Below the pieces are notes generated by a model, which saw only the letters and a list, made by a program, of their open reading frames with translations, made no database searches and was not told the DNA's origin. A program made the translations under genes and the position numbers. A stretch of 46,397 nucleotides of DNA from Acidiferrobacteraceae bacterium. Its GTDB lineage: Bacteria; Pseudomonadota; Gammaproteobacteria; Arenicellales; UBA868. Shown here in pieces: positions 1 to 46,397 of this stretch (position 1 is its first letter; each line of letters opens with the position of its first letter). The stretch lies in NCBI GenBank assembly GCA_002721105.1, contig PBJL01000014.1, positions 100,180-146,576 on the forward strand. Reading direction: 5' to 3'.

Positions 1-2
1 TG

Positions 3-137
3 TGGCCTGACATTAAAACGCAAACTGCAATAACTATAGGTATTTACTTAGTTTATTTTTCGAGTTTTATGGTTTGGCTTTTTATGGCAAATCATGCTTA
101 TGAGTGGATACCTTACCGAAGCGCATTACTATTATGA
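3..137 (+). CDS. C-terminal end of a membrane protein (5' truncated by window)
   Basis: An open frame runs in from the window edge (first whole codon at base 3) for 44 codons and stops at TGA 135-137. The encoded tail has one strongly hydrophobic stretch (residues about 9-28: many I, L, V, Y, F) and then a short polar end, as in the last membrane helix of a polytopic protein. Its stop overlaps the ATG of the following glycosyltransferase as ATGA, so the two are probably translationally coupled. From the context, an O-antigen polymerase or flippase of the same polysaccharide locus is plausible. That is inference only, because too little sequence is present to assign a family. Confidence 0.5.
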   Translation, partial: WPDIKTQTAITIGIYLVYFSSFMVWLFMANHAYEWIPYRSALLL

Positions 138-1246
138 AAATTGTTTTTTGTTCAAATACCACATGGTATCTTTGGAATTATCGTTTAGGCTTAATTAAAA
201 CGTTGTTGAATGATGGAAATGAGATTTACTTGCTTGCGCCCATTGATCACACGACAAAAAAATTTTTTGATTTAGGTTGTCGACAGGTCCCGATTCCTAT
301 GAAACGGAAAGGGTTGAATGTTCTACAAGAGCTATCCTTACTAATACGCTTTTACAAGTCTATAAAAGAGATCCATCCAAATGTATTGATAACATTTACA
401 ATTAAGCCAGTAGTGTATGGTGGTTTTGTAGCTCGATTTTTAGGCATCCCAGTTATAGCAACAATAACTGGGCTAGGCACAGCATTTATTAGAAGAGGCT
501 GGATTACTGTAGTAGCGAAGTGGTTGTATAAGCAGGGCCTTGTGAGCGCAAAGACAGTGTTCTTTCAGAACCATGATGATGAAGGTATTTTTGTCAGGGC
601 CCGTTTGGTGCGTAGGCATCAGGTAGCGCAAATTCCTGGTTCGGGGATTGATTTAAATCGATTTTCTTTTTCTCCTTTCCTTGAAACAAACCGATATGGA
701 ACTGACACATTTTTATTAGCAGGGCGAATGTTGTGGGATAAAGGAATACAGGAATACATAGAAAGCGCTAGGATGGTCAAGGCTTCGTATCCTAATGTCG
801 AATTTCAACTCCTTGGTGAAATAGGTTCAGATAATGTTAGTGCTATTTCGAAGGAGAAAATATTAAGTTGGCAGGAAGAAGGCATCGTGACATATCTTGG
901 AGTGACAAGTGATGTTAGACCATATATTAAGAAAGCGGATTGTGTGGTATTGCCTTCTTATAGGGAGGGTCTTTCACGAACTTTGCTGGAAGCTGGCGCA
1001 ATAGGTCGGCCTGTCATAGCGACTCGTGTTGTGGGTTGTAAAGACATAGTTGACGATGGTTATACAGGATTTCTTGTTAATCCAAAAGATGCTACTGATT
1101 TAGCCGAGAAATTATGTCAATTTTTGTCCCTTTCAATTAGCGAGCGGAATCAAATGGGCAAAGTAGCCCGACAGAAAATAGAGCAAGAGTTTGATGAGAA
1201 GCATGTAATTGAAAAGTATTGTACGATTATCTCATCATGCTCTTAG
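134..1246 (+). CDS. GT4-type glycosyltransferase (PglA/CapM-like)
   Basis: A 370-residue GT-B fold glycosyltransferase expected to transfer a sugar from a nucleotide donor to a lipid-linked or growing surface glycan at the inner membrane. The N-terminal acceptor half begins MKIVFCSN and contains the GLGTAF stretch common in the CapM/PglA branch. The C-terminal donor half carries the EX7E motif in PSYREGLSRTLLEA, followed by GRPVIAT. An earlier GTG (base 104) is in frame, but the ATG at 134 overlaps the stop of the upstream gene as ATGA and gives the usual family N-terminus, so I use 134. It is the last plus-strand gene before two convergent Wzz-like genes. Sugar specificity cannot be read from the sequence. 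Confidence 0.85.
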   Translation: MKIVFCSNTTWYLWNYRLGLIKTLLNDGNEIYLLAPIDHTTKKFFDLGCRQVPIPMKRKGLNVLQELSLLIRFYKSIKEIHPNVLITFTIKPVVYGGFVARFLGIPVIATITGLGTAFIRRGWITVVAKWLYKQGLVSAKTVFFQNHDDEGIFVRARLVRRHQVAQIPGSGIDLNRFSFSPFLETNRYGTDTFLLAGRMLWDKGIQEYIESARMVKASYPNVEFQLLGEIGSDNVSAISKEKILSWQEEGIVTYLGVTSDVRPYIKKADCVVLPSYREGLSRTLLEAGAIGRPVIATRVVGCKDIVDDGYTGFLVNPKDATDLAEKLCQFLSLSISERNQMGKVARQKIEQEFDEKHVIEKYCTIISSCS

Positions 1247-1310
1247 AGTTAAGTGCTGAGTAGAGTTCTATCCACTTTTCAACTTAAGATGCAAGCCAAG
1301 TATTTTAATC

Positions 1311-2330
1311 TTAACGTCTTTTATTCATTCTTAATTCATTTGCGGCAACAACGAAAAAGAAGCTTAACAAGAGCCCGACAATCAATCCGATCATCCAAAT
1401 AAAAGGTCGACTTCGAAATATCGGTATAGAGTAATATACTGGTTTTGATGCAACGTCGGTGGGGATTTCAATTTCTGCAGATACAGCATGAGTTTTCCAA
1501 TTATCGGTGGCTAACATTCTTTGGACAGTTCTTATAGAGTTTAGATCTCGCACGACACGTGGCGATAAAGTGTCTGCTATTGATTTTTGACCTAGGAATG
1601 CAATCTCTGCGTTTAGGGCTTTAACACCCCTCGCAAAGTATGGAAATTCTGGGACTCGCGGATCATATTCATAAAGGCCAAGTGTTTCCGCAATCACTTT
1701 TGCTTCTTCAATCGTTTTGATTTTCAGTTCAAGCTCAGTTTGAGCAAATATTCGCTCTGCTGCAAGGGATTCTTCTAAATTTGTAAGCTCGGCTTGTAAA
1801 CAGTCTTCTATGTTTTTAATGGCGTAGGTTAGTGATTCTTGTTTAGTGATTGCAATGTATTTGTCCGCCAATATTTTTGTGAGCTCAACACTCGGTCCAT
1901 ATAGCTCAAAAGTGAGGCGATCGTTTCGATCGAAATCTATCTCTATATATGGTGTAGGTTGATTTTCATTGAGCAGATTGTAAATTTCCGGTAGTTGGAA
2001 AAATTTTTGTCGTTTAGCGGTATTTGAAATATGGCTGCGAAAGTCTCTAAAAATATCTTCGCCACTCATGCGAGGACACCATCCCCCGACGCCCGTGGAT
2101 CCTGTTTTTACATCAGGAGGTGGTTTGAGAGTGGCGGTTGCTTTATAAATCGGCTGAGCGAACACAGAATAAAGAACCGTAATACCTAAGACAATGGCAG
2201 TAATCAGAATGAAAGAAACCTTGCGTTCGTAAACAAGGCGAGCGACATCGATGATGCCGTATAAGAAATTTAGTTGATTTCTAAAGTTAGTCGTTTCTTT
2301 AGTATTGTCATCTTTCTTGATATCAGCCAT
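1311..2330 (-). CDS. Wzz-like polysaccharide chain-length regulator (1)
   Basis: A 339-residue inner-membrane polysaccharide co-polymerase, expected to control chain length of a Wzy-polymerised glycan. It shows the family layout: a cytoplasmic N-terminus, a first membrane helix at about residues 39-59, a periplasmic alpha-helical/coiled region rich in E, K and L, and a final helix (IWMIGLIVGLLLSFFFVV) with a short cytoplasmic tail. It lacks the tyrosine-kinase domain of Wzc. A GTG at 2342 would add four residues, but ATG 2330 has an AGGTG ribosome-binding site about 10 bases upstream and is preferred. It lies downstream of a second Wzz-like gene on the same strand with a gap of about 60 bases, so the two are probably one transcript, convergent with the glycosyltransferase before it. 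Confidence 0.75.
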   Translation of the reverse strand: MADIKKDDNTKETTNFRNQLNFLYGIIDVARLVYERKVSFILITAIVLGITVLYSVFAQPIYKATATLKPPPDVKTGSTGVGGWCPRMSGEDIFRDFRSHISNTAKRQKFFQLPEIYNLLNENQPTPYIEIDFDRNDRLTFELYGPSVELTKILADKYIAITKQESLTYAIKNIEDCLQAELTNLEESLAAERIFAQTELELKIKTIEEAKVIAETLGLYEYDPRVPEFPYFARGVKALNAEIAFLGQKSIADTLSPRVVRDLNSIRTVQRMLATDNWKTHAVSAEIEIPTDVASKPVYYSIPIFRSRPFIWMIGLIVGLLLSFFFVVAANELRMNKRR

Positions 2331-2392
2331 GGTATCGATCACCTATGATTATTATCGCATTTTGCATAATGCATTTGTTGCCGTTTAGAGCT

Positions 2393-3532
2393 TTAATTCT
2401 CGATATAATAAACAAAAATATTGTACATAGAGGCTCCGATTAACCCAACCCCTAGTGAAATTAACAGAATAAGAATCCTATTATTACTAGCGAGATGGGG
2501 GGTAGTAGCTTGGTTACTTATATGTGCAGCATACTCGATCGGAACGTTTTTAGTGTACTTACTGAGTTCATTTAGTTCGGTTTCGAGGGTAGCTAATCCA
2601 GGAATAAATGACCTATCGTTAGAGCGCTCTTTCAATATTCGAAGATGTGATTCCAACGCTTCTGCACCTAAAAGATAGGTTGGCATCGCATCTGTCCCAC
2701 CAAAATTACCTTTTACGGGCTTTTCATACCCAAGCGAACTAGCAATCAGTGCTTGCTCTTCTAGATACAAAATTCGACTTTCTCGCTCTAACTTAGCTAT
2801 TTCTAATTTCTTGGTAATTTCATTCTTAATAGCCACTTTTCTTTGATCGATCTCCTGATGCACTTTTTTCATAGTTCGAGTTATTGTCATTTGGTTGACA
2901 TAGTTAGCATAATCGTCAGCAATTTGTGAGGCAAGTTTTGCGTTTGGTGACTCGATCGAGAGTTCAAAAAAGTAACGTTCCGGTAATTCAGCATATACGC
3001 CAACCCTGAGTAGTGGACGAAACAATTTAGATAGGATATCGAACCTTCCGGAAGAATCGATAGCCCATGTTCGTTTAATGGAGATAAATCTTCCTATCCT
3101 GTCAGAATCAACGTCGCTTGATGTAACCTTTATTTGTTTTAACAAGCTATCTGGAGGGAAGTATTTCTCACGATTTTCTTCAAAAAACCTGCGTTGGATC
3201 GCTTTAGAACTGAGGTTATTCTTGTAGTCTAGGAAAAGCCGTAATGGTAAACGTTTTAACTCAGCAACAGACACTGTAGTTGTCTGCAGATTGATTGGTA
3301 TTTCAGGTTGTCCGAATAGCATCTCTGTTCTAAATAGTGGAGGGTACATTGCTGAATAAATGAGCGAAAGTATCGCTGAAATTATCAGAAATATGATATA
3401 GATGTGCCTTCTTCTAAAAATTATTCGAGTTAGTAATGGTAGATCGGCATAAATAACCGAGGGCATATTGCTATTTGGAGTATTTTTGTACGACGTCACA
3501 TCTTCTGTAGTGGGTATCTTTCGTTCGGTCAT
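2393..3532 (-). CDS. Wzz-like polysaccharide chain-length regulator (2)
   Basis: A second, diverged polysaccharide co-polymerase of 379 residues. It has an N-terminal membrane helix (IYIIFLIISAILSLIYSAMY, roughly residues 44-63), a long periplasmic segment with a charged helical middle, and a C-terminal helix (ILILLISLGVGLIGASMYNIF). The frame extends to a TTG at 3550, but the first ATG is at 3532 and neither has an obvious ribosome-binding site; I use the ATG. It reads divergently from the large plus-strand sugar operon, so the 300 bases between them probably hold both promoters. Two chain-length proteins in tandem could form a mixed oligomer or set two modal lengths; this is inference. Confidence 0.7.
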   Translation of the reverse strand: MTERKIPTTEDVTSYKNTPNSNMPSVIYADLPLLTRIIFRRRHIYIIFLIISAILSLIYSAMYPPLFRTEMLFGQPEIPINLQTTTVSVAELKRLPLRLFLDYKNNLSSKAIQRRFFEENREKYFPPDSLLKQIKVTSSDVDSDRIGRFISIKRTWAIDSSGRFDILSKLFRPLLRVGVYAELPERYFFELSIESPNAKLASQIADDYANYVNQMTITRTMKKVHQEIDQRKVAIKNEITKKLEIAKLERESRILYLEEQALIASSLGYEKPVKGNFGGTDAMPTYLLGAEALESHLRILKERSNDRSFIPGLATLETELNELSKYTKNVPIEYAAHISNQATTPHLASNNRILILLISLGVGLIGASMYNIFVYYIEN

Positions 3533-3727
3533 GTTAGAATGTGATGCCAAAATTGAAGGTCGGGAAGATTCATTTGTTGTCTACTTTAGGCTTGCCTACC
3601 CGCTTAAATCAAAAGTACCAGAATAGCACAATAATAGCTAATATAAGACTAAGCATTATTACGCCAAAATATTGATTAATTTTGAACTATATTAGAATAG
3701 AAATGGCAAAGTTTTGTAAAACTAGGC

Positions 3728-3756
3728 TTGTCGAAGAGAAAGGAAATCGCTATTTT
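3728..3756 (+). promoter_or_regulatory. candidate sigma-70 promoter for the sugar operon
   Basis: TTGTCG (3728-3733) and TATTTT (3751-3756) are each 4/6 matches to -35 and -10 boxes with a 17-base spacer. They would give a leader of about 70 bases before the GmhA-like gene. The rest of 3551-3832 between the divergent Wzz-like and GmhA-like genes is AT-rich, with no gene I can support. Confidence 0.3.
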
Positions 3757-3832
3757 TTGGCTGATTATCGTCAGAATAGCTTCCTTTTTTTGGATCACTA
3801 AAATAACAAGCAATTATTAGGTACAAAGGATT

Positions 3833-4417
3833 ATGGACAATTCGGTCATCAACCATTGCAAAACATACGCGTCTAATTTGATTTCTGTTCTGGAGCATCA
3901 AGATTGGACTAATGTTGAACTATTAGCTAACGATATTTATCGAGCGTGGAACGAAGGTAGAAGTTTATTTCTCTGTGGAAATGGTGGTAGCGCAGGGAAC
4001 GCAATTCATCTTGCGAATGATTTTTTGTATGGAGTTGGTCATGAACTAGTGCCTGGAATTAAGGTAGAAGCGCTGAGTGCAAATGCATCTGTTCTCACGT
4101 GCCTTGCAAATGATGTTGGATATGATGAGATATATTCTATTCAGCTTGAAGCCAAGGCTTCTTCTGGCGATATTTTGGTTATTTTGTCAGGGAGTGGCAA
4201 TTCACCAAATGTTATCAGAGCTCTTCAGAAGGGAAATGAATTAGACATGAAGACTTACGCAATTCTTGGCTATGCTGGAGGTGTTTGTCTTGATACTGCT
4301 AAAACATCAATTCATGTGCCAATCGATGATATGCAAATATCTGAAGATATGCAGTTGATCGTGGGCCATATTTGTATGCAATGGTTAAATCAAAAAAGAA
4401 AAGAAGATCTCCAGTGA
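3833..4417 (+). CDS. gmhA: phosphoheptose isomerase-like SIS protein (GmhA family)
   Basis: A 194-residue SIS-domain isomerase. GmhA converts sedoheptulose 7-phosphate to D-glycero-D-manno-heptose 7-phosphate in the cytoplasm, the first committed step to nucleotide-activated heptose. The signature GNGGSAG is followed by a family-typical helix (NAIHLANDF). The phosphate-binding SGSGNSPNV and the C-terminal [11 protein letters not shown] with a nearby His (VGHI) also fit GmhA. It opens the operon, and its stop overlaps the next gene's GTG start as GTGA. AAAGGA lies only 2 bases before the ATG, an unusually tight ribosome-binding site. This may be a second, cluster-specific copy beside a core LPS gmhA elsewhere. 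Confidence 0.85.
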
Positions 4418-5412
4418 AGTCAGTTATAACTGGTGGTGGAGGTTTCATTGGTAGCCATCTTTCGGAAGCTCTCGTTAATTTGGGGCACGAGGTTGTTGTT
4501 ATAGATAATTTTTGTACCGGTCAAAGAAAAAATCTAGAAAAGATTAAAAAACAAATTGATTTAATCGAGGAGGATATAAGATATCCGGGACAATGGTCGA
4601 AAGCTTTTCATGGTGCAGACTGGGTCGTGCATTTAGCGGCTCTCGCAGATATTGTGCCGTCGATAGAAAATCCAGAAGATTATTTTGGCACCAATGTCAG
4701 TGGTACGTTCAATGTTTTGCAAGCATCAAGAGACGCTGGCGTTTCGAAATTCATTTACACTGCTTCTTCGTCCTGTTATGGGTTGCCAGATGGGTTCCCG
4801 ACTTCAGAATTAGCACGAATCCAACCACAATACCCATATGCACTAACAAAGTGGTTAGGTGAAGAGTTAGCCCTTCATTGGGCGAAAGTTTATCAAATGC
4901 CTGTCTTATCTATGCGGCTATTCAATGTATATGGTCCTCGATCTCGAACATCAGGCACATATGGTGCTGTATTCGGTGTATTTTTAGCACAAAAGCTCGC
5001 GGACCAACCTTTCACCGTGGTGGGAGATGGTAATCAAACCCGAGATTTTACTTATGTCTCAGATGTTGTTGACGCATTTATCGTTAGTGCGAACAGCAAT
5101 GCTACGGAAGAAATTTTCAACATAGGAAGTGGAGCAACGGTATCAATTAACCAAATTGTTGAATTACTTGGAGGAAATCAAGTAGTAATGCTGCCTAAGC
5201 GCCCGGGAGAGCCAGATTGTACTTTTGCCGACATCACTAAAATTCAAAATAAGTTGCGCTGGATGCCTAAGGTTAACATTGAGGATGGTGTTGCGAATTT
5301 ATTACTCAATATCGATGATTGGAAAGATGCGCCTGTTTGGACTCAGGATACAATTAAGAAGGCTACACGTAGTTGGTTTCATCATTTAGGTGGTTCTCGC
5401 GAGATTGAGTAA
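4414..5412 (+). CDS. extended SDR: NDP-sugar epimerase/dehydratase
   Basis: A 332-residue NAD-dependent short-chain dehydrogenase of the extended type, acting on a nucleotide sugar (C4-epimerase or 4,6-dehydratase class). The Rossmann motif [10 protein letters not shown] is at residues 6-15. The active site shows SSSCYG and then YPYALTKW, giving the Tyr-xxx-Lys pair, and RLFNVYGP is typical of UDP-glucose/UDP-GlcNAc 4-epimerase relatives. The frame extends upstream to 4372, but GTG 4414 overlaps the GmhA stop as GTGA, has an AGAAG ribosome-binding site, and puts the Rossmann loop at the normal distance from the start. The last bases overlap the following nucleotidyltransferase. Epimerase is the closest call; the true substrate could be an NDP-heptose. 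Confidence 0.8.
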
Positions 5413-6190
5413 TATTCATGCTCTTTTATTGGCAGCTGGAGCGGGAACAAGGTTGCGACCCTTTACTGATAATTGGCCTAAGTGTTTGATGCCTATATCT
5501 GGTAGGCCATTACTTGAATATTGGCTGTGTATGCTCAAAAAGTGTTCAATACCAAAGGTTATAGTAAACATTCATCACCATCAAAAAATTGTTGAAAAAT
5601 TCTTGGGTCAACCGCAATTTGAAAGTTGGGTTTCAGGAGTTGTGGAACCCTTTTTGTTGGGTACTGCTGGAACTCTGCGCGAAAATTGGAAATCTTTTAA
5701 AGGAACAAGAATACTGCTAGTGCATGCCGACAATTGGTGTCAGTGTGATATTTCACATTTTATAGATTTTCACATGAATCATCGTCCCAGTAATGCAGTT
5801 ATGACAATGATGACATTTCAATCTGATAATCCTAAGGAATGCGGCATTCTAGAGCTAGACGACAACGGTTTGGTGCAGAATTTGCATGAAAAAGTTGAGC
5901 AACCGCCAGGTACCCTAGCAAATGGTGCAGTTTATCTTTTGGAGCCAGAGATTCTAGATTGGGTGATGGACAATCCAGAAGTTAATGATTTCAGCACAGA
6001 AGTAATTCCGAATTTTTTTGATCGTATTGCAACTTGGGAAAATACTGATATTCATCGAGATATTGGTAAAATAGCATCATTACGATTAGCTCAGCTTGAT
6101 CGTGCGCCTAATACCTGTTGGCACGATGCGACATTCTGGCATAGCGAATTTCAAAATAATCCAATACATGATATGTTAGCTTCGATATAA
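5390..6190 (+). CDS. sugar-1-phosphate nucleotidyltransferase (HddC/ManC-like)
   Basis: A 266-residue GT-A-like nucleotidyltransferase that would couple an NTP to a sugar 1-phosphate. The N-terminal signature GAGTRLRPFTDNWPKCLMPI is complete, and LVHADNWCQCD supplies the metal-binding Asp. With a GmhA-like isomerase and a heptose-kinase-like protein either side, D-glycero-D-manno-heptose 1-phosphate guanylyltransferase (HddC) is the attractive role, but mannose-1-P or another hexose-1-P is not excluded. The start is uncertain: GTG 5390 overlaps the preceding epimerase by 23 bases, while TTG 5405 gives a more typical short N-terminus with GGTGG about 11 bases upstream. Confidence 0.8.
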   Translation: MVLARLSNIHALLLAAGAGTRLRPFTDNWPKCLMPISGRPLLEYWLCMLKKCSIPKVIVNIHHHQKIVEKFLGQPQFESWVSGVVEPFLLGTAGTLRENWKSFKGTRILLVHADNWCQCDISHFIDFHMNHRPSNAVMTMMTFQSDNPKECGILELDDNGLVQNLHEKVEQPPGTLANGAVYLLEPEILDWVMDNPEVNDFSTEVIPNFFDRIATWENTDIHRDIGKIASLRLAQLDRAPNTCWHDATFWHSEFQNNPIHDMLASI

Positions 6191-6193
6191 ATA

Positions 6194-7744
6194 ATGAATG
6201 CCTCATCTACCAAAGTCATTATGCTCACCGCTTTTGAAAGCGAGACAGCAAATCTTTTTTCAGGGGATGATGTGTCATTATGTTTTGGCTTGTTCAATCT
6301 ACTTCACCCGGGACACTTACGCTATTTTCAAATGGCAAAACAATACGGTAGTAAGTTAGTTGTAGGTCTTCGAGGTGACAATATGCTTTCTGCTGTTGAG
6401 CGAAGAGAGTGTTTTCCTGATATCGAACGTGCTAAAGCGGTAGCTGCTTTAGAGTTAATTGACAACGTAATCATATTAGACAATGGTGGGTTAGAAAATC
6501 TTGTTAGTTTAATTAAACCAACCACGCTTGTTCTTGGAAGAGAATTTGAGAAAGAAAGATCCCTTGAGGTTTATGAGGCTGTAGATAGGCTAAATCGTTT
6601 GGGAGGTCGCGTTGTCTATGAGGCTGGGGAGATTCACTATGCAAGGTCAGACTTGTTGTTTGGGCGACAGGATGAAATCGAAGGAAGCAGGTCTAAACAA
6701 TTTAAATCAGCACTGTTAGCACAAGATATTCAATTGGATACCATTCTTGCACATGCTGAAGACGAACCACGACCAAAAATTCTTGTAATTGGAGATACCA
6801 TCGTCGATCGATATGTAGCCTGTGATCCAGTAGGAATGAGTAATGAGGCTCCTGTGATAGTCGTTAAGGAGTTAGAGAGCAAGGATTTTATAGGTGGAGC
6901 TAGTATAGTTGCCGCGCATGTTTCTGCATTAGGAGGCGATTGCTATTATCTTTCCATTACTGGCGATGATTCTCACGCTCACTTCGTCAAGGATCGCTTA
7001 GCCGATTACAATGTAACCGCTGACTTAATTGAGGATGCAAGTCGACCAACAACTAGCAAAATTCGTTATATGGTGGAAAATCAGAAATTATTTCGTGTTA
7101 GTCGACTGAAAGAACATAGGTTGTCTCCAGATCTTGAAAACATTCTAGTCAATAGGATAAAAGATTTAGCAACTAGTATTGATGCTATTATTGTTTCCGA
7201 TTTCGTTTATGGAGTCATCACAAATAAAATACTCGATGTGTTAGAGCAGGTTTCAAGACAACATCAGATTCCACTTTATGGTGATTTGCAATGTAGCAGT
7301 CAAGTCGGGGATATATCAAAGTTTAAAGACTTCAAGTTGCTTTGCCCAACAGAACGTGAGGCACGCATTGCGTTAAGTAATCAAGATGATGGAGTCGAGT
7401 ATGTATCCAATTTATTGATGTCACAAACTCGGTGTACCAATTTAGTTTTAAAGTTAGGTGCTGATGGATTTATTGCCTATAGTCGAGATTTGACCAACGA
7501 TTTTGTTTATCGACAGCATTTTCCAGCTCTAACAATTAATCCAGTCGACGTGGCAGGAGCTGGTGATTCTTTACTGGCATCAATAGCAGTTGGTTTGTCT
7601 CGAGGTTTAAGCTTAATGGAAGCGTCTGCTCTCGGTAGTTGCGTGGCAGCACTTGCTGTGCAGTCGTTGGGTAATATGCCGGTGGATTATCGCGCGGTCA
7701 AAGTTTTCGCAGAACAACAAGGACTTATCCCTAATGCAATTTAA
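6194..7744 (+). CDS. HldE-like bifunctional nucleotidyltransferase-kinase, domains in reversed order
   Basis: A 516-residue two-domain protein. Residues about 28-165 are a cytidylyltransferase-type nucleotidyltransferase with the HxGH motif (HPGH, residues 38-41). Residues about 195-510 are a PfkB/ribokinase-family sugar kinase opening ILVIGDTIVDRY and ending with the catalytic GAGD loop (455-458). HldE makes ADP-heptose with the same two activities, but its kinase comes first and its nucleotidyltransferase last; here the order is swapped. The protein probably phosphorylates heptose 7-phosphate at C1 and may attach a nucleotide. It sits 3 bases after another nucleotidyltransferase gene, so one of the two activities may be redundant or specialised. 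Family assignment is firm; the substrate is inferred. Confidence 0.8.
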   Translation: MNASSTKVIMLTAFESETANLFSGDDVSLCFGLFNLLHPGHLRYFQMAKQYGSKLVVGLRGDNMLSAVERRECFPDIERAKAVAALELIDNVIILDNGGLENLVSLIKPTTLVLGREFEKERSLEVYEAVDRLNRLGGRVVYEAGEIHYARSDLLFGRQDEIEGSRSKQFKSALLAQDIQLDTILAHAEDEPRPKILVIGDTIVDRYVACDPVGMSNEAPVIVVKELESKDFIGGASIVAAHVSALGGDCYYLSITGDDSHAHFVKDRLADYNVTADLIEDASRPTTSKIRYMVENQKLFRVSRLKEHRLSPDLENILVNRIKDLATSIDAIIVSDFVYGVITNKILDVLEQVSRQHQIPLYGDLQCSSQVGDISKFKDFKLLCPTEREARIALSNQDDGVEYVSNLLMSQTRCTNLVLKLGADGFIAYSRDLTNDFVYRQHFPALTINPVDVAGAGDSLLASIAVGLSRGLSLMEASALGSCVAALAVQSLGNMPVDYRAVKVFAEQQGLIPNAI

Positions 7745-8720
7745 AAAAATATTTGTTACAGGTGGGGCTGGTTATGTAGGGGCTATGCTTGTTCCGAGAT
7801 TGCTTTCTGAGGGGTGCTCGGTGACGGTGCTCGATCTTATGATTTATGGGGAAGAGGTATTGAACCCCCATCCTAACCTGAGGTTAATCAAAGGTGATAT
7901 TAGAAATGAAAGTCTTCTGAAGAGTAATATTTCTAGTCATGATTGTGTGATTCATCTTGCTTGTATATCAAATGATCCAAGTTTTGAACTTAATCCAAAT
8001 CTTGGAAAATCAATCAATCTAGATGCTTTTGAGCCTTTGGTAGAAATAAGTCGAGATAGTGGAGTTGAGCGTTTTATTTACGCATCATCATCAAGTGTAT
8101 ATGGCGTAAAAAACGTCCAGGATGTGCACGAAGATATGATGGTTGAGCCCTTGACCGATTATTCTCGGTTCAAAGCCGATTGCGAGCACATACTTTCAAA
8201 TTATCAATCGAAAGATTTTACAACTGTAACCATCCGACCTGCTACGGTATGCGGATATTCACCCAGACAACGTTTAGATGTCGTTGTAAATATTTTGACG
8301 AATTTTGCCTATCATAAGCGAAAGATTACAGTGTTTGGTGGAAAGCAATTACGACCAAATATACATATCAAAGATATGGTCGAAGCATATCTAGTGCTTA
8401 TGAATGCACCACAAGATTTAGTGGCAGGAAAAATCTACAATGCTGGCTTTGAGAATCAATCTGTTCAGGAATTGGCAGAAATTGTAAAGAGTGTTATTGG
8501 TGACGATGTTTTGTTAGAGACTCAGGCTACAAATGATAATCGTTCTTACCATATTTCTTCCAAGAAAATAAAAAGTGAACTTGGTTTTGAGCCGAAATGC
8601 ACTATTGAAGATGCGGTCATCGATCTCAAAAATGCTTTTGAAGGACAGCAAATTCCAGATTCTATGGATAATGAAAAATATTTCAATATCAAGCGAATGC
8701 AGTCTATTGAACTGAATTAA
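7734..8720 (+). CDS. extended SDR: NAD-dependent epimerase/dehydratase (2)
   Basis: A 328-residue extended SDR. It begins MQFKKIFVTGGAGYVGA with the Rossmann glycine motif, has SSSSVYG and YSRFKAD (the catalytic Tyr-xxx-Lys), and RPATVCGYSPRQR downstream. The frame stays open to 7653, but ATG 7734 carries an AAGGA ribosome-binding site 10 bases upstream and gives the normal N-terminus; it overlaps the HldE-like gene by 11 bases. Likely an NDP-sugar epimerase, dehydratase or reductase acting before the aminotransferases that follow, for example generating the keto group they need. It differs clearly from the SDR at 4414 in the region around the active site, so it probably does a different step. 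Confidence 0.8.
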   Translation: MQFKKIFVTGGAGYVGAMLVPRLLSEGCSVTVLDLMIYGEEVLNPHPNLRLIKGDIRNESLLKSNISSHDCVIHLACISNDPSFELNPNLGKSINLDAFEPLVEISRDSGVERFIYASSSSVYGVKNVQDVHEDMMVEPLTDYSRFKADCEHILSNYQSKDFTTVTIRPATVCGYSPRQRLDVVVNILTNFAYHKRKITVFGGKQLRPNIHIKDMVEAYLVLMNAPQDLVAGKIYNAGFENQSVQELAEIVKSVIGDDVLLETQATNDNRSYHISSKKIKSELGFEPKCTIEDAVIDLKNAFEGQQIPDSMDNEKYFNIKRMQSIELN

Positions 8721-8724
8721 TGTT

Positions 8725-9834
8725 ATGAAAGTCCGATACTCCTACCTTAGACAACAATTCGAAAATTGCGATGACCTATGGGATGAACTCCGGGACTTTG
8801 TAGAAACTGGTGATTTCACTTTAGGGGCGCCCCTATTAGAATTCGAGAAAAAATTTGCCAAACTTATCGGGGTTAAATATGCAATTGGAGTTAATTCCGG
8901 TACAGATGCCATAAAATTGTCATTGCGAGCTCTCGGTGTGGGATACGGTGATGAAGTTATTACAGCAGCCAATACATTTGTTGCAACAGTTGGAGCTATA
9001 GCAGAACTTGGGGCAGTACCCATATTCGTAGACTGCAATGATACATTTTGTATGGATGTGGAACAGGTCGAAAAAGCTATTACTGAAAAAACCAAGGCTA
9101 TTGTTCCTGTGCATTTTACTGGATATATGACTGACATGCGTAAGCTTTTACCTATTGCTAACCGGTATCAAATTCCTGTTGTTGAAGATGCGTGCCAATC
9201 GATTTTAGGCGCTATTGATATGAAGAATGCCGGAACCTGGGGTCAGTTAGGAGCGTTTTCGCTTCATCCACTAAAGAATCTTAATGTATGGTCTGACGGC
9301 GGAATAATTACCACAAATGACGAAACTTTGGTGACCCAAATTAGACTCTTAAGGAATCACGGCTTGGTTGGACGAGACACTGTTGAGATTCTCGGAACTA
9401 ATTCTCGGTTGGATACAATTCAAGCTGTTGTTGGTAACTGGCTTATTCCTCAAACGAACGAAATCGCGACCAAGCGGATAGAAAATGCAGCATATTATGA
9501 TAAATTCTTATCCAAAATAAAGGAAATTGAAATTCCTCCTAGGCCGCTCGATTTTAGAATTGTTTACCATCTCTATATTGTCTTCGCAGAGCAAAGAGAT
9601 ATGTTATTAGATTACTGCCTTGACAATGGTATCGAAGCAAAAGTTCACTATCCGACGCCAATATATAGACAACCCGCGTTATCTAAGTATGGCTATAAAG
9701 AAGGAGATTTCCCGACCACAGATCGGCACGCAGAACAAATTATTACGTTTCCTTGCGATCAGCATTTAAGTCGAGAAGAGATGGATTATGTAATAAAAAC
9801 TGTAACTAAGTTTTATGAAGATTATTCGGCATGA
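8725..9834 (+). CDS. DegT/DnrJ/EryC1/StrS aminotransferase (1)
   Basis: A 369-residue PLP-dependent sugar aminotransferase that would replace a keto group on a nucleotide sugar with an amino group. Visible family marks are NSGTDAIKLSLRAL, DEVITAANTF, VVEDACQS and the Schiff-base lysine in FSLHPLKNLN. Its length is normal for the family. It starts 4 bases after the preceding SDR gene, and its stop overlaps the next gene's start as ATGA. It is paralogous to the next gene, with the same motifs in the same places (HPLKNLN in both), which suggests either a tandem duplication or two steps on a diamino sugar. Sugar and carbon position cannot be told from sequence. Confidence 0.88.
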   Translation: MKVRYSYLRQQFENCDDLWDELRDFVETGDFTLGAPLLEFEKKFAKLIGVKYAIGVNSGTDAIKLSLRALGVGYGDEVITAANTFVATVGAIAELGAVPIFVDCNDTFCMDVEQVEKAITEKTKAIVPVHFTGYMTDMRKLLPIANRYQIPVVEDACQSILGAIDMKNAGTWGQLGAFSLHPLKNLNVWSDGGIITTNDETLVTQIRLLRNHGLVGRDTVEILGTNSRLDTIQAVVGNWLIPQTNEIATKRIENAAYYDKFLSKIKEIEIPPRPLDFRIVYHLYIVFAEQRDMLLDYCLDNGIEAKVHYPTPIYRQPALSKYGYKEGDFPTTDRHAEQIITFPCDQHLSREEMDYVIKTVTKFYEDYSA

Positions 9835-10934
9835 TAGAAGTTCCATATGTAAATTTGTCTGCCCAATGGAATGAAGAAAGAGATGATTTGCTTCCAATTA
9901 TTGAGTCTATTCTTGAATCTGGTCAATATGTGGGAAGCAAAGAAATAGAGCAGCTTGAAAGCAGGATAGAGAAATCATTTGGAGTTAAACATGCTATCAC
10001 GCTCAATAGTGGAACTGATGCCTTAGTTCTTGCTCTATTAGCGATAAATGTGGGCCCTAACGATGAAGTAATTACACCACCAAATTCGTTTATTGCTTCC
10101 ACAGCAGCTATTGCCAGAGTAGGCGCTAAGCCTGTTTTCGTGGATGTACATGCAGATCAAAACATTGATCCTAATTTGATAGAGGGGTCTATCACAAAAA
10201 AAACTAAAGCTATTATGCCAGTCCACTTAACTGGACGAGTTTCTGATATGGAAATGATTATGGAAATAGCTAATCATCACGATGTTTTGGTTGTTGAAGA
10301 TGCGGCACAGGCAGCAGGAGCCCGATTTAACGAGAGAGTAACTGGATCATGGGGTAGTGCGGGTTGTTTCTCTGCGCACCCACTAAAGAATCTTAATGCA
10401 TGTGGAGATGCTGGTTTTATAACTACGAATGATGACGAGATAGCAAAAAAAGTACATCTGATGAGAAATCATGGATTGGTAGATCGCGAAACAGTTAACG
10501 AGTTCGGCTTTGTTTCTAGGATGGATTCTTTACAAGCTGCGATACTTAAATTTCGATTGGCGCACTTAAAAGACATCGTTGAGAAACGACGAAACAATGT
10601 TTCAATATATCGGTCTATTTTAGATCCAAATTTTGTATTCATCCCCGCAGATCGTCCGGAAGAGTTTAATACCTGGCATACGTTCGTCATTCAAGTCGAA
10701 AAAAGGGACGAGCTCAGAGCATTTTTAGCGAGTAGAAATATTGAAACTGCTATCCATTACCCCGTTCCAATTCATTTACAACCAGCGTGCCGATATTTGG
10801 GTTATGGTCCAGGCGATTTTCCTGTAACTGAATATCAGGCAGATCGAATACTTTCCCTTCCCGTCAATCAAAGCCTGACTAATGATCAAGTCTGTTTGGT
10901 AGCCGAAACAGTCAATAAATTTTATGGGGCCTGA
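9831..10934 (+). CDS. DegT/DnrJ/EryC1/StrS aminotransferase (2)
   Basis: A 367-residue PLP-dependent sugar aminotransferase, a paralog of the preceding gene. Motifs are LNSGTDALVLALLAI, DEVITPPNSFIAS, VVEDAAQAAGA and the PLP lysine in FSAHPLKNLN. The active-site surroundings differ from the first copy (NACGDAGF against NVWSDGGI), so the substrates or regiochemistry may differ. The start ATG overlaps the previous stop by 4 bases (ATGA), and the next gene's ATG follows this stop with no gap. Both indicate one tightly coupled message. Confidence 0.88.
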   Translation: MIEVPYVNLSAQWNEERDDLLPIIESILESGQYVGSKEIEQLESRIEKSFGVKHAITLNSGTDALVLALLAINVGPNDEVITPPNSFIASTAAIARVGAKPVFVDVHADQNIDPNLIEGSITKKTKAIMPVHLTGRVSDMEMIMEIANHHDVLVVEDAAQAAGARFNERVTGSWGSAGCFSAHPLKNLNACGDAGFITTNDDEIAKKVHLMRNHGLVDRETVNEFGFVSRMDSLQAAILKFRLAHLKDIVEKRRNNVSIYRSILDPNFVFIPADRPEEFNTWHTFVIQVEKRDELRAFLASRNIETAIHYPVPIHLQPACRYLGYGPGDFPVTEYQADRILSLPVNQSLTNDQVCLVAETVNKFYGA

Positions 10935-12596
10935 ATGCATTTAGGTATCGATCTCGATAATACAGTAATTTCTTATGACGAGGTTTTTTTGTTTGGAGCT
11001 CTCGAACTAAAGCTTGTACCGATCGGTTGGGAAGGCAGTCGACTTCAAGTTCGTGATTATGTCCGTCACCAAAAAGATGGTGATATTGCGTGGCAACGTC
11101 TACAGGGGAAAGTTTACGGAAAATGGTTGCATCTAGCCAAACTTTTTCCAGGAGTATATCGATTTTTGTGGCGATGCAAGTATCGTAACATTGTTGTTGA
11201 TATTGTGAGCCATAAAACAGAATATGGTCACCTAGATGACGAAAAAATTTCTTTACGGAAATCTGCGCTTGATTTTTTAATTGAGCATGAGGTTTTGTCA
11301 ATGAGTAGTGAATCATTGATTAACAAAATAGATTTCTTTTCCCGAAAAGAGGAAAAGTTAGAACACATATCAAAAAAACAATTTGATTGGTTCATAGATG
11401 ATCTCCCTGAGATAGTAGAACATGATGAATTCCCAAGGAAAACGAAGACTTTTGGTTTCGATCCTACTGGAGCTAGTGGATTTAGATTCACTAATACTGT
11501 CAAATCGTGGGCTGAAATTGAAAATTATGTGCTTGGAAAATGGCTAGAAGATGAGGTAAAGGATTTTGCAAGTCGGGTCAGTGATCGCGCAGTAATAGAT
11601 TGTAAATGGCAAAGTGGTCGTGGAAATTCTGGGATTAAAACTAAGAATATTGGCGGTAGACGAAATGCTGGCATAAGTCGAGTGGAAATGATCGATGGAG
11701 CAATAAATGCATTAAAAATATATCCAGTGGATTACCATCATGATCGATTATTTTCAGAGTATGAGGGTCTTAGGCTGTTACGTCAGCGAAATATCAAACA
11801 AGTACCACGCCCCATCGCTTCGGATCGAAAAATGCAAGCGGCTATGTATGAATGGATAGAGGGTGAGCCGGTTGAAAACCTACGAAAGAATGATCTTGAT
11901 CAAGCTCTCGATTTACTGGCTAATATCCATTCTCTTAGAGGCTTTCCCGAATTTTCAACATTTCCTGGTGCTTCCGCAGCGATTTTTAGTGGCCATCAGC
12001 TAGAAAAACAGATTTATGAGAGACTTTGGAGATTGAGAGATCAAAGCGTAAAATCATCAAAACTTAAAGCGTTTTTAACGGGTGAGCTAGAACCGATGGT
12101 TAAAGAAATTCTGAAGTGGTCAAGGATGCACTGGCCTAAACCTAAAAATTATGATGAAGCGATATCTTTAAAAGAAAGGACTCTAAGTCCATCTGATTTT
12201 GGTTTCCATAATGCATTAAGAGTTGATAACTCACAGATAATGTTTTTTGATTTTGAATATTTCGGATGGGATGATCCAGCTAAGCTTATTGGAGATTTCC
12301 TATTACATCCAGGAATGCAGCTATCTAAGGAGCTAAGATCATTATGGATTGATGGAGCTAAAGATATTTTTGGCAAAATCGTGATTGAGCGCGCACGAGT
12401 GATGTGGCCAATGCTCGGGCTTTGTTGGTGCATAATTTTACTTAATGAATACAGAAAAGATATTTGGGCACGGCGAACGGAAATTGTTGGACTAGACCCT
12501 AAGAACAAGAATATTATGTTAGATAGACAACTGAAATTGTCAAAAAAGTATTTACAGCGAATTAAAGAAACATACAAGGATTTCCAATTTGAATGA
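10935..12596 (+). CDS. HAD-like phosphatase fused to APH-like phosphotransferase
   Basis: A 553-residue fusion. Residues 1-200 look like a HAD hydrolase: GIDLDNT (Asp6 and Asp8, motif I) and FIDDLPEI (Asp155-Asp156, motif IV). Residues about 225-550 look like an aminoglycoside/choline-kinase fold: an ALKIYP lysine (261), the SEYEGLRLL helix, a hinge (AAMYEWIEGEP), a catalytic-loop equivalent SPSDFGFHN (418-426) and the metal Asp in FFDFE (439). In canonical APH proteins the loop reads HGDxxxxN; here the His position is Pro while Asp and Asn remain. It may remove one phosphate and add another to a sugar intermediate; the HAD half could fill the GmhB-like phosphatase step otherwise missing from this operon. 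Function is inferred. Confidence 0.7.
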   Translation: MHLGIDLDNTVISYDEVFLFGALELKLVPIGWEGSRLQVRDYVRHQKDGDIAWQRLQGKVYGKWLHLAKLFPGVYRFLWRCKYRNIVVDIVSHKTEYGHLDDEKISLRKSALDFLIEHEVLSMSSESLINKIDFFSRKEEKLEHISKKQFDWFIDDLPEIVEHDEFPRKTKTFGFDPTGASGFRFTNTVKSWAEIENYVLGKWLEDEVKDFASRVSDRAVIDCKWQSGRGNSGIKTKNIGGRRNAGISRVEMIDGAINALKIYPVDYHHDRLFSEYEGLRLLRQRNIKQVPRPIASDRKMQAAMYEWIEGEPVENLRKNDLDQALDLLANIHSLRGFPEFSTFPGASAAIFSGHQLEKQIYERLWRLRDQSVKSSKLKAFLTGELEPMVKEILKWSRMHWPKPKNYDEAISLKERTLSPSDFGFHNALRVDNSQIMFFDFEYFGWDDPAKLIGDFLLHPGMQLSKELRSLWIDGAKDIFGKIVIERARVMWPMLGLCWCIILLNEYRKDIWARRTEIVGLDPKNKNIMLDRQLKLSKKYLQRIKETYKDFQFE

Positions 12597-13407
12597 CGAA
12601 GCAAAATCTGTGTTGGATGAGAGATCAATATTTCTACGAAAACTGATCGTTAGAATGCTTGATGGTGGTCGAAGAGGGCACGTAGGCCCAGCTGGCTCAA
12701 TTGTTGAGTTATTAAGAGTGCTATATGACTCATGGCTTCGAGTTAGACCACAAGAGCCCAAGTGGGTTGATCGTGATCGTTTTATTTTGAGCAAAGGACA
12801 TGGTTGTTTAGCGCTATATGCAATTTTGGCAGACAAAGGATTCTTTTCAAAAAATGAATTAGATACATTTTGTTCTAGTGAGTCACGTCTAGGCGGGCAT
12901 CCAGAAACGAAGGTTCCCGGCGTAGAAGCCTCAACTGGATCTTTAGGGCATGGTTTACCTATTGGGGTTGGCTTAGCTTTAGCTGGGAAAATTGGTGGTT
13001 GTAAGCATAGGATCGCTGTTGTTGTTGGCGATGGTGAGCTGAATGAAGGGTCGGTATGGGAAGCAGCAATGTCTGCATCTAAGCATCAACTTTCAAATCT
13101 AACTGTTTTTATAGATTACAATAAGATGCAGTCCTATGGTTTATTGTTGGATGTTATGGATTTGGAGCCATTGTCAAAGAAATGGCAAAGTTTTGGCTTT
13201 GCGACAAAAGAAGTAGATGGGCATGATGTCATGGCTCTGGAAAAGCTGATGTGTTCTTTGCCGCTAGACCCATCTAAGCCCACAGCTGTGATTTGTCACA
13301 CTGTTAAAGGAAAAGGATTTTCTGTAGCTGAAGGCCAGGCCACATGGCACCATAAATCAGGACTATCAGACGAGGATATCACTAAATTATACGAGAGTTT
13401 GGGTTGA
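12589..13407 (+). CDS. transketolase, N-terminal (ThDP-binding) subunit
   Basis: A 272-residue protein equal to the first third of transketolase, the diphosphate-binding half of a split enzyme. It shows FILSKGHGCLALYA, GVEASTGSLGHGLP and the ThDP/metal motif GDGELNEGSVWEAA followed by DYNKMQSYG. The start is a TTG at 12589, supported by AAGGA 8 bases upstream, and it overlaps the previous gene by 8 bases. It pairs with the next gene to make a complete enzyme moving two-carbon units between sugars. In this operon it could supply sedoheptulose 7-phosphate to the GmhA-like isomerase, or act on a modified sugar. A full-length transketolase is encoded separately at 27537, so this pair is probably pathway-specific. 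Confidence 0.88.
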   Translation: MNDEAKSVLDERSIFLRKLIVRMLDGGRRGHVGPAGSIVELLRVLYDSWLRVRPQEPKWVDRDRFILSKGHGCLALYAILADKGFFSKNELDTFCSSESRLGGHPETKVPGVEASTGSLGHGLPIGVGLALAGKIGGCKHRIAVVVGDGELNEGSVWEAAMSASKHQLSNLTVFIDYNKMQSYGLLLDVMDLEPLSKKWQSFGFATKEVDGHDVMALEKLMCSLPLDPSKPTAVICHTVKGKGFSVAEGQATWHHKSGLSDEDITKLYESLG

Positions 13408-13425
13408 GATTAGAGGTACTGATTC

Positions 13426-14352
13426 ATGCGAAGAACTAGTTTAGATTGCGTATATCAGCTTGCATGCCGGGATGATAGAGTCATCTTCATAGGATCCGAT
13501 TTAGGGGCGGGGGTGTTGGCTGATATGAAAAAGAACATGCCTGAACGTTGGATCATGGAAGGTGTTTCAGAACAACATATCATAGGTATGGCAGCCGGTT
13601 TATCGATGGAAGGATACATACCATACGTCAATACGATAGCGTCTTTTCTAACCCGAAGATGCTTTGAGCAGCTTGCTATTGACCTCAGTTTAATGAACTT
13701 ACCGGTCCGACTTATTGCTAATGGCGGTGGTGTTGTCTATGCCCCATTAGGGCCAACACACCAGGCAATTGAAGACATTGCAATTCTGCGTACTTTACCT
13801 AATATGACGATTATTGCTCCTTGTGATGCTGCTGAGATGCGGCGAGTCATGGATCAAACCTTGGATTGGGATGGCCCAATATATATCCGATTGGCAAAGG
13901 GGGGCGATCCCATTATTAGTTCCGACGACCACAATTTTTCGATAGGCAAGGGAATCTTGTTTCGAGAAGTTGGTGAAGTTCTTGTTATTTCTACCGGGGT
14001 AATGACACAATGCGCTCTTGCTACCGCAGATATGTTGCAACATCATGGTATTACAACTGGTGTTCTGCATTGTCACACCGTTAAGCCACTTGATCAAGAG
14101 CTCATACTGGAGCTCGCTAGTAAAGTACGTTTGGTTGTAACTCTAGAAGAGCATATTGTTTCCGGGGGACTCGGAACTGCGGTATTAGAAACCCTTCACC
14201 GCAATCCAATTGATTCAATGCCCCAAGTGAAATGCGTTGGAATACCAGACCGATTTGTAGATGAATATGGTTCGCAGGAAAGCATATGGCAATCTTTTGG
14301 ACTATCTCCCCAAGATATATCTCAAACTATTAAAGAGCAACTTGGGCAATAA
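13426..14352 (+). CDS. transketolase, C-terminal (pyrimidine-binding) subunit
   Basis: A 308-residue protein equal to the middle and C-terminal domains of transketolase. The catalytic Glu lies in the ThDP pyrimidine region (MEGVSEQHIIGMAAGLSMEG), followed by ANGGGVVYAPLGPTHQAIED, where the substrate-binding GPTHQ is conserved. The C-terminal Rossmann-like domain contains VISTGVMTQCAL and VTLEEHIVSGGLG. An AGAGG ribosome-binding site precedes ATG 13426. It starts 18 bases after the N-terminal subunit, and the two would form an alpha2-beta2 enzyme. The 1-deoxyxylulose-5-phosphate synthase and E1 pyruvate dehydrogenase families share this fold, but GPTHQ and the split sizes favour the transketolase-like group. 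Confidence 0.88.
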   Translation: MRRTSLDCVYQLACRDDRVIFIGSDLGAGVLADMKKNMPERWIMEGVSEQHIIGMAAGLSMEGYIPYVNTIASFLTRRCFEQLAIDLSLMNLPVRLIANGGGVVYAPLGPTHQAIEDIAILRTLPNMTIIAPCDAAEMRRVMDQTLDWDGPIYIRLAKGGDPIISSDDHNFSIGKGILFREVGEVLVISTGVMTQCALATADMLQHHGITTGVLHCHTVKPLDQELILELASKVRLVVTLEEHIVSGGLGTAVLETLHRNPIDSMPQVKCVGIPDRFVDEYGSQESIWQSFGLSPQDISQTIKEQLGQ

Positions 14353-14353
14353 A

Positions 14354-15160
14354 ATGTCAGATTTTGAAAAATTCTTTTCCAAAAAAGAATCTGAACTAAG
14401 TGAGCGTTTCATTGAAGAAGGCTATATCATAACTAAAGTTGAAAACATAAGTATGCTTAATGCGATACAGGAATTTGTTTCCAGATGTGCCGCAAGTCAT
14501 CTTAATCAAGAACTAAATGAGCCGGTCGATTTTTTGAATAGTGCCCATCGTTTTCTTAAAATTGAACAGCTGAATGCTTTACGATTGCATGTAATCGAGG
14601 CCGTAAACTCGGAAGATTGGTTTAGAGCGGGTTATTTTAATCTTGCGCAGAACCTCCTTGAAACTATTGTGGGTAATGAATTAGTCATGCAAGCGAAGGT
14701 TGGTTTGAGTATACAACTCCCACAGGATGATAGTTCATTATTGCCAGTACATGCAGATGTTTGGTCGGGAGATTCACCTTTTGAGGTTGTTGTATGGTTA
14801 CCTTTGGTGGATTGTTTTGGCACGAAGACAATGTTTCTTTTGCCGCCAGGCCCGACGCGAGATTTGCATGCTCGGTTTAAAGAGTTTGAGCATGACACAA
14901 GTGAACATATATATAAATCTATAGAATCACAATTATCTTGGATAAAGATAGATTATGGAGAAGTATTGATTTTTAACCAAAATCTTCCGCATGGAAATCG
15001 TATCAACGATGAGCCAGAATCAAGATGGTCGATGAATTGCCGGTTTAAATCTGTATTCTCACCCTATCGCGACAAAAAATTGGGAGAATTTTTTAAGCCC
15101 ATTACCTTAAGGGCCGCTTCCCGTATAGGGTTGAAATACCAGTATCCCGAGATTCGTTGA
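14354..15160 (+). CDS. 2OG-Fe(II) oxygenase of the sporadic carbohydrate cluster type
   Basis: A 268-residue non-haem iron dioxygenase. The metal triad is visible as HAD (His133, Asp135) and the distal His213 in NQNLPHGN, with an Arg (224 or 230) placed to bind 2-oxoglutarate. I recognise the pattern as the oxygenase that accompanies LIC12192-family genes in 'sporadic carbohydrate cluster' loci, and the gene next door is such a protein. It would hydroxylate or oxidise a sugar carbon using O2 and 2-oxoglutarate. The frame is open from 14261, but ATG 14354, one base after the transketolase stop, gives the sensible start. The actual substrate is unknown. Confidence 0.75.
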   Translation: MSDFEKFFSKKESELSERFIEEGYIITKVENISMLNAIQEFVSRCAASHLNQELNEPVDFLNSAHRFLKIEQLNALRLHVIEAVNSEDWFRAGYFNLAQNLLETIVGNELVMQAKVGLSIQLPQDDSSLLPVHADVWSGDSPFEVVVWLPLVDCFGTKTMFLLPPGPTRDLHARFKEFEHDTSEHIYKSIESQLSWIKIDYGEVLIFNQNLPHGNRINDEPESRWSMNCRFKSVFSPYRDKKLGEFFKPITLRAASRIGLKYQYPEIR

Positions 15161-15171
15161 GTTAAAGAGCC

Positions 15172-15588
15172 ATGGTAGGATTTAGAGGGTATGTCAGTAG
15201 CCGTCCTTTTTTTGGCCAGCGTGCCCCACAGCGCGTTCAGAATCTGGTGATTAGAGATTATTGCAAGGGAAATAGTTTGTTGTATCTTTTAAGCGCTGTT
15301 GAATACATCATGCATGATTGTTACGCTATGCTAGAAAAGGTACTAGTTGAGTTGCCCGAAATAGACGGAATAATTTTTTATAGCATGTTTCAATTACCTG
15401 TGGAAAAGGTGAAAAGGCAGAGAATTTATAGCAACGTCTTGAAGGAAGGGCGCTCTTTGCACTTTGCTCTTGAAACGTTAAAAATCGAAACAGAACGGGA
15501 TATCAGTAGCATCGAGGATATTTGGGAAGTTCAACAAGCAGTCGACTATGCGCCTTGTTTAAGTGACTTGGCAGCATTGCTAGATTAA
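15172..15588 (+). CDS. LIC12192-family sporadic carbohydrate cluster protein
   Basis: A 138-residue protein that I recognise as the small LIC12192-family protein of 'sporadic carbohydrate cluster' loci. Family-like features are the opening GFRGYVSSRPFFGQRAPQ, then QNLVIRDYCKGN, LLSAVEYIMHDCYAML, the IDGIIFYSMFQLP strand and KRQRIY. Conserved Arg, Cys and His residues on short helices suggest an enzyme or a sugar-binding partner, but its function is unknown to me. There is no signal peptide or membrane segment. It follows the oxygenase by 11 bases, matching the co-occurrence of these two families. It may be an accessory subunit for the oxygenase or a separate catalyst; nothing in the sequence decides. 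Confidence 0.7.
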   Translation: MVGFRGYVSSRPFFGQRAPQRVQNLVIRDYCKGNSLLYLLSAVEYIMHDCYAMLEKVLVELPEIDGIIFYSMFQLPVEKVKRQRIYSNVLKEGRSLHFALETLKIETERDISSIEDIWEVQQAVDYAPCLSDLAALLD

Positions 15589-15659
15589 AATATTTCTATT
15601 GTTAGGCATTCCAAAAATGTTAGTTTTTAGTCTATAAGGGTTTTTAGTCATTACTTGAA

Positions 15660-16322
15660 ATGGGAAAATTTATAGAAATTGTAACGAGCTTGCATAAGAG
15701 TACAGCTAGAAACTGCCTAGCTCGTATGAATGACGATAAAGTGCACTGCATGAAAATTGCTCGGCAATTTGAAAGTGACTATTGGGATGGGGGCAGACGG
15801 TATGGCTATGGTGGTTATCGGTTTATTCCTGGTCATTGGGCACCCGTGGCGCAGAAACTTATTGACACATATCATCTGACGAATGAATCATCAGTTTTAG
15901 ATGTGGGATGTGGTAAAGCTTTCCTTCTATATGAGATGAAACAAATTCTACCAGGCCTCCGAATATCTGGATTTGATGTTTCTCATCACGGCATCGAAGA
16001 CGCAAGAAAAGAAATTAAACCATATCTTTTTATGCATAGCGCAGAAGAGGATTATCCATTTCAGGATAGCGAATTCGATTTAGTGATCTCTTTGGGAACT
16101 TTGCATAACTTGCAAATATTTCATCTAAAAAAAGCCCTAACCGAGATTGACCGTGTAGGTAAGAAAGGATTTGTGATGGTGGAAAGTTATCGCAACGAAG
16201 AAGAATTGTTTAATTTGCAGTGTTGGGCACTTACTGCCGAGGCTTTCTTTCACTTTGATGAATGGTGTTGGCTTTTTGAAGAATATGGTTATAGTGGTGA
16301 CTTTGAATTTATATATTTTTAA
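15660..16322 (+). CDS. class I SAM-dependent methyltransferase
   Basis: A 220-residue Rossmann-type methyltransferase. Motif I is VLDVGCGKAFLLYEM, the acidic end of strand 2 is SGFDVSHHGIEDA, and the post-II region is EFDLVISLGTLHNL. The N-terminus includes FESDYWDGGRRYGYGGYRF, an aromatic and glycine-rich lid also found in methyltransferases of polysaccharide loci. It would transfer a methyl from SAM to an oxygen or nitrogen of the sugar made by this operon. A 71-base gap containing a 10-base direct repeat (GTTTTTAGTC at 15623 and 15640) precedes it. A conserved-looking open stretch in the same frame follows its stop and is reported separately. Confidence 0.8.
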   Translation: MGKFIEIVTSLHKSTARNCLARMNDDKVHCMKIARQFESDYWDGGRRYGYGGYRFIPGHWAPVAQKLIDTYHLTNESSVLDVGCGKAFLLYEMKQILPGLRISGFDVSHHGIEDARKEIKPYLFMHSAEEDYPFQDSEFDLVISLGTLHNLQIFHLKKALTEIDRVGKKGFVMVESYRNEEELFNLQCWALTAEAFFHFDEWCWLFEEYGYSGDFEFIYF

Positions 16323-16343
16323 TATAGCAATTTTGCATCCTAA

Positions 16344-16487
16344 GCGTATGAGGCAGATTTGCATTTTCTGTATTTTGAACAATATTGGCATAAGAACCCC
16401 TTGCGCACCATTAAAACTCTATTAGATACTGAGTTTTTGAAAGAAAAACTCGGGACTTTTTTCCGTCTCGACAAAGAGACCTCTTGA
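16344..16487 (+). pseudogene. possible gene remnant after the methyltransferase
   Basis: In the same frame as the methyltransferase, after its stop at 16322 and a second stop at 16341-16343, 47 codons run open to TGA 16485-16487. They have protein-like composition (for example HFLYFEQYWHKNP and LLDTEFLKEKLGTFFRLD). There is no ATG in this frame. It may be the decayed end of a lost gene or a former C-terminal extension. Chance is possible at this length. I do not recognise the family. Confidence 0.3.
16431..16451 (+). terminator. AT-rich stem-loop with following T-run
   Basis: GAGTTTTT and AAAAACTC form a perfect 8-base stem around GAAAG, with a six-T run 6 bases later (16457-16462). A second small stem GTCTC/GAGAC sits at 16465-16480. 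It might attenuate the operon before the RmlD-like gene. The stem is weak and lies inside the remnant frame, so it could be chance. Confidence 0.25.
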
Positions 16488-16518
16488 GTTTTATGACTTT
16501 AATCAGGCAGCTAAACTG

Positions 16519-17385
16519 ATGAGATTAATTGTGGGTATTAATAGTGATATCGGTCGTGCTATCAAAAACTACTGGGATGAGATGGGTGTTGCGCATCACG
16601 GAAGCACAAGATATCAAGAGCTTGCGACCAGTACTAGACCATATATTGACCTCACTGACGATATTCATTTAGATGCAAGCAACCACTATAGTGCGGCAGT
16701 AATATGCGCTGGCGTCGGTCGGTTAGAGATATGTCGGCAAGATCCTATAGGTACGAGAAAAATTAATATAGAAGGGACACTAAGACTTGCACGATATCTT
16801 TGTGACCGAGGCACACGCGTGATCTTTCTGTCTACCGATAAGGTGTATGATGGTTCCAAACAATACAGAAATCCAGATGAGCCAGTTTCCCCAATAACCG
16901 AATACGGGCGCCAGAAAGCCGAAGTTGAAAAATCCATCACAAAATTGAGCGCGGGTGTTGTTTTGAGGATTGCGAAAGTGGTATACCCTGAGCAAGGCCT
17001 ACTCTCTGAATGGATAGAAAAGCTAAGAGATGGTAAGAAAATATCACCCTTCTCGGATATGTGGTTTTCACCAGTATCGATGCAAATGATTTGTAAAATT
17101 ATGGATGAATTGATTCAAAGAGAAGCGAAGGGGATATGGCATGCATCCTCTCAAGAGGATATAACTTACGAAATAGCTGCAAGACATATCGCAAGTTGCT
17201 TAGGTGCAGACCAACAACTGATTCAGCCCTATTCTTTCGTAAACAATCATAGAGTTTCTCCGAATGAGGCCCCGAGATATACAACCCTCGATATGCAAAA
17301 AACAGCTAATATAGGTATCACCGCGCCTAATCCTATTGACACCATCCACCAAACTATGTGTGTAGCGAACAAAATAATAGAGTAA
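16519..17385 (+). CDS. RmlD-like NAD(P)-dependent sugar reductase (SDR)
   Basis: A 288-residue SDR of the RmlD substrate-binding type, the family that reduces dTDP-4-dehydrorhamnose. Here the glycine motif is abbreviated (IVGINSDIGRAI). FLSTDKVYDG and the catalytic Tyr-xxx-Lys in TEYGRQKAEVE are clear, and the C-terminal lobe WFSPVSMQMICKIMDELI matches the family. It would reduce a 4-keto NDP-sugar late in the pathway. It follows the methyltransferase and a 196-base stretch holding the remnant and stem-loops, the largest gap inside this operon, so expression may drop or restart here. No rmlA/B/C genes are present, so a rhamnose role is unlikely. Confidence 0.75.
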   Translation: MRLIVGINSDIGRAIKNYWDEMGVAHHGSTRYQELATSTRPYIDLTDDIHLDASNHYSAAVICAGVGRLEICRQDPIGTRKINIEGTLRLARYLCDRGTRVIFLSTDKVYDGSKQYRNPDEPVSPITEYGRQKAEVEKSITKLSAGVVLRIAKVVYPEQGLLSEWIEKLRDGKKISPFSDMWFSPVSMQMICKIMDELIQREAKGIWHASSQEDITYEIAARHIASCLGADQQLIQPYSFVNNHRVSPNEAPRYTTLDMQKTANIGITAPNPIDTIHQTMCVANKIIE

Positions 17386-17398
17386 TGATTGGCTAAGT

Positions 17399-18598
17399 AT
17401 GATCACCGATAAAATTATCTGGAGATTGACAAAAGGATTGAGTATTGTTTTGTCAATACCGATACTGCTGCTAGTAGTGATTGTTCGCCCATTAATTTTT
17501 ATTCGTTTCGGTTATTTTTTTGGTGATCGAATAGGTCATTTTGCTTTCGATGTTGAATATTATCTATGCAAAAAGAATAATTTAAATCAAAAGAAAACCC
17601 TAGATATTTTTTTCATAGTAGGCCCTCCTTGTAATAATGCTTTGGTCAGGATGGTGAAACGTAAAATCAAGATAACAAATTTGGCAGTGGTTTTGTATGA
17701 GGGGATAAATGCTATGCCGTTTGCGGCATCTCATGTAATTCATCCTGCAAGATTAGAAAATGGATCAAGAGATCGCGAGGAATTATTCCAGACTAGCCCG
17801 AGGAATCTTGATTTTACCTTAGCCGAGATGCTAAAAGGCAGGGAATATTTGAGGGATGTGGGCCTGACAGAAGGCGATCAATATGTATGTCTTATCGTAA
17901 GAGACAATGCCTATTTGTCATTGGACACTAGTCGAGATTTCTCTTATCACGATTATCGAGATTCAGATATATCATCTTATAATAAAGCGGCTAAGGCACT
18001 TAGCGATAAGGGTTACTGGGTGTTCCGAATGGGAAAAGTGGTGAAAGACCCATTCCATTGTAGTGAATCCAAAGTCATAGACTATGCTAGTTCTAGCTCG
18101 AAATCGGATTTTCTAGATATTTGGTTAACAGCACATTGTAAGTTCGCTATAAGTACATCAACAGGGCTTGATGCTATTTCTGAGATATTTCGAATACCTA
18201 TGGTTTTTATTAATCATTTACCAATTGGTAATCTCAAGACAGGAGATCCACGGCATATTGAATTATTCAAGACCCTCAAATGGAAGAAAACAAAACAACC
18301 ACTAAGTTTGAAAGAGCAAATAGCTACAGGGGCTATAAATTTTTTTGGAACACATCAATACGATAAACAAGGAATAGAGATCAGTGATAATAGTGAAGAT
18401 GATATTTTAGCTGCAACGTTAGAGATGGAAAGTCGACTAAATGACGATTGGGTAGAAGAGCCTAAAGACCAAATCTTGCAGGAAAAGTTCTATGGAATTC
18501 TAGAAAGTTGGGATGAATTTGGAAAGTATCACGGAAGCGCAAAAAGTCGAATATGTAGGAATTTTTTAAGAAAAAATCACGATTGGTTTTTGGGGTGA
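17399..18598 (+). CDS. TIGR04372-type glycosyltransferase
   Basis: A 399-residue protein that I recognise as the putative glycosyltransferase family labelled TIGR04372. An N-terminal hydrophobic helix (IVLSIPILLLVVIVRPLIF) anchors it to the inner membrane. FGDRIGHFAFDVEYYL, then YVCLIVRDNAYL, YHDYRDSDI, GYWVFRMGKVV and ISTSTGLDAIS with INHLPIG are family-type blocks of a GT-B-like fold. It probably transfers the sugar made by this operon to a lipid-linked acceptor. It lies 13 bases after the reductase gene and 7 bases before the ABC exporter, consistent with synthesis, transfer and export in one message. Biochemical activity of this family is inferred, not known to me. Confidence 0.75.
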   Translation: MITDKIIWRLTKGLSIVLSIPILLLVVIVRPLIFIRFGYFFGDRIGHFAFDVEYYLCKKNNLNQKKTLDIFFIVGPPCNNALVRMVKRKIKITNLAVVLYEGINAMPFAASHVIHPARLENGSRDREELFQTSPRNLDFTLAEMLKGREYLRDVGLTEGDQYVCLIVRDNAYLSLDTSRDFSYHDYRDSDISSYNKAAKALSDKGYWVFRMGKVVKDPFHCSESKVIDYASSSSKSDFLDIWLTAHCKFAISTSTGLDAISEIFRIPMVFINHLPIGNLKTGDPRHIELFKTLKWKKTKQPLSLKEQIATGAINFFGTHQYDKQGIEISDNSEDDILAATLEMESRLNDDWVEEPKDQILQEKFYGILESWDEFGKYHGSAKSRICRNFLRKNHDWFLG

Positions 18599-18605
18599 GA
18601 TATAT

Positions 18606-20378
18606 ATGAAAAAAATGTGGCCAATGTTGCGAGAACTAATTCAGAGATTCCCGGGGCATTTTATTGGGTTACTAATATTAATATTCATCCAAGGAGGATT
18701 GAATGCAGTATCTATTATTTCCATTGCTCCCATAACGGACCTGCTTCTAAAGCAAAGCGGTAGTGAAGTTAATGAAATTACTAGTATTTTTCAGAGTCTC
18801 GTAGAAACATTAGGTTTTGATTTTAACATTGTTATCGTTTTCATTTTTTTTGCGATAGTAATGATCGTAAATGGTCTTGCAGGGGTAGCTACAGTATATG
18901 CTACTACGCGCATAAAGTTCGATGTTCTTGTTCATTTGTTGAGCGATGCAATGAGTAGTTTTTATCGAGCACGATATCAGTTTTTTAGTCAAGGAAAAAT
19001 CGGTACATTGTTGAACTCATTTCAGTATGAAGTCGCAAAAATCGGTGATACTTTTGGAAATTTTGCTCGGGTCTTAGCAAATTTATTACAAGCTGTTATT
19101 TTTCTTGGGGTACCATTAGCGGTTAACCCGAAGATGACCGTTATTTTTTTAGGTTCGGCATTAGTTATTACCACCCCTTTATGGCTGCTTCGTAAATACA
19201 CCTATAAATTGGGGGAAAAATTAACAACATATGGAAATGATGTTGGTGCTGTTCTGGAGGAAAATTTGTCTTTTGCTAAGCTAGTGAAAGGTTTTGGTTT
19301 AAGCAAAACAGCAGTTGCTGGATACCAGGAAAAAATAAAAAAAATCACCCGAATTTCAATTTATTTCGGAACCATTACTAAAAGTATACAATTGTTATTT
19401 ATCCCGCTAGGAACTTTGGCAGCACTTTTAGCGTTATACATATCCCATACAGATGGAACTGCGATTAGTGATATGGCAGTGGTTTTGTTTGCATTTGTTC
19501 GCGCGATTCCGATGCTTGGTATGGTAGCTCAAGGGAAAGCATCAATTGAAGGCTTTATGCCGGCGTACGAACAATTACAAAACCTTCAAAATGAAGCGAA
19601 AAAGTTGACTGAGTCTACTGGTGAAATAAAGTACGAAAGTTTAAGTGAGAGCATCCACTTTAAAAATGTATCTTTTAAATATGAATCTGATAGACCTGCT
19701 ATTAAAAAGTTAAATTTAAAATTTAATAAAGGGAACATGTACGCCCTTGTTGGGCCATCTGGCGCAGGAAAGACTACAGTAATCGATTTGTTATTAGGCT
19801 TGTATCAACAAGATAGCGGATCGATATTATTGGATGATATGGAACTAGAGCATTATGATCTTGACAGCTTTAGATCTAGAGTTGGATATGTTCCTCAGGA
19901 GCCCCAATTATTTAATGCTTCCGTTCGTGAAAACTTGTTATGGGCGTCTCCGGAATCGGATCAGAAACAGATATGGAGCGCATGTCGTTTAGCAAATGCG
20001 GAGCAGTTCGTCAAACAAATGCCTAAAGGCCTCGACACTGCAGTTGGAGATAAAGGAGTTCGCTTATCAGGAGGGCAGCGCCAAAGATTGGCGTTAGCAA
20101 GAGCAATCATCAGAGAGCCTGACTTTCTAATCTTAGATGAAGCTACGAGTTCTTTAGATACTGAGTCTGAACAGTTAATTCAAGAGTCTATTGAGTATCT
20201 TAAAGATAATAAAAATATGGTCATTATTGTAATTGCTCACAGACTGTCGACCATCAAAACAGCCGATCAAATCTATGTCTTGCAGCATGGTTCAATAGTA
20301 GAGCAAGGCAGCTACCGCGCGCTACTGGATGACACGGGCAGTCGATTAAGTGAATTAGTGCGCCAGCAAGCTTTATAA
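18606..20378 (+). CDS. MsbA-like ABC exporter (fused permease-ATPase)
   Basis: A 590-residue half-transporter: an N-terminal six-helix membrane domain (about residues 1-320) followed by an ATP-binding domain. Walker A GPSGAGKTT is near residue 383, signature LSGGQRQR starts near 487, Walker B LILDEATSSLD follows, and the H-loop is AHRLST. It would act as a homodimer moving a lipid or lipid-linked glycan across the inner membrane. A GGGGTGAG sequence lies just before ATG 18606. As the last gene of the operon it is a candidate flippase for the glycan or glycolipid assembled by the preceding genes. It is not the two-gene Wzm/Wzt type. Multidrug export is the alternative. Confidence 0.85.
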   Translation: MKKMWPMLRELIQRFPGHFIGLLILIFIQGGLNAVSIISIAPITDLLLKQSGSEVNEITSIFQSLVETLGFDFNIVIVFIFFAIVMIVNGLAGVATVYATTRIKFDVLVHLLSDAMSSFYRARYQFFSQGKIGTLLNSFQYEVAKIGDTFGNFARVLANLLQAVIFLGVPLAVNPKMTVIFLGSALVITTPLWLLRKYTYKLGEKLTTYGNDVGAVLEENLSFAKLVKGFGLSKTAVAGYQEKIKKITRISIYFGTITKSIQLLFIPLGTLAALLALYISHTDGTAISDMAVVLFAFVRAIPMLGMVAQGKASIEGFMPAYEQLQNLQNEAKKLTESTGEIKYESLSESIHFKNVSFKYESDRPAIKKLNLKFNKGNMYALVGPSGAGKTTVIDLLLGLYQQDSGSILLDDMELEHYDLDSFRSRVGYVPQEPQLFNASVRENLLWASPESDQKQIWSACRLANAEQFVKQMPKGLDTAVGDKGVRLSGGQRQRLALARAIIREPDFLILDEATSSLDTESEQLIQESIEYLKDNKNMVIIVIAHRLSTIKTADQIYVLQHGSIVEQGSYRALLDDTGSRLSELVRQQAL

Positions 20379-20409
20379 ATAGTGGGTGGTGGCACCGCTT
20401 CGAAAGGTT

Positions 20410-20432
20410 AATTTTTTAGAGACTAAAAAATT
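20410..20432. terminator. bidirectional AT-rich stem-loop between convergent genes
   Basis: AATTTTTTAG and CTAAAAAATT form a perfect 10-base inverted repeat with loop AGA, in the 53 bases between the convergent exporter and yggT genes. The stem itself supplies T-runs on either strand. It is weak energetically, but the position is right for a shared terminator. Confidence 0.4.
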
Positions 20433-21004
20433 TAGATTAATGAGATGCCAAAATCAAGTAAAGGCTGGACAATAAGTCGTAGACATAACATTAGAAAAAC
20501 AAAAAGTAAAATAGGCGACCAGTCAATAAACCCACCTATCGGTATTAAGGTGCGCGCTCTACGAAGCATGGGTTCTGTCATGGAGTATAAGAGTGTTATG
20601 GCAAAATGATGATTGTTGTTGGCTATCCAACTTATGATTGACCGTGAAAAAAGCAAGAAAATTATTGTGTATATAGTTAGTTGAACAAGCTTCCCAATGC
20701 TAAGTATTAATACCCCAGAAAATGAGGGGCTTATTTCTGCCGACAAGTATATCGATAAAATTCTTAAGAACTCGAGAGCTATTAGTGCGATGATAGATGG
20801 TAATTGGATGCTTCTACCAATAGGTATTAGAAGGTATAGGGGACTCAGGATTGGCCTACTTGCTTTTATGATCAGTTGTGAGATTGGATTTCGATTATCT
20901 GACCGAGTAAATCGGAGCAGCAAATACAGAACAAGGATAAGTATGTAGGTACTTAGCGCAAAGTCAAAAAGGTCTAGTGCAGCATCATTCAAGTAACTAC
21001 CCAT
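20432..21004 (-). CDS. yggT: YggT family inner-membrane protein
   Basis: A 190-residue polytopic membrane protein made of two repeats. Each has a hydrophobic pair of helices followed by a conserved patch (NPISQLIIKASRPILSPLY in the first, LLYSMTEPMLRRARTLIPIGGFIDWSP in the second), which is diagnostic of the YggT family. Its function is poorly known; it is often linked to envelope or ion homeostasis. The frame extends to a GTG at 21013, but ATG 21004 has GGTG about 6 bases upstream and is preferred; it overlaps the proC stop by 8 bases. Position after yggS-proC matches the usual gammaproteobacterial order. Confidence 0.88.
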   Translation of the reverse strand: MGSYLNDAALDLFDFALSTYILILVLYLLLRFTRSDNRNPISQLIIKASRPILSPLYLLIPIGRSIQLPSIIALIALEFLRILSIYLSAEISPSFSGVLILSIGKLVQLTIYTIIFLLFSRSIISWIANNNHHFAITLLYSMTEPMLRRARTLIPIGGFIDWSPILLFVFLMLCLRLIVQPLLDFGISLI

Positions 21005-21833
21005 TATTATCACCAGAAGGTATTGCTAGATTTTTAGCCCGAATCCGAGCTGCAGACACTGCTTTTTTTATAACCTCGTTAACATCATATGCCTCAAATA
21101 CTTCTATTGCTGCTTCTGTTGTTCCACCTCGGGAAGTAACTTTCTCACGTAAAATTGATAAGGATTCTTGAGTCTCGGAGGCAAGTTGGGCAGCTCCGAT
21201 TGTTGTTTCCAACACTAATTTCTTGGCTAATTTTTCGTCTATCCCTTCTAAGATAGCTGCTTGTACAAGTGACTCCATAAAATAAAAAAAGTAAGCTGGG
21301 CCGCTACCAGAGATCGCAGTGATTATGTTCATCAGTTTTTCGTCTTCTAACCATAAGACTGTTCCGACCGCTGACATGATTGATTCTGCTTTCTTTTTTT
21401 GATTTAGAGTCACGTATGAATTTGCACAAAGAGCCGTAATGCCAGCTTTAACAAGGGAAGGCGTATTAGGCATAGCACGTATTATTGGAATATCGGGCCG
21501 ACTCCACGATTCAATGTTCTGAATAGTAATGCCTGCAGCAATGGATAAGACCAATGTTTTACTATGTGAGATTTTCTCGGTCAAGTCAGTAATCACAGTT
21601 TCTACAATGTGAGGTTTCACCGCTAGAACGATAATTTCAGAATTTTTTATTGATGATAAATTATCTTCATGTATCTCCACTTTAAAGGATTTTGATAGTT
21701 CTTTTCGTCGACTATGATTAGGCTCACCGATTTTAATACGTGAAACGTCTGCTCCATTATCAATTAATCCATGAATTAGACTATGCGCCATATTGCCGCC
21801 GCCTATGAAAGAAATATTTAACTTTTGTATCAT
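20997..21833 (-). CDS. proC: pyrroline-5-carboxylate reductase
   Basis: A 278-residue cytoplasmic enzyme that reduces 1-pyrroline-5-carboxylate to proline with NAD(P)H, the last step of proline synthesis. The N-terminal Rossmann motif is ISFIGGGNMAHSLIHGL. VLAVKPHIV, RAMPNTPSLV and the C-terminal signature block SGSGPAYFFYFMESLVQAA with VTSRGGTTEAAI are all intact. Length is normal (E. coli 269). The ATG is 26 bases downstream of the yggS stop, and the gene overlaps yggT at its end, so the three form one unit on the minus strand. Confidence 0.95.
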   Translation of the reverse strand: MIQKLNISFIGGGNMAHSLIHGLIDNGADVSRIKIGEPNHSRRKELSKSFKVEIHEDNLSSIKNSEIIVLAVKPHIVETVITDLTEKISHSKTLVLSIAAGITIQNIESWSRPDIPIIRAMPNTPSLVKAGITALCANSYVTLNQKKKAESIMSAVGTVLWLEDEKLMNIITAISGSGPAYFFYFMESLVQAAILEGIDEKLAKKLVLETTIGAAQLASETQESLSILREKVTSRGGTTEAAIEVFEAYDVNEVIKKAVSAARIRAKNLAIPSGDNNG

Positions 21834-21859
21834 TGCGATGTTTTTTCGGGGTCAAGATT

Positions 21860-22573
21860 TTATTGTCTAGGACCAAAGATGCCAGTTCCAATACGAATAT
21901 GGGTGGCGCCTTCCGCAACAGCCGCTTCGAGATCGTCAGTCATTCCCATCGACAGATGCGGCAGATTAAGTTTCAGAGAGCGACTTAATTCCGTCTGAAT
22001 TTCGCGTAATTCCCTAAAAACTAGCCTTTGTTGCGCAAAGTCAGAATTGGGTCTTGGAATGGTCATCAAGCCAGACATATTCAGATTAGGTAATTCAGTG
22101 ACTTTCTTGGTCAGTTCTTTTATATCATTGGGATTTACACCAGATTTAGTAGGTTCGTTTTGCAAATTAACTTGTAGAAGAATATTTAATGGTTTCAGCT
22201 TGTCAGGACGAAAAGCCGACAAGCGTCTTGCAGTCTTAAATCGTTCGATGCTATGTACCCAGTCAAAGTTAATTGCAATATCCTTACATTTATTTGTTTG
22301 TATAGCTCCTATAAAGTGCCATATTATTCGAGATTTGGAAAACTCATATATTTTAGGCAGAGCGTCTTGCAGTTGATTTTCTCCAAAATGTATTTGGCCC
22401 ATTTTGTTTATCGCACGAACCGCATTACAGCTCTGATTTTTACTAACTGCTAGGAGGCAAACACTTCCTGGGGGCCTGCCAAAGCGAACTTCTGCTGATC
22501 TTAATCGTTCAAGAATATTCGCATAGCGAGTTTCGATTTCTATCTTATCTCCAATTTCGCTTTGTTTCACCAT
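21860..22573 (-). CDS. yggS: PLP homeostasis protein YggS/PLPBP
   Basis: A 237-residue single-domain PLP-binding barrel protein that buffers pyridoxal phosphate and affects amino-acid metabolism. The PLP lysine is in LLAVSKNQ. IHFGENQLQDALPKI, IWHFIGAIQTNKCKDI, SGLMTIPRP and LSMGMTDDLEAAVAEGATHIRIGTGIFG match the family. A GTG at 22603 would add ten residues; ATG 22573 gives the usual length. The region upstream to the pyrC' end (about 140 bases) should hold its promoter, but I see no clear boxes; it contains an A6T7 tract. In Pseudomonas pilT and pilU lie upstream of this gene; here they are absent. Confidence 0.93.
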   Translation of the reverse strand: MVKQSEIGDKIEIETRYANILERLRSAEVRFGRPPGSVCLLAVSKNQSCNAVRAINKMGQIHFGENQLQDALPKIYEFSKSRIIWHFIGAIQTNKCKDIAINFDWVHSIERFKTARRLSAFRPDKLKPLNILLQVNLQNEPTKSGVNPNDIKELTKKVTELPNLNMSGLMTIPRPNSDFAQQRLVFRELREIQTELSRSLKLNLPHLSMGMTDDLEAAVAEGATHIRIGTGIFGPRQ

Positions 22574-22712
22574 TACAGTTAGACCAATTTCTACAGCAGA
22601 CACGTTGTTTTAAGTTAGATATTTCAAATCGTCTAATCTTTTCTAAAGTGGTATTATCGTTTACGTAATAATCTTGTCGACCGAAAAAATTTTTTTGTAT
22701 TTATCTGCTATT

Positions 22713-23993
22713 TTAATCAAGGTTTTCGAAAACTACTTTTCCTGAAATTAGGGTATAACGTACAACACCTGGCAAAAGTTGTTTGTCGAAAGGTGTATTT
22801 GTGCCATTACTATGAAGATTAGTGGCATCAACTTTCCATTTTTGATGCGGATCAAATATACAAATATCCGCTTTTGCTCCTACAGATAACTGACCCACCT
22901 CGAGTCTTAGAATATCTGCAGGATTTGAGGTGACAGCAGCTACTGCCCTAGGTAAATCAATAATTCCATCATCAACTAATTTGATTGTGAGTGATAGAAG
23001 TGTCTCCAACCCAGAGATGCCAGGCGCTGATTCACTGAATGGGGCTAGTTTTGCGTCAAAACCATGAGGTTGGTGATCAGAACAGATAGCATGTATTGTG
23101 CCATCTCTAATTCCATTGCGAAGTCCATTTCTATCTGCAGTACTGCGCAACGGTGGAATTACATGGTATCTAGAATCGAATTCTCCTATATCTTGCTCAG
23201 TTAAGTGAAGATGATGAGCGGAAACTGCGGCAGTAACATCGAGACCTCTATTTACAGCTTCGGTTAGTGTGGTTACCGACCGAGCGCAAGATAATTGGGT
23301 TATATGTCCTTTTGAGTCGGTTGCTTCAATCAAGGCAAGTTCTCGCGCCAATGCGACGGTTTCTGCAGCTTCAGGGATCACCGGCAGCCCAAGGCGAGTA
23401 CTAATCTCGCCCTCATGGACACACCCATTTCCTTTAAGCCAAGGGTCTAGAGGATTGAGAAAAACTTTTAAATCAAAAGTTGTAGCATATTGCATTGCTC
23501 TCCGCATAACTAGCGTGTTATCGACCACTCGTTCAGCATTACCCACTGCGATACACCCCGCCTCATTTAAAGCAGCCATGTCAGTCAAGTGTTCGCCATT
23601 TAGATGCTTGGTAAGGCCGCCTATCGGTAAAACTCGCGAAAGCCCAATTTCATCTGCTCTTTGCCGGATCATTTGTGCCATAGCTGGTGTATCTATTACA
23701 GGATTAGTGTCTGGCGGACAACAGAGAGTAGTTATTCCACCTGCGACTGCTGCCAATAGCTCACTATTAAAAGTTGCTTTATGTTCTTCCCCCGGCTCAC
23801 GAAGTCTTGCTTGTAGATCAATCAGTCCTGGGCAGACGACCAAACCTCTCGCATCTATTGTTTTCTCTGTTTTTGATGTTTGATTTGATTTTCCAAGCGC
23901 TGCAACCTTACCTTCTTGCACAAACAGATTGTCAATTTGATCGATGCCATTTTTGGGATCAACTATTCTGCCTCCCGTAATTAGAATATTCAT
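22713..23993 (-). CDS. pyrC: dihydroorotase-like PyrC', metal site degenerate
   Basis: A 426-residue amidohydrolase-fold protein homologous to type I dihydroorotase. The active enzyme has DxHxH after its first strand (GLIDxHxHLREPG); here the same place reads GLIDLQARLREPG, so both zinc-binding histidines are gone. Later landmarks (HHLHLT, SDHQPHG) are kept. In Pseudomonas such a PyrC' has no dihydroorotase activity but is needed to assemble aspartate transcarbamoylase with PyrB. The ATG starts 2 bases after the pyrB stop, which fits a stoichiometric partner. A catalytically active dihydroorotase should exist elsewhere in the genome. The family is certain; loss of activity is inferred from the missing ligands. 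Confidence 0.9.
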   Translation of the reverse strand: MNILITGGRIVDPKNGIDQIDNLFVQEGKVAALGKSNQTSKTEKTIDARGLVVCPGLIDLQARLREPGEEHKATFNSELLAAVAGGITTLCCPPDTNPVIDTPAMAQMIRQRADEIGLSRVLPIGGLTKHLNGEHLTDMAALNEAGCIAVGNAERVVDNTLVMRRAMQYATTFDLKVFLNPLDPWLKGNGCVHEGEISTRLGLPVIPEAAETVALARELALIEATDSKGHITQLSCARSVTTLTEAVNRGLDVTAAVSAHHLHLTEQDIGEFDSRYHVIPPLRSTADRNGLRNGIRDGTIHAICSDHQPHGFDAKLAPFSESAPGISGLETLLSLTIKLVDDGIIDLPRAVAAVTSNPADILRLEVGQLSVGAKADICIFDPHQKWKVDATNLHSNGTNTPFDKQLLPGVVRYTLISGKVVFENLD

Positions 23994-23995
23994 TA

Positions 23996-24967
23996 TTATT
24001 TTTCTTTAGACTGTTGTTGTGCACCCATAAGTTGTGCCATTATCGACATTCGCACTGCGATTCCATTGGTAACCTGCTCAAGGATGACTGAGTGTTTCCC
24101 ATCTGCAACTTCAGACGCAATCTCAAGCCCTCGGTTTATAGGCCCTGGATGCATTACAATGACATCAGGTTTAGCTAACGTTAACCTCTTCTCGGTTAGA
24201 CCGTACCGTTTAAAGTACTCTTGCACACTAGGAATTAGATGTCCTTCCATTCTTTCCAGTTGTAGTCTCAGCATGATTATTACATCCACATCGGCTAATC
24301 CTTTGTCGAGATCAGACATCGGAGTGACACCCATATTTTCAATTTCGGTGGGTAAAAGGGTTCTCGGGCCAATCACTCTGATGTCCTTTACTCCTAAAAT
24401 TCGAAGAGCATGAATTTGTGAACGAGCTACCCGTGAGTGAAGGATATCGCCAACAATAGCGATTTTTAGTTCATCAAAGCTAGTTTTGTGTTGACGAATT
24501 GTGTACATGTCTAGCATTGCTTGGGTTGGATGTGCATGTCGTCCGTCACCAGCATTGATAATATGAACATAGGATGGAACATGTTTGGCTATTAAATGAG
24601 ACGTCCCACTTGCGTTATCTCGTATGACAAAGATATCGGTATGCATCGCTTCTAATGTTTTTATGGTGTCGAGTATCCGTTCTCCTTTATTTGTTGATAA
24701 TCTAGCTGAATTAAGGTTGATTACGTCTGCTGACAAGCGTTTCGCCGCGATTTCGAATGTAGTTCTTGTTCGGGTACTGTCTTCGAAGAAGAGATTGACT
24801 AAGGTTTTGCCGCGGAGCAAAGGCACTTTTCGTATTTGGCGCTCACCAATACTGATAAAAGATTCAGCTAAGTCCAATATTTCGACAATGACTTCCCGGG
24901 ATAGTCCTTCGAGCGTCAGAAAATGACGGAGCTTCCCATTGTTATCGAATTGAATTGAGGATGTCAT
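23996..24967 (-). CDS. pyrB: aspartate carbamoyltransferase catalytic chain
   Basis: A 323-residue cytoplasmic enzyme condensing carbamoyl phosphate with aspartate in pyrimidine synthesis. The carbamoyl-phosphate loop [31 protein letters not shown] and HPGPINRG are intact, and the domain-swinging [10 protein letters not shown] block is present. An N-terminal extension of roughly ten residues relative to E. coli PyrB fits the class A (Pseudomonas-type) enzyme that assembles with PyrC'. No pyrI regulatory-chain gene is adjacent. The 47 bases between pyrR and this gene contain no obvious attenuator hairpin, so RNA-level control by PyrR is not apparent. Confidence 0.95.
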
Positions 24968-25014
24968 TTAAGAAGTATGGTTGCTACGAGTTATTTGTAT
25001 GGTAGGTCGATTCA

Positions 25015-25512
25015 TCAATGTTTTTCCCCAATCGAAAATTCTAAGTTGTCGGGTCCCAATAGCTTAATATGTTCGGAAGTGTCTAGATCTAATCTAACTC
25101 CTACTATATCTGGCTGAATAGGTAATTCTCGCCCTCCTCGTTCAATTAAGACCGCTAATTGAACGACTGCTGGCCTTCCCCAAGAAAAAATTTCATCTAA
25201 AGCCGCTCGGATAGTGCGACCAGTCTGTAAAACATCATCAACTAATATTATAGATCGACCCTCAACATCAGTCGGAATTTCAGAAGTCTTTACCTCTGGA
25301 TTTAATCCGATTCTAGAAAAATCATCCCTGTAAAAACTAATATCAATGGAGCCGAGCGGTGTTTTAAGATTTAATTGATTATGAAGTAATCTAGCAACCC
25401 ATACACCTCCGGTGTGTATTCCAACCATAACTGGATCGTCGGGTAAATCCGAAATCATTTGAGCGGCCATCAGGGAAATCAGCTCATCTGGTTTTGGCAT
25501 TCTTGTGTTCAT
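25015..25512 (-). CDS. pyrR: PyrR bifunctional regulator / uracil phosphoribosyltransferase
   Basis: A 165-residue phosphoribosyltransferase-fold protein. The PRPP loop ILVDDVLQTGRTIRAALDEI is complete, and GIHTGGVWVARLL is the N-terminal phosphate-binding strand region. In Gram-positives PyrR binds pyr mRNA; in Pseudomonas-like operons its regulatory role is less clear and it may mainly be a uracil phosphoribosyltransferase. It overlaps the end of ruvX by 29 bases if ATG 25512 is used; ATG 25500 (MPKPDELISL) is equally plausible and closer to the family N-terminus. It precedes pyrB-pyrC' on the minus strand. Confidence 0.9.
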   Translation of the reverse strand: MNTRMPKPDELISLMAAQMISDLPDDPVMVGIHTGGVWVARLLHNQLNLKTPLGSIDISFYRDDFSRIGLNPEVKTSEIPTDVEGRSIILVDDVLQTGRTIRAALDEIFSWGRPAVVQLAVLIERGGRELPIQPDIVGVRLDLDTSEHIKLLGPDNLEFSIGEKH

Positions 25513-25927
25513 TTAAAAAAGTCATAAGTATGAGTTCAGCTGCTAGTTTATCTCGAATAGATTTTCTGCGAGACGTAATCTGTTTTCCATTTTTCGTGCT
25601 TTCACGGATTATCGCATCTGCATAATCTGTTGTTAACGTTTCATCGATAAAACAAACAGGTAAATTAAAACGAAGATCTAAGTCTTTACCAAATTTTCTC
25701 GCAAATCCTGTGGTTTTAGATTCTGTTCCATTTAATGCAAAGGGTAGACCAACAACTAATGTGTCTGGTTGCCAATACTCAATCAGTTCGTTAATGGCAG
25801 ACCAGAGTGTAGTTTTGGGATTACATGGAATTGTTGCGATTCCCTCTGCATTTCCCGTGCTTGCTCTACCAACTGCAATCCCAATTTTTCGACTGCCAAA
25901 GTCAAAACCTAGAGCGACTTCAATCAC
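25484..25927 (-). CDS. ruvX: RuvX/YqgF putative pre-16S rRNA nuclease
   Basis: A 147-residue RNase H-like fold protein of the YqgF family, linked to 16S rRNA 5' maturation. It opens LGFDFGSRKIGIAVG with the first catalytic Asp. LVVGLPFALNGTES and the FIDETLTTDYAD strand supply the second acidic residue, and SIRDKLAAELILMTFL has the last Asp. The start codon is GTG and overlaps the yqgE stop as GTGA, so the two are translationally coupled. The gene sits in the usual order yqgE-ruvX-pyrR. Confidence 0.93.
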   Translation of the reverse strand: MIEVALGFDFGSRKIGIAVGRASTGNAEGIATIPCNPKTTLWSAINELIEYWQPDTLVVGLPFALNGTESKTTGFARKFGKDLDLRFNLPVCFIDETLTTDYADAIIRESTKNGKQITSRRKSIRDKLAAELILMTFLNEHKNAKTR

Positions 25928-26499
25928 GCATGACCTCCACTCACACTCAGATTTGCCACATCAATTCCGAGGAAGGCAATGGCTTCTAACCAACGTTTTT
26001 CTACACTTACATCAAAAATAATTCTAGGATCTGCTGGAACGGTTAACCAACTATTCTGTTTTAATTCAAAATCGAGTTGTCCAGCACCCCATCCAGCATA
26101 GCCCAACGCTAGCAGATAATTCTGTGATTCACCTTTTTTGCCTATGGCTTCGAGCGCATCTCGAGAGGAGGTAAGGTGTAAATCGTCACTGATATCTAGA
26201 GTAGAATCCCATTTTTCTGCATTTCTGTGCAGAACTAAGCCGAGTTCTGGATGGACTGGACCTCCGTCATGAATGGGCTGAAGTCCAACACTTGTGGAAT
26301 TAGCTTTCGGTAAACTACATTGGTTTAGAACATCATCAATGCTGAGTGATTCGATTGTGCGATTTATAATTATCCCTACGGCACCATTTGAGTCATGCTG
26401 GCAGATTAGCGTGACTGTACGTGAAAAGCTAGGATCTGCTAGCTCTGGCATCGCAACTAGAAACTGGTTATTTAGGCTTTCAAAATATGGTCCGTTCAT
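25924..26499 (-). CDS. yqgE: YqgE/AlgH family protein (UPF0301)
   Basis: A 191-residue soluble protein of the YqgE/AlgH family. It has FLVAMPELADPSFSRTV, VTLICQHDSNGAVGIIINR, the GGPVHPELGLVLHR block and the Gly/Trp-rich LALGYAGWGAGQLDFE, all family signatures. Its biochemical role is unsettled; AlgH was named for an effect on alginate in Pseudomonas. It is the first gene of the minus-strand pyrimidine block and is divergent from the phosphatase gene at 26665. The 165 bases between them should hold promoters for both, but I see no convincing box pair. Confidence 0.93.
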   Translation of the reverse strand: MNGPYFESLNNQFLVAMPELADPSFSRTVTLICQHDSNGAVGIIINRTIESLSIDDVLNQCSLPKANSTSVGLQPIHDGGPVHPELGLVLHRNAEKWDSTLDISDDLHLTSSRDALEAIGKKGESQNYLLALGYAGWGAGQLDFELKQNSWLTVPADPRIIFDVSVEKRWLEAIAFLGIDVANLSVSGGHA

Positions 26500-26664
26500 G
26501 GCTTCATGATTGTAGCCTGTATTCTCCTAGGATTCTGTTACAATCTACGCCAAATGCCATTTAAGAGTGCGGTAGGTTTTAATTTGGTTATGAAGACCAA
26601 CAAAAAAATTGATTAACGAGTTCCCAACGAATGTCTGGTAGCTCATTTTCTCATAGATCTACTA

Positions 26665-27477
26665 GTGTTTGATAGCTCTGATTTTTCAGTTATTCGGGGA
26701 ATAGTCATTGACGCTGTCAAAAATAGTGGCATTGCAAAATGGGGGTTACAAGAATCGTCAATTAAGGAAGACGGAAGCGTCGTAACCGAAACTGACCATT
26801 TTCTGCAGAAAACTATATCGGAGAAACTTTATCAGCAATGGCCCCATATACCCTTTATGGGTGAAGAGATGGCTCATGAGCAACAATTAGATGTTGTTAA
26901 TGCAAAAAAGGGCCGATTTTGGACCTTGGATCCCTTGGATGGGACTACAAATTTTTCGATGGGGTTTCCTTTTTATGGAGTTTCTTTGGCATTAATTAGC
27001 AATGGCGAGGCTGAGTTTGGCGTCGTTTACGATCCAATTAGAGATGAGTGTTTTTATGCAATTTCCGGAGGCGGAGCTTTTTTAAATAATCAACGAATCA
27101 AGACTGTTTCAACGGGCATAGAATTAGGTGATTGCGTTGCAAATGTCGATCTCAAAAGGCTTGTCGGACAATTGGCAGATCGTTTAGTAAGATTTCCACC
27201 GTATAGAGCCCAACGGAATCTTGGGGCATGTGTGCTTGAGTGGTGTTGGGTAGCGGCAGGTCGAATTCAGTTGTATGTGCATGGTGGACAAAGAATGTGG
27301 GATTACGCCGCTGGCAGTCTAATATTGCAGGAGGCCGGGGGCGTTTTCAGTACTCTTGCAGGTAATGCATTGAATTGTAAAGTTTTCACTAAACGATCAG
27401 CAGTAGCAGCAATTAATGATGAATTGTATCGTGACTGGTTTCGTTGGCTAAGAGAAAACGATGATCGTGGTGCTTAA
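26665..27477 (+). CDS. inositol monophosphatase-family sugar phosphatase
   Basis: A 270-residue Mg-dependent phosphatase. Metal-binding motifs are complete: FMGEE, LDPLDGTTNF and WDYAAGSLILQEAGG. Members hydrolyse inositol phosphate, histidinol phosphate, fructose 1,6-bisphosphate or PAP. As the first gene before tkt-gap-pgk-pyk-fba it may act as a fructose-1,6-bisphosphatase, making the run reversible, but this is inference from position; histidinol-phosphatase (HisN-like) is the main alternative. The apparent start is GTG 26665; no strong ribosome-binding site is visible. Confidence 0.8.
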   Translation: MFDSSDFSVIRGIVIDAVKNSGIAKWGLQESSIKEDGSVVTETDHFLQKTISEKLYQQWPHIPFMGEEMAHEQQLDVVNAKKGRFWTLDPLDGTTNFSMGFPFYGVSLALISNGEAEFGVVYDPIRDECFYAISGGGAFLNNQRIKTVSTGIELGDCVANVDLKRLVGQLADRLVRFPPYRAQRNLGACVLEWCWVAAGRIQLYVHGGQRMWDYAAGSLILQEAGGVFSTLAGNALNCKVFTKRSAVAAINDELYRDWFRWLRENDDRGA

Positions 27478-27536
27478 CTAGCAACTAGGGCACTGAAAAA
27501 TTTTACATTATTGGTGATACATATGAATATAATCAA

Positions 27537-29561
27537 ATGAAAAGTTCATCAGATGCAAATAAAAATTTGCGCAGGCAAAAGGCTAACGCTATAAGAGCGT
27601 TAAGCATGGATGCGGTGCAAAAAGCAAATAGCGGCCATCCTGGCATGCCTATGGGAATGGCAGACATTGCTGAGGTATTGTGGAGTGATTTCCTTCGGTT
27701 TAATCCTCGAAATCCAGATTGGTTTGATAGAGATCGATTTATCATTTCAAATGGCCATGGTTCGATGCTTCATTATGCGTTGTTACATTTGACTGGCTTC
27801 GATCTTCCAATCGAAGAGATAATGAACTTCCGCCAACTCCACTCCAAAACACCCGGACATCCAGAATTCGGAGATACTCCTGGCGTCGAAACTACGACTG
27901 GCCCCCTAGGGCAAGGGATAAGTAACGGTGTTGGCTTCGCGTTAGCTGAGAAATTATTGGCTAGTTATTTCAACAGAGATGAGTTGGATATTGTTAATCA
28001 TTTTACTTGGGTATTACTAGGAGATGGTTGTCTGATGGAAGGAATCTCTCATGAGGCATGTTCATTGGCAGGCACATTAAAACTTGGTAAGTTAATTGCC
28101 GTCTGGGATGACAACGGAATATCTATCGATGGGAATGTGAAAGGTTGGTTTACTGATGATACAGCGATGCGTTTTCGCTCATATGGTTGGCAAGTGATTG
28201 AGGGAGTAGACGGCCATGAGCCTGAATCAATAAAGAATGCAATCGCAGATGCAGTTTCTGACGAAGTTAGACCCACATTAATATGTTGTAGGACCGTAAT
28301 TGGATGGGGCTCACCTAATAAAGGAGGCAAGGAAACATCTCATGGATCTCCGCTGGGCGAGGATGAGATTAAGCTAGTGAGAGATGCCATGCAGTGGATA
28401 TGCCCGCCTTTCGAAATTCCTCCGGAGTTGTATCATGCTTGGGATGCAACTGAAAGTGGTGCGGCATTAGAGTCAGATTGGAACAAGAAATTTCGTGAAT
28501 ATACTAAACTGTACCCTGAGAGAGCCTCAGAGTTTAAGAGACGCATCGCCGGTGAATTGCCCATTGGTTGGAACGAAATGGTGAATGAATTTGTAAGGGA
28601 GTTGGAGTTAAAGCAAGCAACATTAGCTAGTCGAAAATCGTCACAATTAGTGCTAAATAAATTCGCACAACACCTTCCGGAGCTTATCGGGGGCTCAGCT
28701 GATTTGACGGGATCGAATCTCACGAGCTGGTCTGGAAGTGAACCTGTGACTGCAGATTCCAGTACAGGAAACTATATTTACTATGGAGTGCGTGAATTCG
28801 CGATGGCGGCCATTACTAATGGTTTGTCACTCCACGGTGGATTAGTTCCTTTTTGTGCTACTTTTCTAACATTTTCTGATTACGCCCGTAATGCTTTACG
28901 CATGAGCGCTCTTATGAGAATACGAACGGTGTTTGTTTTCACGCATGATTCTATCGGGTTGGGTGAAGACGGTCCGACCCATCAGCCTATAGAACATATC
29001 GAATCGTTAAGGCTAATTCCAAACATGTCTGTGTGGCGACCTTGTGATTTAGTTGAAACGGTTGTTGGTTGGCGGTCGGCTATAGAGCGGGTTGACGGCC
29101 CAACCAGTTTAATTCTTTCGAGGCAGAATTTAGCTCACCAAAGCAGGAGTCAATCTCAAATAGAAAATATAGAGAAAGGCGGATATGTGTTACGTGATTG
29201 TGATGGATTGCCCAATGCTATTATTATTGCTACCGGTTCAGAGATTGAGCTCGCAGTCAAAGGAGCTATTAAGTTAGAAGAGAAAGGTCATTTTATAAGA
29301 GTAGTTTCGATGCCATCCACTAATATTTTTGACGATCAGGATGAGTGGTATAGGGAATCTGTTTTACCAAACAGCGTGACCGTTAGAATTGCAATAGAAG
29401 CTGGCACTAGTCGTGGCTGGAGTCGCTATGTTGGGCATCGAGGATGTATCTTGGGCTTGGACAGCTTCGGAGCATCTGCTCCATCGGGGGCGGTGTTCGA
29501 TCATTTTGGTTTTACAATATCTAATGTAGTATCAATTGTAGAAAGCTGCATTTTAAACTAA
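27537..29561 (+). CDS. tkt: transketolase (full-length)
   Basis: A 674-residue ThDP enzyme moving C2 units between ketoses and aldoses in the pentose phosphate and Calvin-type cycles. Motifs in order are [43 protein letters not shown], the ThDP motif [18 protein letters not shown] with DDNGISIDG, the pyrimidine-domain [18 protein letters not shown] and [18 protein letters not shown]. Length matches E. coli TktA (663). It is a one-piece enzyme unlike the split pair at 12589-14352. It sits 59 bases after the phosphatase gene and 141 bases before gap. Confidence 0.95.
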
Positions 29562-29598
29562 GAAACTCAGAACTCAAATTATGAACGGGATTATCAAG

Positions 29599-29634
29599 CT
29601 TCAATACCACTTTTTGTTCAACAAAAATTTGAAG
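29599..29634 (+). promoter_or_regulatory. palindromic stem-loop between tkt and gap
   Basis: TTTTTGTT-C-AACAAAAA (29611-29627) is a 17-base perfect odd palindrome, flanked by CTTCAA (29599) and TTGAAG (29629), which extend the dyad with an uneven internal loop. No T-run follows, so an operator or an mRNA stem-loop upstream of gap is more likely than a terminator. Confidence 0.35.
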
Positions 29635-29702
29635 TATGTGGTGCCCAATAGGATTTTTGATAATATGTTTTTCGAACAAGAAATAAAAAGGAAAGACGCA
29701 GA

Positions 29703-30716
29703 ATGACAATAAAGGTAGCGATTAATGGTTTCGGGCGAATTGGACGCAACGTTTTCCGAGCTGCATATGAATCTGGAAGAGACGACGAGTTCGAAATAGT
29801 AGCTGTAAATGATTTGGGTGATGCAGCTACAAATGCACATTTGCTTCAGTATGACACAGCTCATGGAAAATTTTTTGAGCCAGTTACAATAGAAGATGAT
29901 TGTTTTGTAGTAGGGAACACCCAAGTTAAGGTTTTGGCAGAGCGCGATCCACAAAAGTTACCTTGGGATGATTTAGATGTTGATGTTGTGATGGAGTGCA
30001 CCGGGTTGTTCGCCAGTAAGGAAAAGTCTAGCGCGCACCTAAAAGCGGGAGCAAAAAAAGTTCTTATATCAGCGCCCGCAGGCAAAGATGTAGATGCAAC
30101 TATTGTGTACGGGGTTAATCATGGAGTATTGAAAGCTAGTGATCAAGTGATTTCTAATGCTTCTTGTACTACCAATTGTTTAGCACCATTGGTTAAACCT
30201 TTGCATGACCATATTGGTATTGTGGGTGGATTAATGACTACTATCCATGCATACACAAATGATCAGGTTTTAACGGACGTTTATCATACCGATCTTCGTC
30301 GTGCACGCTCGGCTACCCAGTCTATGATTTTAACTAAGACGGGAGCAGCTGCCGCAGTCGGTTTAGTCTTGCCTGAGCTTGACGGCAAGCTAGATGGATT
30401 TGCGATCCGTGTACCAACCATAAATGTGTCTTTGGTAGATCTGACATTTGAGGCTGCAAGAGGCACATCAGTAGCAGAAATTGATAGAATTATACGCGAT
30501 GCTTCTGAAAATAGCTTAGCAGGTATTTTGGATTACAATGATCAGCCTTTAGTGTCGGTTGACTTTAACCATTGTCTAGCTTCTTCGGTTTACGATGCAT
30601 CAATGACACGAGTCGTTAATGAAACAACAGTGAAAGTTTGTTCGTGGTATGACAACGAGTGGGGTTTCTCAAATCGTATGCTCGATACCTGTAAGGCGCT
30701 AGTTTCCGCGTCATAA
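29703..30716 (+). CDS. gap: glyceraldehyde-3-phosphate dehydrogenase
   Basis: A 337-residue type I GAPDH converting glyceraldehyde 3-phosphate to 1,3-bisphosphoglycerate. It has the NAD Rossmann motif INGFGRIGR, Asp in VAVNDLGD (residue 37, which favours NAD over NADP), the catalytic Cys155 in [18 protein letters not shown], and [20 protein letters not shown] at the C-terminus. An AAGGA ribosome-binding site precedes ATG 29703. Gene order tkt-gap-pgk-pyk-fba is a familiar proteobacterial central-carbon run. Confidence 0.96.
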
Positions 30717-30775
30717 CGTTCAGTTCGTACAAATAGATATGGTCAAAATATTTTTTGATAAACAAACTAGCGTGA

Positions 30776-31966
30776 ATGATAGTTACTGAAAGTCTTATAA
30801 AGATAACAGATCTGGATCTAGCAGATAGAAAGGTTTTGATCCGAGCGGACTTAAATGTTCCCGTAGAAAATGGAAGAGTGATTAGTGATCAGAGAATCGT
30901 TTCGTCCATGGAAACAATTCGGATGGCAGTTTCGAATGGTGCTAGGGTTATCCTTCTATCTCATCTGGGTCGGCCTAACCCGGGGTGTGTAGACGAAGAA
31001 TTCTCTCTTGCACCTGTCGCCGATCGTCTTTCTAAATTGTTGAATAGAGACATCCGTTTTGAAAAAAACTGGCTAGACGGCATTAAAGTAGCTAGAGGAG
31101 AGGTTGTACTTTGTGAAAATGTTCGATTTAATGTTGGGGAGCTAGAAAATAACACTAATCTCTCGAAGAAAATGGCTGCTCTTGCGGACATTTTTGTTAT
31201 GGATGCTTTTGGTACTGCCCATCGTGCCCATTCGTCTACAGAAGGAATGTTCCGTTATGCTCCGGTAGCATGTGCTGGCCCGCTCTTAATAAAGGAGTTG
31301 GATGCTCTCAACCGATCATTTCAAGCTCCCGCAAGACCTTTAATTGCTATTGTGGGAGGCTCAAAAGTTTCCACTAAACTAATGGCACTAGATTTTTTAA
31401 GCAAAATTGTTGACCATCTTATTATTGGTGGAGGCATAGCAAATACCTTTATTGCGGCGGCAGGGTATCCAATCGGTAAATCTATGTATGAGGAAACGCT
31501 AATTCCAGAAGCACGCCGTTTATTGACAGACGCAAAAAAGATAAATAAGAATATTCCATTGCCGATAGATGTTGTTGTAGCTAAATCATGCACTCCCGCA
31601 GCATCGACTATGGTTAAAACGCTTGAAACTGTAGAAGATGATGACCTAATCCTGGACATTGGGCCCAGAACCGCATCTAGTTACTCAAAATTGATTTTAG
31701 AAGCAGGTACTATCGTCTGGAATGGTCCGATTGGAGTTTTTGAAATTCCTGCTTTTAGTAGTGGAACTCGAGCTTTAGCTTCAGCAATTAGTAACTCGCA
31801 GGCGTTTTCCATAGTGGGCGGTGGTGATACTCTGGCTGCTGTCGAGATGTTTGATGTAGCTCAAAAAATGTCTTATCTATCTACTGGTGGCGGTGCTTTT
31901 CTCGAATTCTTGGAAGGACGTAAGCTACCTGCTGTAACCGTTCTAGAGGATAGGACAGGTGATTAA
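30776..31966 (+). CDS. pgk: phosphoglycerate kinase
   Basis: A 396-residue glycolytic kinase interconverting 1,3-bisphosphoglycerate and ATP. The N-terminal substrate-binding block KVLIRADLNVPVENGR, the Arg/His-bearing LLSHLGRPN, the hinge region GSKVSTKLMALDFLS, and the nucleotide loop GPIGVFEIPAFSSGT with GGGDTLAAVE are all present. It starts 59 bases after gap; a small TCAAAA/TTTTGA dyad (30743-30758) lies in that gap. The spacing to pyk is 25 bases, so they are probably co-transcribed. Confidence 0.96.
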   Translation: MIVTESLIKITDLDLADRKVLIRADLNVPVENGRVISDQRIVSSMETIRMAVSNGARVILLSHLGRPNPGCVDEEFSLAPVADRLSKLLNRDIRFEKNWLDGIKVARGEVVLCENVRFNVGELENNTNLSKKMAALADIFVMDAFGTAHRAHSSTEGMFRYAPVACAGPLLIKELDALNRSFQAPARPLIAIVGGSKVSTKLMALDFLSKIVDHLIIGGGIANTFIAAAGYPIGKSMYEETLIPEARRLLTDAKKINKNIPLPIDVVVAKSCTPAASTMVKTLETVEDDDLILDIGPRTASSYSKLILEAGTIVWNGPIGVFEIPAFSSGTRALASAISNSQAFSIVGGGDTLAAVEMFDVAQKMSYLSTGGGAFLEFLEGRKLPAVTVLEDRTGD

Positions 31967-31991
31967 TGAGCATAATTTTTAGGAGCTTAGC

Positions 31992-33443
31992 ATGATGAGA
32001 CGAACTAAAATTGTTGCTTCTTTAGGGCCGTCTACTGACGATCCAAAGGCGATATCAAATCTAGTTAGGTCTGGTATAGATGTTGCTCGTATAAATTTTT
32101 CGCATGGTGATCAAGAAGAGCATCGAAAGCGTGGATCATGGGTCAAAAAGGCTTCTGTTACTCAGGGACGTACCGTTGCTTTGTTATGTGATTTGCAAGG
32201 CCCAAAGATCAGAATTAAGGGGTTTTCAAAAAGAAGCGTGCAACTCAAAAATGGCAAGCCATTCATAATAGATATTGCCCTTGATGAAATAGCAGGAACG
32301 GAAGAAAGAGTTGGCACGACATATAAAGGCTTGGCAAATGATGTTAAGCGAGGTGATACTCTCTTGTTAGACGATGGTAGTATTTCACTGAGAGTAGAGA
32401 GCGTAGAAAAAAATGAGATTTCTACACGTGTTGTGGTGGGAGGGGAATTATTTAGTCATAAAGGCCTAAATTTGCAAGGAGGTGGATTGTCAGCCGAAGC
32501 TCTTACCGACAAAGATCAAGACGATATTAATTTTTTAACCGAAGTAGGGGCTGATTTCGTGGGAGTTTCATTTGTGCGCAGCGCAGATGATGTGGAACAT
32601 GCTCGAGATTTAGTTAGAACTGTTGGCAGCAATGCGCATATAGTAGCGAAAATTGAGCGTCGAGAAGCTGTTGAAAATATAGAATCAATTGTCCGTGCTG
32701 CGGATGTGATTATGGTTGCTCGAGGTGATCTGGGTGTTGAATTAGGCGATGCCGAGCTCCCAGGGGTACAGAAACAACTTATAGCAGAGGCTCGGGCTGG
32801 AAACAAGGTTGTTATAACTGCCACCCAGATGATGCAATCCATGATTAGCAGTTCACAACCAACACGAGCGGAGGTGCTAGATGTTGCTAATGCCGTTCTC
32901 GATGGTACGGATGCTGTAATGCTTTCAGCGGAAACTGCTGTTGGTCGTCATCCAGCTCGCGTTGTCGCAGCCATGGATCGTATTTGCAGAGGCGCAGAGC
33001 GACAACATAGCGCTATGGTCTCTACTCACCGTTTAGATCATTATTTCGAGTCTGTTGATGAAGCTATAGCAATGGCGGCTATGTATACGGCAAATCACCA
33101 TGATATAGAGGCTATACTTGCTTTAACAGAGTCTGGGAAAACCCCGATGTGGATGTCGCGTATCAGTTCAGGCATACCGATATTTGCTGCGACGCGATCA
33201 GAAGAAACTGAACGTAGGCTCGCTCTTTATCGTGGAGTGTATCCTGTACCGTTTGACGCGACAATGGTGTCACGTTCAGATCTGAATTGGGCGGCCGTTC
33301 AGGAAATTAGAGATAGAGGTTTAGTTGAAGATGGTCACAAAATTATCTTAACGAAAGGTGATTTATATGGTTCCGAAGGCGGTACAAATGCAATGAAAAT
33401 CGTTAAGGTTGGATCAGTTGTTAGGGGGGAAATTGAACAGTGA
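31992..33443 (+). CDS. pyk: pyruvate kinase
   Basis: A 483-residue enzyme making pyruvate and ATP from phosphoenolpyruvate. It has the N-terminal RRTKIVASLGPSTDDP, SHGDQEEH, LCDLQGPKIRI (start of the B domain), the active-site signature IVAKIERREAVENI, VARGDLGVEL and ATQMMQSMI with AVLDGTDAVMLSAETAVGRHPA. An AGGAG ribosome-binding site lies 6 bases before ATG 31992; a second ATG (31995) is equally compatible. The allosteric C-terminal domain is present. It lies between pgk and fba in the same direction. Confidence 0.96.
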   Translation: MMRRTKIVASLGPSTDDPKAISNLVRSGIDVARINFSHGDQEEHRKRGSWVKKASVTQGRTVALLCDLQGPKIRIKGFSKRSVQLKNGKPFIIDIALDEIAGTEERVGTTYKGLANDVKRGDTLLLDDGSISLRVESVEKNEISTRVVVGGELFSHKGLNLQGGGLSAEALTDKDQDDINFLTEVGADFVGVSFVRSADDVEHARDLVRTVGSNAHIVAKIERREAVENIESIVRAADVIMVARGDLGVELGDAELPGVQKQLIAEARAGNKVVITATQMMQSMISSSQPTRAEVLDVANAVLDGTDAVMLSAETAVGRHPARVVAAMDRICRGAERQHSAMVSTHRLDHYFESVDEAIAMAAMYTANHHDIEAILALTESGKTPMWMSRISSGIPIFAATRSEETERRLALYRGVYPVPFDATMVSRSDLNWAAVQEIRDRGLVEDGHKIILTKGDLYGSEGGTNAMKIVKVGSVVRGEIEQ

Positions 33444-33473
33444 AATAATCAGCTGTGTTAGTAGGAGAAACTA

Positions 33474-34487
33474 ATGAACATAGATCAGTTAAAAAAGACA
33501 GCAGGTACGATGGTCGCGCCGGGTAAGGGCATACTGGCGATGGATGAGAGCGCTCCAACCTGCAAAAAGCGTTTTGATGCCTTAGGAATTCCAAGCACTC
33601 CAGAGATGCGACGGGAGTATCGTACTATGTTGGTAACTGCGCCTAATTTAGGTGAATTTATTGGTGGCGCGATACTGTTTGATGAGACTTTACGAGATAA
33701 AACGCTGAGTGGTGAGCCTTTTATAAATGTGTTGGAATCAGCGGGAATTGTACCGGGTATAAAAGTTGATGCAGGAATAAAAGATATGGCACTTCGGCCT
33801 GGTGAAAAATTAACCGAAGGTCTTGATGGTCTTGGATATCGGCTTGCCGAGGACGCGCAATTAGGGGCAAGATTCGCAAAATGGAGAGCTGTTTATACAG
33901 TGAGTGACACTTTGCCTTCAGATGCGTGTTGTGTTGCAAATGCACATAGCCTGGCGCGATATGCAGCTTTGTGTCAGGAACACGGTTTGGTTCCAATCGT
34001 AGAACCTGAGATATTGATGGATGGGGATCACAGTTTGGAGAGAAGTTTTGCGGTGACACAGCATGCACAACGACTTGTATTTGAAGCATTAGCGGAACAA
34101 GGAGTTAATCTTGAGGGAATAGTTCTAAAACCAAGTATGGTTATATCAGGTAGCAACGCGCCTTCTCGCGCAGGCGTGGAAGAGGTGGCAAAAGAAACCT
34201 TGAAATGTCTTTTCAATACGGTGCCACCTGCCGTGCCCGGCATTGCGTTTCTTTCGGGGGGTCAGTCTGACTATGAGGCTACATCACACCTTAATGCTAT
34301 GAATTTACTAAAAAGTTTTTCTCCATGGTCCGTGACCTTTTCTTATGGCCGAGCTCTACAGGCTGCCGCCATGGAAACTTGGAATGGGAGCAGCAGCAAC
34401 ATAGAAGCAGCACAAAAGGTGGTTGTGCATCGAGCACGAATGAATAGTTTAGCATCGAAAGGAGAGTATAAAGCGAATATGGAATAA
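33474..34487 (+). CDS. class I fructose-bisphosphate aldolase
   Basis: A 337-residue Schiff-base aldolase splitting fructose 1,6-bisphosphate. GKGILAMDESAPTCKKRF and AILFDETLRD are N-terminal family blocks, the IVPGIKVDAG strand and IVEPEIL follow, and the Schiff-base lysine is Lys219 in VLKPSMV. GIAFLSGGQSD and FSYGRALQ complete the barrel. It is the metal-independent, eukaryote-like class, whereas many gammaproteobacteria place a class II fba at this locus. A GGAGA ribosome-binding site precedes the ATG. It ends the plus-strand carbon run. Confidence 0.94.
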   Translation: MNIDQLKKTAGTMVAPGKGILAMDESAPTCKKRFDALGIPSTPEMRREYRTMLVTAPNLGEFIGGAILFDETLRDKTLSGEPFINVLESAGIVPGIKVDAGIKDMALRPGEKLTEGLDGLGYRLAEDAQLGARFAKWRAVYTVSDTLPSDACCVANAHSLARYAALCQEHGLVPIVEPEILMDGDHSLERSFAVTQHAQRLVFEALAEQGVNLEGIVLKPSMVISGSNAPSRAGVEEVAKETLKCLFNTVPPAVPGIAFLSGGQSDYEATSHLNAMNLLKSFSPWSVTFSYGRALQAAAMETWNGSSSNIEAAQKVVVHRARMNSLASKGEYKANME

Positions 34488-34496
34488 GGCACTAAA

Positions 34497-34521
34497 TTAA
34501 TTAAAGCGCTATTTTAATTAA
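34497..34521. terminator. AT-rich stem-loop between convergent genes
   Basis: TTAATTAAA and TTTAATTAA form a perfect 9-base inverted repeat with loop GCGCTAT, in the 71 bases between the convergent aldolase and psuG genes. No proper T-run follows on either strand, so it is a weak terminator candidate. Confidence 0.3.
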
Positions 34522-34558
34522 GGAGGATTTAAAAAAAAGACTGCTGCGTACTTGCTGC

Positions 34559-35473
34559 CTACATGTTTTTATTTAGCAAATCTTTCGCTATTTGAGTCGC
34601 AATTTTCGCATTATTCTTTATGAGCGATATGTTGGTTTTGAGGGTTTGTCCATTAGAAAGAGCATGAAGTTGATCTAAAACAAACGGTGTTATTTTTGAG
34701 CCTTTTATATTTTTATTTTGTGCATTATTCAAAGCTGCCTCAATCCATGGACGTACCGCTGAGGGTGGAAGTGTAGTATCTTCTGGAGGTGGCACGGCAA
34801 TTATCTCACCTCCCTCGAGTTCGAGGTTACGGCGTTCATGAATTATGGCTGCTGCTTCTTTTGAATCATTCACGGTTTGTTTTAATTCAATTCCTGATTT
34901 ACTAGAAAAAAAGGCAGGTAGTTCATTGGTGCCTAGCCCAATTATTGGAACACCGATAGTTTCTAAATATTCCATAGTTGCAGGAAGATCCAAGATAGAT
35001 TTAGCACCAGAACAAACAATTGTTAATGGTGTGCGCATTAGTTCGCTAAGATCTGCAGAGATATCAAAAGATTCTTGCCAATTTCGATGCACGCCCCCGA
35101 TACCGCCTGTTGCGAATATGCTAATTCCGGCCCTGCGCGCACAAATCATGGTTGCCGCAACTGTTGTCGCCCCAGTCATATTTTTTGCAATCGCAGTAGC
35201 CAAATTATTGCGACTCAATTTTTCCACTGAATCTGATGTGGCAAGCAATTCGAGTTCATTATTGGTAAGTCCGATACGAATTTTACCCTCGATCACTGCG
35301 ATCGTAGCGGGGATACCACCATTTTCTCGAATAATTTTTTCAGTATCTTTAGCCACTTCAAGATTGTCAGGCGCTGGCAAACCATGACTGATTAATGTGC
35401 TCTCTAATGCAACAATTGGATGGCTAGAAGTCAGGCCGTTAGTAACCTCATCGCTTATCAAAATTGCAGTCAT
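34559..35473 (-). CDS. psuG: pseudouridine-5'-phosphate glycosidase
   Basis: A 304-residue enzyme that breaks the C-glycosidic bond of pseudouridine 5'-phosphate to give uracil and ribose 5-phosphate. Family blocks are VALESTLISHGLP, AKNMTGATTVAATM, IFATGGIGGVHR, CSGAKSILDLPATMEYLETIGVP and the C-terminal EGGEIIAVPPPE. ATG 35473 overlaps the kinase stop as ATGA and is used here; an ATG at 35512 would add 13 residues. It is coupled to the kinase that makes its substrate. Confidence 0.93.
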   Translation of the reverse strand: MTAILISDEVTNGLTSSHPIVALESTLISHGLPAPDNLEVAKDTEKIIRENGGIPATIAVIEGKIRIGLTNNELELLATSDSVEKLSRNNLATAIAKNMTGATTVAATMICARRAGISIFATGGIGGVHRNWQESFDISADLSELMRTPLTIVCSGAKSILDLPATMEYLETIGVPIIGLGTNELPAFFSSKSGIELKQTVNDSKEAAAIIHERRNLELEGGEIIAVPPPEDTTLPPSAVRPWIEAALNNAQNKNIKGSKITPFVLDQLHALSNGQTLKTNISLIKNNAKIATQIAKDLLNKNM

Positions 35474-36408
35474 CTCGTTTGATTTGTCTGAAGTTTTTCT
35501 ATCAGTTGCCATGTTATAAGCATATTAGGATTAGGCGTCGATATGAAAAAGTTACTAGCTAATAAACCTAATTCTAATGCTTTTTTTGTGGTACAGCATT
35601 TTTCAAGCGCACCGATTGTCACAGCAGCCAAGGTATCGCCAGCCCCAGATGTTCTAAGGGGGACGACTTTCTTGTTTGGTGAACCACTTGTCCCACTACC
35701 ATTTGAATCTGCCCAAGCTGCACCATTTGAACCTGATGTGACAATAACACGGCCAACGCCCTTTTGGTAAAGTATCTTTGCGACCTCTTCTGCACCATTG
35801 AGCCCTTCATACACTTGCTTGATAATTGAGTTTGCTTCTGCAATATTTAATATGAGAGTGTCAATTGATTGCAAATTGGCTTGCAATCTAGATGCCTTAG
35901 ATGGAGAACTTCCGATCACATATGTTCGTGCCTGATCATTGTGAGAGAGAAGGAAGTTAAGCCCGAGTTTGGGCATATTAGTATCTATACACCAGGCGTC
36001 CCAGTCCCGTAACTTTTCTAATCTAGTGGGCCAATAATGTTCATCCAATAGATCGTAGATTTGCATGTCAGCAAGTCCTATTATTAATTCACCTTGTGCA
36101 TTCAAAATATCGGTATATGTGGCAGTAGATTTAGATGATTCCTCACCCACATCAACAAGATCAATCGAGGTTGCATTCAGATAATCGATGATTTCAGTGC
36201 CCGGTAAATCTAAACCAACTTTGCTGACAATACCTGTGGTGAAACCTAAATGCGGTAACAACTTCGCGATATTAAAAGCTACACCTCCAAATGATTTAGT
36301 CGTACTAGCAGGATTAGATTCGCCTAAAATAGGGTTATGGTCACACTGGATTGTGTAATCCATGTGCATGCCTCCGATACATAAGATACGTGCTAATTTA
36401 TCATCCAT
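35470..36408 (-). CDS. psuK: PfkB-family kinase, probable pseudouridine kinase
   Basis: A 312-residue ribokinase-fold kinase. The N-terminal LCIGGMHMDYTI and GGVAFNIAKLLPHLG form the sugar-binding part, and RTSGAGDTLAAVTIGAL carries the catalytic GAGD loop. Placed directly upstream of psuG with a 4-base overlap, it most likely phosphorylates pseudouridine at the 5' position, as PsuK does. Ribokinase or another nucleoside kinase is less likely since a ribokinase gene is present at 39452. It is divergent from the nucleoside hydrolase gene, with about 155 bases between them. Confidence 0.85.
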   Translation of the reverse strand: MDDKLARILCIGGMHMDYTIQCDHNPILGESNPASTTKSFGGVAFNIAKLLPHLGFTTGIVSKVGLDLPGTEIIDYLNATSIDLVDVGEESSKSTATYTDILNAQGELIIGLADMQIYDLLDEHYWPTRLEKLRDWDAWCIDTNMPKLGLNFLLSHNDQARTYVIGSSPSKASRLQANLQSIDTLILNIAEANSIIKQVYEGLNGAEEVAKILYQKGVGRVIVTSGSNGAAWADSNGSGTSGSPNKKVVPLRTSGAGDTLAAVTIGALEKCCTTKKALELGLLASNFFISTPNPNMLITWQLIEKLQTNQTR

Positions 36409-36563
36409 TTATTATTATGATGGTTCTTAAGCGAGATATAATTGATTAGGACCAATTGTTTGGGTTTACTTGTCTTATGAAAAATTTATAGATCCAAATA
36501 CTGTTTTGACGCCACAGATTCTACATTTTAACGGATAAACGTAAACTAATTGTTATTAAGATA

Positions 36564-37514
36564 ATGCAAAGAAAAATTATTATTGATTGTGATCCTGGCC
36601 ATGACGACGCTGTCGCAATCTTGCTTGCTATTGCGTCTCCCCAAGAAATCAATATTTTGGGTATAACATGCGTAGCTGGAAATGTACCGATTGATCTAAC
36701 AACGAAAAATGCATTGCGGGTTTGTGAATTAGCAAACAGTCCTTCGATAAAGGTTCACAAGGGTTGTTCTCGTCCGATAGTTCATGATCTCGTTACCGCA
36801 GAATATGTACATGGCGAGACTGGTCTTGATCTGCCAGATGGGAGAGTATTGCCTGACCCCCATATGATCTTACAAGAAAAGCATGGAGTTGATTTTATTG
36901 TTGAAAGTTTGTTAAACGAACCAAAAGGTTCTGTAACTCTCTGCGTTTTAGGTCCGCAGACTAATATTGCGATGGCGTTTCTTAAAGAGCCACGAATCAT
37001 CCCTAATGTGAAGGAGGTCGTATGCATGGGCGGCGCTGCTGTAACTCTAGGAAATGTAACACCAGCCGCTGAGTTCAACTTTTTTGTGGATCCTCATGCT
37101 GCCAATATTGTGTTTCAGTCAGGTGTGCCTATAACAATGTTAGGGCTAGATGTTACTCACCAAGTATTAGCGACTAAAGAGAGGCGAGATATGTTTTCGC
37201 ATAGTGGAGGCAGGACCGCATCTATAGTTGCTGATTTAATGGAATTTTATTGTCAATTCGATATAGTCCGTTATGGTATGGATGGAGGTCCATTACATGA
37301 CCCATGTGTGATTGCGTACATGTTAGATCAGGCAATATTTACAACCCGGCCTATACATGTTGCGATCGAGACCCAATCATCTCTAACTCGAGGCGCATCA
37401 GTAGCTGATTGGTGGGGAGTGACCAACAAACCTCCTAACTGCCTAGTAGCAGAGATTGCTGATGATCAGTTATTTTTTGATCTTTTGCTAGAGCGTTTGT
37501 CAAAACTACCTTAA
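36564..37514 (+). CDS. nucleoside hydrolase (inosine/uridine-preferring type)
   Basis: A 316-residue calcium-dependent N-ribohydrolase that splits ribonucleosides to base and ribose. The N-terminal metal motif is DCDPGHDDAVAILLA. GITCVAGNVPIDLTTKNALRV, VCMGGAAVTLGNVTPAAEFNFFVDPHAA and the catalytic-side HDPCVIAYML complete the family pattern. Specificity cannot be set from the motifs. The ribose it frees would be used by the ribokinase at 39452. It stands alone on the plus strand between divergent psuK and a convergent PPOX gene. Confidence 0.92.
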   Translation: MQRKIIIDCDPGHDDAVAILLAIASPQEINILGITCVAGNVPIDLTTKNALRVCELANSPSIKVHKGCSRPIVHDLVTAEYVHGETGLDLPDGRVLPDPHMILQEKHGVDFIVESLLNEPKGSVTLCVLGPQTNIAMAFLKEPRIIPNVKEVVCMGGAAVTLGNVTPAAEFNFFVDPHAANIVFQSGVPITMLGLDVTHQVLATKERRDMFSHSGGRTASIVADLMEFYCQFDIVRYGMDGGPLHDPCVIAYMLDQAIFTTRPIHVAIETQSSLTRGASVADWWGVTNKPPNCLVAEIADDQLFFDLLLERLSKLP

Positions 37515-37544
37515 GACACCCTTAGCTACGAGGGCAGATCGCAT

Positions 37545-37564
37545 AAACTATATTAGTATAGTTT
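37545..37564. terminator. bidirectional stem-loop between convergent genes
   Basis: AAACTATA and TATAGTTT form a perfect 8-base stem with loop TTAG in the 38 bases between the nucleoside hydrolase stop and the PPOX-like stop (it overlaps the latter). Position and shape fit a shared terminator, though the stem is AT-only apart from one pair. Confidence 0.4.
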
Positions 37565-38167
37565 GTTTCGGTATCCCTCTTCTTCATCTTTCTCGAGTTC
37601 TTTAACGGATCTTCCTGGCGCTGCTCCTTGATCGGCGATAATTTTTCCTATTGACGGATAAATTCCTTTTTTTATATGTGTTTTAGTATCCCAGAGTTTT
37701 GATCTTCGAATAGCCTTTCCACAGTGGATGTAACATTCATTAATCTCAATTCGAAGTCCTGTCTTTGGGGTTTTGCCCTTCACCATCGAGCTTTCCAAAA
37801 GCATCACATCTGTGATGATTTTTGCTTCACCATTTAATCTTAAGGTTTCTTCTAATCCAGGGATCACAAAAAGCATACCAATTTTTGAGTTATTGGTAAT
37901 GTTAGTCAGGCTATCAAGGCGGTTATTACCCGGTCTGTCAGGTAGGAAAAGTGTGTTTTCATCGATTATTTGTACAAAACCAGGTGCATCGCCACGCGGA
38001 GAAGCGTCACAGTAGCCGTCAGAGCGCACTGTGCTTAAAATCAAAAAAGGACTTAACTCAATAAAATGACGCAGATGCTGATCTAATTTCGGTAGTACTT
38101 TTCTTACAGCAATCTCATGAGGAGCGCTATAAAGGTCACGTAAATCAGATTGATTTTTGAGTTCCAT
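37553..38167 (-). CDS. pyridoxamine 5'-phosphate oxidase-like FMN protein
   Basis: A 204-residue split-barrel flavin-binding protein of the PPOX-like group. FLILSTVRSDGYCDASPRGDAPGF is the first barrel part, and LFLPDRPGNNRLDSLTNITNNSKIGMLFVIPG the flavin-binding part. ECYIHCGKAIRRSKLWD and a C-terminal tail resemble the DR2398/MSMEG_1061-type subfamily rather than true PdxH. The substrate is unknown; reduction of a small cofactor or aromatic ring is typical of the fold. It is flanked by nucleoside-salvage genes, which may hint at a pyrimidine or purine-related job, but there is no direct evidence. Confidence 0.8.
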   Translation of the reverse strand: MELKNQSDLRDLYSAPHEIAVRKVLPKLDQHLRHFIELSPFLILSTVRSDGYCDASPRGDAPGFVQIIDENTLFLPDRPGNNRLDSLTNITNNSKIGMLFVIPGLEETLRLNGEAKIITDVMLLESSMVKGKTPKTGLRIEINECYIHCGKAIRRSKLWDTKTHIKKGIYPSIGKIIADQGAAPGRSVKELEKDEEEGYRNKLY

Positions 38168-38258
38168 ACTACCGATAATTTTTTATCATGCTATTAATCC
38201 AATTAAAATAACAAAACATAAGAGTTCTATTATATAGGATATATTTTGATTGCAGCAC

Positions 38259-39155
38259 TTATCGGGCGAAGGAGCTTTCTCTTCCCGTCTTTAAGCACTG
38301 ATCAACAAGTTCTTTTGACATTCCCGGAATGCTAAGTACTCGTTGATATTCCTTAGCCGGATTAACATCAGATAAAAGCCAATTATCGCAATTAATGCAT
38401 GTCTTCACCCCGAGCTCTAGCCATTTTGGAAGAGGGTGTTCGTTGACAGATCTAATACTACCAGTATGCATATTTGATGTTGGGCATGCCTCAATGACTA
38501 CTTGTTTATTAACCACAAGGTCTAGGACAGTGAAATCTTCAAGCAAGCTAGTGCCATGCCCGATTCTTTGAGCATGTAACAGATTTATAGCCTTTTTTAT
38601 TTCCGATGGTGGACGTCGCGCTTCGCCAGCGTGCACAGTTCGCCCAATATCGAGTTTAAAAGCTGTCTGATAAGGTTCAGCATAATCCTCGATATTCCAC
38701 CTATGAGAACTTTGTGGAGCTCCTGCAAGATCAATTGCAACCACACCTGTCCTATTTTTTGCGATTTCGACATGTGAATTCAAAATCGAAGGGGATTCCC
38801 CATACAAGCCACAAAGAATAAGACCCGCGCGCCCATTAATTCCGTCCAAGACAGCGTCCACTATCTCTTCTGGGGAACCGATAGGATGGAGTTGTGGCGC
38901 GAAGCGAATTTCTAGGACACTCACACCATATAAAGATGCATCTTCACAGATTTCCGATGCTACGCGTTTGAGATGATCCTTATGCTGAAGGCAAGACAGA
39001 GTGGCTTTGAATTTCATCAATGCTTCTTCTAAACCAAGACCAGAATGAAAACGAATGTCATTTGGGAGAGCTATCCCGACGTCGTTAGCTAAATCGATTA
39101 ACGTTTGATCCCGCATAGAACCGTCTAGATGAAGATGTAGCTCGGTATAGTTCAT
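38259..39155 (-). CDS. adenosine deaminase family protein
   Basis: A 298-residue zinc-dependent amidohydrolase-fold deaminase. Ligand and catalytic motifs are TELHLHLDGS (HxH), TVHAGE, RIGHGT and EACPTSNM. The last motif reads NCDNWLL where E. coli and animal enzymes have TDDP, so the metal Asp is kept and the following Asp is Asn, a variant I recall from other bacterial members. Length is shorter than the usual 330-345 residues. Deamination of adenosine to inosine fits the surrounding nucleoside-salvage genes; a related purine substrate is possible. It is divergent from the ribokinase gene across about 300 bases. Confidence 0.87.
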   Translation of the reverse strand: MNYTELHLHLDGSMRDQTLIDLANDVGIALPNDIRFHSGLGLEEALMKFKATLSCLQHKDHLKRVASEICEDASLYGVSVLEIRFAPQLHPIGSPEEIVDAVLDGINGRAGLILCGLYGESPSILNSHVEIAKNRTGVVAIDLAGAPQSSHRWNIEDYAEPYQTAFKLDIGRTVHAGEARRPPSEIKKAINLLHAQRIGHGTSLLEDFTVLDLVVNKQVVIEACPTSNMHTGSIRSVNEHPLPKWLELGVKTCINCDNWLLSDVNPAKEYQRVLSIPGMSKELVDQCLKTGRESSFAR

Positions 39156-39233
39156 AAATGAATTAGTTGACAGACTTAAATAATAAAGAAAATTTATTGA
39201 TTATTATAACAACAGGAATATTTTTAATTTAGT

Positions 39234-39279
39234 ATGTAATCTATTTTACATTCAAGGTGTCGAAAATTTCGAGTTTGAA
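39234..39279. promoter_or_regulatory. operator-like dyads between adenosine deaminase and ribokinase genes
   Basis: ATGTAA-N6-TTACAT (39234-39251) and the odd palindrome TCGAAAATTTCGA (39260-39272), itself flanked by TTCAA and TTGAA, lie together in the divergent region. A weak promoter pair TTGATT (39197) / TATTTT (39219), spacer 16, sits just upstream on the plus strand. A repressor binding here could control both genes. The rest of 39156-39451 holds nothing else I can support. Confidence 0.35.
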
Positions 39280-39451
39280 TGACAAACCTAAATTATTCTT
39301 AAAATGTATAGTCGTGGACATCGTTTGTAACTTAATATATGGAAATGACCTGTTCTTCAACAGCTGTAGTGATCACTTATAGACTAAAAGACATATCAAT
39401 GAAGAGTAATATACTTTCCCCTCAACATAAACGTTGACAGAGGGTAGATTT

Positions 39452-40333
39452 TTGATACTCGTTTTTGGGTCAATAAATGTCGATATAATTATGCCTGTTT
39501 TTTCGCTTCCACGACCAGGCGAAACCGTTTTGGCCAAAACAATGAATGTTAAACCGGGCGGGAAAGGCGCTAATCAAGCATTAGCTGCACAACGTGCGGG
39601 TGTTAAAACGAGCCTAGTTGGTAGAGTTGGCCAAGACGCTCATGCCAAAATAGCACTATCTTCATTAAAGGATGAAAACGTTGATCTGTCCTTGGTTAAA
39701 GTTTCAGACCGGGAAACTGGTTGCGCGATTATTATGGTCGACAAGGATGGAGAGAATATCATTAGTGTTGCAAGTGGCGCGAATCTTGATGTTGCTTCGA
39801 ATCAAGTGGATGATGATATGTTGACTGAATGTGATGTTGTATTATTACAGCAGGAAGTACTGTTGGAGCAGAACCTGCGATTAGCATCCCGCGCTCGTGA
39901 TAGATCTATTCCTGTTGTCTACAATTTTGCACCTTCTGAACCGGCATCGGAAGAACTTTTCTCGACCATTGATTATATAATCATGAATAAAATCGAGGCG
40001 TCTAAAATTTTAACATTAGGCGCACAAAAAGAACCGGTGGAAATTGCAAAAGCAATCAATCGTCAATACGGAATCACTACAGTCATCACCCTAGGTGAGA
40101 AAGGGGCGATTGCCGAATCAAAAAGTGGGTCATTTCGGGTTTCCGCACCCGTAGTGAAGGTTGTTGATACTGTTGGTTCAGGAGATACGTTTTGTGGTTA
40201 TTTTGCGGCAGAAATCGCAAAGGGAAATCGATCTACTGACTCTGCTTTAAGAATAGCTACCAGAGCTGCTTCGATTGCATGCTCTCGTTACGGGGCACAA
40301 GCAGGAATTCCGTGTCGATCGGACGTTTTTTAA
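39452..40333 (+). CDS. rbsK: ribokinase
   Basis: A 293-residue PfkB-family kinase that phosphorylates ribose at O5. It opens ILVFGSINVDIIMPV, has the sugar-binding NVKPGGKGANQALAAQRAG, IVMVDKDGEN-like strands (read IIMVDKDGEN), VVYNFAPSEP, and the C-terminal catalytic VDTVGSGDTFCGYFAAEIA. The frame opens at TTG 39434, but TTG 39452 has AGAGGGT 7 bases upstream and gives the normal N-terminus; a TTG start implies modest expression. It links nucleoside hydrolysis to ribose 5-phosphate, entering the pentose phosphate pathway. Confidence 0.93.
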   Translation: MILVFGSINVDIIMPVFSLPRPGETVLAKTMNVKPGGKGANQALAAQRAGVKTSLVGRVGQDAHAKIALSSLKDENVDLSLVKVSDRETGCAIIMVDKDGENIISVASGANLDVASNQVDDDMLTECDVVLLQQEVLLEQNLRLASRARDRSIPVVYNFAPSEPASEELFSTIDYIIMNKIEASKILTLGAQKEPVEIAKAINRQYGITTVITLGEKGAIAESKSGSFRVSAPVVKVVDTVGSGDTFCGYFAAEIAKGNRSTDSALRIATRAASIACSRYGAQAGIPCRSDVF

Positions 40334-40443
40334 CAAAAAAGTTGTTCAGGGAGTAAATGAGGTACGGTATCTTTTGTTTCTTTCCATATTGACCCCAAAC
40401 CTAGGTAGCGGTACTCTCACTCCCAGTACTGGTATTTATGTGT

Positions 40444-40471
40444 TTGACTAATAAATACTAGGACATATGCA
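40444..40471 (+). promoter_or_regulatory. candidate promoter of the nucleoside ABC transporter
   Basis: TTGACT (5/6 match to -35) and TATGCA (3/6 to -10) with a 16-base spacer lie 33 bases before the binding-protein start. An upstream GTACT-N9-AGTAC dyad (about 40411-40429) could be an operator. Confidence 0.28.
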
Positions 40472-40504
40472 TTAAAAAAATACTATAGCAGGAGGATGCT
40501 CGCA

Positions 40505-41689
40505 ATGAGAATTTTTCGTATTAAGGTGGCGACTTTTATGATCGCTTTTTTAGCTTTTTTCGGCGGGTCATACGTCGGAACAGCTATGGCTTCGGGGAAG
40601 ATTGCATTGGTGACAGATGTGGGTGGACGTGGCGATCTTTCGTTTAACGATATGGGATTCAAAGGTGCAGACGAAGCTGCGGCTGAATTCGAAATGGAGT
40701 TAGTTTCAATCCAAAGTGGTTCAGCGACCGACTATTTACCGAATCTTCAGAATGCAGCTCGAAGTGGTGATTTTGAGATAATTATAGGGGTTGGATTTTT
40801 GTTGGCTGATGCTATGGCTGAAGTAGCAGCTCAATTTCCGGATCAGAATTTTGCGATTATTGATGTGACATGGCTCGACCATCCTAATCTTATGCAAGTG
40901 GGTTATGAAGAAAATAAGGGTTCAGCATTAGTAGGAGCATTAGGTGCGATGGTTGCAGCTCACTATGGTTATGAGAAAATTGGGGCAGTTTTAGGCATCG
41001 AGATTCCAGTGCTTTATAAGTTTGAGGCTGGTTACAGATATGGTATGCATTGGGGTAACGCTAAATATTTTGAAAAAACCGGAACAAAATCAGACGTAGG
41101 CTTGCTCTGGACCTATACAGGCACATTTGATGATATTGCCAAGGGTAAGGCAGCAACGGAGGCTATGTTGGCCCAAGGCGCTGGTCTAATTTATAACGTC
41201 GCTGGACCACTGGGTATCGGTGATCTAGAGGCTATCACTGAGCATTTGGAAGCTAAGGGTAAAACTGCTGGACCTCCATTCATGATTGGTGTTGATGCTA
41301 ATCAGGACTGGATGGGTGACGGTCATCGTGTAATCGCAAGCATGATGAAACGGGTAGACTACGGCGTTTATCAAGCAATTGAATCGGTTGTTAACGGAAA
41401 CTTTGAAGGTGGTGTTCGAGTGCTTGGTCCAAATAATGGCGGTATCGCAATGTCAGGAGAGCAGGATCTTGCTGATTTTATTGATTTTGGAATCGGTGGA
41501 GGTGCAATTTCGGAAGATGATCGAGCCTCTATCACCGAAAATTGGTTAGCAATGCGTAGTGAAATTCCGTCCTGGATTTGGGATGCTGTGGATGAACTTA
41601 GAAGTAAGATTGGTTCTGGTGAAGTGGTTGTACCTTGCGGTTGGTGTGCAGATACCATCAAAGAAATTCGATCTGATTATCCAGATTAA
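40505..41689 (+). CDS. BMP-family nucleoside ABC transporter binding protein
   Basis: A 394-residue periplasmic binding protein of the BMP/PnrA family, whose known members bind purine and other nucleosides. A signal peptide is clear: MRIFRIK, a hydrophobic core, then TAMA with cleavage before SGK. There is no lipobox Cys, so it is soluble rather than lipid-anchored. After it come KIALVTDVGGRGDLSFNDMGF and the GVDANQDWMGDG block. GGAGG (40491-40495) sits 9 bases before ATG 40505 and touches an earlier in-frame ATG (40496), so 40505 is the start. It heads a transporter set with two permeases. The C-terminal stretch CGWCADTIKEI with two Cys is unusual. Confidence 0.9.
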   Translation: MRIFRIKVATFMIAFLAFFGGSYVGTAMASGKIALVTDVGGRGDLSFNDMGFKGADEAAAEFEMELVSIQSGSATDYLPNLQNAARSGDFEIIIGVGFLLADAMAEVAAQFPDQNFAIIDVTWLDHPNLMQVGYEENKGSALVGALGAMVAAHYGYEKIGAVLGIEIPVLYKFEAGYRYGMHWGNAKYFEKTGTKSDVGLLWTYTGTFDDIAKGKAATEAMLAQGAGLIYNVAGPLGIGDLEAITEHLEAKGKTAGPPFMIGVDANQDWMGDGHRVIASMMKRVDYGVYQAIESVVNGNFEGGVRVLGPNNGGIAMSGEQDLADFIDFGIGGGAISEDDRASITENWLAMRSEIPSWIWDAVDELRSKIGSGEVVVPCGWCADTIKEIRSDYPD

Positions 41690-41720
41690 GAATAGACTAT
41701 CTATTGATGCTGTAATTTTA

Positions 41721-41750
41721 GAAGGGGAGAGGCCTAAGCTTCTCCCCTTC
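41721..41750 (+). promoter_or_regulatory. strong stem-loop between binding-protein and permease genes
   Basis: GAAGGGGAGA and TCTCCCCTTC are a perfect 10-base inverted repeat; a G-T, G-C and C-G continue it to 13 pairs with loop CTAA. No T-run follows, so it is not a standard terminator. Such hairpins between a binding protein and its permeases commonly stabilise the upstream message and lower downstream expression. Confidence 0.65.
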
Positions 41751-41820
41751 CTCATTGCAGAAAAGTTGGCCGATAAATATTTAAAAGAAGAAATTTGAGA
41801 AATTAGATAGCGGCATTGAC

Positions 41821-42891
41821 GTGCGATCACTAACAAAATATTTAAATCCAATACTGGAGTCGATGATAGCGGGTGTTATTGGCCTCATTATCGGCGCTTT
41901 GTTAATGCTTGGCTTCGGATACGATGCGTGGGCCGCTTATGTATCCCTTTTTAAGGGAAGTTTTGGCAGTGTATATAGTTGGGCTGAATCATTAGCTAAT
42001 GCTACGCCACTAATATTAACCGCACTTACTTTCGCAATTGCTATTCGTGGTGGTTTGTTTAATATTGGGGCAGAGGGCCAGCTTTACATGGGTGCACTTG
42101 CTGCAGTTTCGGTGAGCCTAATTCAACTTTCAGCACCTTTTCATCTTCTCCTTGCTCTAGTGGCAGCGATGGTAGCTGGAGCCTTATGGAGTTTACCAGT
42201 AGCTATTTTGAAGCTAACGCGCGGCGTGCATGAGGTTATATCGACAATAATGCTCAATTGGATCGCGCGTTTTTTTGCGTTTTATGTGGTCGCTGAGCTT
42301 CTAATGGATCCAATTCGAGGGGAGAAGACCATTAGCATCGCTGAAACGTCGAGATTCGCGCGAATTATTCCAGGCACTAGCCTGAATTACGGTATCATAG
42401 TGTCTGTTATCGCGGTGTTGGTAGTTTTATTTCTTATTTGGCGAACCACTGTTGGTTTTGAACTTCGGGTGGCCGGTCATAATCCTGAATCTGCTCATTA
42501 CGCTGGCGTCAGTCACAGAAAACAAATTCTTAGGGCATTTGTGTTAGGAGGCATTGTGGCCGGCTTGGCTGGAGCTGTTCAGGTAATGGGCCGCCCTCCC
42601 ACCTATGCGCTTATTAGTGGATTACCTCAAATAGTTGACCTAGGTTTTGATGGCATTGCAGTAGCAATGATTGGTCGAAATCATCCAGTTGGTATTGTAT
42701 TTGCAGCAATTTTCTTTGGTGGTTTAATAGTGGGTGGCAGAATGATGCAAATGTCACCAGGTGTACCAATGGAGTTGGTTCGAATTGTCGAAGGGGTGAT
42801 TATCCTTGCTCTGGCAGTGCCGGAACTGAAGAGAATTTTTTGGTTCATAAGAAACAAGTTTAGAAAAAAAAGGGGTGACGATGGAAGTTGA
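41821..42891 (+). CDS. nucleoside ABC transporter permease (YufP-like)
   Basis: A 356-residue inner-membrane permease of the BPD_transp_2 type with about 8-10 hydrophobic segments. Family marks are NATPLILTALTFAIAIRGGLFNIGAEGQLYMGA and the coupling-helix region VAGHNPESAHYAGVSHRK. It pairs with the next gene to form the channel for nucleosides delivered by the BMP protein. The start is GTG 41821 without a strong ribosome-binding site. The stop overlaps the next gene by 11 bases, so the two permeases are made together. The N-terminus faces the cytoplasm with a short polar start before the first helix. Confidence 0.9.
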   Translation: MRSLTKYLNPILESMIAGVIGLIIGALLMLGFGYDAWAAYVSLFKGSFGSVYSWAESLANATPLILTALTFAIAIRGGLFNIGAEGQLYMGALAAVSVSLIQLSAPFHLLLALVAAMVAGALWSLPVAILKLTRGVHEVISTIMLNWIARFFAFYVVAELLMDPIRGEKTISIAETSRFARIIPGTSLNYGIIVSVIAVLVVLFLIWRTTVGFELRVAGHNPESAHYAGVSHRKQILRAFVLGGIVAGLAGAVQVMGRPPTYALISGLPQIVDLGFDGIAVAMIGRNHPVGIVFAAIFFGGLIVGGRMMQMSPGVPMELVRIVEGVIILALAVPELKRIFWFIRNKFRKKRGDDGS

Positions 42892-43783
42892 GCATCTTTG
42901 GGGGATTCTTTTTATCTCTTTGCATGCGATGGTCCCAATAACTCTTGCGGCAATTGGAGAAACAATTGAAGAGTCGGCTGGTTTATTTAATATTGGTCTA
43001 GAGGGTATGTTGCTAATTAGTGCATTGACCGGTGCTTTAGGGGCAGAGTACCTTGGTAGCGCAATAGGCGGAATGATAGTGGGATTGGCTACGGGTGCCT
43101 TGTTGGGATTTATTTTCGGTGTTTTGAGCACTTACTGGAAAGGGGATCAATTGATAACGGGGGTGGGTATCAATCTGCTGGCACTTGGTGTTATTGGTTT
43201 TATGCTGATTAATTTGGGAACAGCAGGTTTTCACAGCGTCCCACGAGAGGTGCAGATAAAACTTATTCCGCTTGGGGTGGGAAGCCTGAGTCCTATGGTT
43301 TTGGTTACAGTAGTGTTAGCAATCGTGGTTTACTGGGTTTTATATCGAACCCAGCTTGGATTTCGAATAAAGGCTGTGGGCGAAAATCCGGGTGCCGCAG
43401 ATGTAGCAGGAATCCCCGTCAACGCTTTTCGATTATGCACAGCCATTGTGGCAGGTGCTTTAATTGGTTTGGCAGGTGCCTATTTGAGCATTGATTGGTT
43501 TGGGGCGGTTACCAAGGAAATATCAGCAGGACGCGGCTTTATTGCATTAGCCGTCGTAGTTTTTAGTGGTTTAAATCCCTTGCTCGCTCTTTTTGGCGGA
43601 TTTATTTTTGGATTTTTTGATGGCTTTGCTACTTGGGTGTCGACTTATCCAAAAATTAAAGAAATAGTGCCTTGGCAGTTTGTCGCAATGGCGCCGTACC
43701 TAGTCACGCTAGCAGTTGTTGCTGGGGTAATTGGCAGGATTCGTTTTCCGAAGGCGCTTGGCATTCCATATTTTCGAGAATGA
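42881..43783 (+). CDS. nucleoside ABC transporter permease (YufQ-like)
   Basis: A 300-residue second permease of the same class, shorter than the first. It shows MVPITLAAIGETIEESAGLFNIGLEGMLL and the coupling-helix region VGENPGAADVAGIPVNAFR, then AGRGFIALAVVVFSGLNP. GTG 42875 would add two residues; ATG 42881 has AGGGG 5 bases upstream and is used. Its end faces the ATPase gene, which is on the opposite strand 26 bases away. The pair of unequal permeases plus a double ATPase is the normal architecture of BMP-type nucleoside importers. Confidence 0.9.
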   Translation: MEVEHLWGILFISLHAMVPITLAAIGETIEESAGLFNIGLEGMLLISALTGALGAEYLGSAIGGMIVGLATGALLGFIFGVLSTYWKGDQLITGVGINLLALGVIGFMLINLGTAGFHSVPREVQIKLIPLGVGSLSPMVLVTVVLAIVVYWVLYRTQLGFRIKAVGENPGAADVAGIPVNAFRLCTAIVAGALIGLAGAYLSIDWFGAVTKEISAGRGFIALAVVVFSGLNPLLALFGGFIFGFFDGFATWVSTYPKIKEIVPWQFVAMAPYLVTLAVVAGVIGRIRFPKALGIPYFRE

Positions 43784-43809
43784 TGAAAACTATGCAATTA
43801 AATAAGTCG

Positions 43810-45387
43810 TTAGGCTAAGCACTCTACTTTCTTTTCGCTTCCAGCCATCCAGCGACCAAGTTTTGAGCGATCTGCACTTTTAGCATCGACCATTCCGACG
43901 ATGGAGCCTTGAAAAATCACCCCAATCCTGTCTGACAGAGACATGATTTCGTCTAGATCTTCAGAGACTAAAAGTATTGCCGAACCATTTTCTCGTAGCT
44001 CTAAGAACAGCTCCCAAGTATTTCTTATAGCTTTGGCATCTAACCCTTCTGTTGGGTGTGATGCTATCACTATCGGTGGTTGGTACCAAGTTTCTCGAGC
44101 TAGAATTAGACGTTGAATGTTGCCGCCGGACAAGATTCTGGATTCAGTCTGCCATAGATCTGGCACAAGCGCGTTGAAGCGAGATACTAAATCTTTTGTA
44201 TGACGATGAATTGATTTTTTGTTTAGTACGGTGAAATTAGAAAAAGGTCGCTTTCGGTAGTCTTTAAGTACAGCATTTTCAGCAACGAGCATGGGTTCTA
44301 CGATGCCCATCTCTCGCCGTCTTTCAGGGATGTGAGCAACACCGAGATTAATGAAATCTCTAGGTTTTTGATTAGTCATATCCCTACCTAGCATAATAAT
44401 TTTTCCTTGGGTGACTTTTCGTAAACCAGTGATAGATTCGATAAGTTCCGTTTGTCCATTGCCCGAGACTCCAGCTAAACCTAAAATTTCACCCTTTTTT
44501 ACGTCTAAAGAAAGGGTTTGAGATGGTTTTTGGTGCCTTTGTGAGATCGTTACTAAATTTCTTATCTCGATGGCTTTAGCCTCAGTTTTAACGGACGGTC
44601 GATTCATGTAATTCGGAACAGTTTCACCAAAGGTTTTTTTGGTTAGGTCGTCTTCATTGGTTTCTGAGATAGATTGAGTACCAAACGTTTTTCCGAGTTT
44701 CAATACGGTGACGCGATTTGATACGGCAAATACTTCCCTCATTTTATGAGTAATAAACACAACGCCTTTGCCTTCTGAAGCCATTGTTCGCAGTACAACA
44801 AAAAGGTGATCTGCTTCTTGAGGAGTCAGCAATGAAGTGGGTTCATCTAGCAAAAGAACATCGGGCTCATGAAAAAGGACTTTTACAATTTCTGCCCTTT
44901 GCTGTTCCCCCGCTGACAATGTGTCCACGCGAGCCTTAGGATTTACTTTGAGTTGATAACGGTCGGATAGTTGTTGGATGCGCTTTTCTACGGTCTTTAG
45001 GGGGAAGGATAGAGGTGAGGCATTAAGTCCAATCATTACGTTTTGTGCGATCGTAAATGTAGGCACTAACATTAATTCTTGATGCACCATAGCAACACCA
45101 TGTTTGAGTCCATCTCTCGGTGAATGCAGCTCAACATTCTGGCCCTTTATTATTATGTCGCCGTCTGTTTTAGCATAATAACCTGACAAAATATTTGCGA
45201 TAACGGTCTTTCCGGCTCCATTCTCTCCGAGTAGCGTATGCACCTCGCCAGCGCGTACATCAAAATCAATGTGATCTAGTATCAGATTTTCCCATACTCC
45301 TGGAAAACCCTTGGAAATGCCGCGGGCTTCAAGCAAAATGTCGTTTTTTTCTACCAAACTCTCTGTATTTAGCCCTGATTTCTCCAT
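43810..45387 (-). CDS. nucleoside ABC transporter ATPase (two fused NBDs)
   Basis: A 525-residue protein with two ATP-binding domains. The first has Walker A GENGAGKT, signature LSAGEQQR and Walker B VLLLDEPTS. The second has a degenerate Walker A (GVSGNGQTE, no Lys), signature LSGGNIQR and a degenerate Walker B (IVIASHPTEGLD), the usual state for sugar and nucleoside importers of the RbsA/YufO group. AGGAG lies 6 bases before the ATG. It must work with the binding protein and permeases just upstream on the plus strand, yet it is transcribed convergently, so the transporter is made from two messages. Confidence 0.92.
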   Translation of the reverse strand: MEKSGLNTESLVEKNDILLEARGISKGFPGVWENLILDHIDFDVRAGEVHTLLGENGAGKTVIANILSGYYAKTDGDIIIKGQNVELHSPRDGLKHGVAMVHQELMLVPTFTIAQNVMIGLNASPLSFPLKTVEKRIQQLSDRYQLKVNPKARVDTLSAGEQQRAEIVKVLFHEPDVLLLDEPTSLLTPQEADHLFVVLRTMASEGKGVVFITHKMREVFAVSNRVTVLKLGKTFGTQSISETNEDDLTKKTFGETVPNYMNRPSVKTEAKAIEIRNLVTISQRHQKPSQTLSLDVKKGEILGLAGVSGNGQTELIESITGLRKVTQGKIIMLGRDMTNQKPRDFINLGVAHIPERRREMGIVEPMLVAENAVLKDYRKRPFSNFTVLNKKSIHRHTKDLVSRFNALVPDLWQTESRILSGGNIQRLILARETWYQPPIVIASHPTEGLDAKAIRNTWELFLELRENGSAILLVSEDLDEIMSLSDRIGVIFQGSIVGMVDAKSADRSKLGRWMAGSEKKVECLA

Positions 45388-45562
45388 GGAATCTCCTAAA
45401 TAAAGTCCGGGACATGTGGTTTCTAGCCACCTTCAAGAGAGAGTAACTATCGTTCTCTCCTTAGGTAACTACTATAATGTCACTAGTGTTTGGTTGAGTA
45501 CAGAAATTTTCGCTATGTTAAGTGATTATGGTTATTTTTTATCACGTTTGAGCAGAAAAACA

Positions 45563-45958
45563 ATGACAAATAATTTATGCTTTCAGTTACTGAAAAACGG
45601 AATTGACAAAGCTTACGCTCCCTACTCAAATTTTAGAGTAAGCGCAGTTGTTTTCGGCGAGTCGGGTGAGATGTATGTGGGTGTAAATGTAGAGAATGCG
45701 GCATATCCGCAAGGTTGGTGTGCTGAAGCAAGCGCTCTCGGCGCGATGATTATGGGCGGAGAGCACCGACTTACGAAAATTGCAGTTATGGCAGAGGGTG
45801 ATCAAATTTGTACACCATGTGGGGGTTGTCGGCAGAAAATTAAAGAATTTGCGGTTGAGGGCACTAAGATATTATGTTATTCACCAGAAGAGCTGCGTGC
45901 GACCTTTACCTTAGATGAACTTTTGCCACATGGTTTTGGCGCTACCTATCTTCCCTAA
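45563..45958 (+). CDS. cdd: cytidine deaminase
   Basis: A 131-residue zinc deaminase converting cytidine and deoxycytidine to uridine forms. The motif order is YAPYSNFRVSA, NVENAAYPQGWCAEASAL (zinc Cys and catalytic Glu) and PCGGCRQ (two zinc Cys). The usual CAER reads CAEA here. The frame extends to GTG 45416, but ATG 45563 gives the normal length of the short tetrameric type; ATG 45512 is less likely. It is divergent from the ATPase gene, and its stop overlaps the next gene's ATG as TAATG. Confidence 0.92.
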   Translation: MTNNLCFQLLKNGIDKAYAPYSNFRVSAVVFGESGEMYVGVNVENAAYPQGWCAEASALGAMIMGGEHRLTKIAVMAEGDQICTPCGGCRQKIKEFAVEGTKILCYSPEELRATFTLDELLPHGFGATYLP

Positions 45959-46397
45959 TGGATTATCACATCGCTGCTGAGCAAATTCGGATTTTATCCG
46001 GATCAGAGATTCCCAAAGTTGGGCTGATTTTGGGCAGTGGTTTAGGCGGTATTGCACGTTCTATTACTGTTTCCACTAAAACTAGCTTTAAAGATCTTCA
46101 TGGCTTTCCAGAGGCTACCGTAAGTGGCCATTCTGGCCAATTGATCCTCGGAACATGGGAAGGCATTGGCGTTGCTTGTTTGCAAGGGCGATCACATTTA
46201 TACGAGGGTCATAGCATACAGAAATTAACTACTCCAATCCGTGCGCTCAAACTTGCTGGTTGTGAGATCCTAATTCTGACCTGTGCTGCAGGCAGTCTCA
46301 ATGAGGATATGCAACCTGGTGATTTAATGCTCATAAAAGATCATATCAATTGGTCTGGATTAAGCCCTCTTACTGGGTTAAATGATGACAAACTTGG
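45958..46397 (+). CDS. purine nucleoside phosphorylase (3' truncated by window)
   Basis: The first 146 codons of a class I trimeric-type nucleoside phosphorylase, cleaving purine nucleosides with phosphate to base and ribose 1-phosphate. It starts at ATG 45958, overlapping the cdd stop as TAATG. VGLILGSGLGG (phosphate loop), LQGRSHLYEGH, ALKLAGCEILILTCAAGSL and PGDLMLIKDHIN match the PunA/XapA group; the strand usually reading TNAAGG is TCAAGS here. No stop occurs before the window ends, so the C-terminal half, with the base-specificity residues, is not visible. It may prefer guanosine/inosine or be a 5'-methylthioadenosine phosphorylase; the first is more likely beside cdd. Confidence 0.9.
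   Translation, partial: MDYHIAAEQIRILSGSEIPKVGLILGSGLGGIARSITVSTKTSFKDLHGFPEATVSGHSGQLILGTWEGIGVACLQGRSHLYEGHSIQKLTTPIRALKLAGCEILILTCAAGSLNEDMQPGDLMLIKDHINWSGLSPLTGLNDDKL

Follow-up and report, generated by a model that had tools for sequence, protein, structure and literature searches.

The 16 open reading frames (ORFs) on the plus strand between positions 3833 and 20378 of the window (the whole stretch of 46,397 nucleotides that was analyzed) probably build an undescribed long or branched cell-surface sugar, by what would be one version of a nucleotide-sugar pathway that is widespread but has no description yet. The full mechanism that we favor, with a probability of about 0.4, is an NDP-keto-sugar pathway with C2 branching, oxidation, methylation and, in some variants, amination, as predicted from the encoded enzymes. 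A sequence-only reading of the same DNA had already named the gene families and called the pathway apparently undescribed. The ORF check and the Pfam and NCBIfam profiles supported the families of all 16 ORFs, and the names of the two marker families, TIGR04323 and TIGR04324, were not found in the literature searched; NCBIfam calls them "sporadic carbohydrate cluster" families and assigns no function. New with respect to that reading are the remodelled transketolase and the recombinase fold of the LIC12192-family protein.

The core of the gene set, namely, the isomerase (SIS), two SDRs, a kinase/nucleotidyltransferase fusion (reversed HldE), HAD, APH, the split transketolase (TKN and TKC), the 2OG oxygenase (OX), LIC12192 and the methyltransferase, recurs, complete or partial, across five phyla. 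We considered, with 10-kb flanks, 35 complete non-Bradyrhizobium loci, selected by the presence of LIC12192, and 31 Bradyrhizobium-group loci. In the former, LIC12192 (35/35, as the selection criterion) is accompanied by OX in 35 loci, by the methyltransferase in 32, by TKN and TKC in 29 each, by APH in 27, by HAD, SDR2 and reversed HldE in 24 each, by SDR1 in 21 and by SIS in 15; SIS was found in none of the Bradyrhizobium-group loci, its low detection being due in part to the flanks cutting the cluster. The neighbors expected by the sequence-only reading around the LIC12192 gene (transketolase pair, HAD, APH and isomerase) do recur, and random loss of most genes was not seen for the core; reversed HldE, SDR2, HAD, APH, TKN, TKC, OX and LIC12192 occur all together in only 15/35 loci.

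Among 265 Bradyrhizobium genomes, LIC12192 is found in 64, and OX exceeds its cut-off in the identical 64; reversed HldE (E up to 1e-90) occurs in 63 genomes, all within these 64, and TKC (E up to 1e-70) in 63 of the 64 plus one other. Since these genomes are related, the 64 occurrences are not independent events. The exceptions are represented by G241, with a transketolase relative located at a contig edge and no LIC12192, and by G059, where the OX-LIC12192 pair occurs without reversed HldE or a close transketolase. Outside Bradyrhizobium, ten loci lack TKC, and a search of all ten genomes showed that seven encode it elsewhere (50 to 62% identity), with the APLGPTH motif in all six of the unlinked sequences that were read. 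In Planctobacterium marinum, which carries OX-LIC12192, SIS, reversed HldE and an SDR2-like gene, the genome search retrieved no close transketolase relative, only a 34% one reading ALGSTH, and TKC was likewise not found in two small assemblies (G010 and G285). Recurrence and co-variation across genomes show that the gene set is not a chance assembly and support its behaving as one pathway, in agreement with the earlier proposal.

The transketolase is encoded by two genes, one for the N-terminal (ThDP pyrophosphate) subunit TKN (12589 to 13407, PF00456) and one for the C-terminal subunit TKC (13426 to 14352, PF02779 and PF02780), whose substrate site is remodelled. The alignment of TKN from the window and 13 loci contains the GDG...N motif and four His residues, and its best PDB match is the N-chain of the split transketolase 6yak; the Carboxydothermus split transketolase (6yak/6yaj) is the closest solved relative of both subunits. 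We counted the substrate-site residues in 71 TKC sequences (E. coli numbering): R358, the catalytic Glu and H473 are conserved in each of them, S385 is replaced by Gly or Asn and H461 by Gly in 71/71, D469 by Leu in 70 and by Gln in one, and R520 by Lys in 70, with Arg in the remaining one. In other words, the ThDP site, the catalytic Glu and the active-site His of transketolases are present, but the S385/H461/D469/R520 set is not, whereas the housekeeping transketolase elsewhere in the window (27537 to 29561) retains every one of these residues. Different from the cluster family, which lacks both, the Carboxydothermus enzyme retains the His and the Asp (THAGLTVGEDGASH).

In ordinary transketolases, H461 serves sugar phosphates. 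As each of the 71 sequences has lost conserved substrate residues, the acceptor of the cluster transketolase is probably other than an ordinary sugar phosphate. S385 serves sugar phosphates in ordinary enzymes as well, and in E. coli the change of S385, D469 and R520 shifted the acceptor away from phosphorylated aldehydes (PMC5073344). A two-gene transketolase in a sugar pathway is shared, as far as the description goes, with miharamycin and amipurimycin, where transketolases encoded by split genes have been proposed to transfer hydroxyacetyl onto keto sugars, that is, to a ketone acceptor (PMC12247030). This review describes the reaction as useful for tertiary alcohols and not yet demonstrated in vitro, and its 13 further candidates are all from Streptomycetes (PMC12247030), whereas the family described here belongs to surface-sugar-type clusters in bacteria that are mainly Gram-negative. 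In the cluster, the two-subunit enzyme would transfer a C2 hydroxyacetyl unit to a keto sugar, giving a C2-branched sugar of about C9.

Since R358 and H473 are conserved and R520 is replaced by Lys, residual phosphate binding may persist, leaving room for a phosphorylated acceptor. It is possible, albeit doubtful, that the transketolase acts first, joining a C2 unit to an unusual aldehyde (e.g., an amino-aldose or a deoxy-aldose, which APH would produce or phosphorylate) to give a C8-C9 ketose phosphate, which SIS, the kinase, HAD and the nucleotidyltransferase would then activate; the assembly of the lincosamide octose offers a parallel. The replacement of S385 and H461 in every sequence argues against such a chain-building role, as does P. 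marinum, with its entry set and no close transketolase relative.

The entry enzymes bear on the same alternative. The heptose-style entry claimed from the sequence is there, with isomerase, 1-kinase, phosphatase and nucleotidyltransferase, but its "GmhA-like" and "HldE-like" members are not canonical. The SIS isomerase (3833 to 4417, PF13580) has GmhA as its best PDB matches; however, Asp replaces the Glu of the GmhA HxxxE motif, and the protein reaches 114.3 bits against the TIGR00441 (GmhA) cut-off of 209.45, a threshold passed by only two of the nine genomes with a match among 14 controls. The fusion (6194 to 7744) contains the CTP_transf (PF01467, 29 to 119) and PfkB (PF00294, 195 to 493) domains, with HPGH and AGAGD in its sequence, but in the reverse order with respect to HldE, where the kinase comes first and the nucleotidyltransferase second, and below the HldE cut-offs (195.6 versus 345 bits for TIGR02198 and 64.5 versus 181.5 for TIGR02199). 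The fusion is a separate reversed-order family, with a full-length relative in 12/14 LIC12192-bearing genomes. In 8/14 genomes, a high-scoring GmhA (163 to 220 bits) is encoded alongside a low-scoring cluster-type SIS (74 to 122 bits), and 4/14 LIC12192-bearing genomes have a fused HldE in canonical order. That these genomes devote a non-canonical isomerase, kinase and phosphatase to the cluster while also encoding a normal GmhA or HldE points to a starting compound different from sedoheptulose 7-phosphate and favors the transketolase-first order; the presence of both sets in some genomes also counts for the NDP-keto-sugar mechanism.

The HAD phosphatase (about residues 1 to 205) is fused to an APH-type small-molecule kinase (10935 to 12596, PF01636), while the two are separate genes in alphaproteobacterial relatives (e.g., L036). 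The HAD half has no Pfam match; the motifs DxDNT, VSHK, K and DDL, which we take to mark it as HAD-type, are present in 13/13 aligned sequences. The accessory ManC/HddC-like sugar-1-phosphate nucleotidyltransferase (5390 to 6190, PF00483, NTP_transferase) matches, in the PDB, mannose-1-phosphate guanylyltransferases and two "6-deoxy-D-mannoheptose pathway" proteins. According to the NDP-keto-sugar mechanism, SIS would convert a heptulose-like ketose phosphate to an aldose phosphate, which the 1-kinase domain of the fusion, HAD and the nucleotidyltransferase activity would turn into an NDP-aldose, and APH would phosphorylate a precursor or an intermediate.

SDR1 (4372 to 5412, PF01370), an epimerase-type extended SDR, has WbpP as its best PDB match (4e-47), and SDR2 (7653 to 8720), also epimerase-type and carrying YSRFK as the SDR catalytic YxxxK, matches 6vo6, which we take to be C. 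jejuni Cj1427, at 3.8e-41 in phmmer (runner-up, 2.9e-24). SDR2 appears closest to the C. jejuni GDP-heptose C4-dehydrogenase and is predicted to oxidize the NDP-aldose at C4, while SDR1 would epimerize or oxidize it at another position. The GDP-heptose of the C. jejuni capsule is modified through GmhA, HddA, a phosphatase, a guanylyltransferase and Cj1427, which oxidizes GDP-heptose at C4 (PMC10680097), so that isomerase, 1-kinase, phosphatase, guanylyltransferase-like protein and Cj1427-like SDR are common to both systems. However, the cluster adds the split transketolase, the 2OG oxygenase, LIC12192, APH and the reversed fusion. The GmhA-, HldE-, HddC- and Cj1427-like parts would fit an ordinary decorated heptose, with C. 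jejuni-type entry from sedoheptulose 7-phosphate, C4 oxidation, amination and methylation, and a transketolase merely supplying sedoheptulose 7-phosphate; we consider this improbable, as a housekeeping transketolase is already present in the window, the cluster one lacks the substrate residues that the former retains, and the GmhA and HldE cut-offs are missed. The heptose-type product proposed earlier is upheld by the entry set and by the nearest structure of SDR2, and weakened by the SIS score, the separate family of the fusion and the frequent co-residence of ordinary heptose enzymes.

The aminotransferases DegT1 (8725 to 9834, PF01041; PLP lysine present; best PDB match 3uwc, 1.9e-118, others being 2oga, QdtB and WbpE) and DegT2 (9831 to 10934, PF01041, 3.7e-105) would add amino groups in the variant of the window. 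This cassette is optional (DegT1 in 4/35 and DegT2 in 5/35 complete non-Bradyrhizobium loci, both in 31/31 Bradyrhizobium-group loci), so that the proposed amino sugar applies to some variants only. The NTP transferase (2/35) is optional too, and the position of these genes varies among clusters, as would be expected of two or more stacked pathways, one for an amino sugar (NTP transferase, SDR1 and the DegT pair) and one for another sugar from the remaining genes; this is quite unlikely, given that SDR1 and SDR2 are interleaved with the entry enzymes in clusters lacking DegT or the NTP transferase.

OX (14354 to 15160) passes TIGR04324 (312.4 bits, cut-off 150), and its H133, D135, H213 and R224, presumably, by family pattern, the HxD...H iron triad and the 2OG Arg, are invariant in 43/43 sequences. 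Its model (pLDDT 93.5) resembles PhyH-like oxygenases; triad, Arg and fold are those of the 2OG-Fe(II) oxygenase superfamily, and no sequence match was found among solved oxygenases. HygX, EvdO and AviO1 introduce an orthoester or an additional oxidative ring between sugars. That OX does the same instead of hydroxylating is very improbable: PtlH ranks higher (16.8), a large number of unrelated 2OG oxygenases share scores near 14, and the sequence match is lacking. The LIC12192-family protein (15172 to 15588; TIGR04323, 146.5 bits, cut-off 55) adjoins OX in 81/81 loci and has the fold of the serine-recombinase catalytic domain, in common with resolvase and phiC31 integrase. However, none of 40 members matches Pfam Resolvase, the Arg of the LDRLxR segment, found in 15/15 resolvases, aligns to Gln (in a weak alignment, P 0.0038), the nucleophile serine can be placed only to within one residue, and the 138 amino acids leave no room for a DNA-binding domain. 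LIC12192 apparently lacks the recombinase catalytic arginines.

OX and its constant partner would oxidize the branched product, which the SAM methyltransferase (15660 to 16322, PF13847, recurrent near LIC12192) would then cap. It is tempting, although rather unlikely in all its parts, to specify the product as a class of surface sugar not seen before, a heptose derivative of C9 scale with a C2 branch, built by a two-subunit, NDP-keto-sugar-accepting transketolase, with LIC12192 as the obligate partner of OX, a serine-recombinase catalytic domain that now serves the sugar pathway as an enzyme or by binding the substrate as a subunit. If so, two orphan protein families would gain a function, candidate ketone-accepting transketolases would exist outside Streptomycetes, and a DNA-recombinase fold would be reused in sugar chemistry. 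The pathway occurs sporadically in Bradyrhizobium, in Azospirillum and in numerous aquatic bacteria, and could explain unassigned surface or flagellar glycan sugars there. Bradyrhizose constitutes the O-antigen of photosynthetic Bradyrhizobium, with an 11-gene gdh cluster in strain ORS285 (PMC4743980).

Downstream lie an accessory RmlD-like protein (16519 to 17385, PF04321, 6e-27; 13/35 loci), putatively an NDP-4-keto-sugar reductase, an accessory TIGR04372-family glycosyltransferase (17399 to 18598, 221 bits, cut-off 45) and an MsbA/PglK-like ABC exporter (18606 to 20378, PF00664 and PF00005) below the cut-offs of the NCBIfam HepA, MsbA and PglK models. The methylation gene and exporter of the earlier reading are both present; the ABC protein probably flips a lipid-linked glycan and, with the glycosyltransferase, would place the sugar on a lipid-linked surface glycan. 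The single, tightly overlapping message also proposed fits the gene spacing over 3833 to 15588, but downstream the spacing opens to gaps of 71 nt (15588 to 15660) and 196 nt (16322 to 16519), the latter containing a hairpin of a class that is just as frequent in shuffled sequence or more so. For several genes, the mechanical ORF begins ahead of the true start: OX probably starts at 14354 rather than 14261, SDR2 probably at 7734, and SDR1 probably at 4381 or 4414.

The sugar gene set of the window comprises 16 consecutive forward-strand genes (3833 to 20378), and the gene families that the sequence-only reading had listed for this interval agree with those we found. From 3833 to 15588 neighbouring genes overlap or almost abut, and gaps of 71 nt and 196 nt follow. 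Within 104 to 3550, a Wzz-like gene (Pfam) and an adjoining, weakly Wzz(fepE)-like gene, far below the cut-off, lie upstream on the reverse strand, divergent from the set, and the YggT and ProC genes downstream are likewise on the reverse strand, so that the set is bordered by genes of opposite orientation; a GT4 glycosyltransferase gene occupies 104 to 1246 on the forward strand. The promoter and terminator scans of the window did not exceed shuffled sequences (47 versus 51.1 and 10 versus 12.1, respectively) and are therefore uninformative on the limits of the operon.

The comparison of genomes indicated that this gene set is a real, recurrent and co-varying pathway, the strongest new points of which are a recombinase-fold partner of the 2OG-Fe(II) oxygenase (OX, TIGR04324) and a remodelled split transketolase. 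The partner is the LIC12192-family protein (LIC, TIGR04323), for which a single-sequence search of the genome contigs gave no relative, whereas relatives appeared once 40 of the 120 homologues found had been aligned and used as the query. In this way 129 loci were confirmed in named genomes, and the best 80 of them, together with one viral-collection contig, form the set of 81 loci. OX lies immediately 5' of LIC on the same strand in all 81, with a computed spacing of -4 to 33 nt in 79. The link between LIC and recombinases rests on the fold, because Pfam Resolvase matched 0 of 40 LIC members at E <=10 and the LIC profile gave chance matches only against PDB sequences; the comparison with a resolvase profile, built from 15 of 20 resolvase loci, was weak (probability 8.8%, P 0.0038).

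Gene counts were made with family profiles, and a locus was taken as complete when 9 kb or more of it precede LIC and 3 kb or more follow. In the 35 complete loci from outside Bradyrhizobium, OX and LIC, the latter being the selection criterion, were each present in 35, the methyltransferase (MT) in 32, the N- and C-terminal transketolase subunits (TKN and TKC) in 29 each, APH in 27, HAD in 24, the epimerase-type SDR2 in 24, the HldE-like fusion with reversed domain order (reversed HldE) in 24, SDR1 in 21, the GmhA-like isomerase (SIS) in 15, RmlD in 13, the aminotransferases DegT2 and DegT1 in 5 and 4, and the NTP transferase in 2. Reversed HldE, SDR2, HAD, APH, TKN, TKC, OX and LIC occurred all together in 15/35. 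The Bradyrhizobium-group loci had DegT1, DegT2, TKN, TKC, OX, LIC, MT and APH in 31/31, and SDR1, SDR2, HAD and reversed HldE in 30/31, the exception (L076) being a short locus. SIS was found in 0/31 of them within the fetched flank; in genome G130, the flank ends about 0.5 kb short of a SIS-like gene, which is on the opposite strand. A HAD-APH protein of fused size (534 to 564 aa) was recognized in L008, L020, L025, L026, L027, L032, L034, L057 and possibly L074, and two separate genes in L036. An order-level search around L001 covered only two genomes, with LIC in one.

The OX alignment included 42 of the 81 loci and the window, and the tree spans Pseudomonadota, Cyanobacteriota, Acidobacteriota, Bacteroidota and Myxococcota, with the reservation that labels of metagenome-assembled genomes may be wrong; when this tree was used to look for horizontal spread, phylum labels changed 6 times versus a shuffled mean of 6.9, a value equally low in 17/200 shuffles. 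The viral-collection (IMG/VR) contig, L081, carries the DegT pair, OX, LIC and MT arranged as in Bradyrhizobium; the contig may be of bacterial origin instead of pointing to a phage pathway.

Among 265 Bradyrhizobium genomes, which are related, so that co-variation counts are not independent, LIC occurred in 64 and OX exceeded the cut-off in exactly those 64; four more genomes gave weak, sub-cut-off OX matches and were devoid of LIC. With part of each genome's candidates scored, reversed HldE (E <=1e-90) was present in 63 genomes, all within the 64 and missing only in G059, and a close TKC relative (E <=1e-70) in 64, namely the same 63 and G241, a genome devoid of LIC in which this relative is found at the edge of a contig. 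G059 has a divergent OX-LIC pair, with neither reversed HldE nor a close transketolase relative. Bradyrhizose was considered as a possible product since Bradyrhizobium carries the module; LIC was found in only 64/265 of these genomes.

Full-length reversed HldE was found in 12/14 LIC-bearing genomes from several groups. Furthermore, for the 10 non-Bradyrhizobium loci devoid of TKC, the subunit was located elsewhere in 7 of the 10 genomes searched (those of L009, L015, L016, L024, L028, L031 and L078; 50 to 62% identity), with the VYAPLGPTH motif in all six sequences read among these seven. A close TKC was absent from the remaining three genomes, of which two are small assemblies of 0.9 and 1.2 Mb and the third is that of Planctobacterium marinum. 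The top relative in P. marinum is only 34% identical, yet the key Asp is replaced by Leu there as well. In G006, OX-LIC stands alone in L078 and another contig groups reversed HldE, SIS, SDR2 and transketolase. OX-LIC is separate from the transketolase in L016, L024, L028, L045 and L078, several partners being elsewhere in these genomes; SDR1, reversed HldE and SDR2 still adjoin OX-LIC in L016 and L024, and no other core gene does so in L045 and L078.

The nearest relative of both TKN and TKC is the Carboxydothermus split transketolase. In 71 of the 72 TKC sequences (70 loci and the window; L034 fell below the score limit), the equivalents of the catalytic Glu and of the residues that we take to be R358 and H473 are kept, and the position presumed to be H461 is Gly in all 71. 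S385 (numbering after PMC5073344, as for the following two residues) is replaced by Gly in 69 and Asn in 2, D469 by Leu in 70 and Gln in 1, and R520 by Lys in 70, with Arg in 1; the housekeeping transketolase of the same window retains all of these residues. According to PMC5073344, S385 contacts the substrate phosphate, and a series of D469, R520 and S385 changes moved the E. coli enzyme away from phosphorylated aldehydes. In PMC12247030, split-gene transketolases of miharamycin and amipurimycin are proposed to move a hydroxyacetyl group onto a keto sugar, and 13 more candidates are reported, all from Streptomycetes and none characterised in vitro. The replaced substrate residues, the acceptor shift and the keto-sugar proposal suggest that the transketolase adds a C2 unit to an NDP-keto sugar; the best explanation of the whole gene set, a pathway that includes this step, has a probability of about 0.42. 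That the transketolase acts first, making a long ketose phosphate, seems to us less likely.

As for the entry enzymes, the closest structures to SIS are those of GmhA, with a score far below the GmhA cut-off, and in both SIS clades the HxxxE motif of GmhA has Asp instead of its Glu; reversed HldE keeps both active motifs. Since a higher-scoring GmhA (163 to 220 bits) accompanies the cluster-type SIS (74 to 122 bits) in 8/14 genomes, and a fused canonical HldE is also found in 4/14, the cluster enzymes are probably specialised and perhaps act on another substrate. The top structure match of SDR2, by a wide margin, is 6vo6, which we take to be Cj1427. Cj1427 is described in PMC10680097 as a C4-dehydrogenase acting on GDP-heptose. 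The NTP transferase is nearest to mannose-1-P guanylyltransferases and heptose-pathway proteins. DegT1 has 3uwc as top match and, deeper, QdtB and WbpE, presumably 3-aminotransferases. The Asp-Glu pair, which we assume to be the 4,6-dehydratase motif, is absent from the sequences of SDR1 and SDR2, and a 6-deoxy product was therefore not favoured. The heptose label given by the sequence-only reading is plausible and falls short of proof.

The open-licence PMC papers searched contain no mention of 'sporadic carbohydrate cluster', SpoChoClust, LIC12192, TIGR04323 or TIGR04324, and among those listed for transketolase with heptose or O-antigen, branched sugars, Leptospira loci or miharamycin, no title or displayed abstract describes this pathway.

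Some loci carry additional genes. A radical-SAM-type gene (family F22, with the Pfam identification made on the L027 copy only) lies between LIC and MT in L025 (10311 to 11477), L027 (10409 to 11473), L030 (10384 to 11448) and L002 (10366 to 11448), and sugar C-methyltransferase-like genes (Methyltransf_13/23/14) occur 3' of the core in L027 (15520 to 16740), L029 (16215 to 17477) and L044 (15296 to 16504). F13, a family of about 170 aa, also recurs downstream of the core in 13/54 loci, the single copy scanned having no Pfam match. In the window, a central carbon operon lies close to the sugar island (26665 to 34487), with genes in a row for an inositol-monophosphatase-like protein, transketolase, GAPDH, phosphoglycerate kinase, pyruvate kinase and class I fructose-bisphosphate aldolase; its pyruvate kinase (Pfam) gives a hint of the window's taxonomy, the top match among six genomes being to a Methylococcales metagenome-assembled genome (57%).
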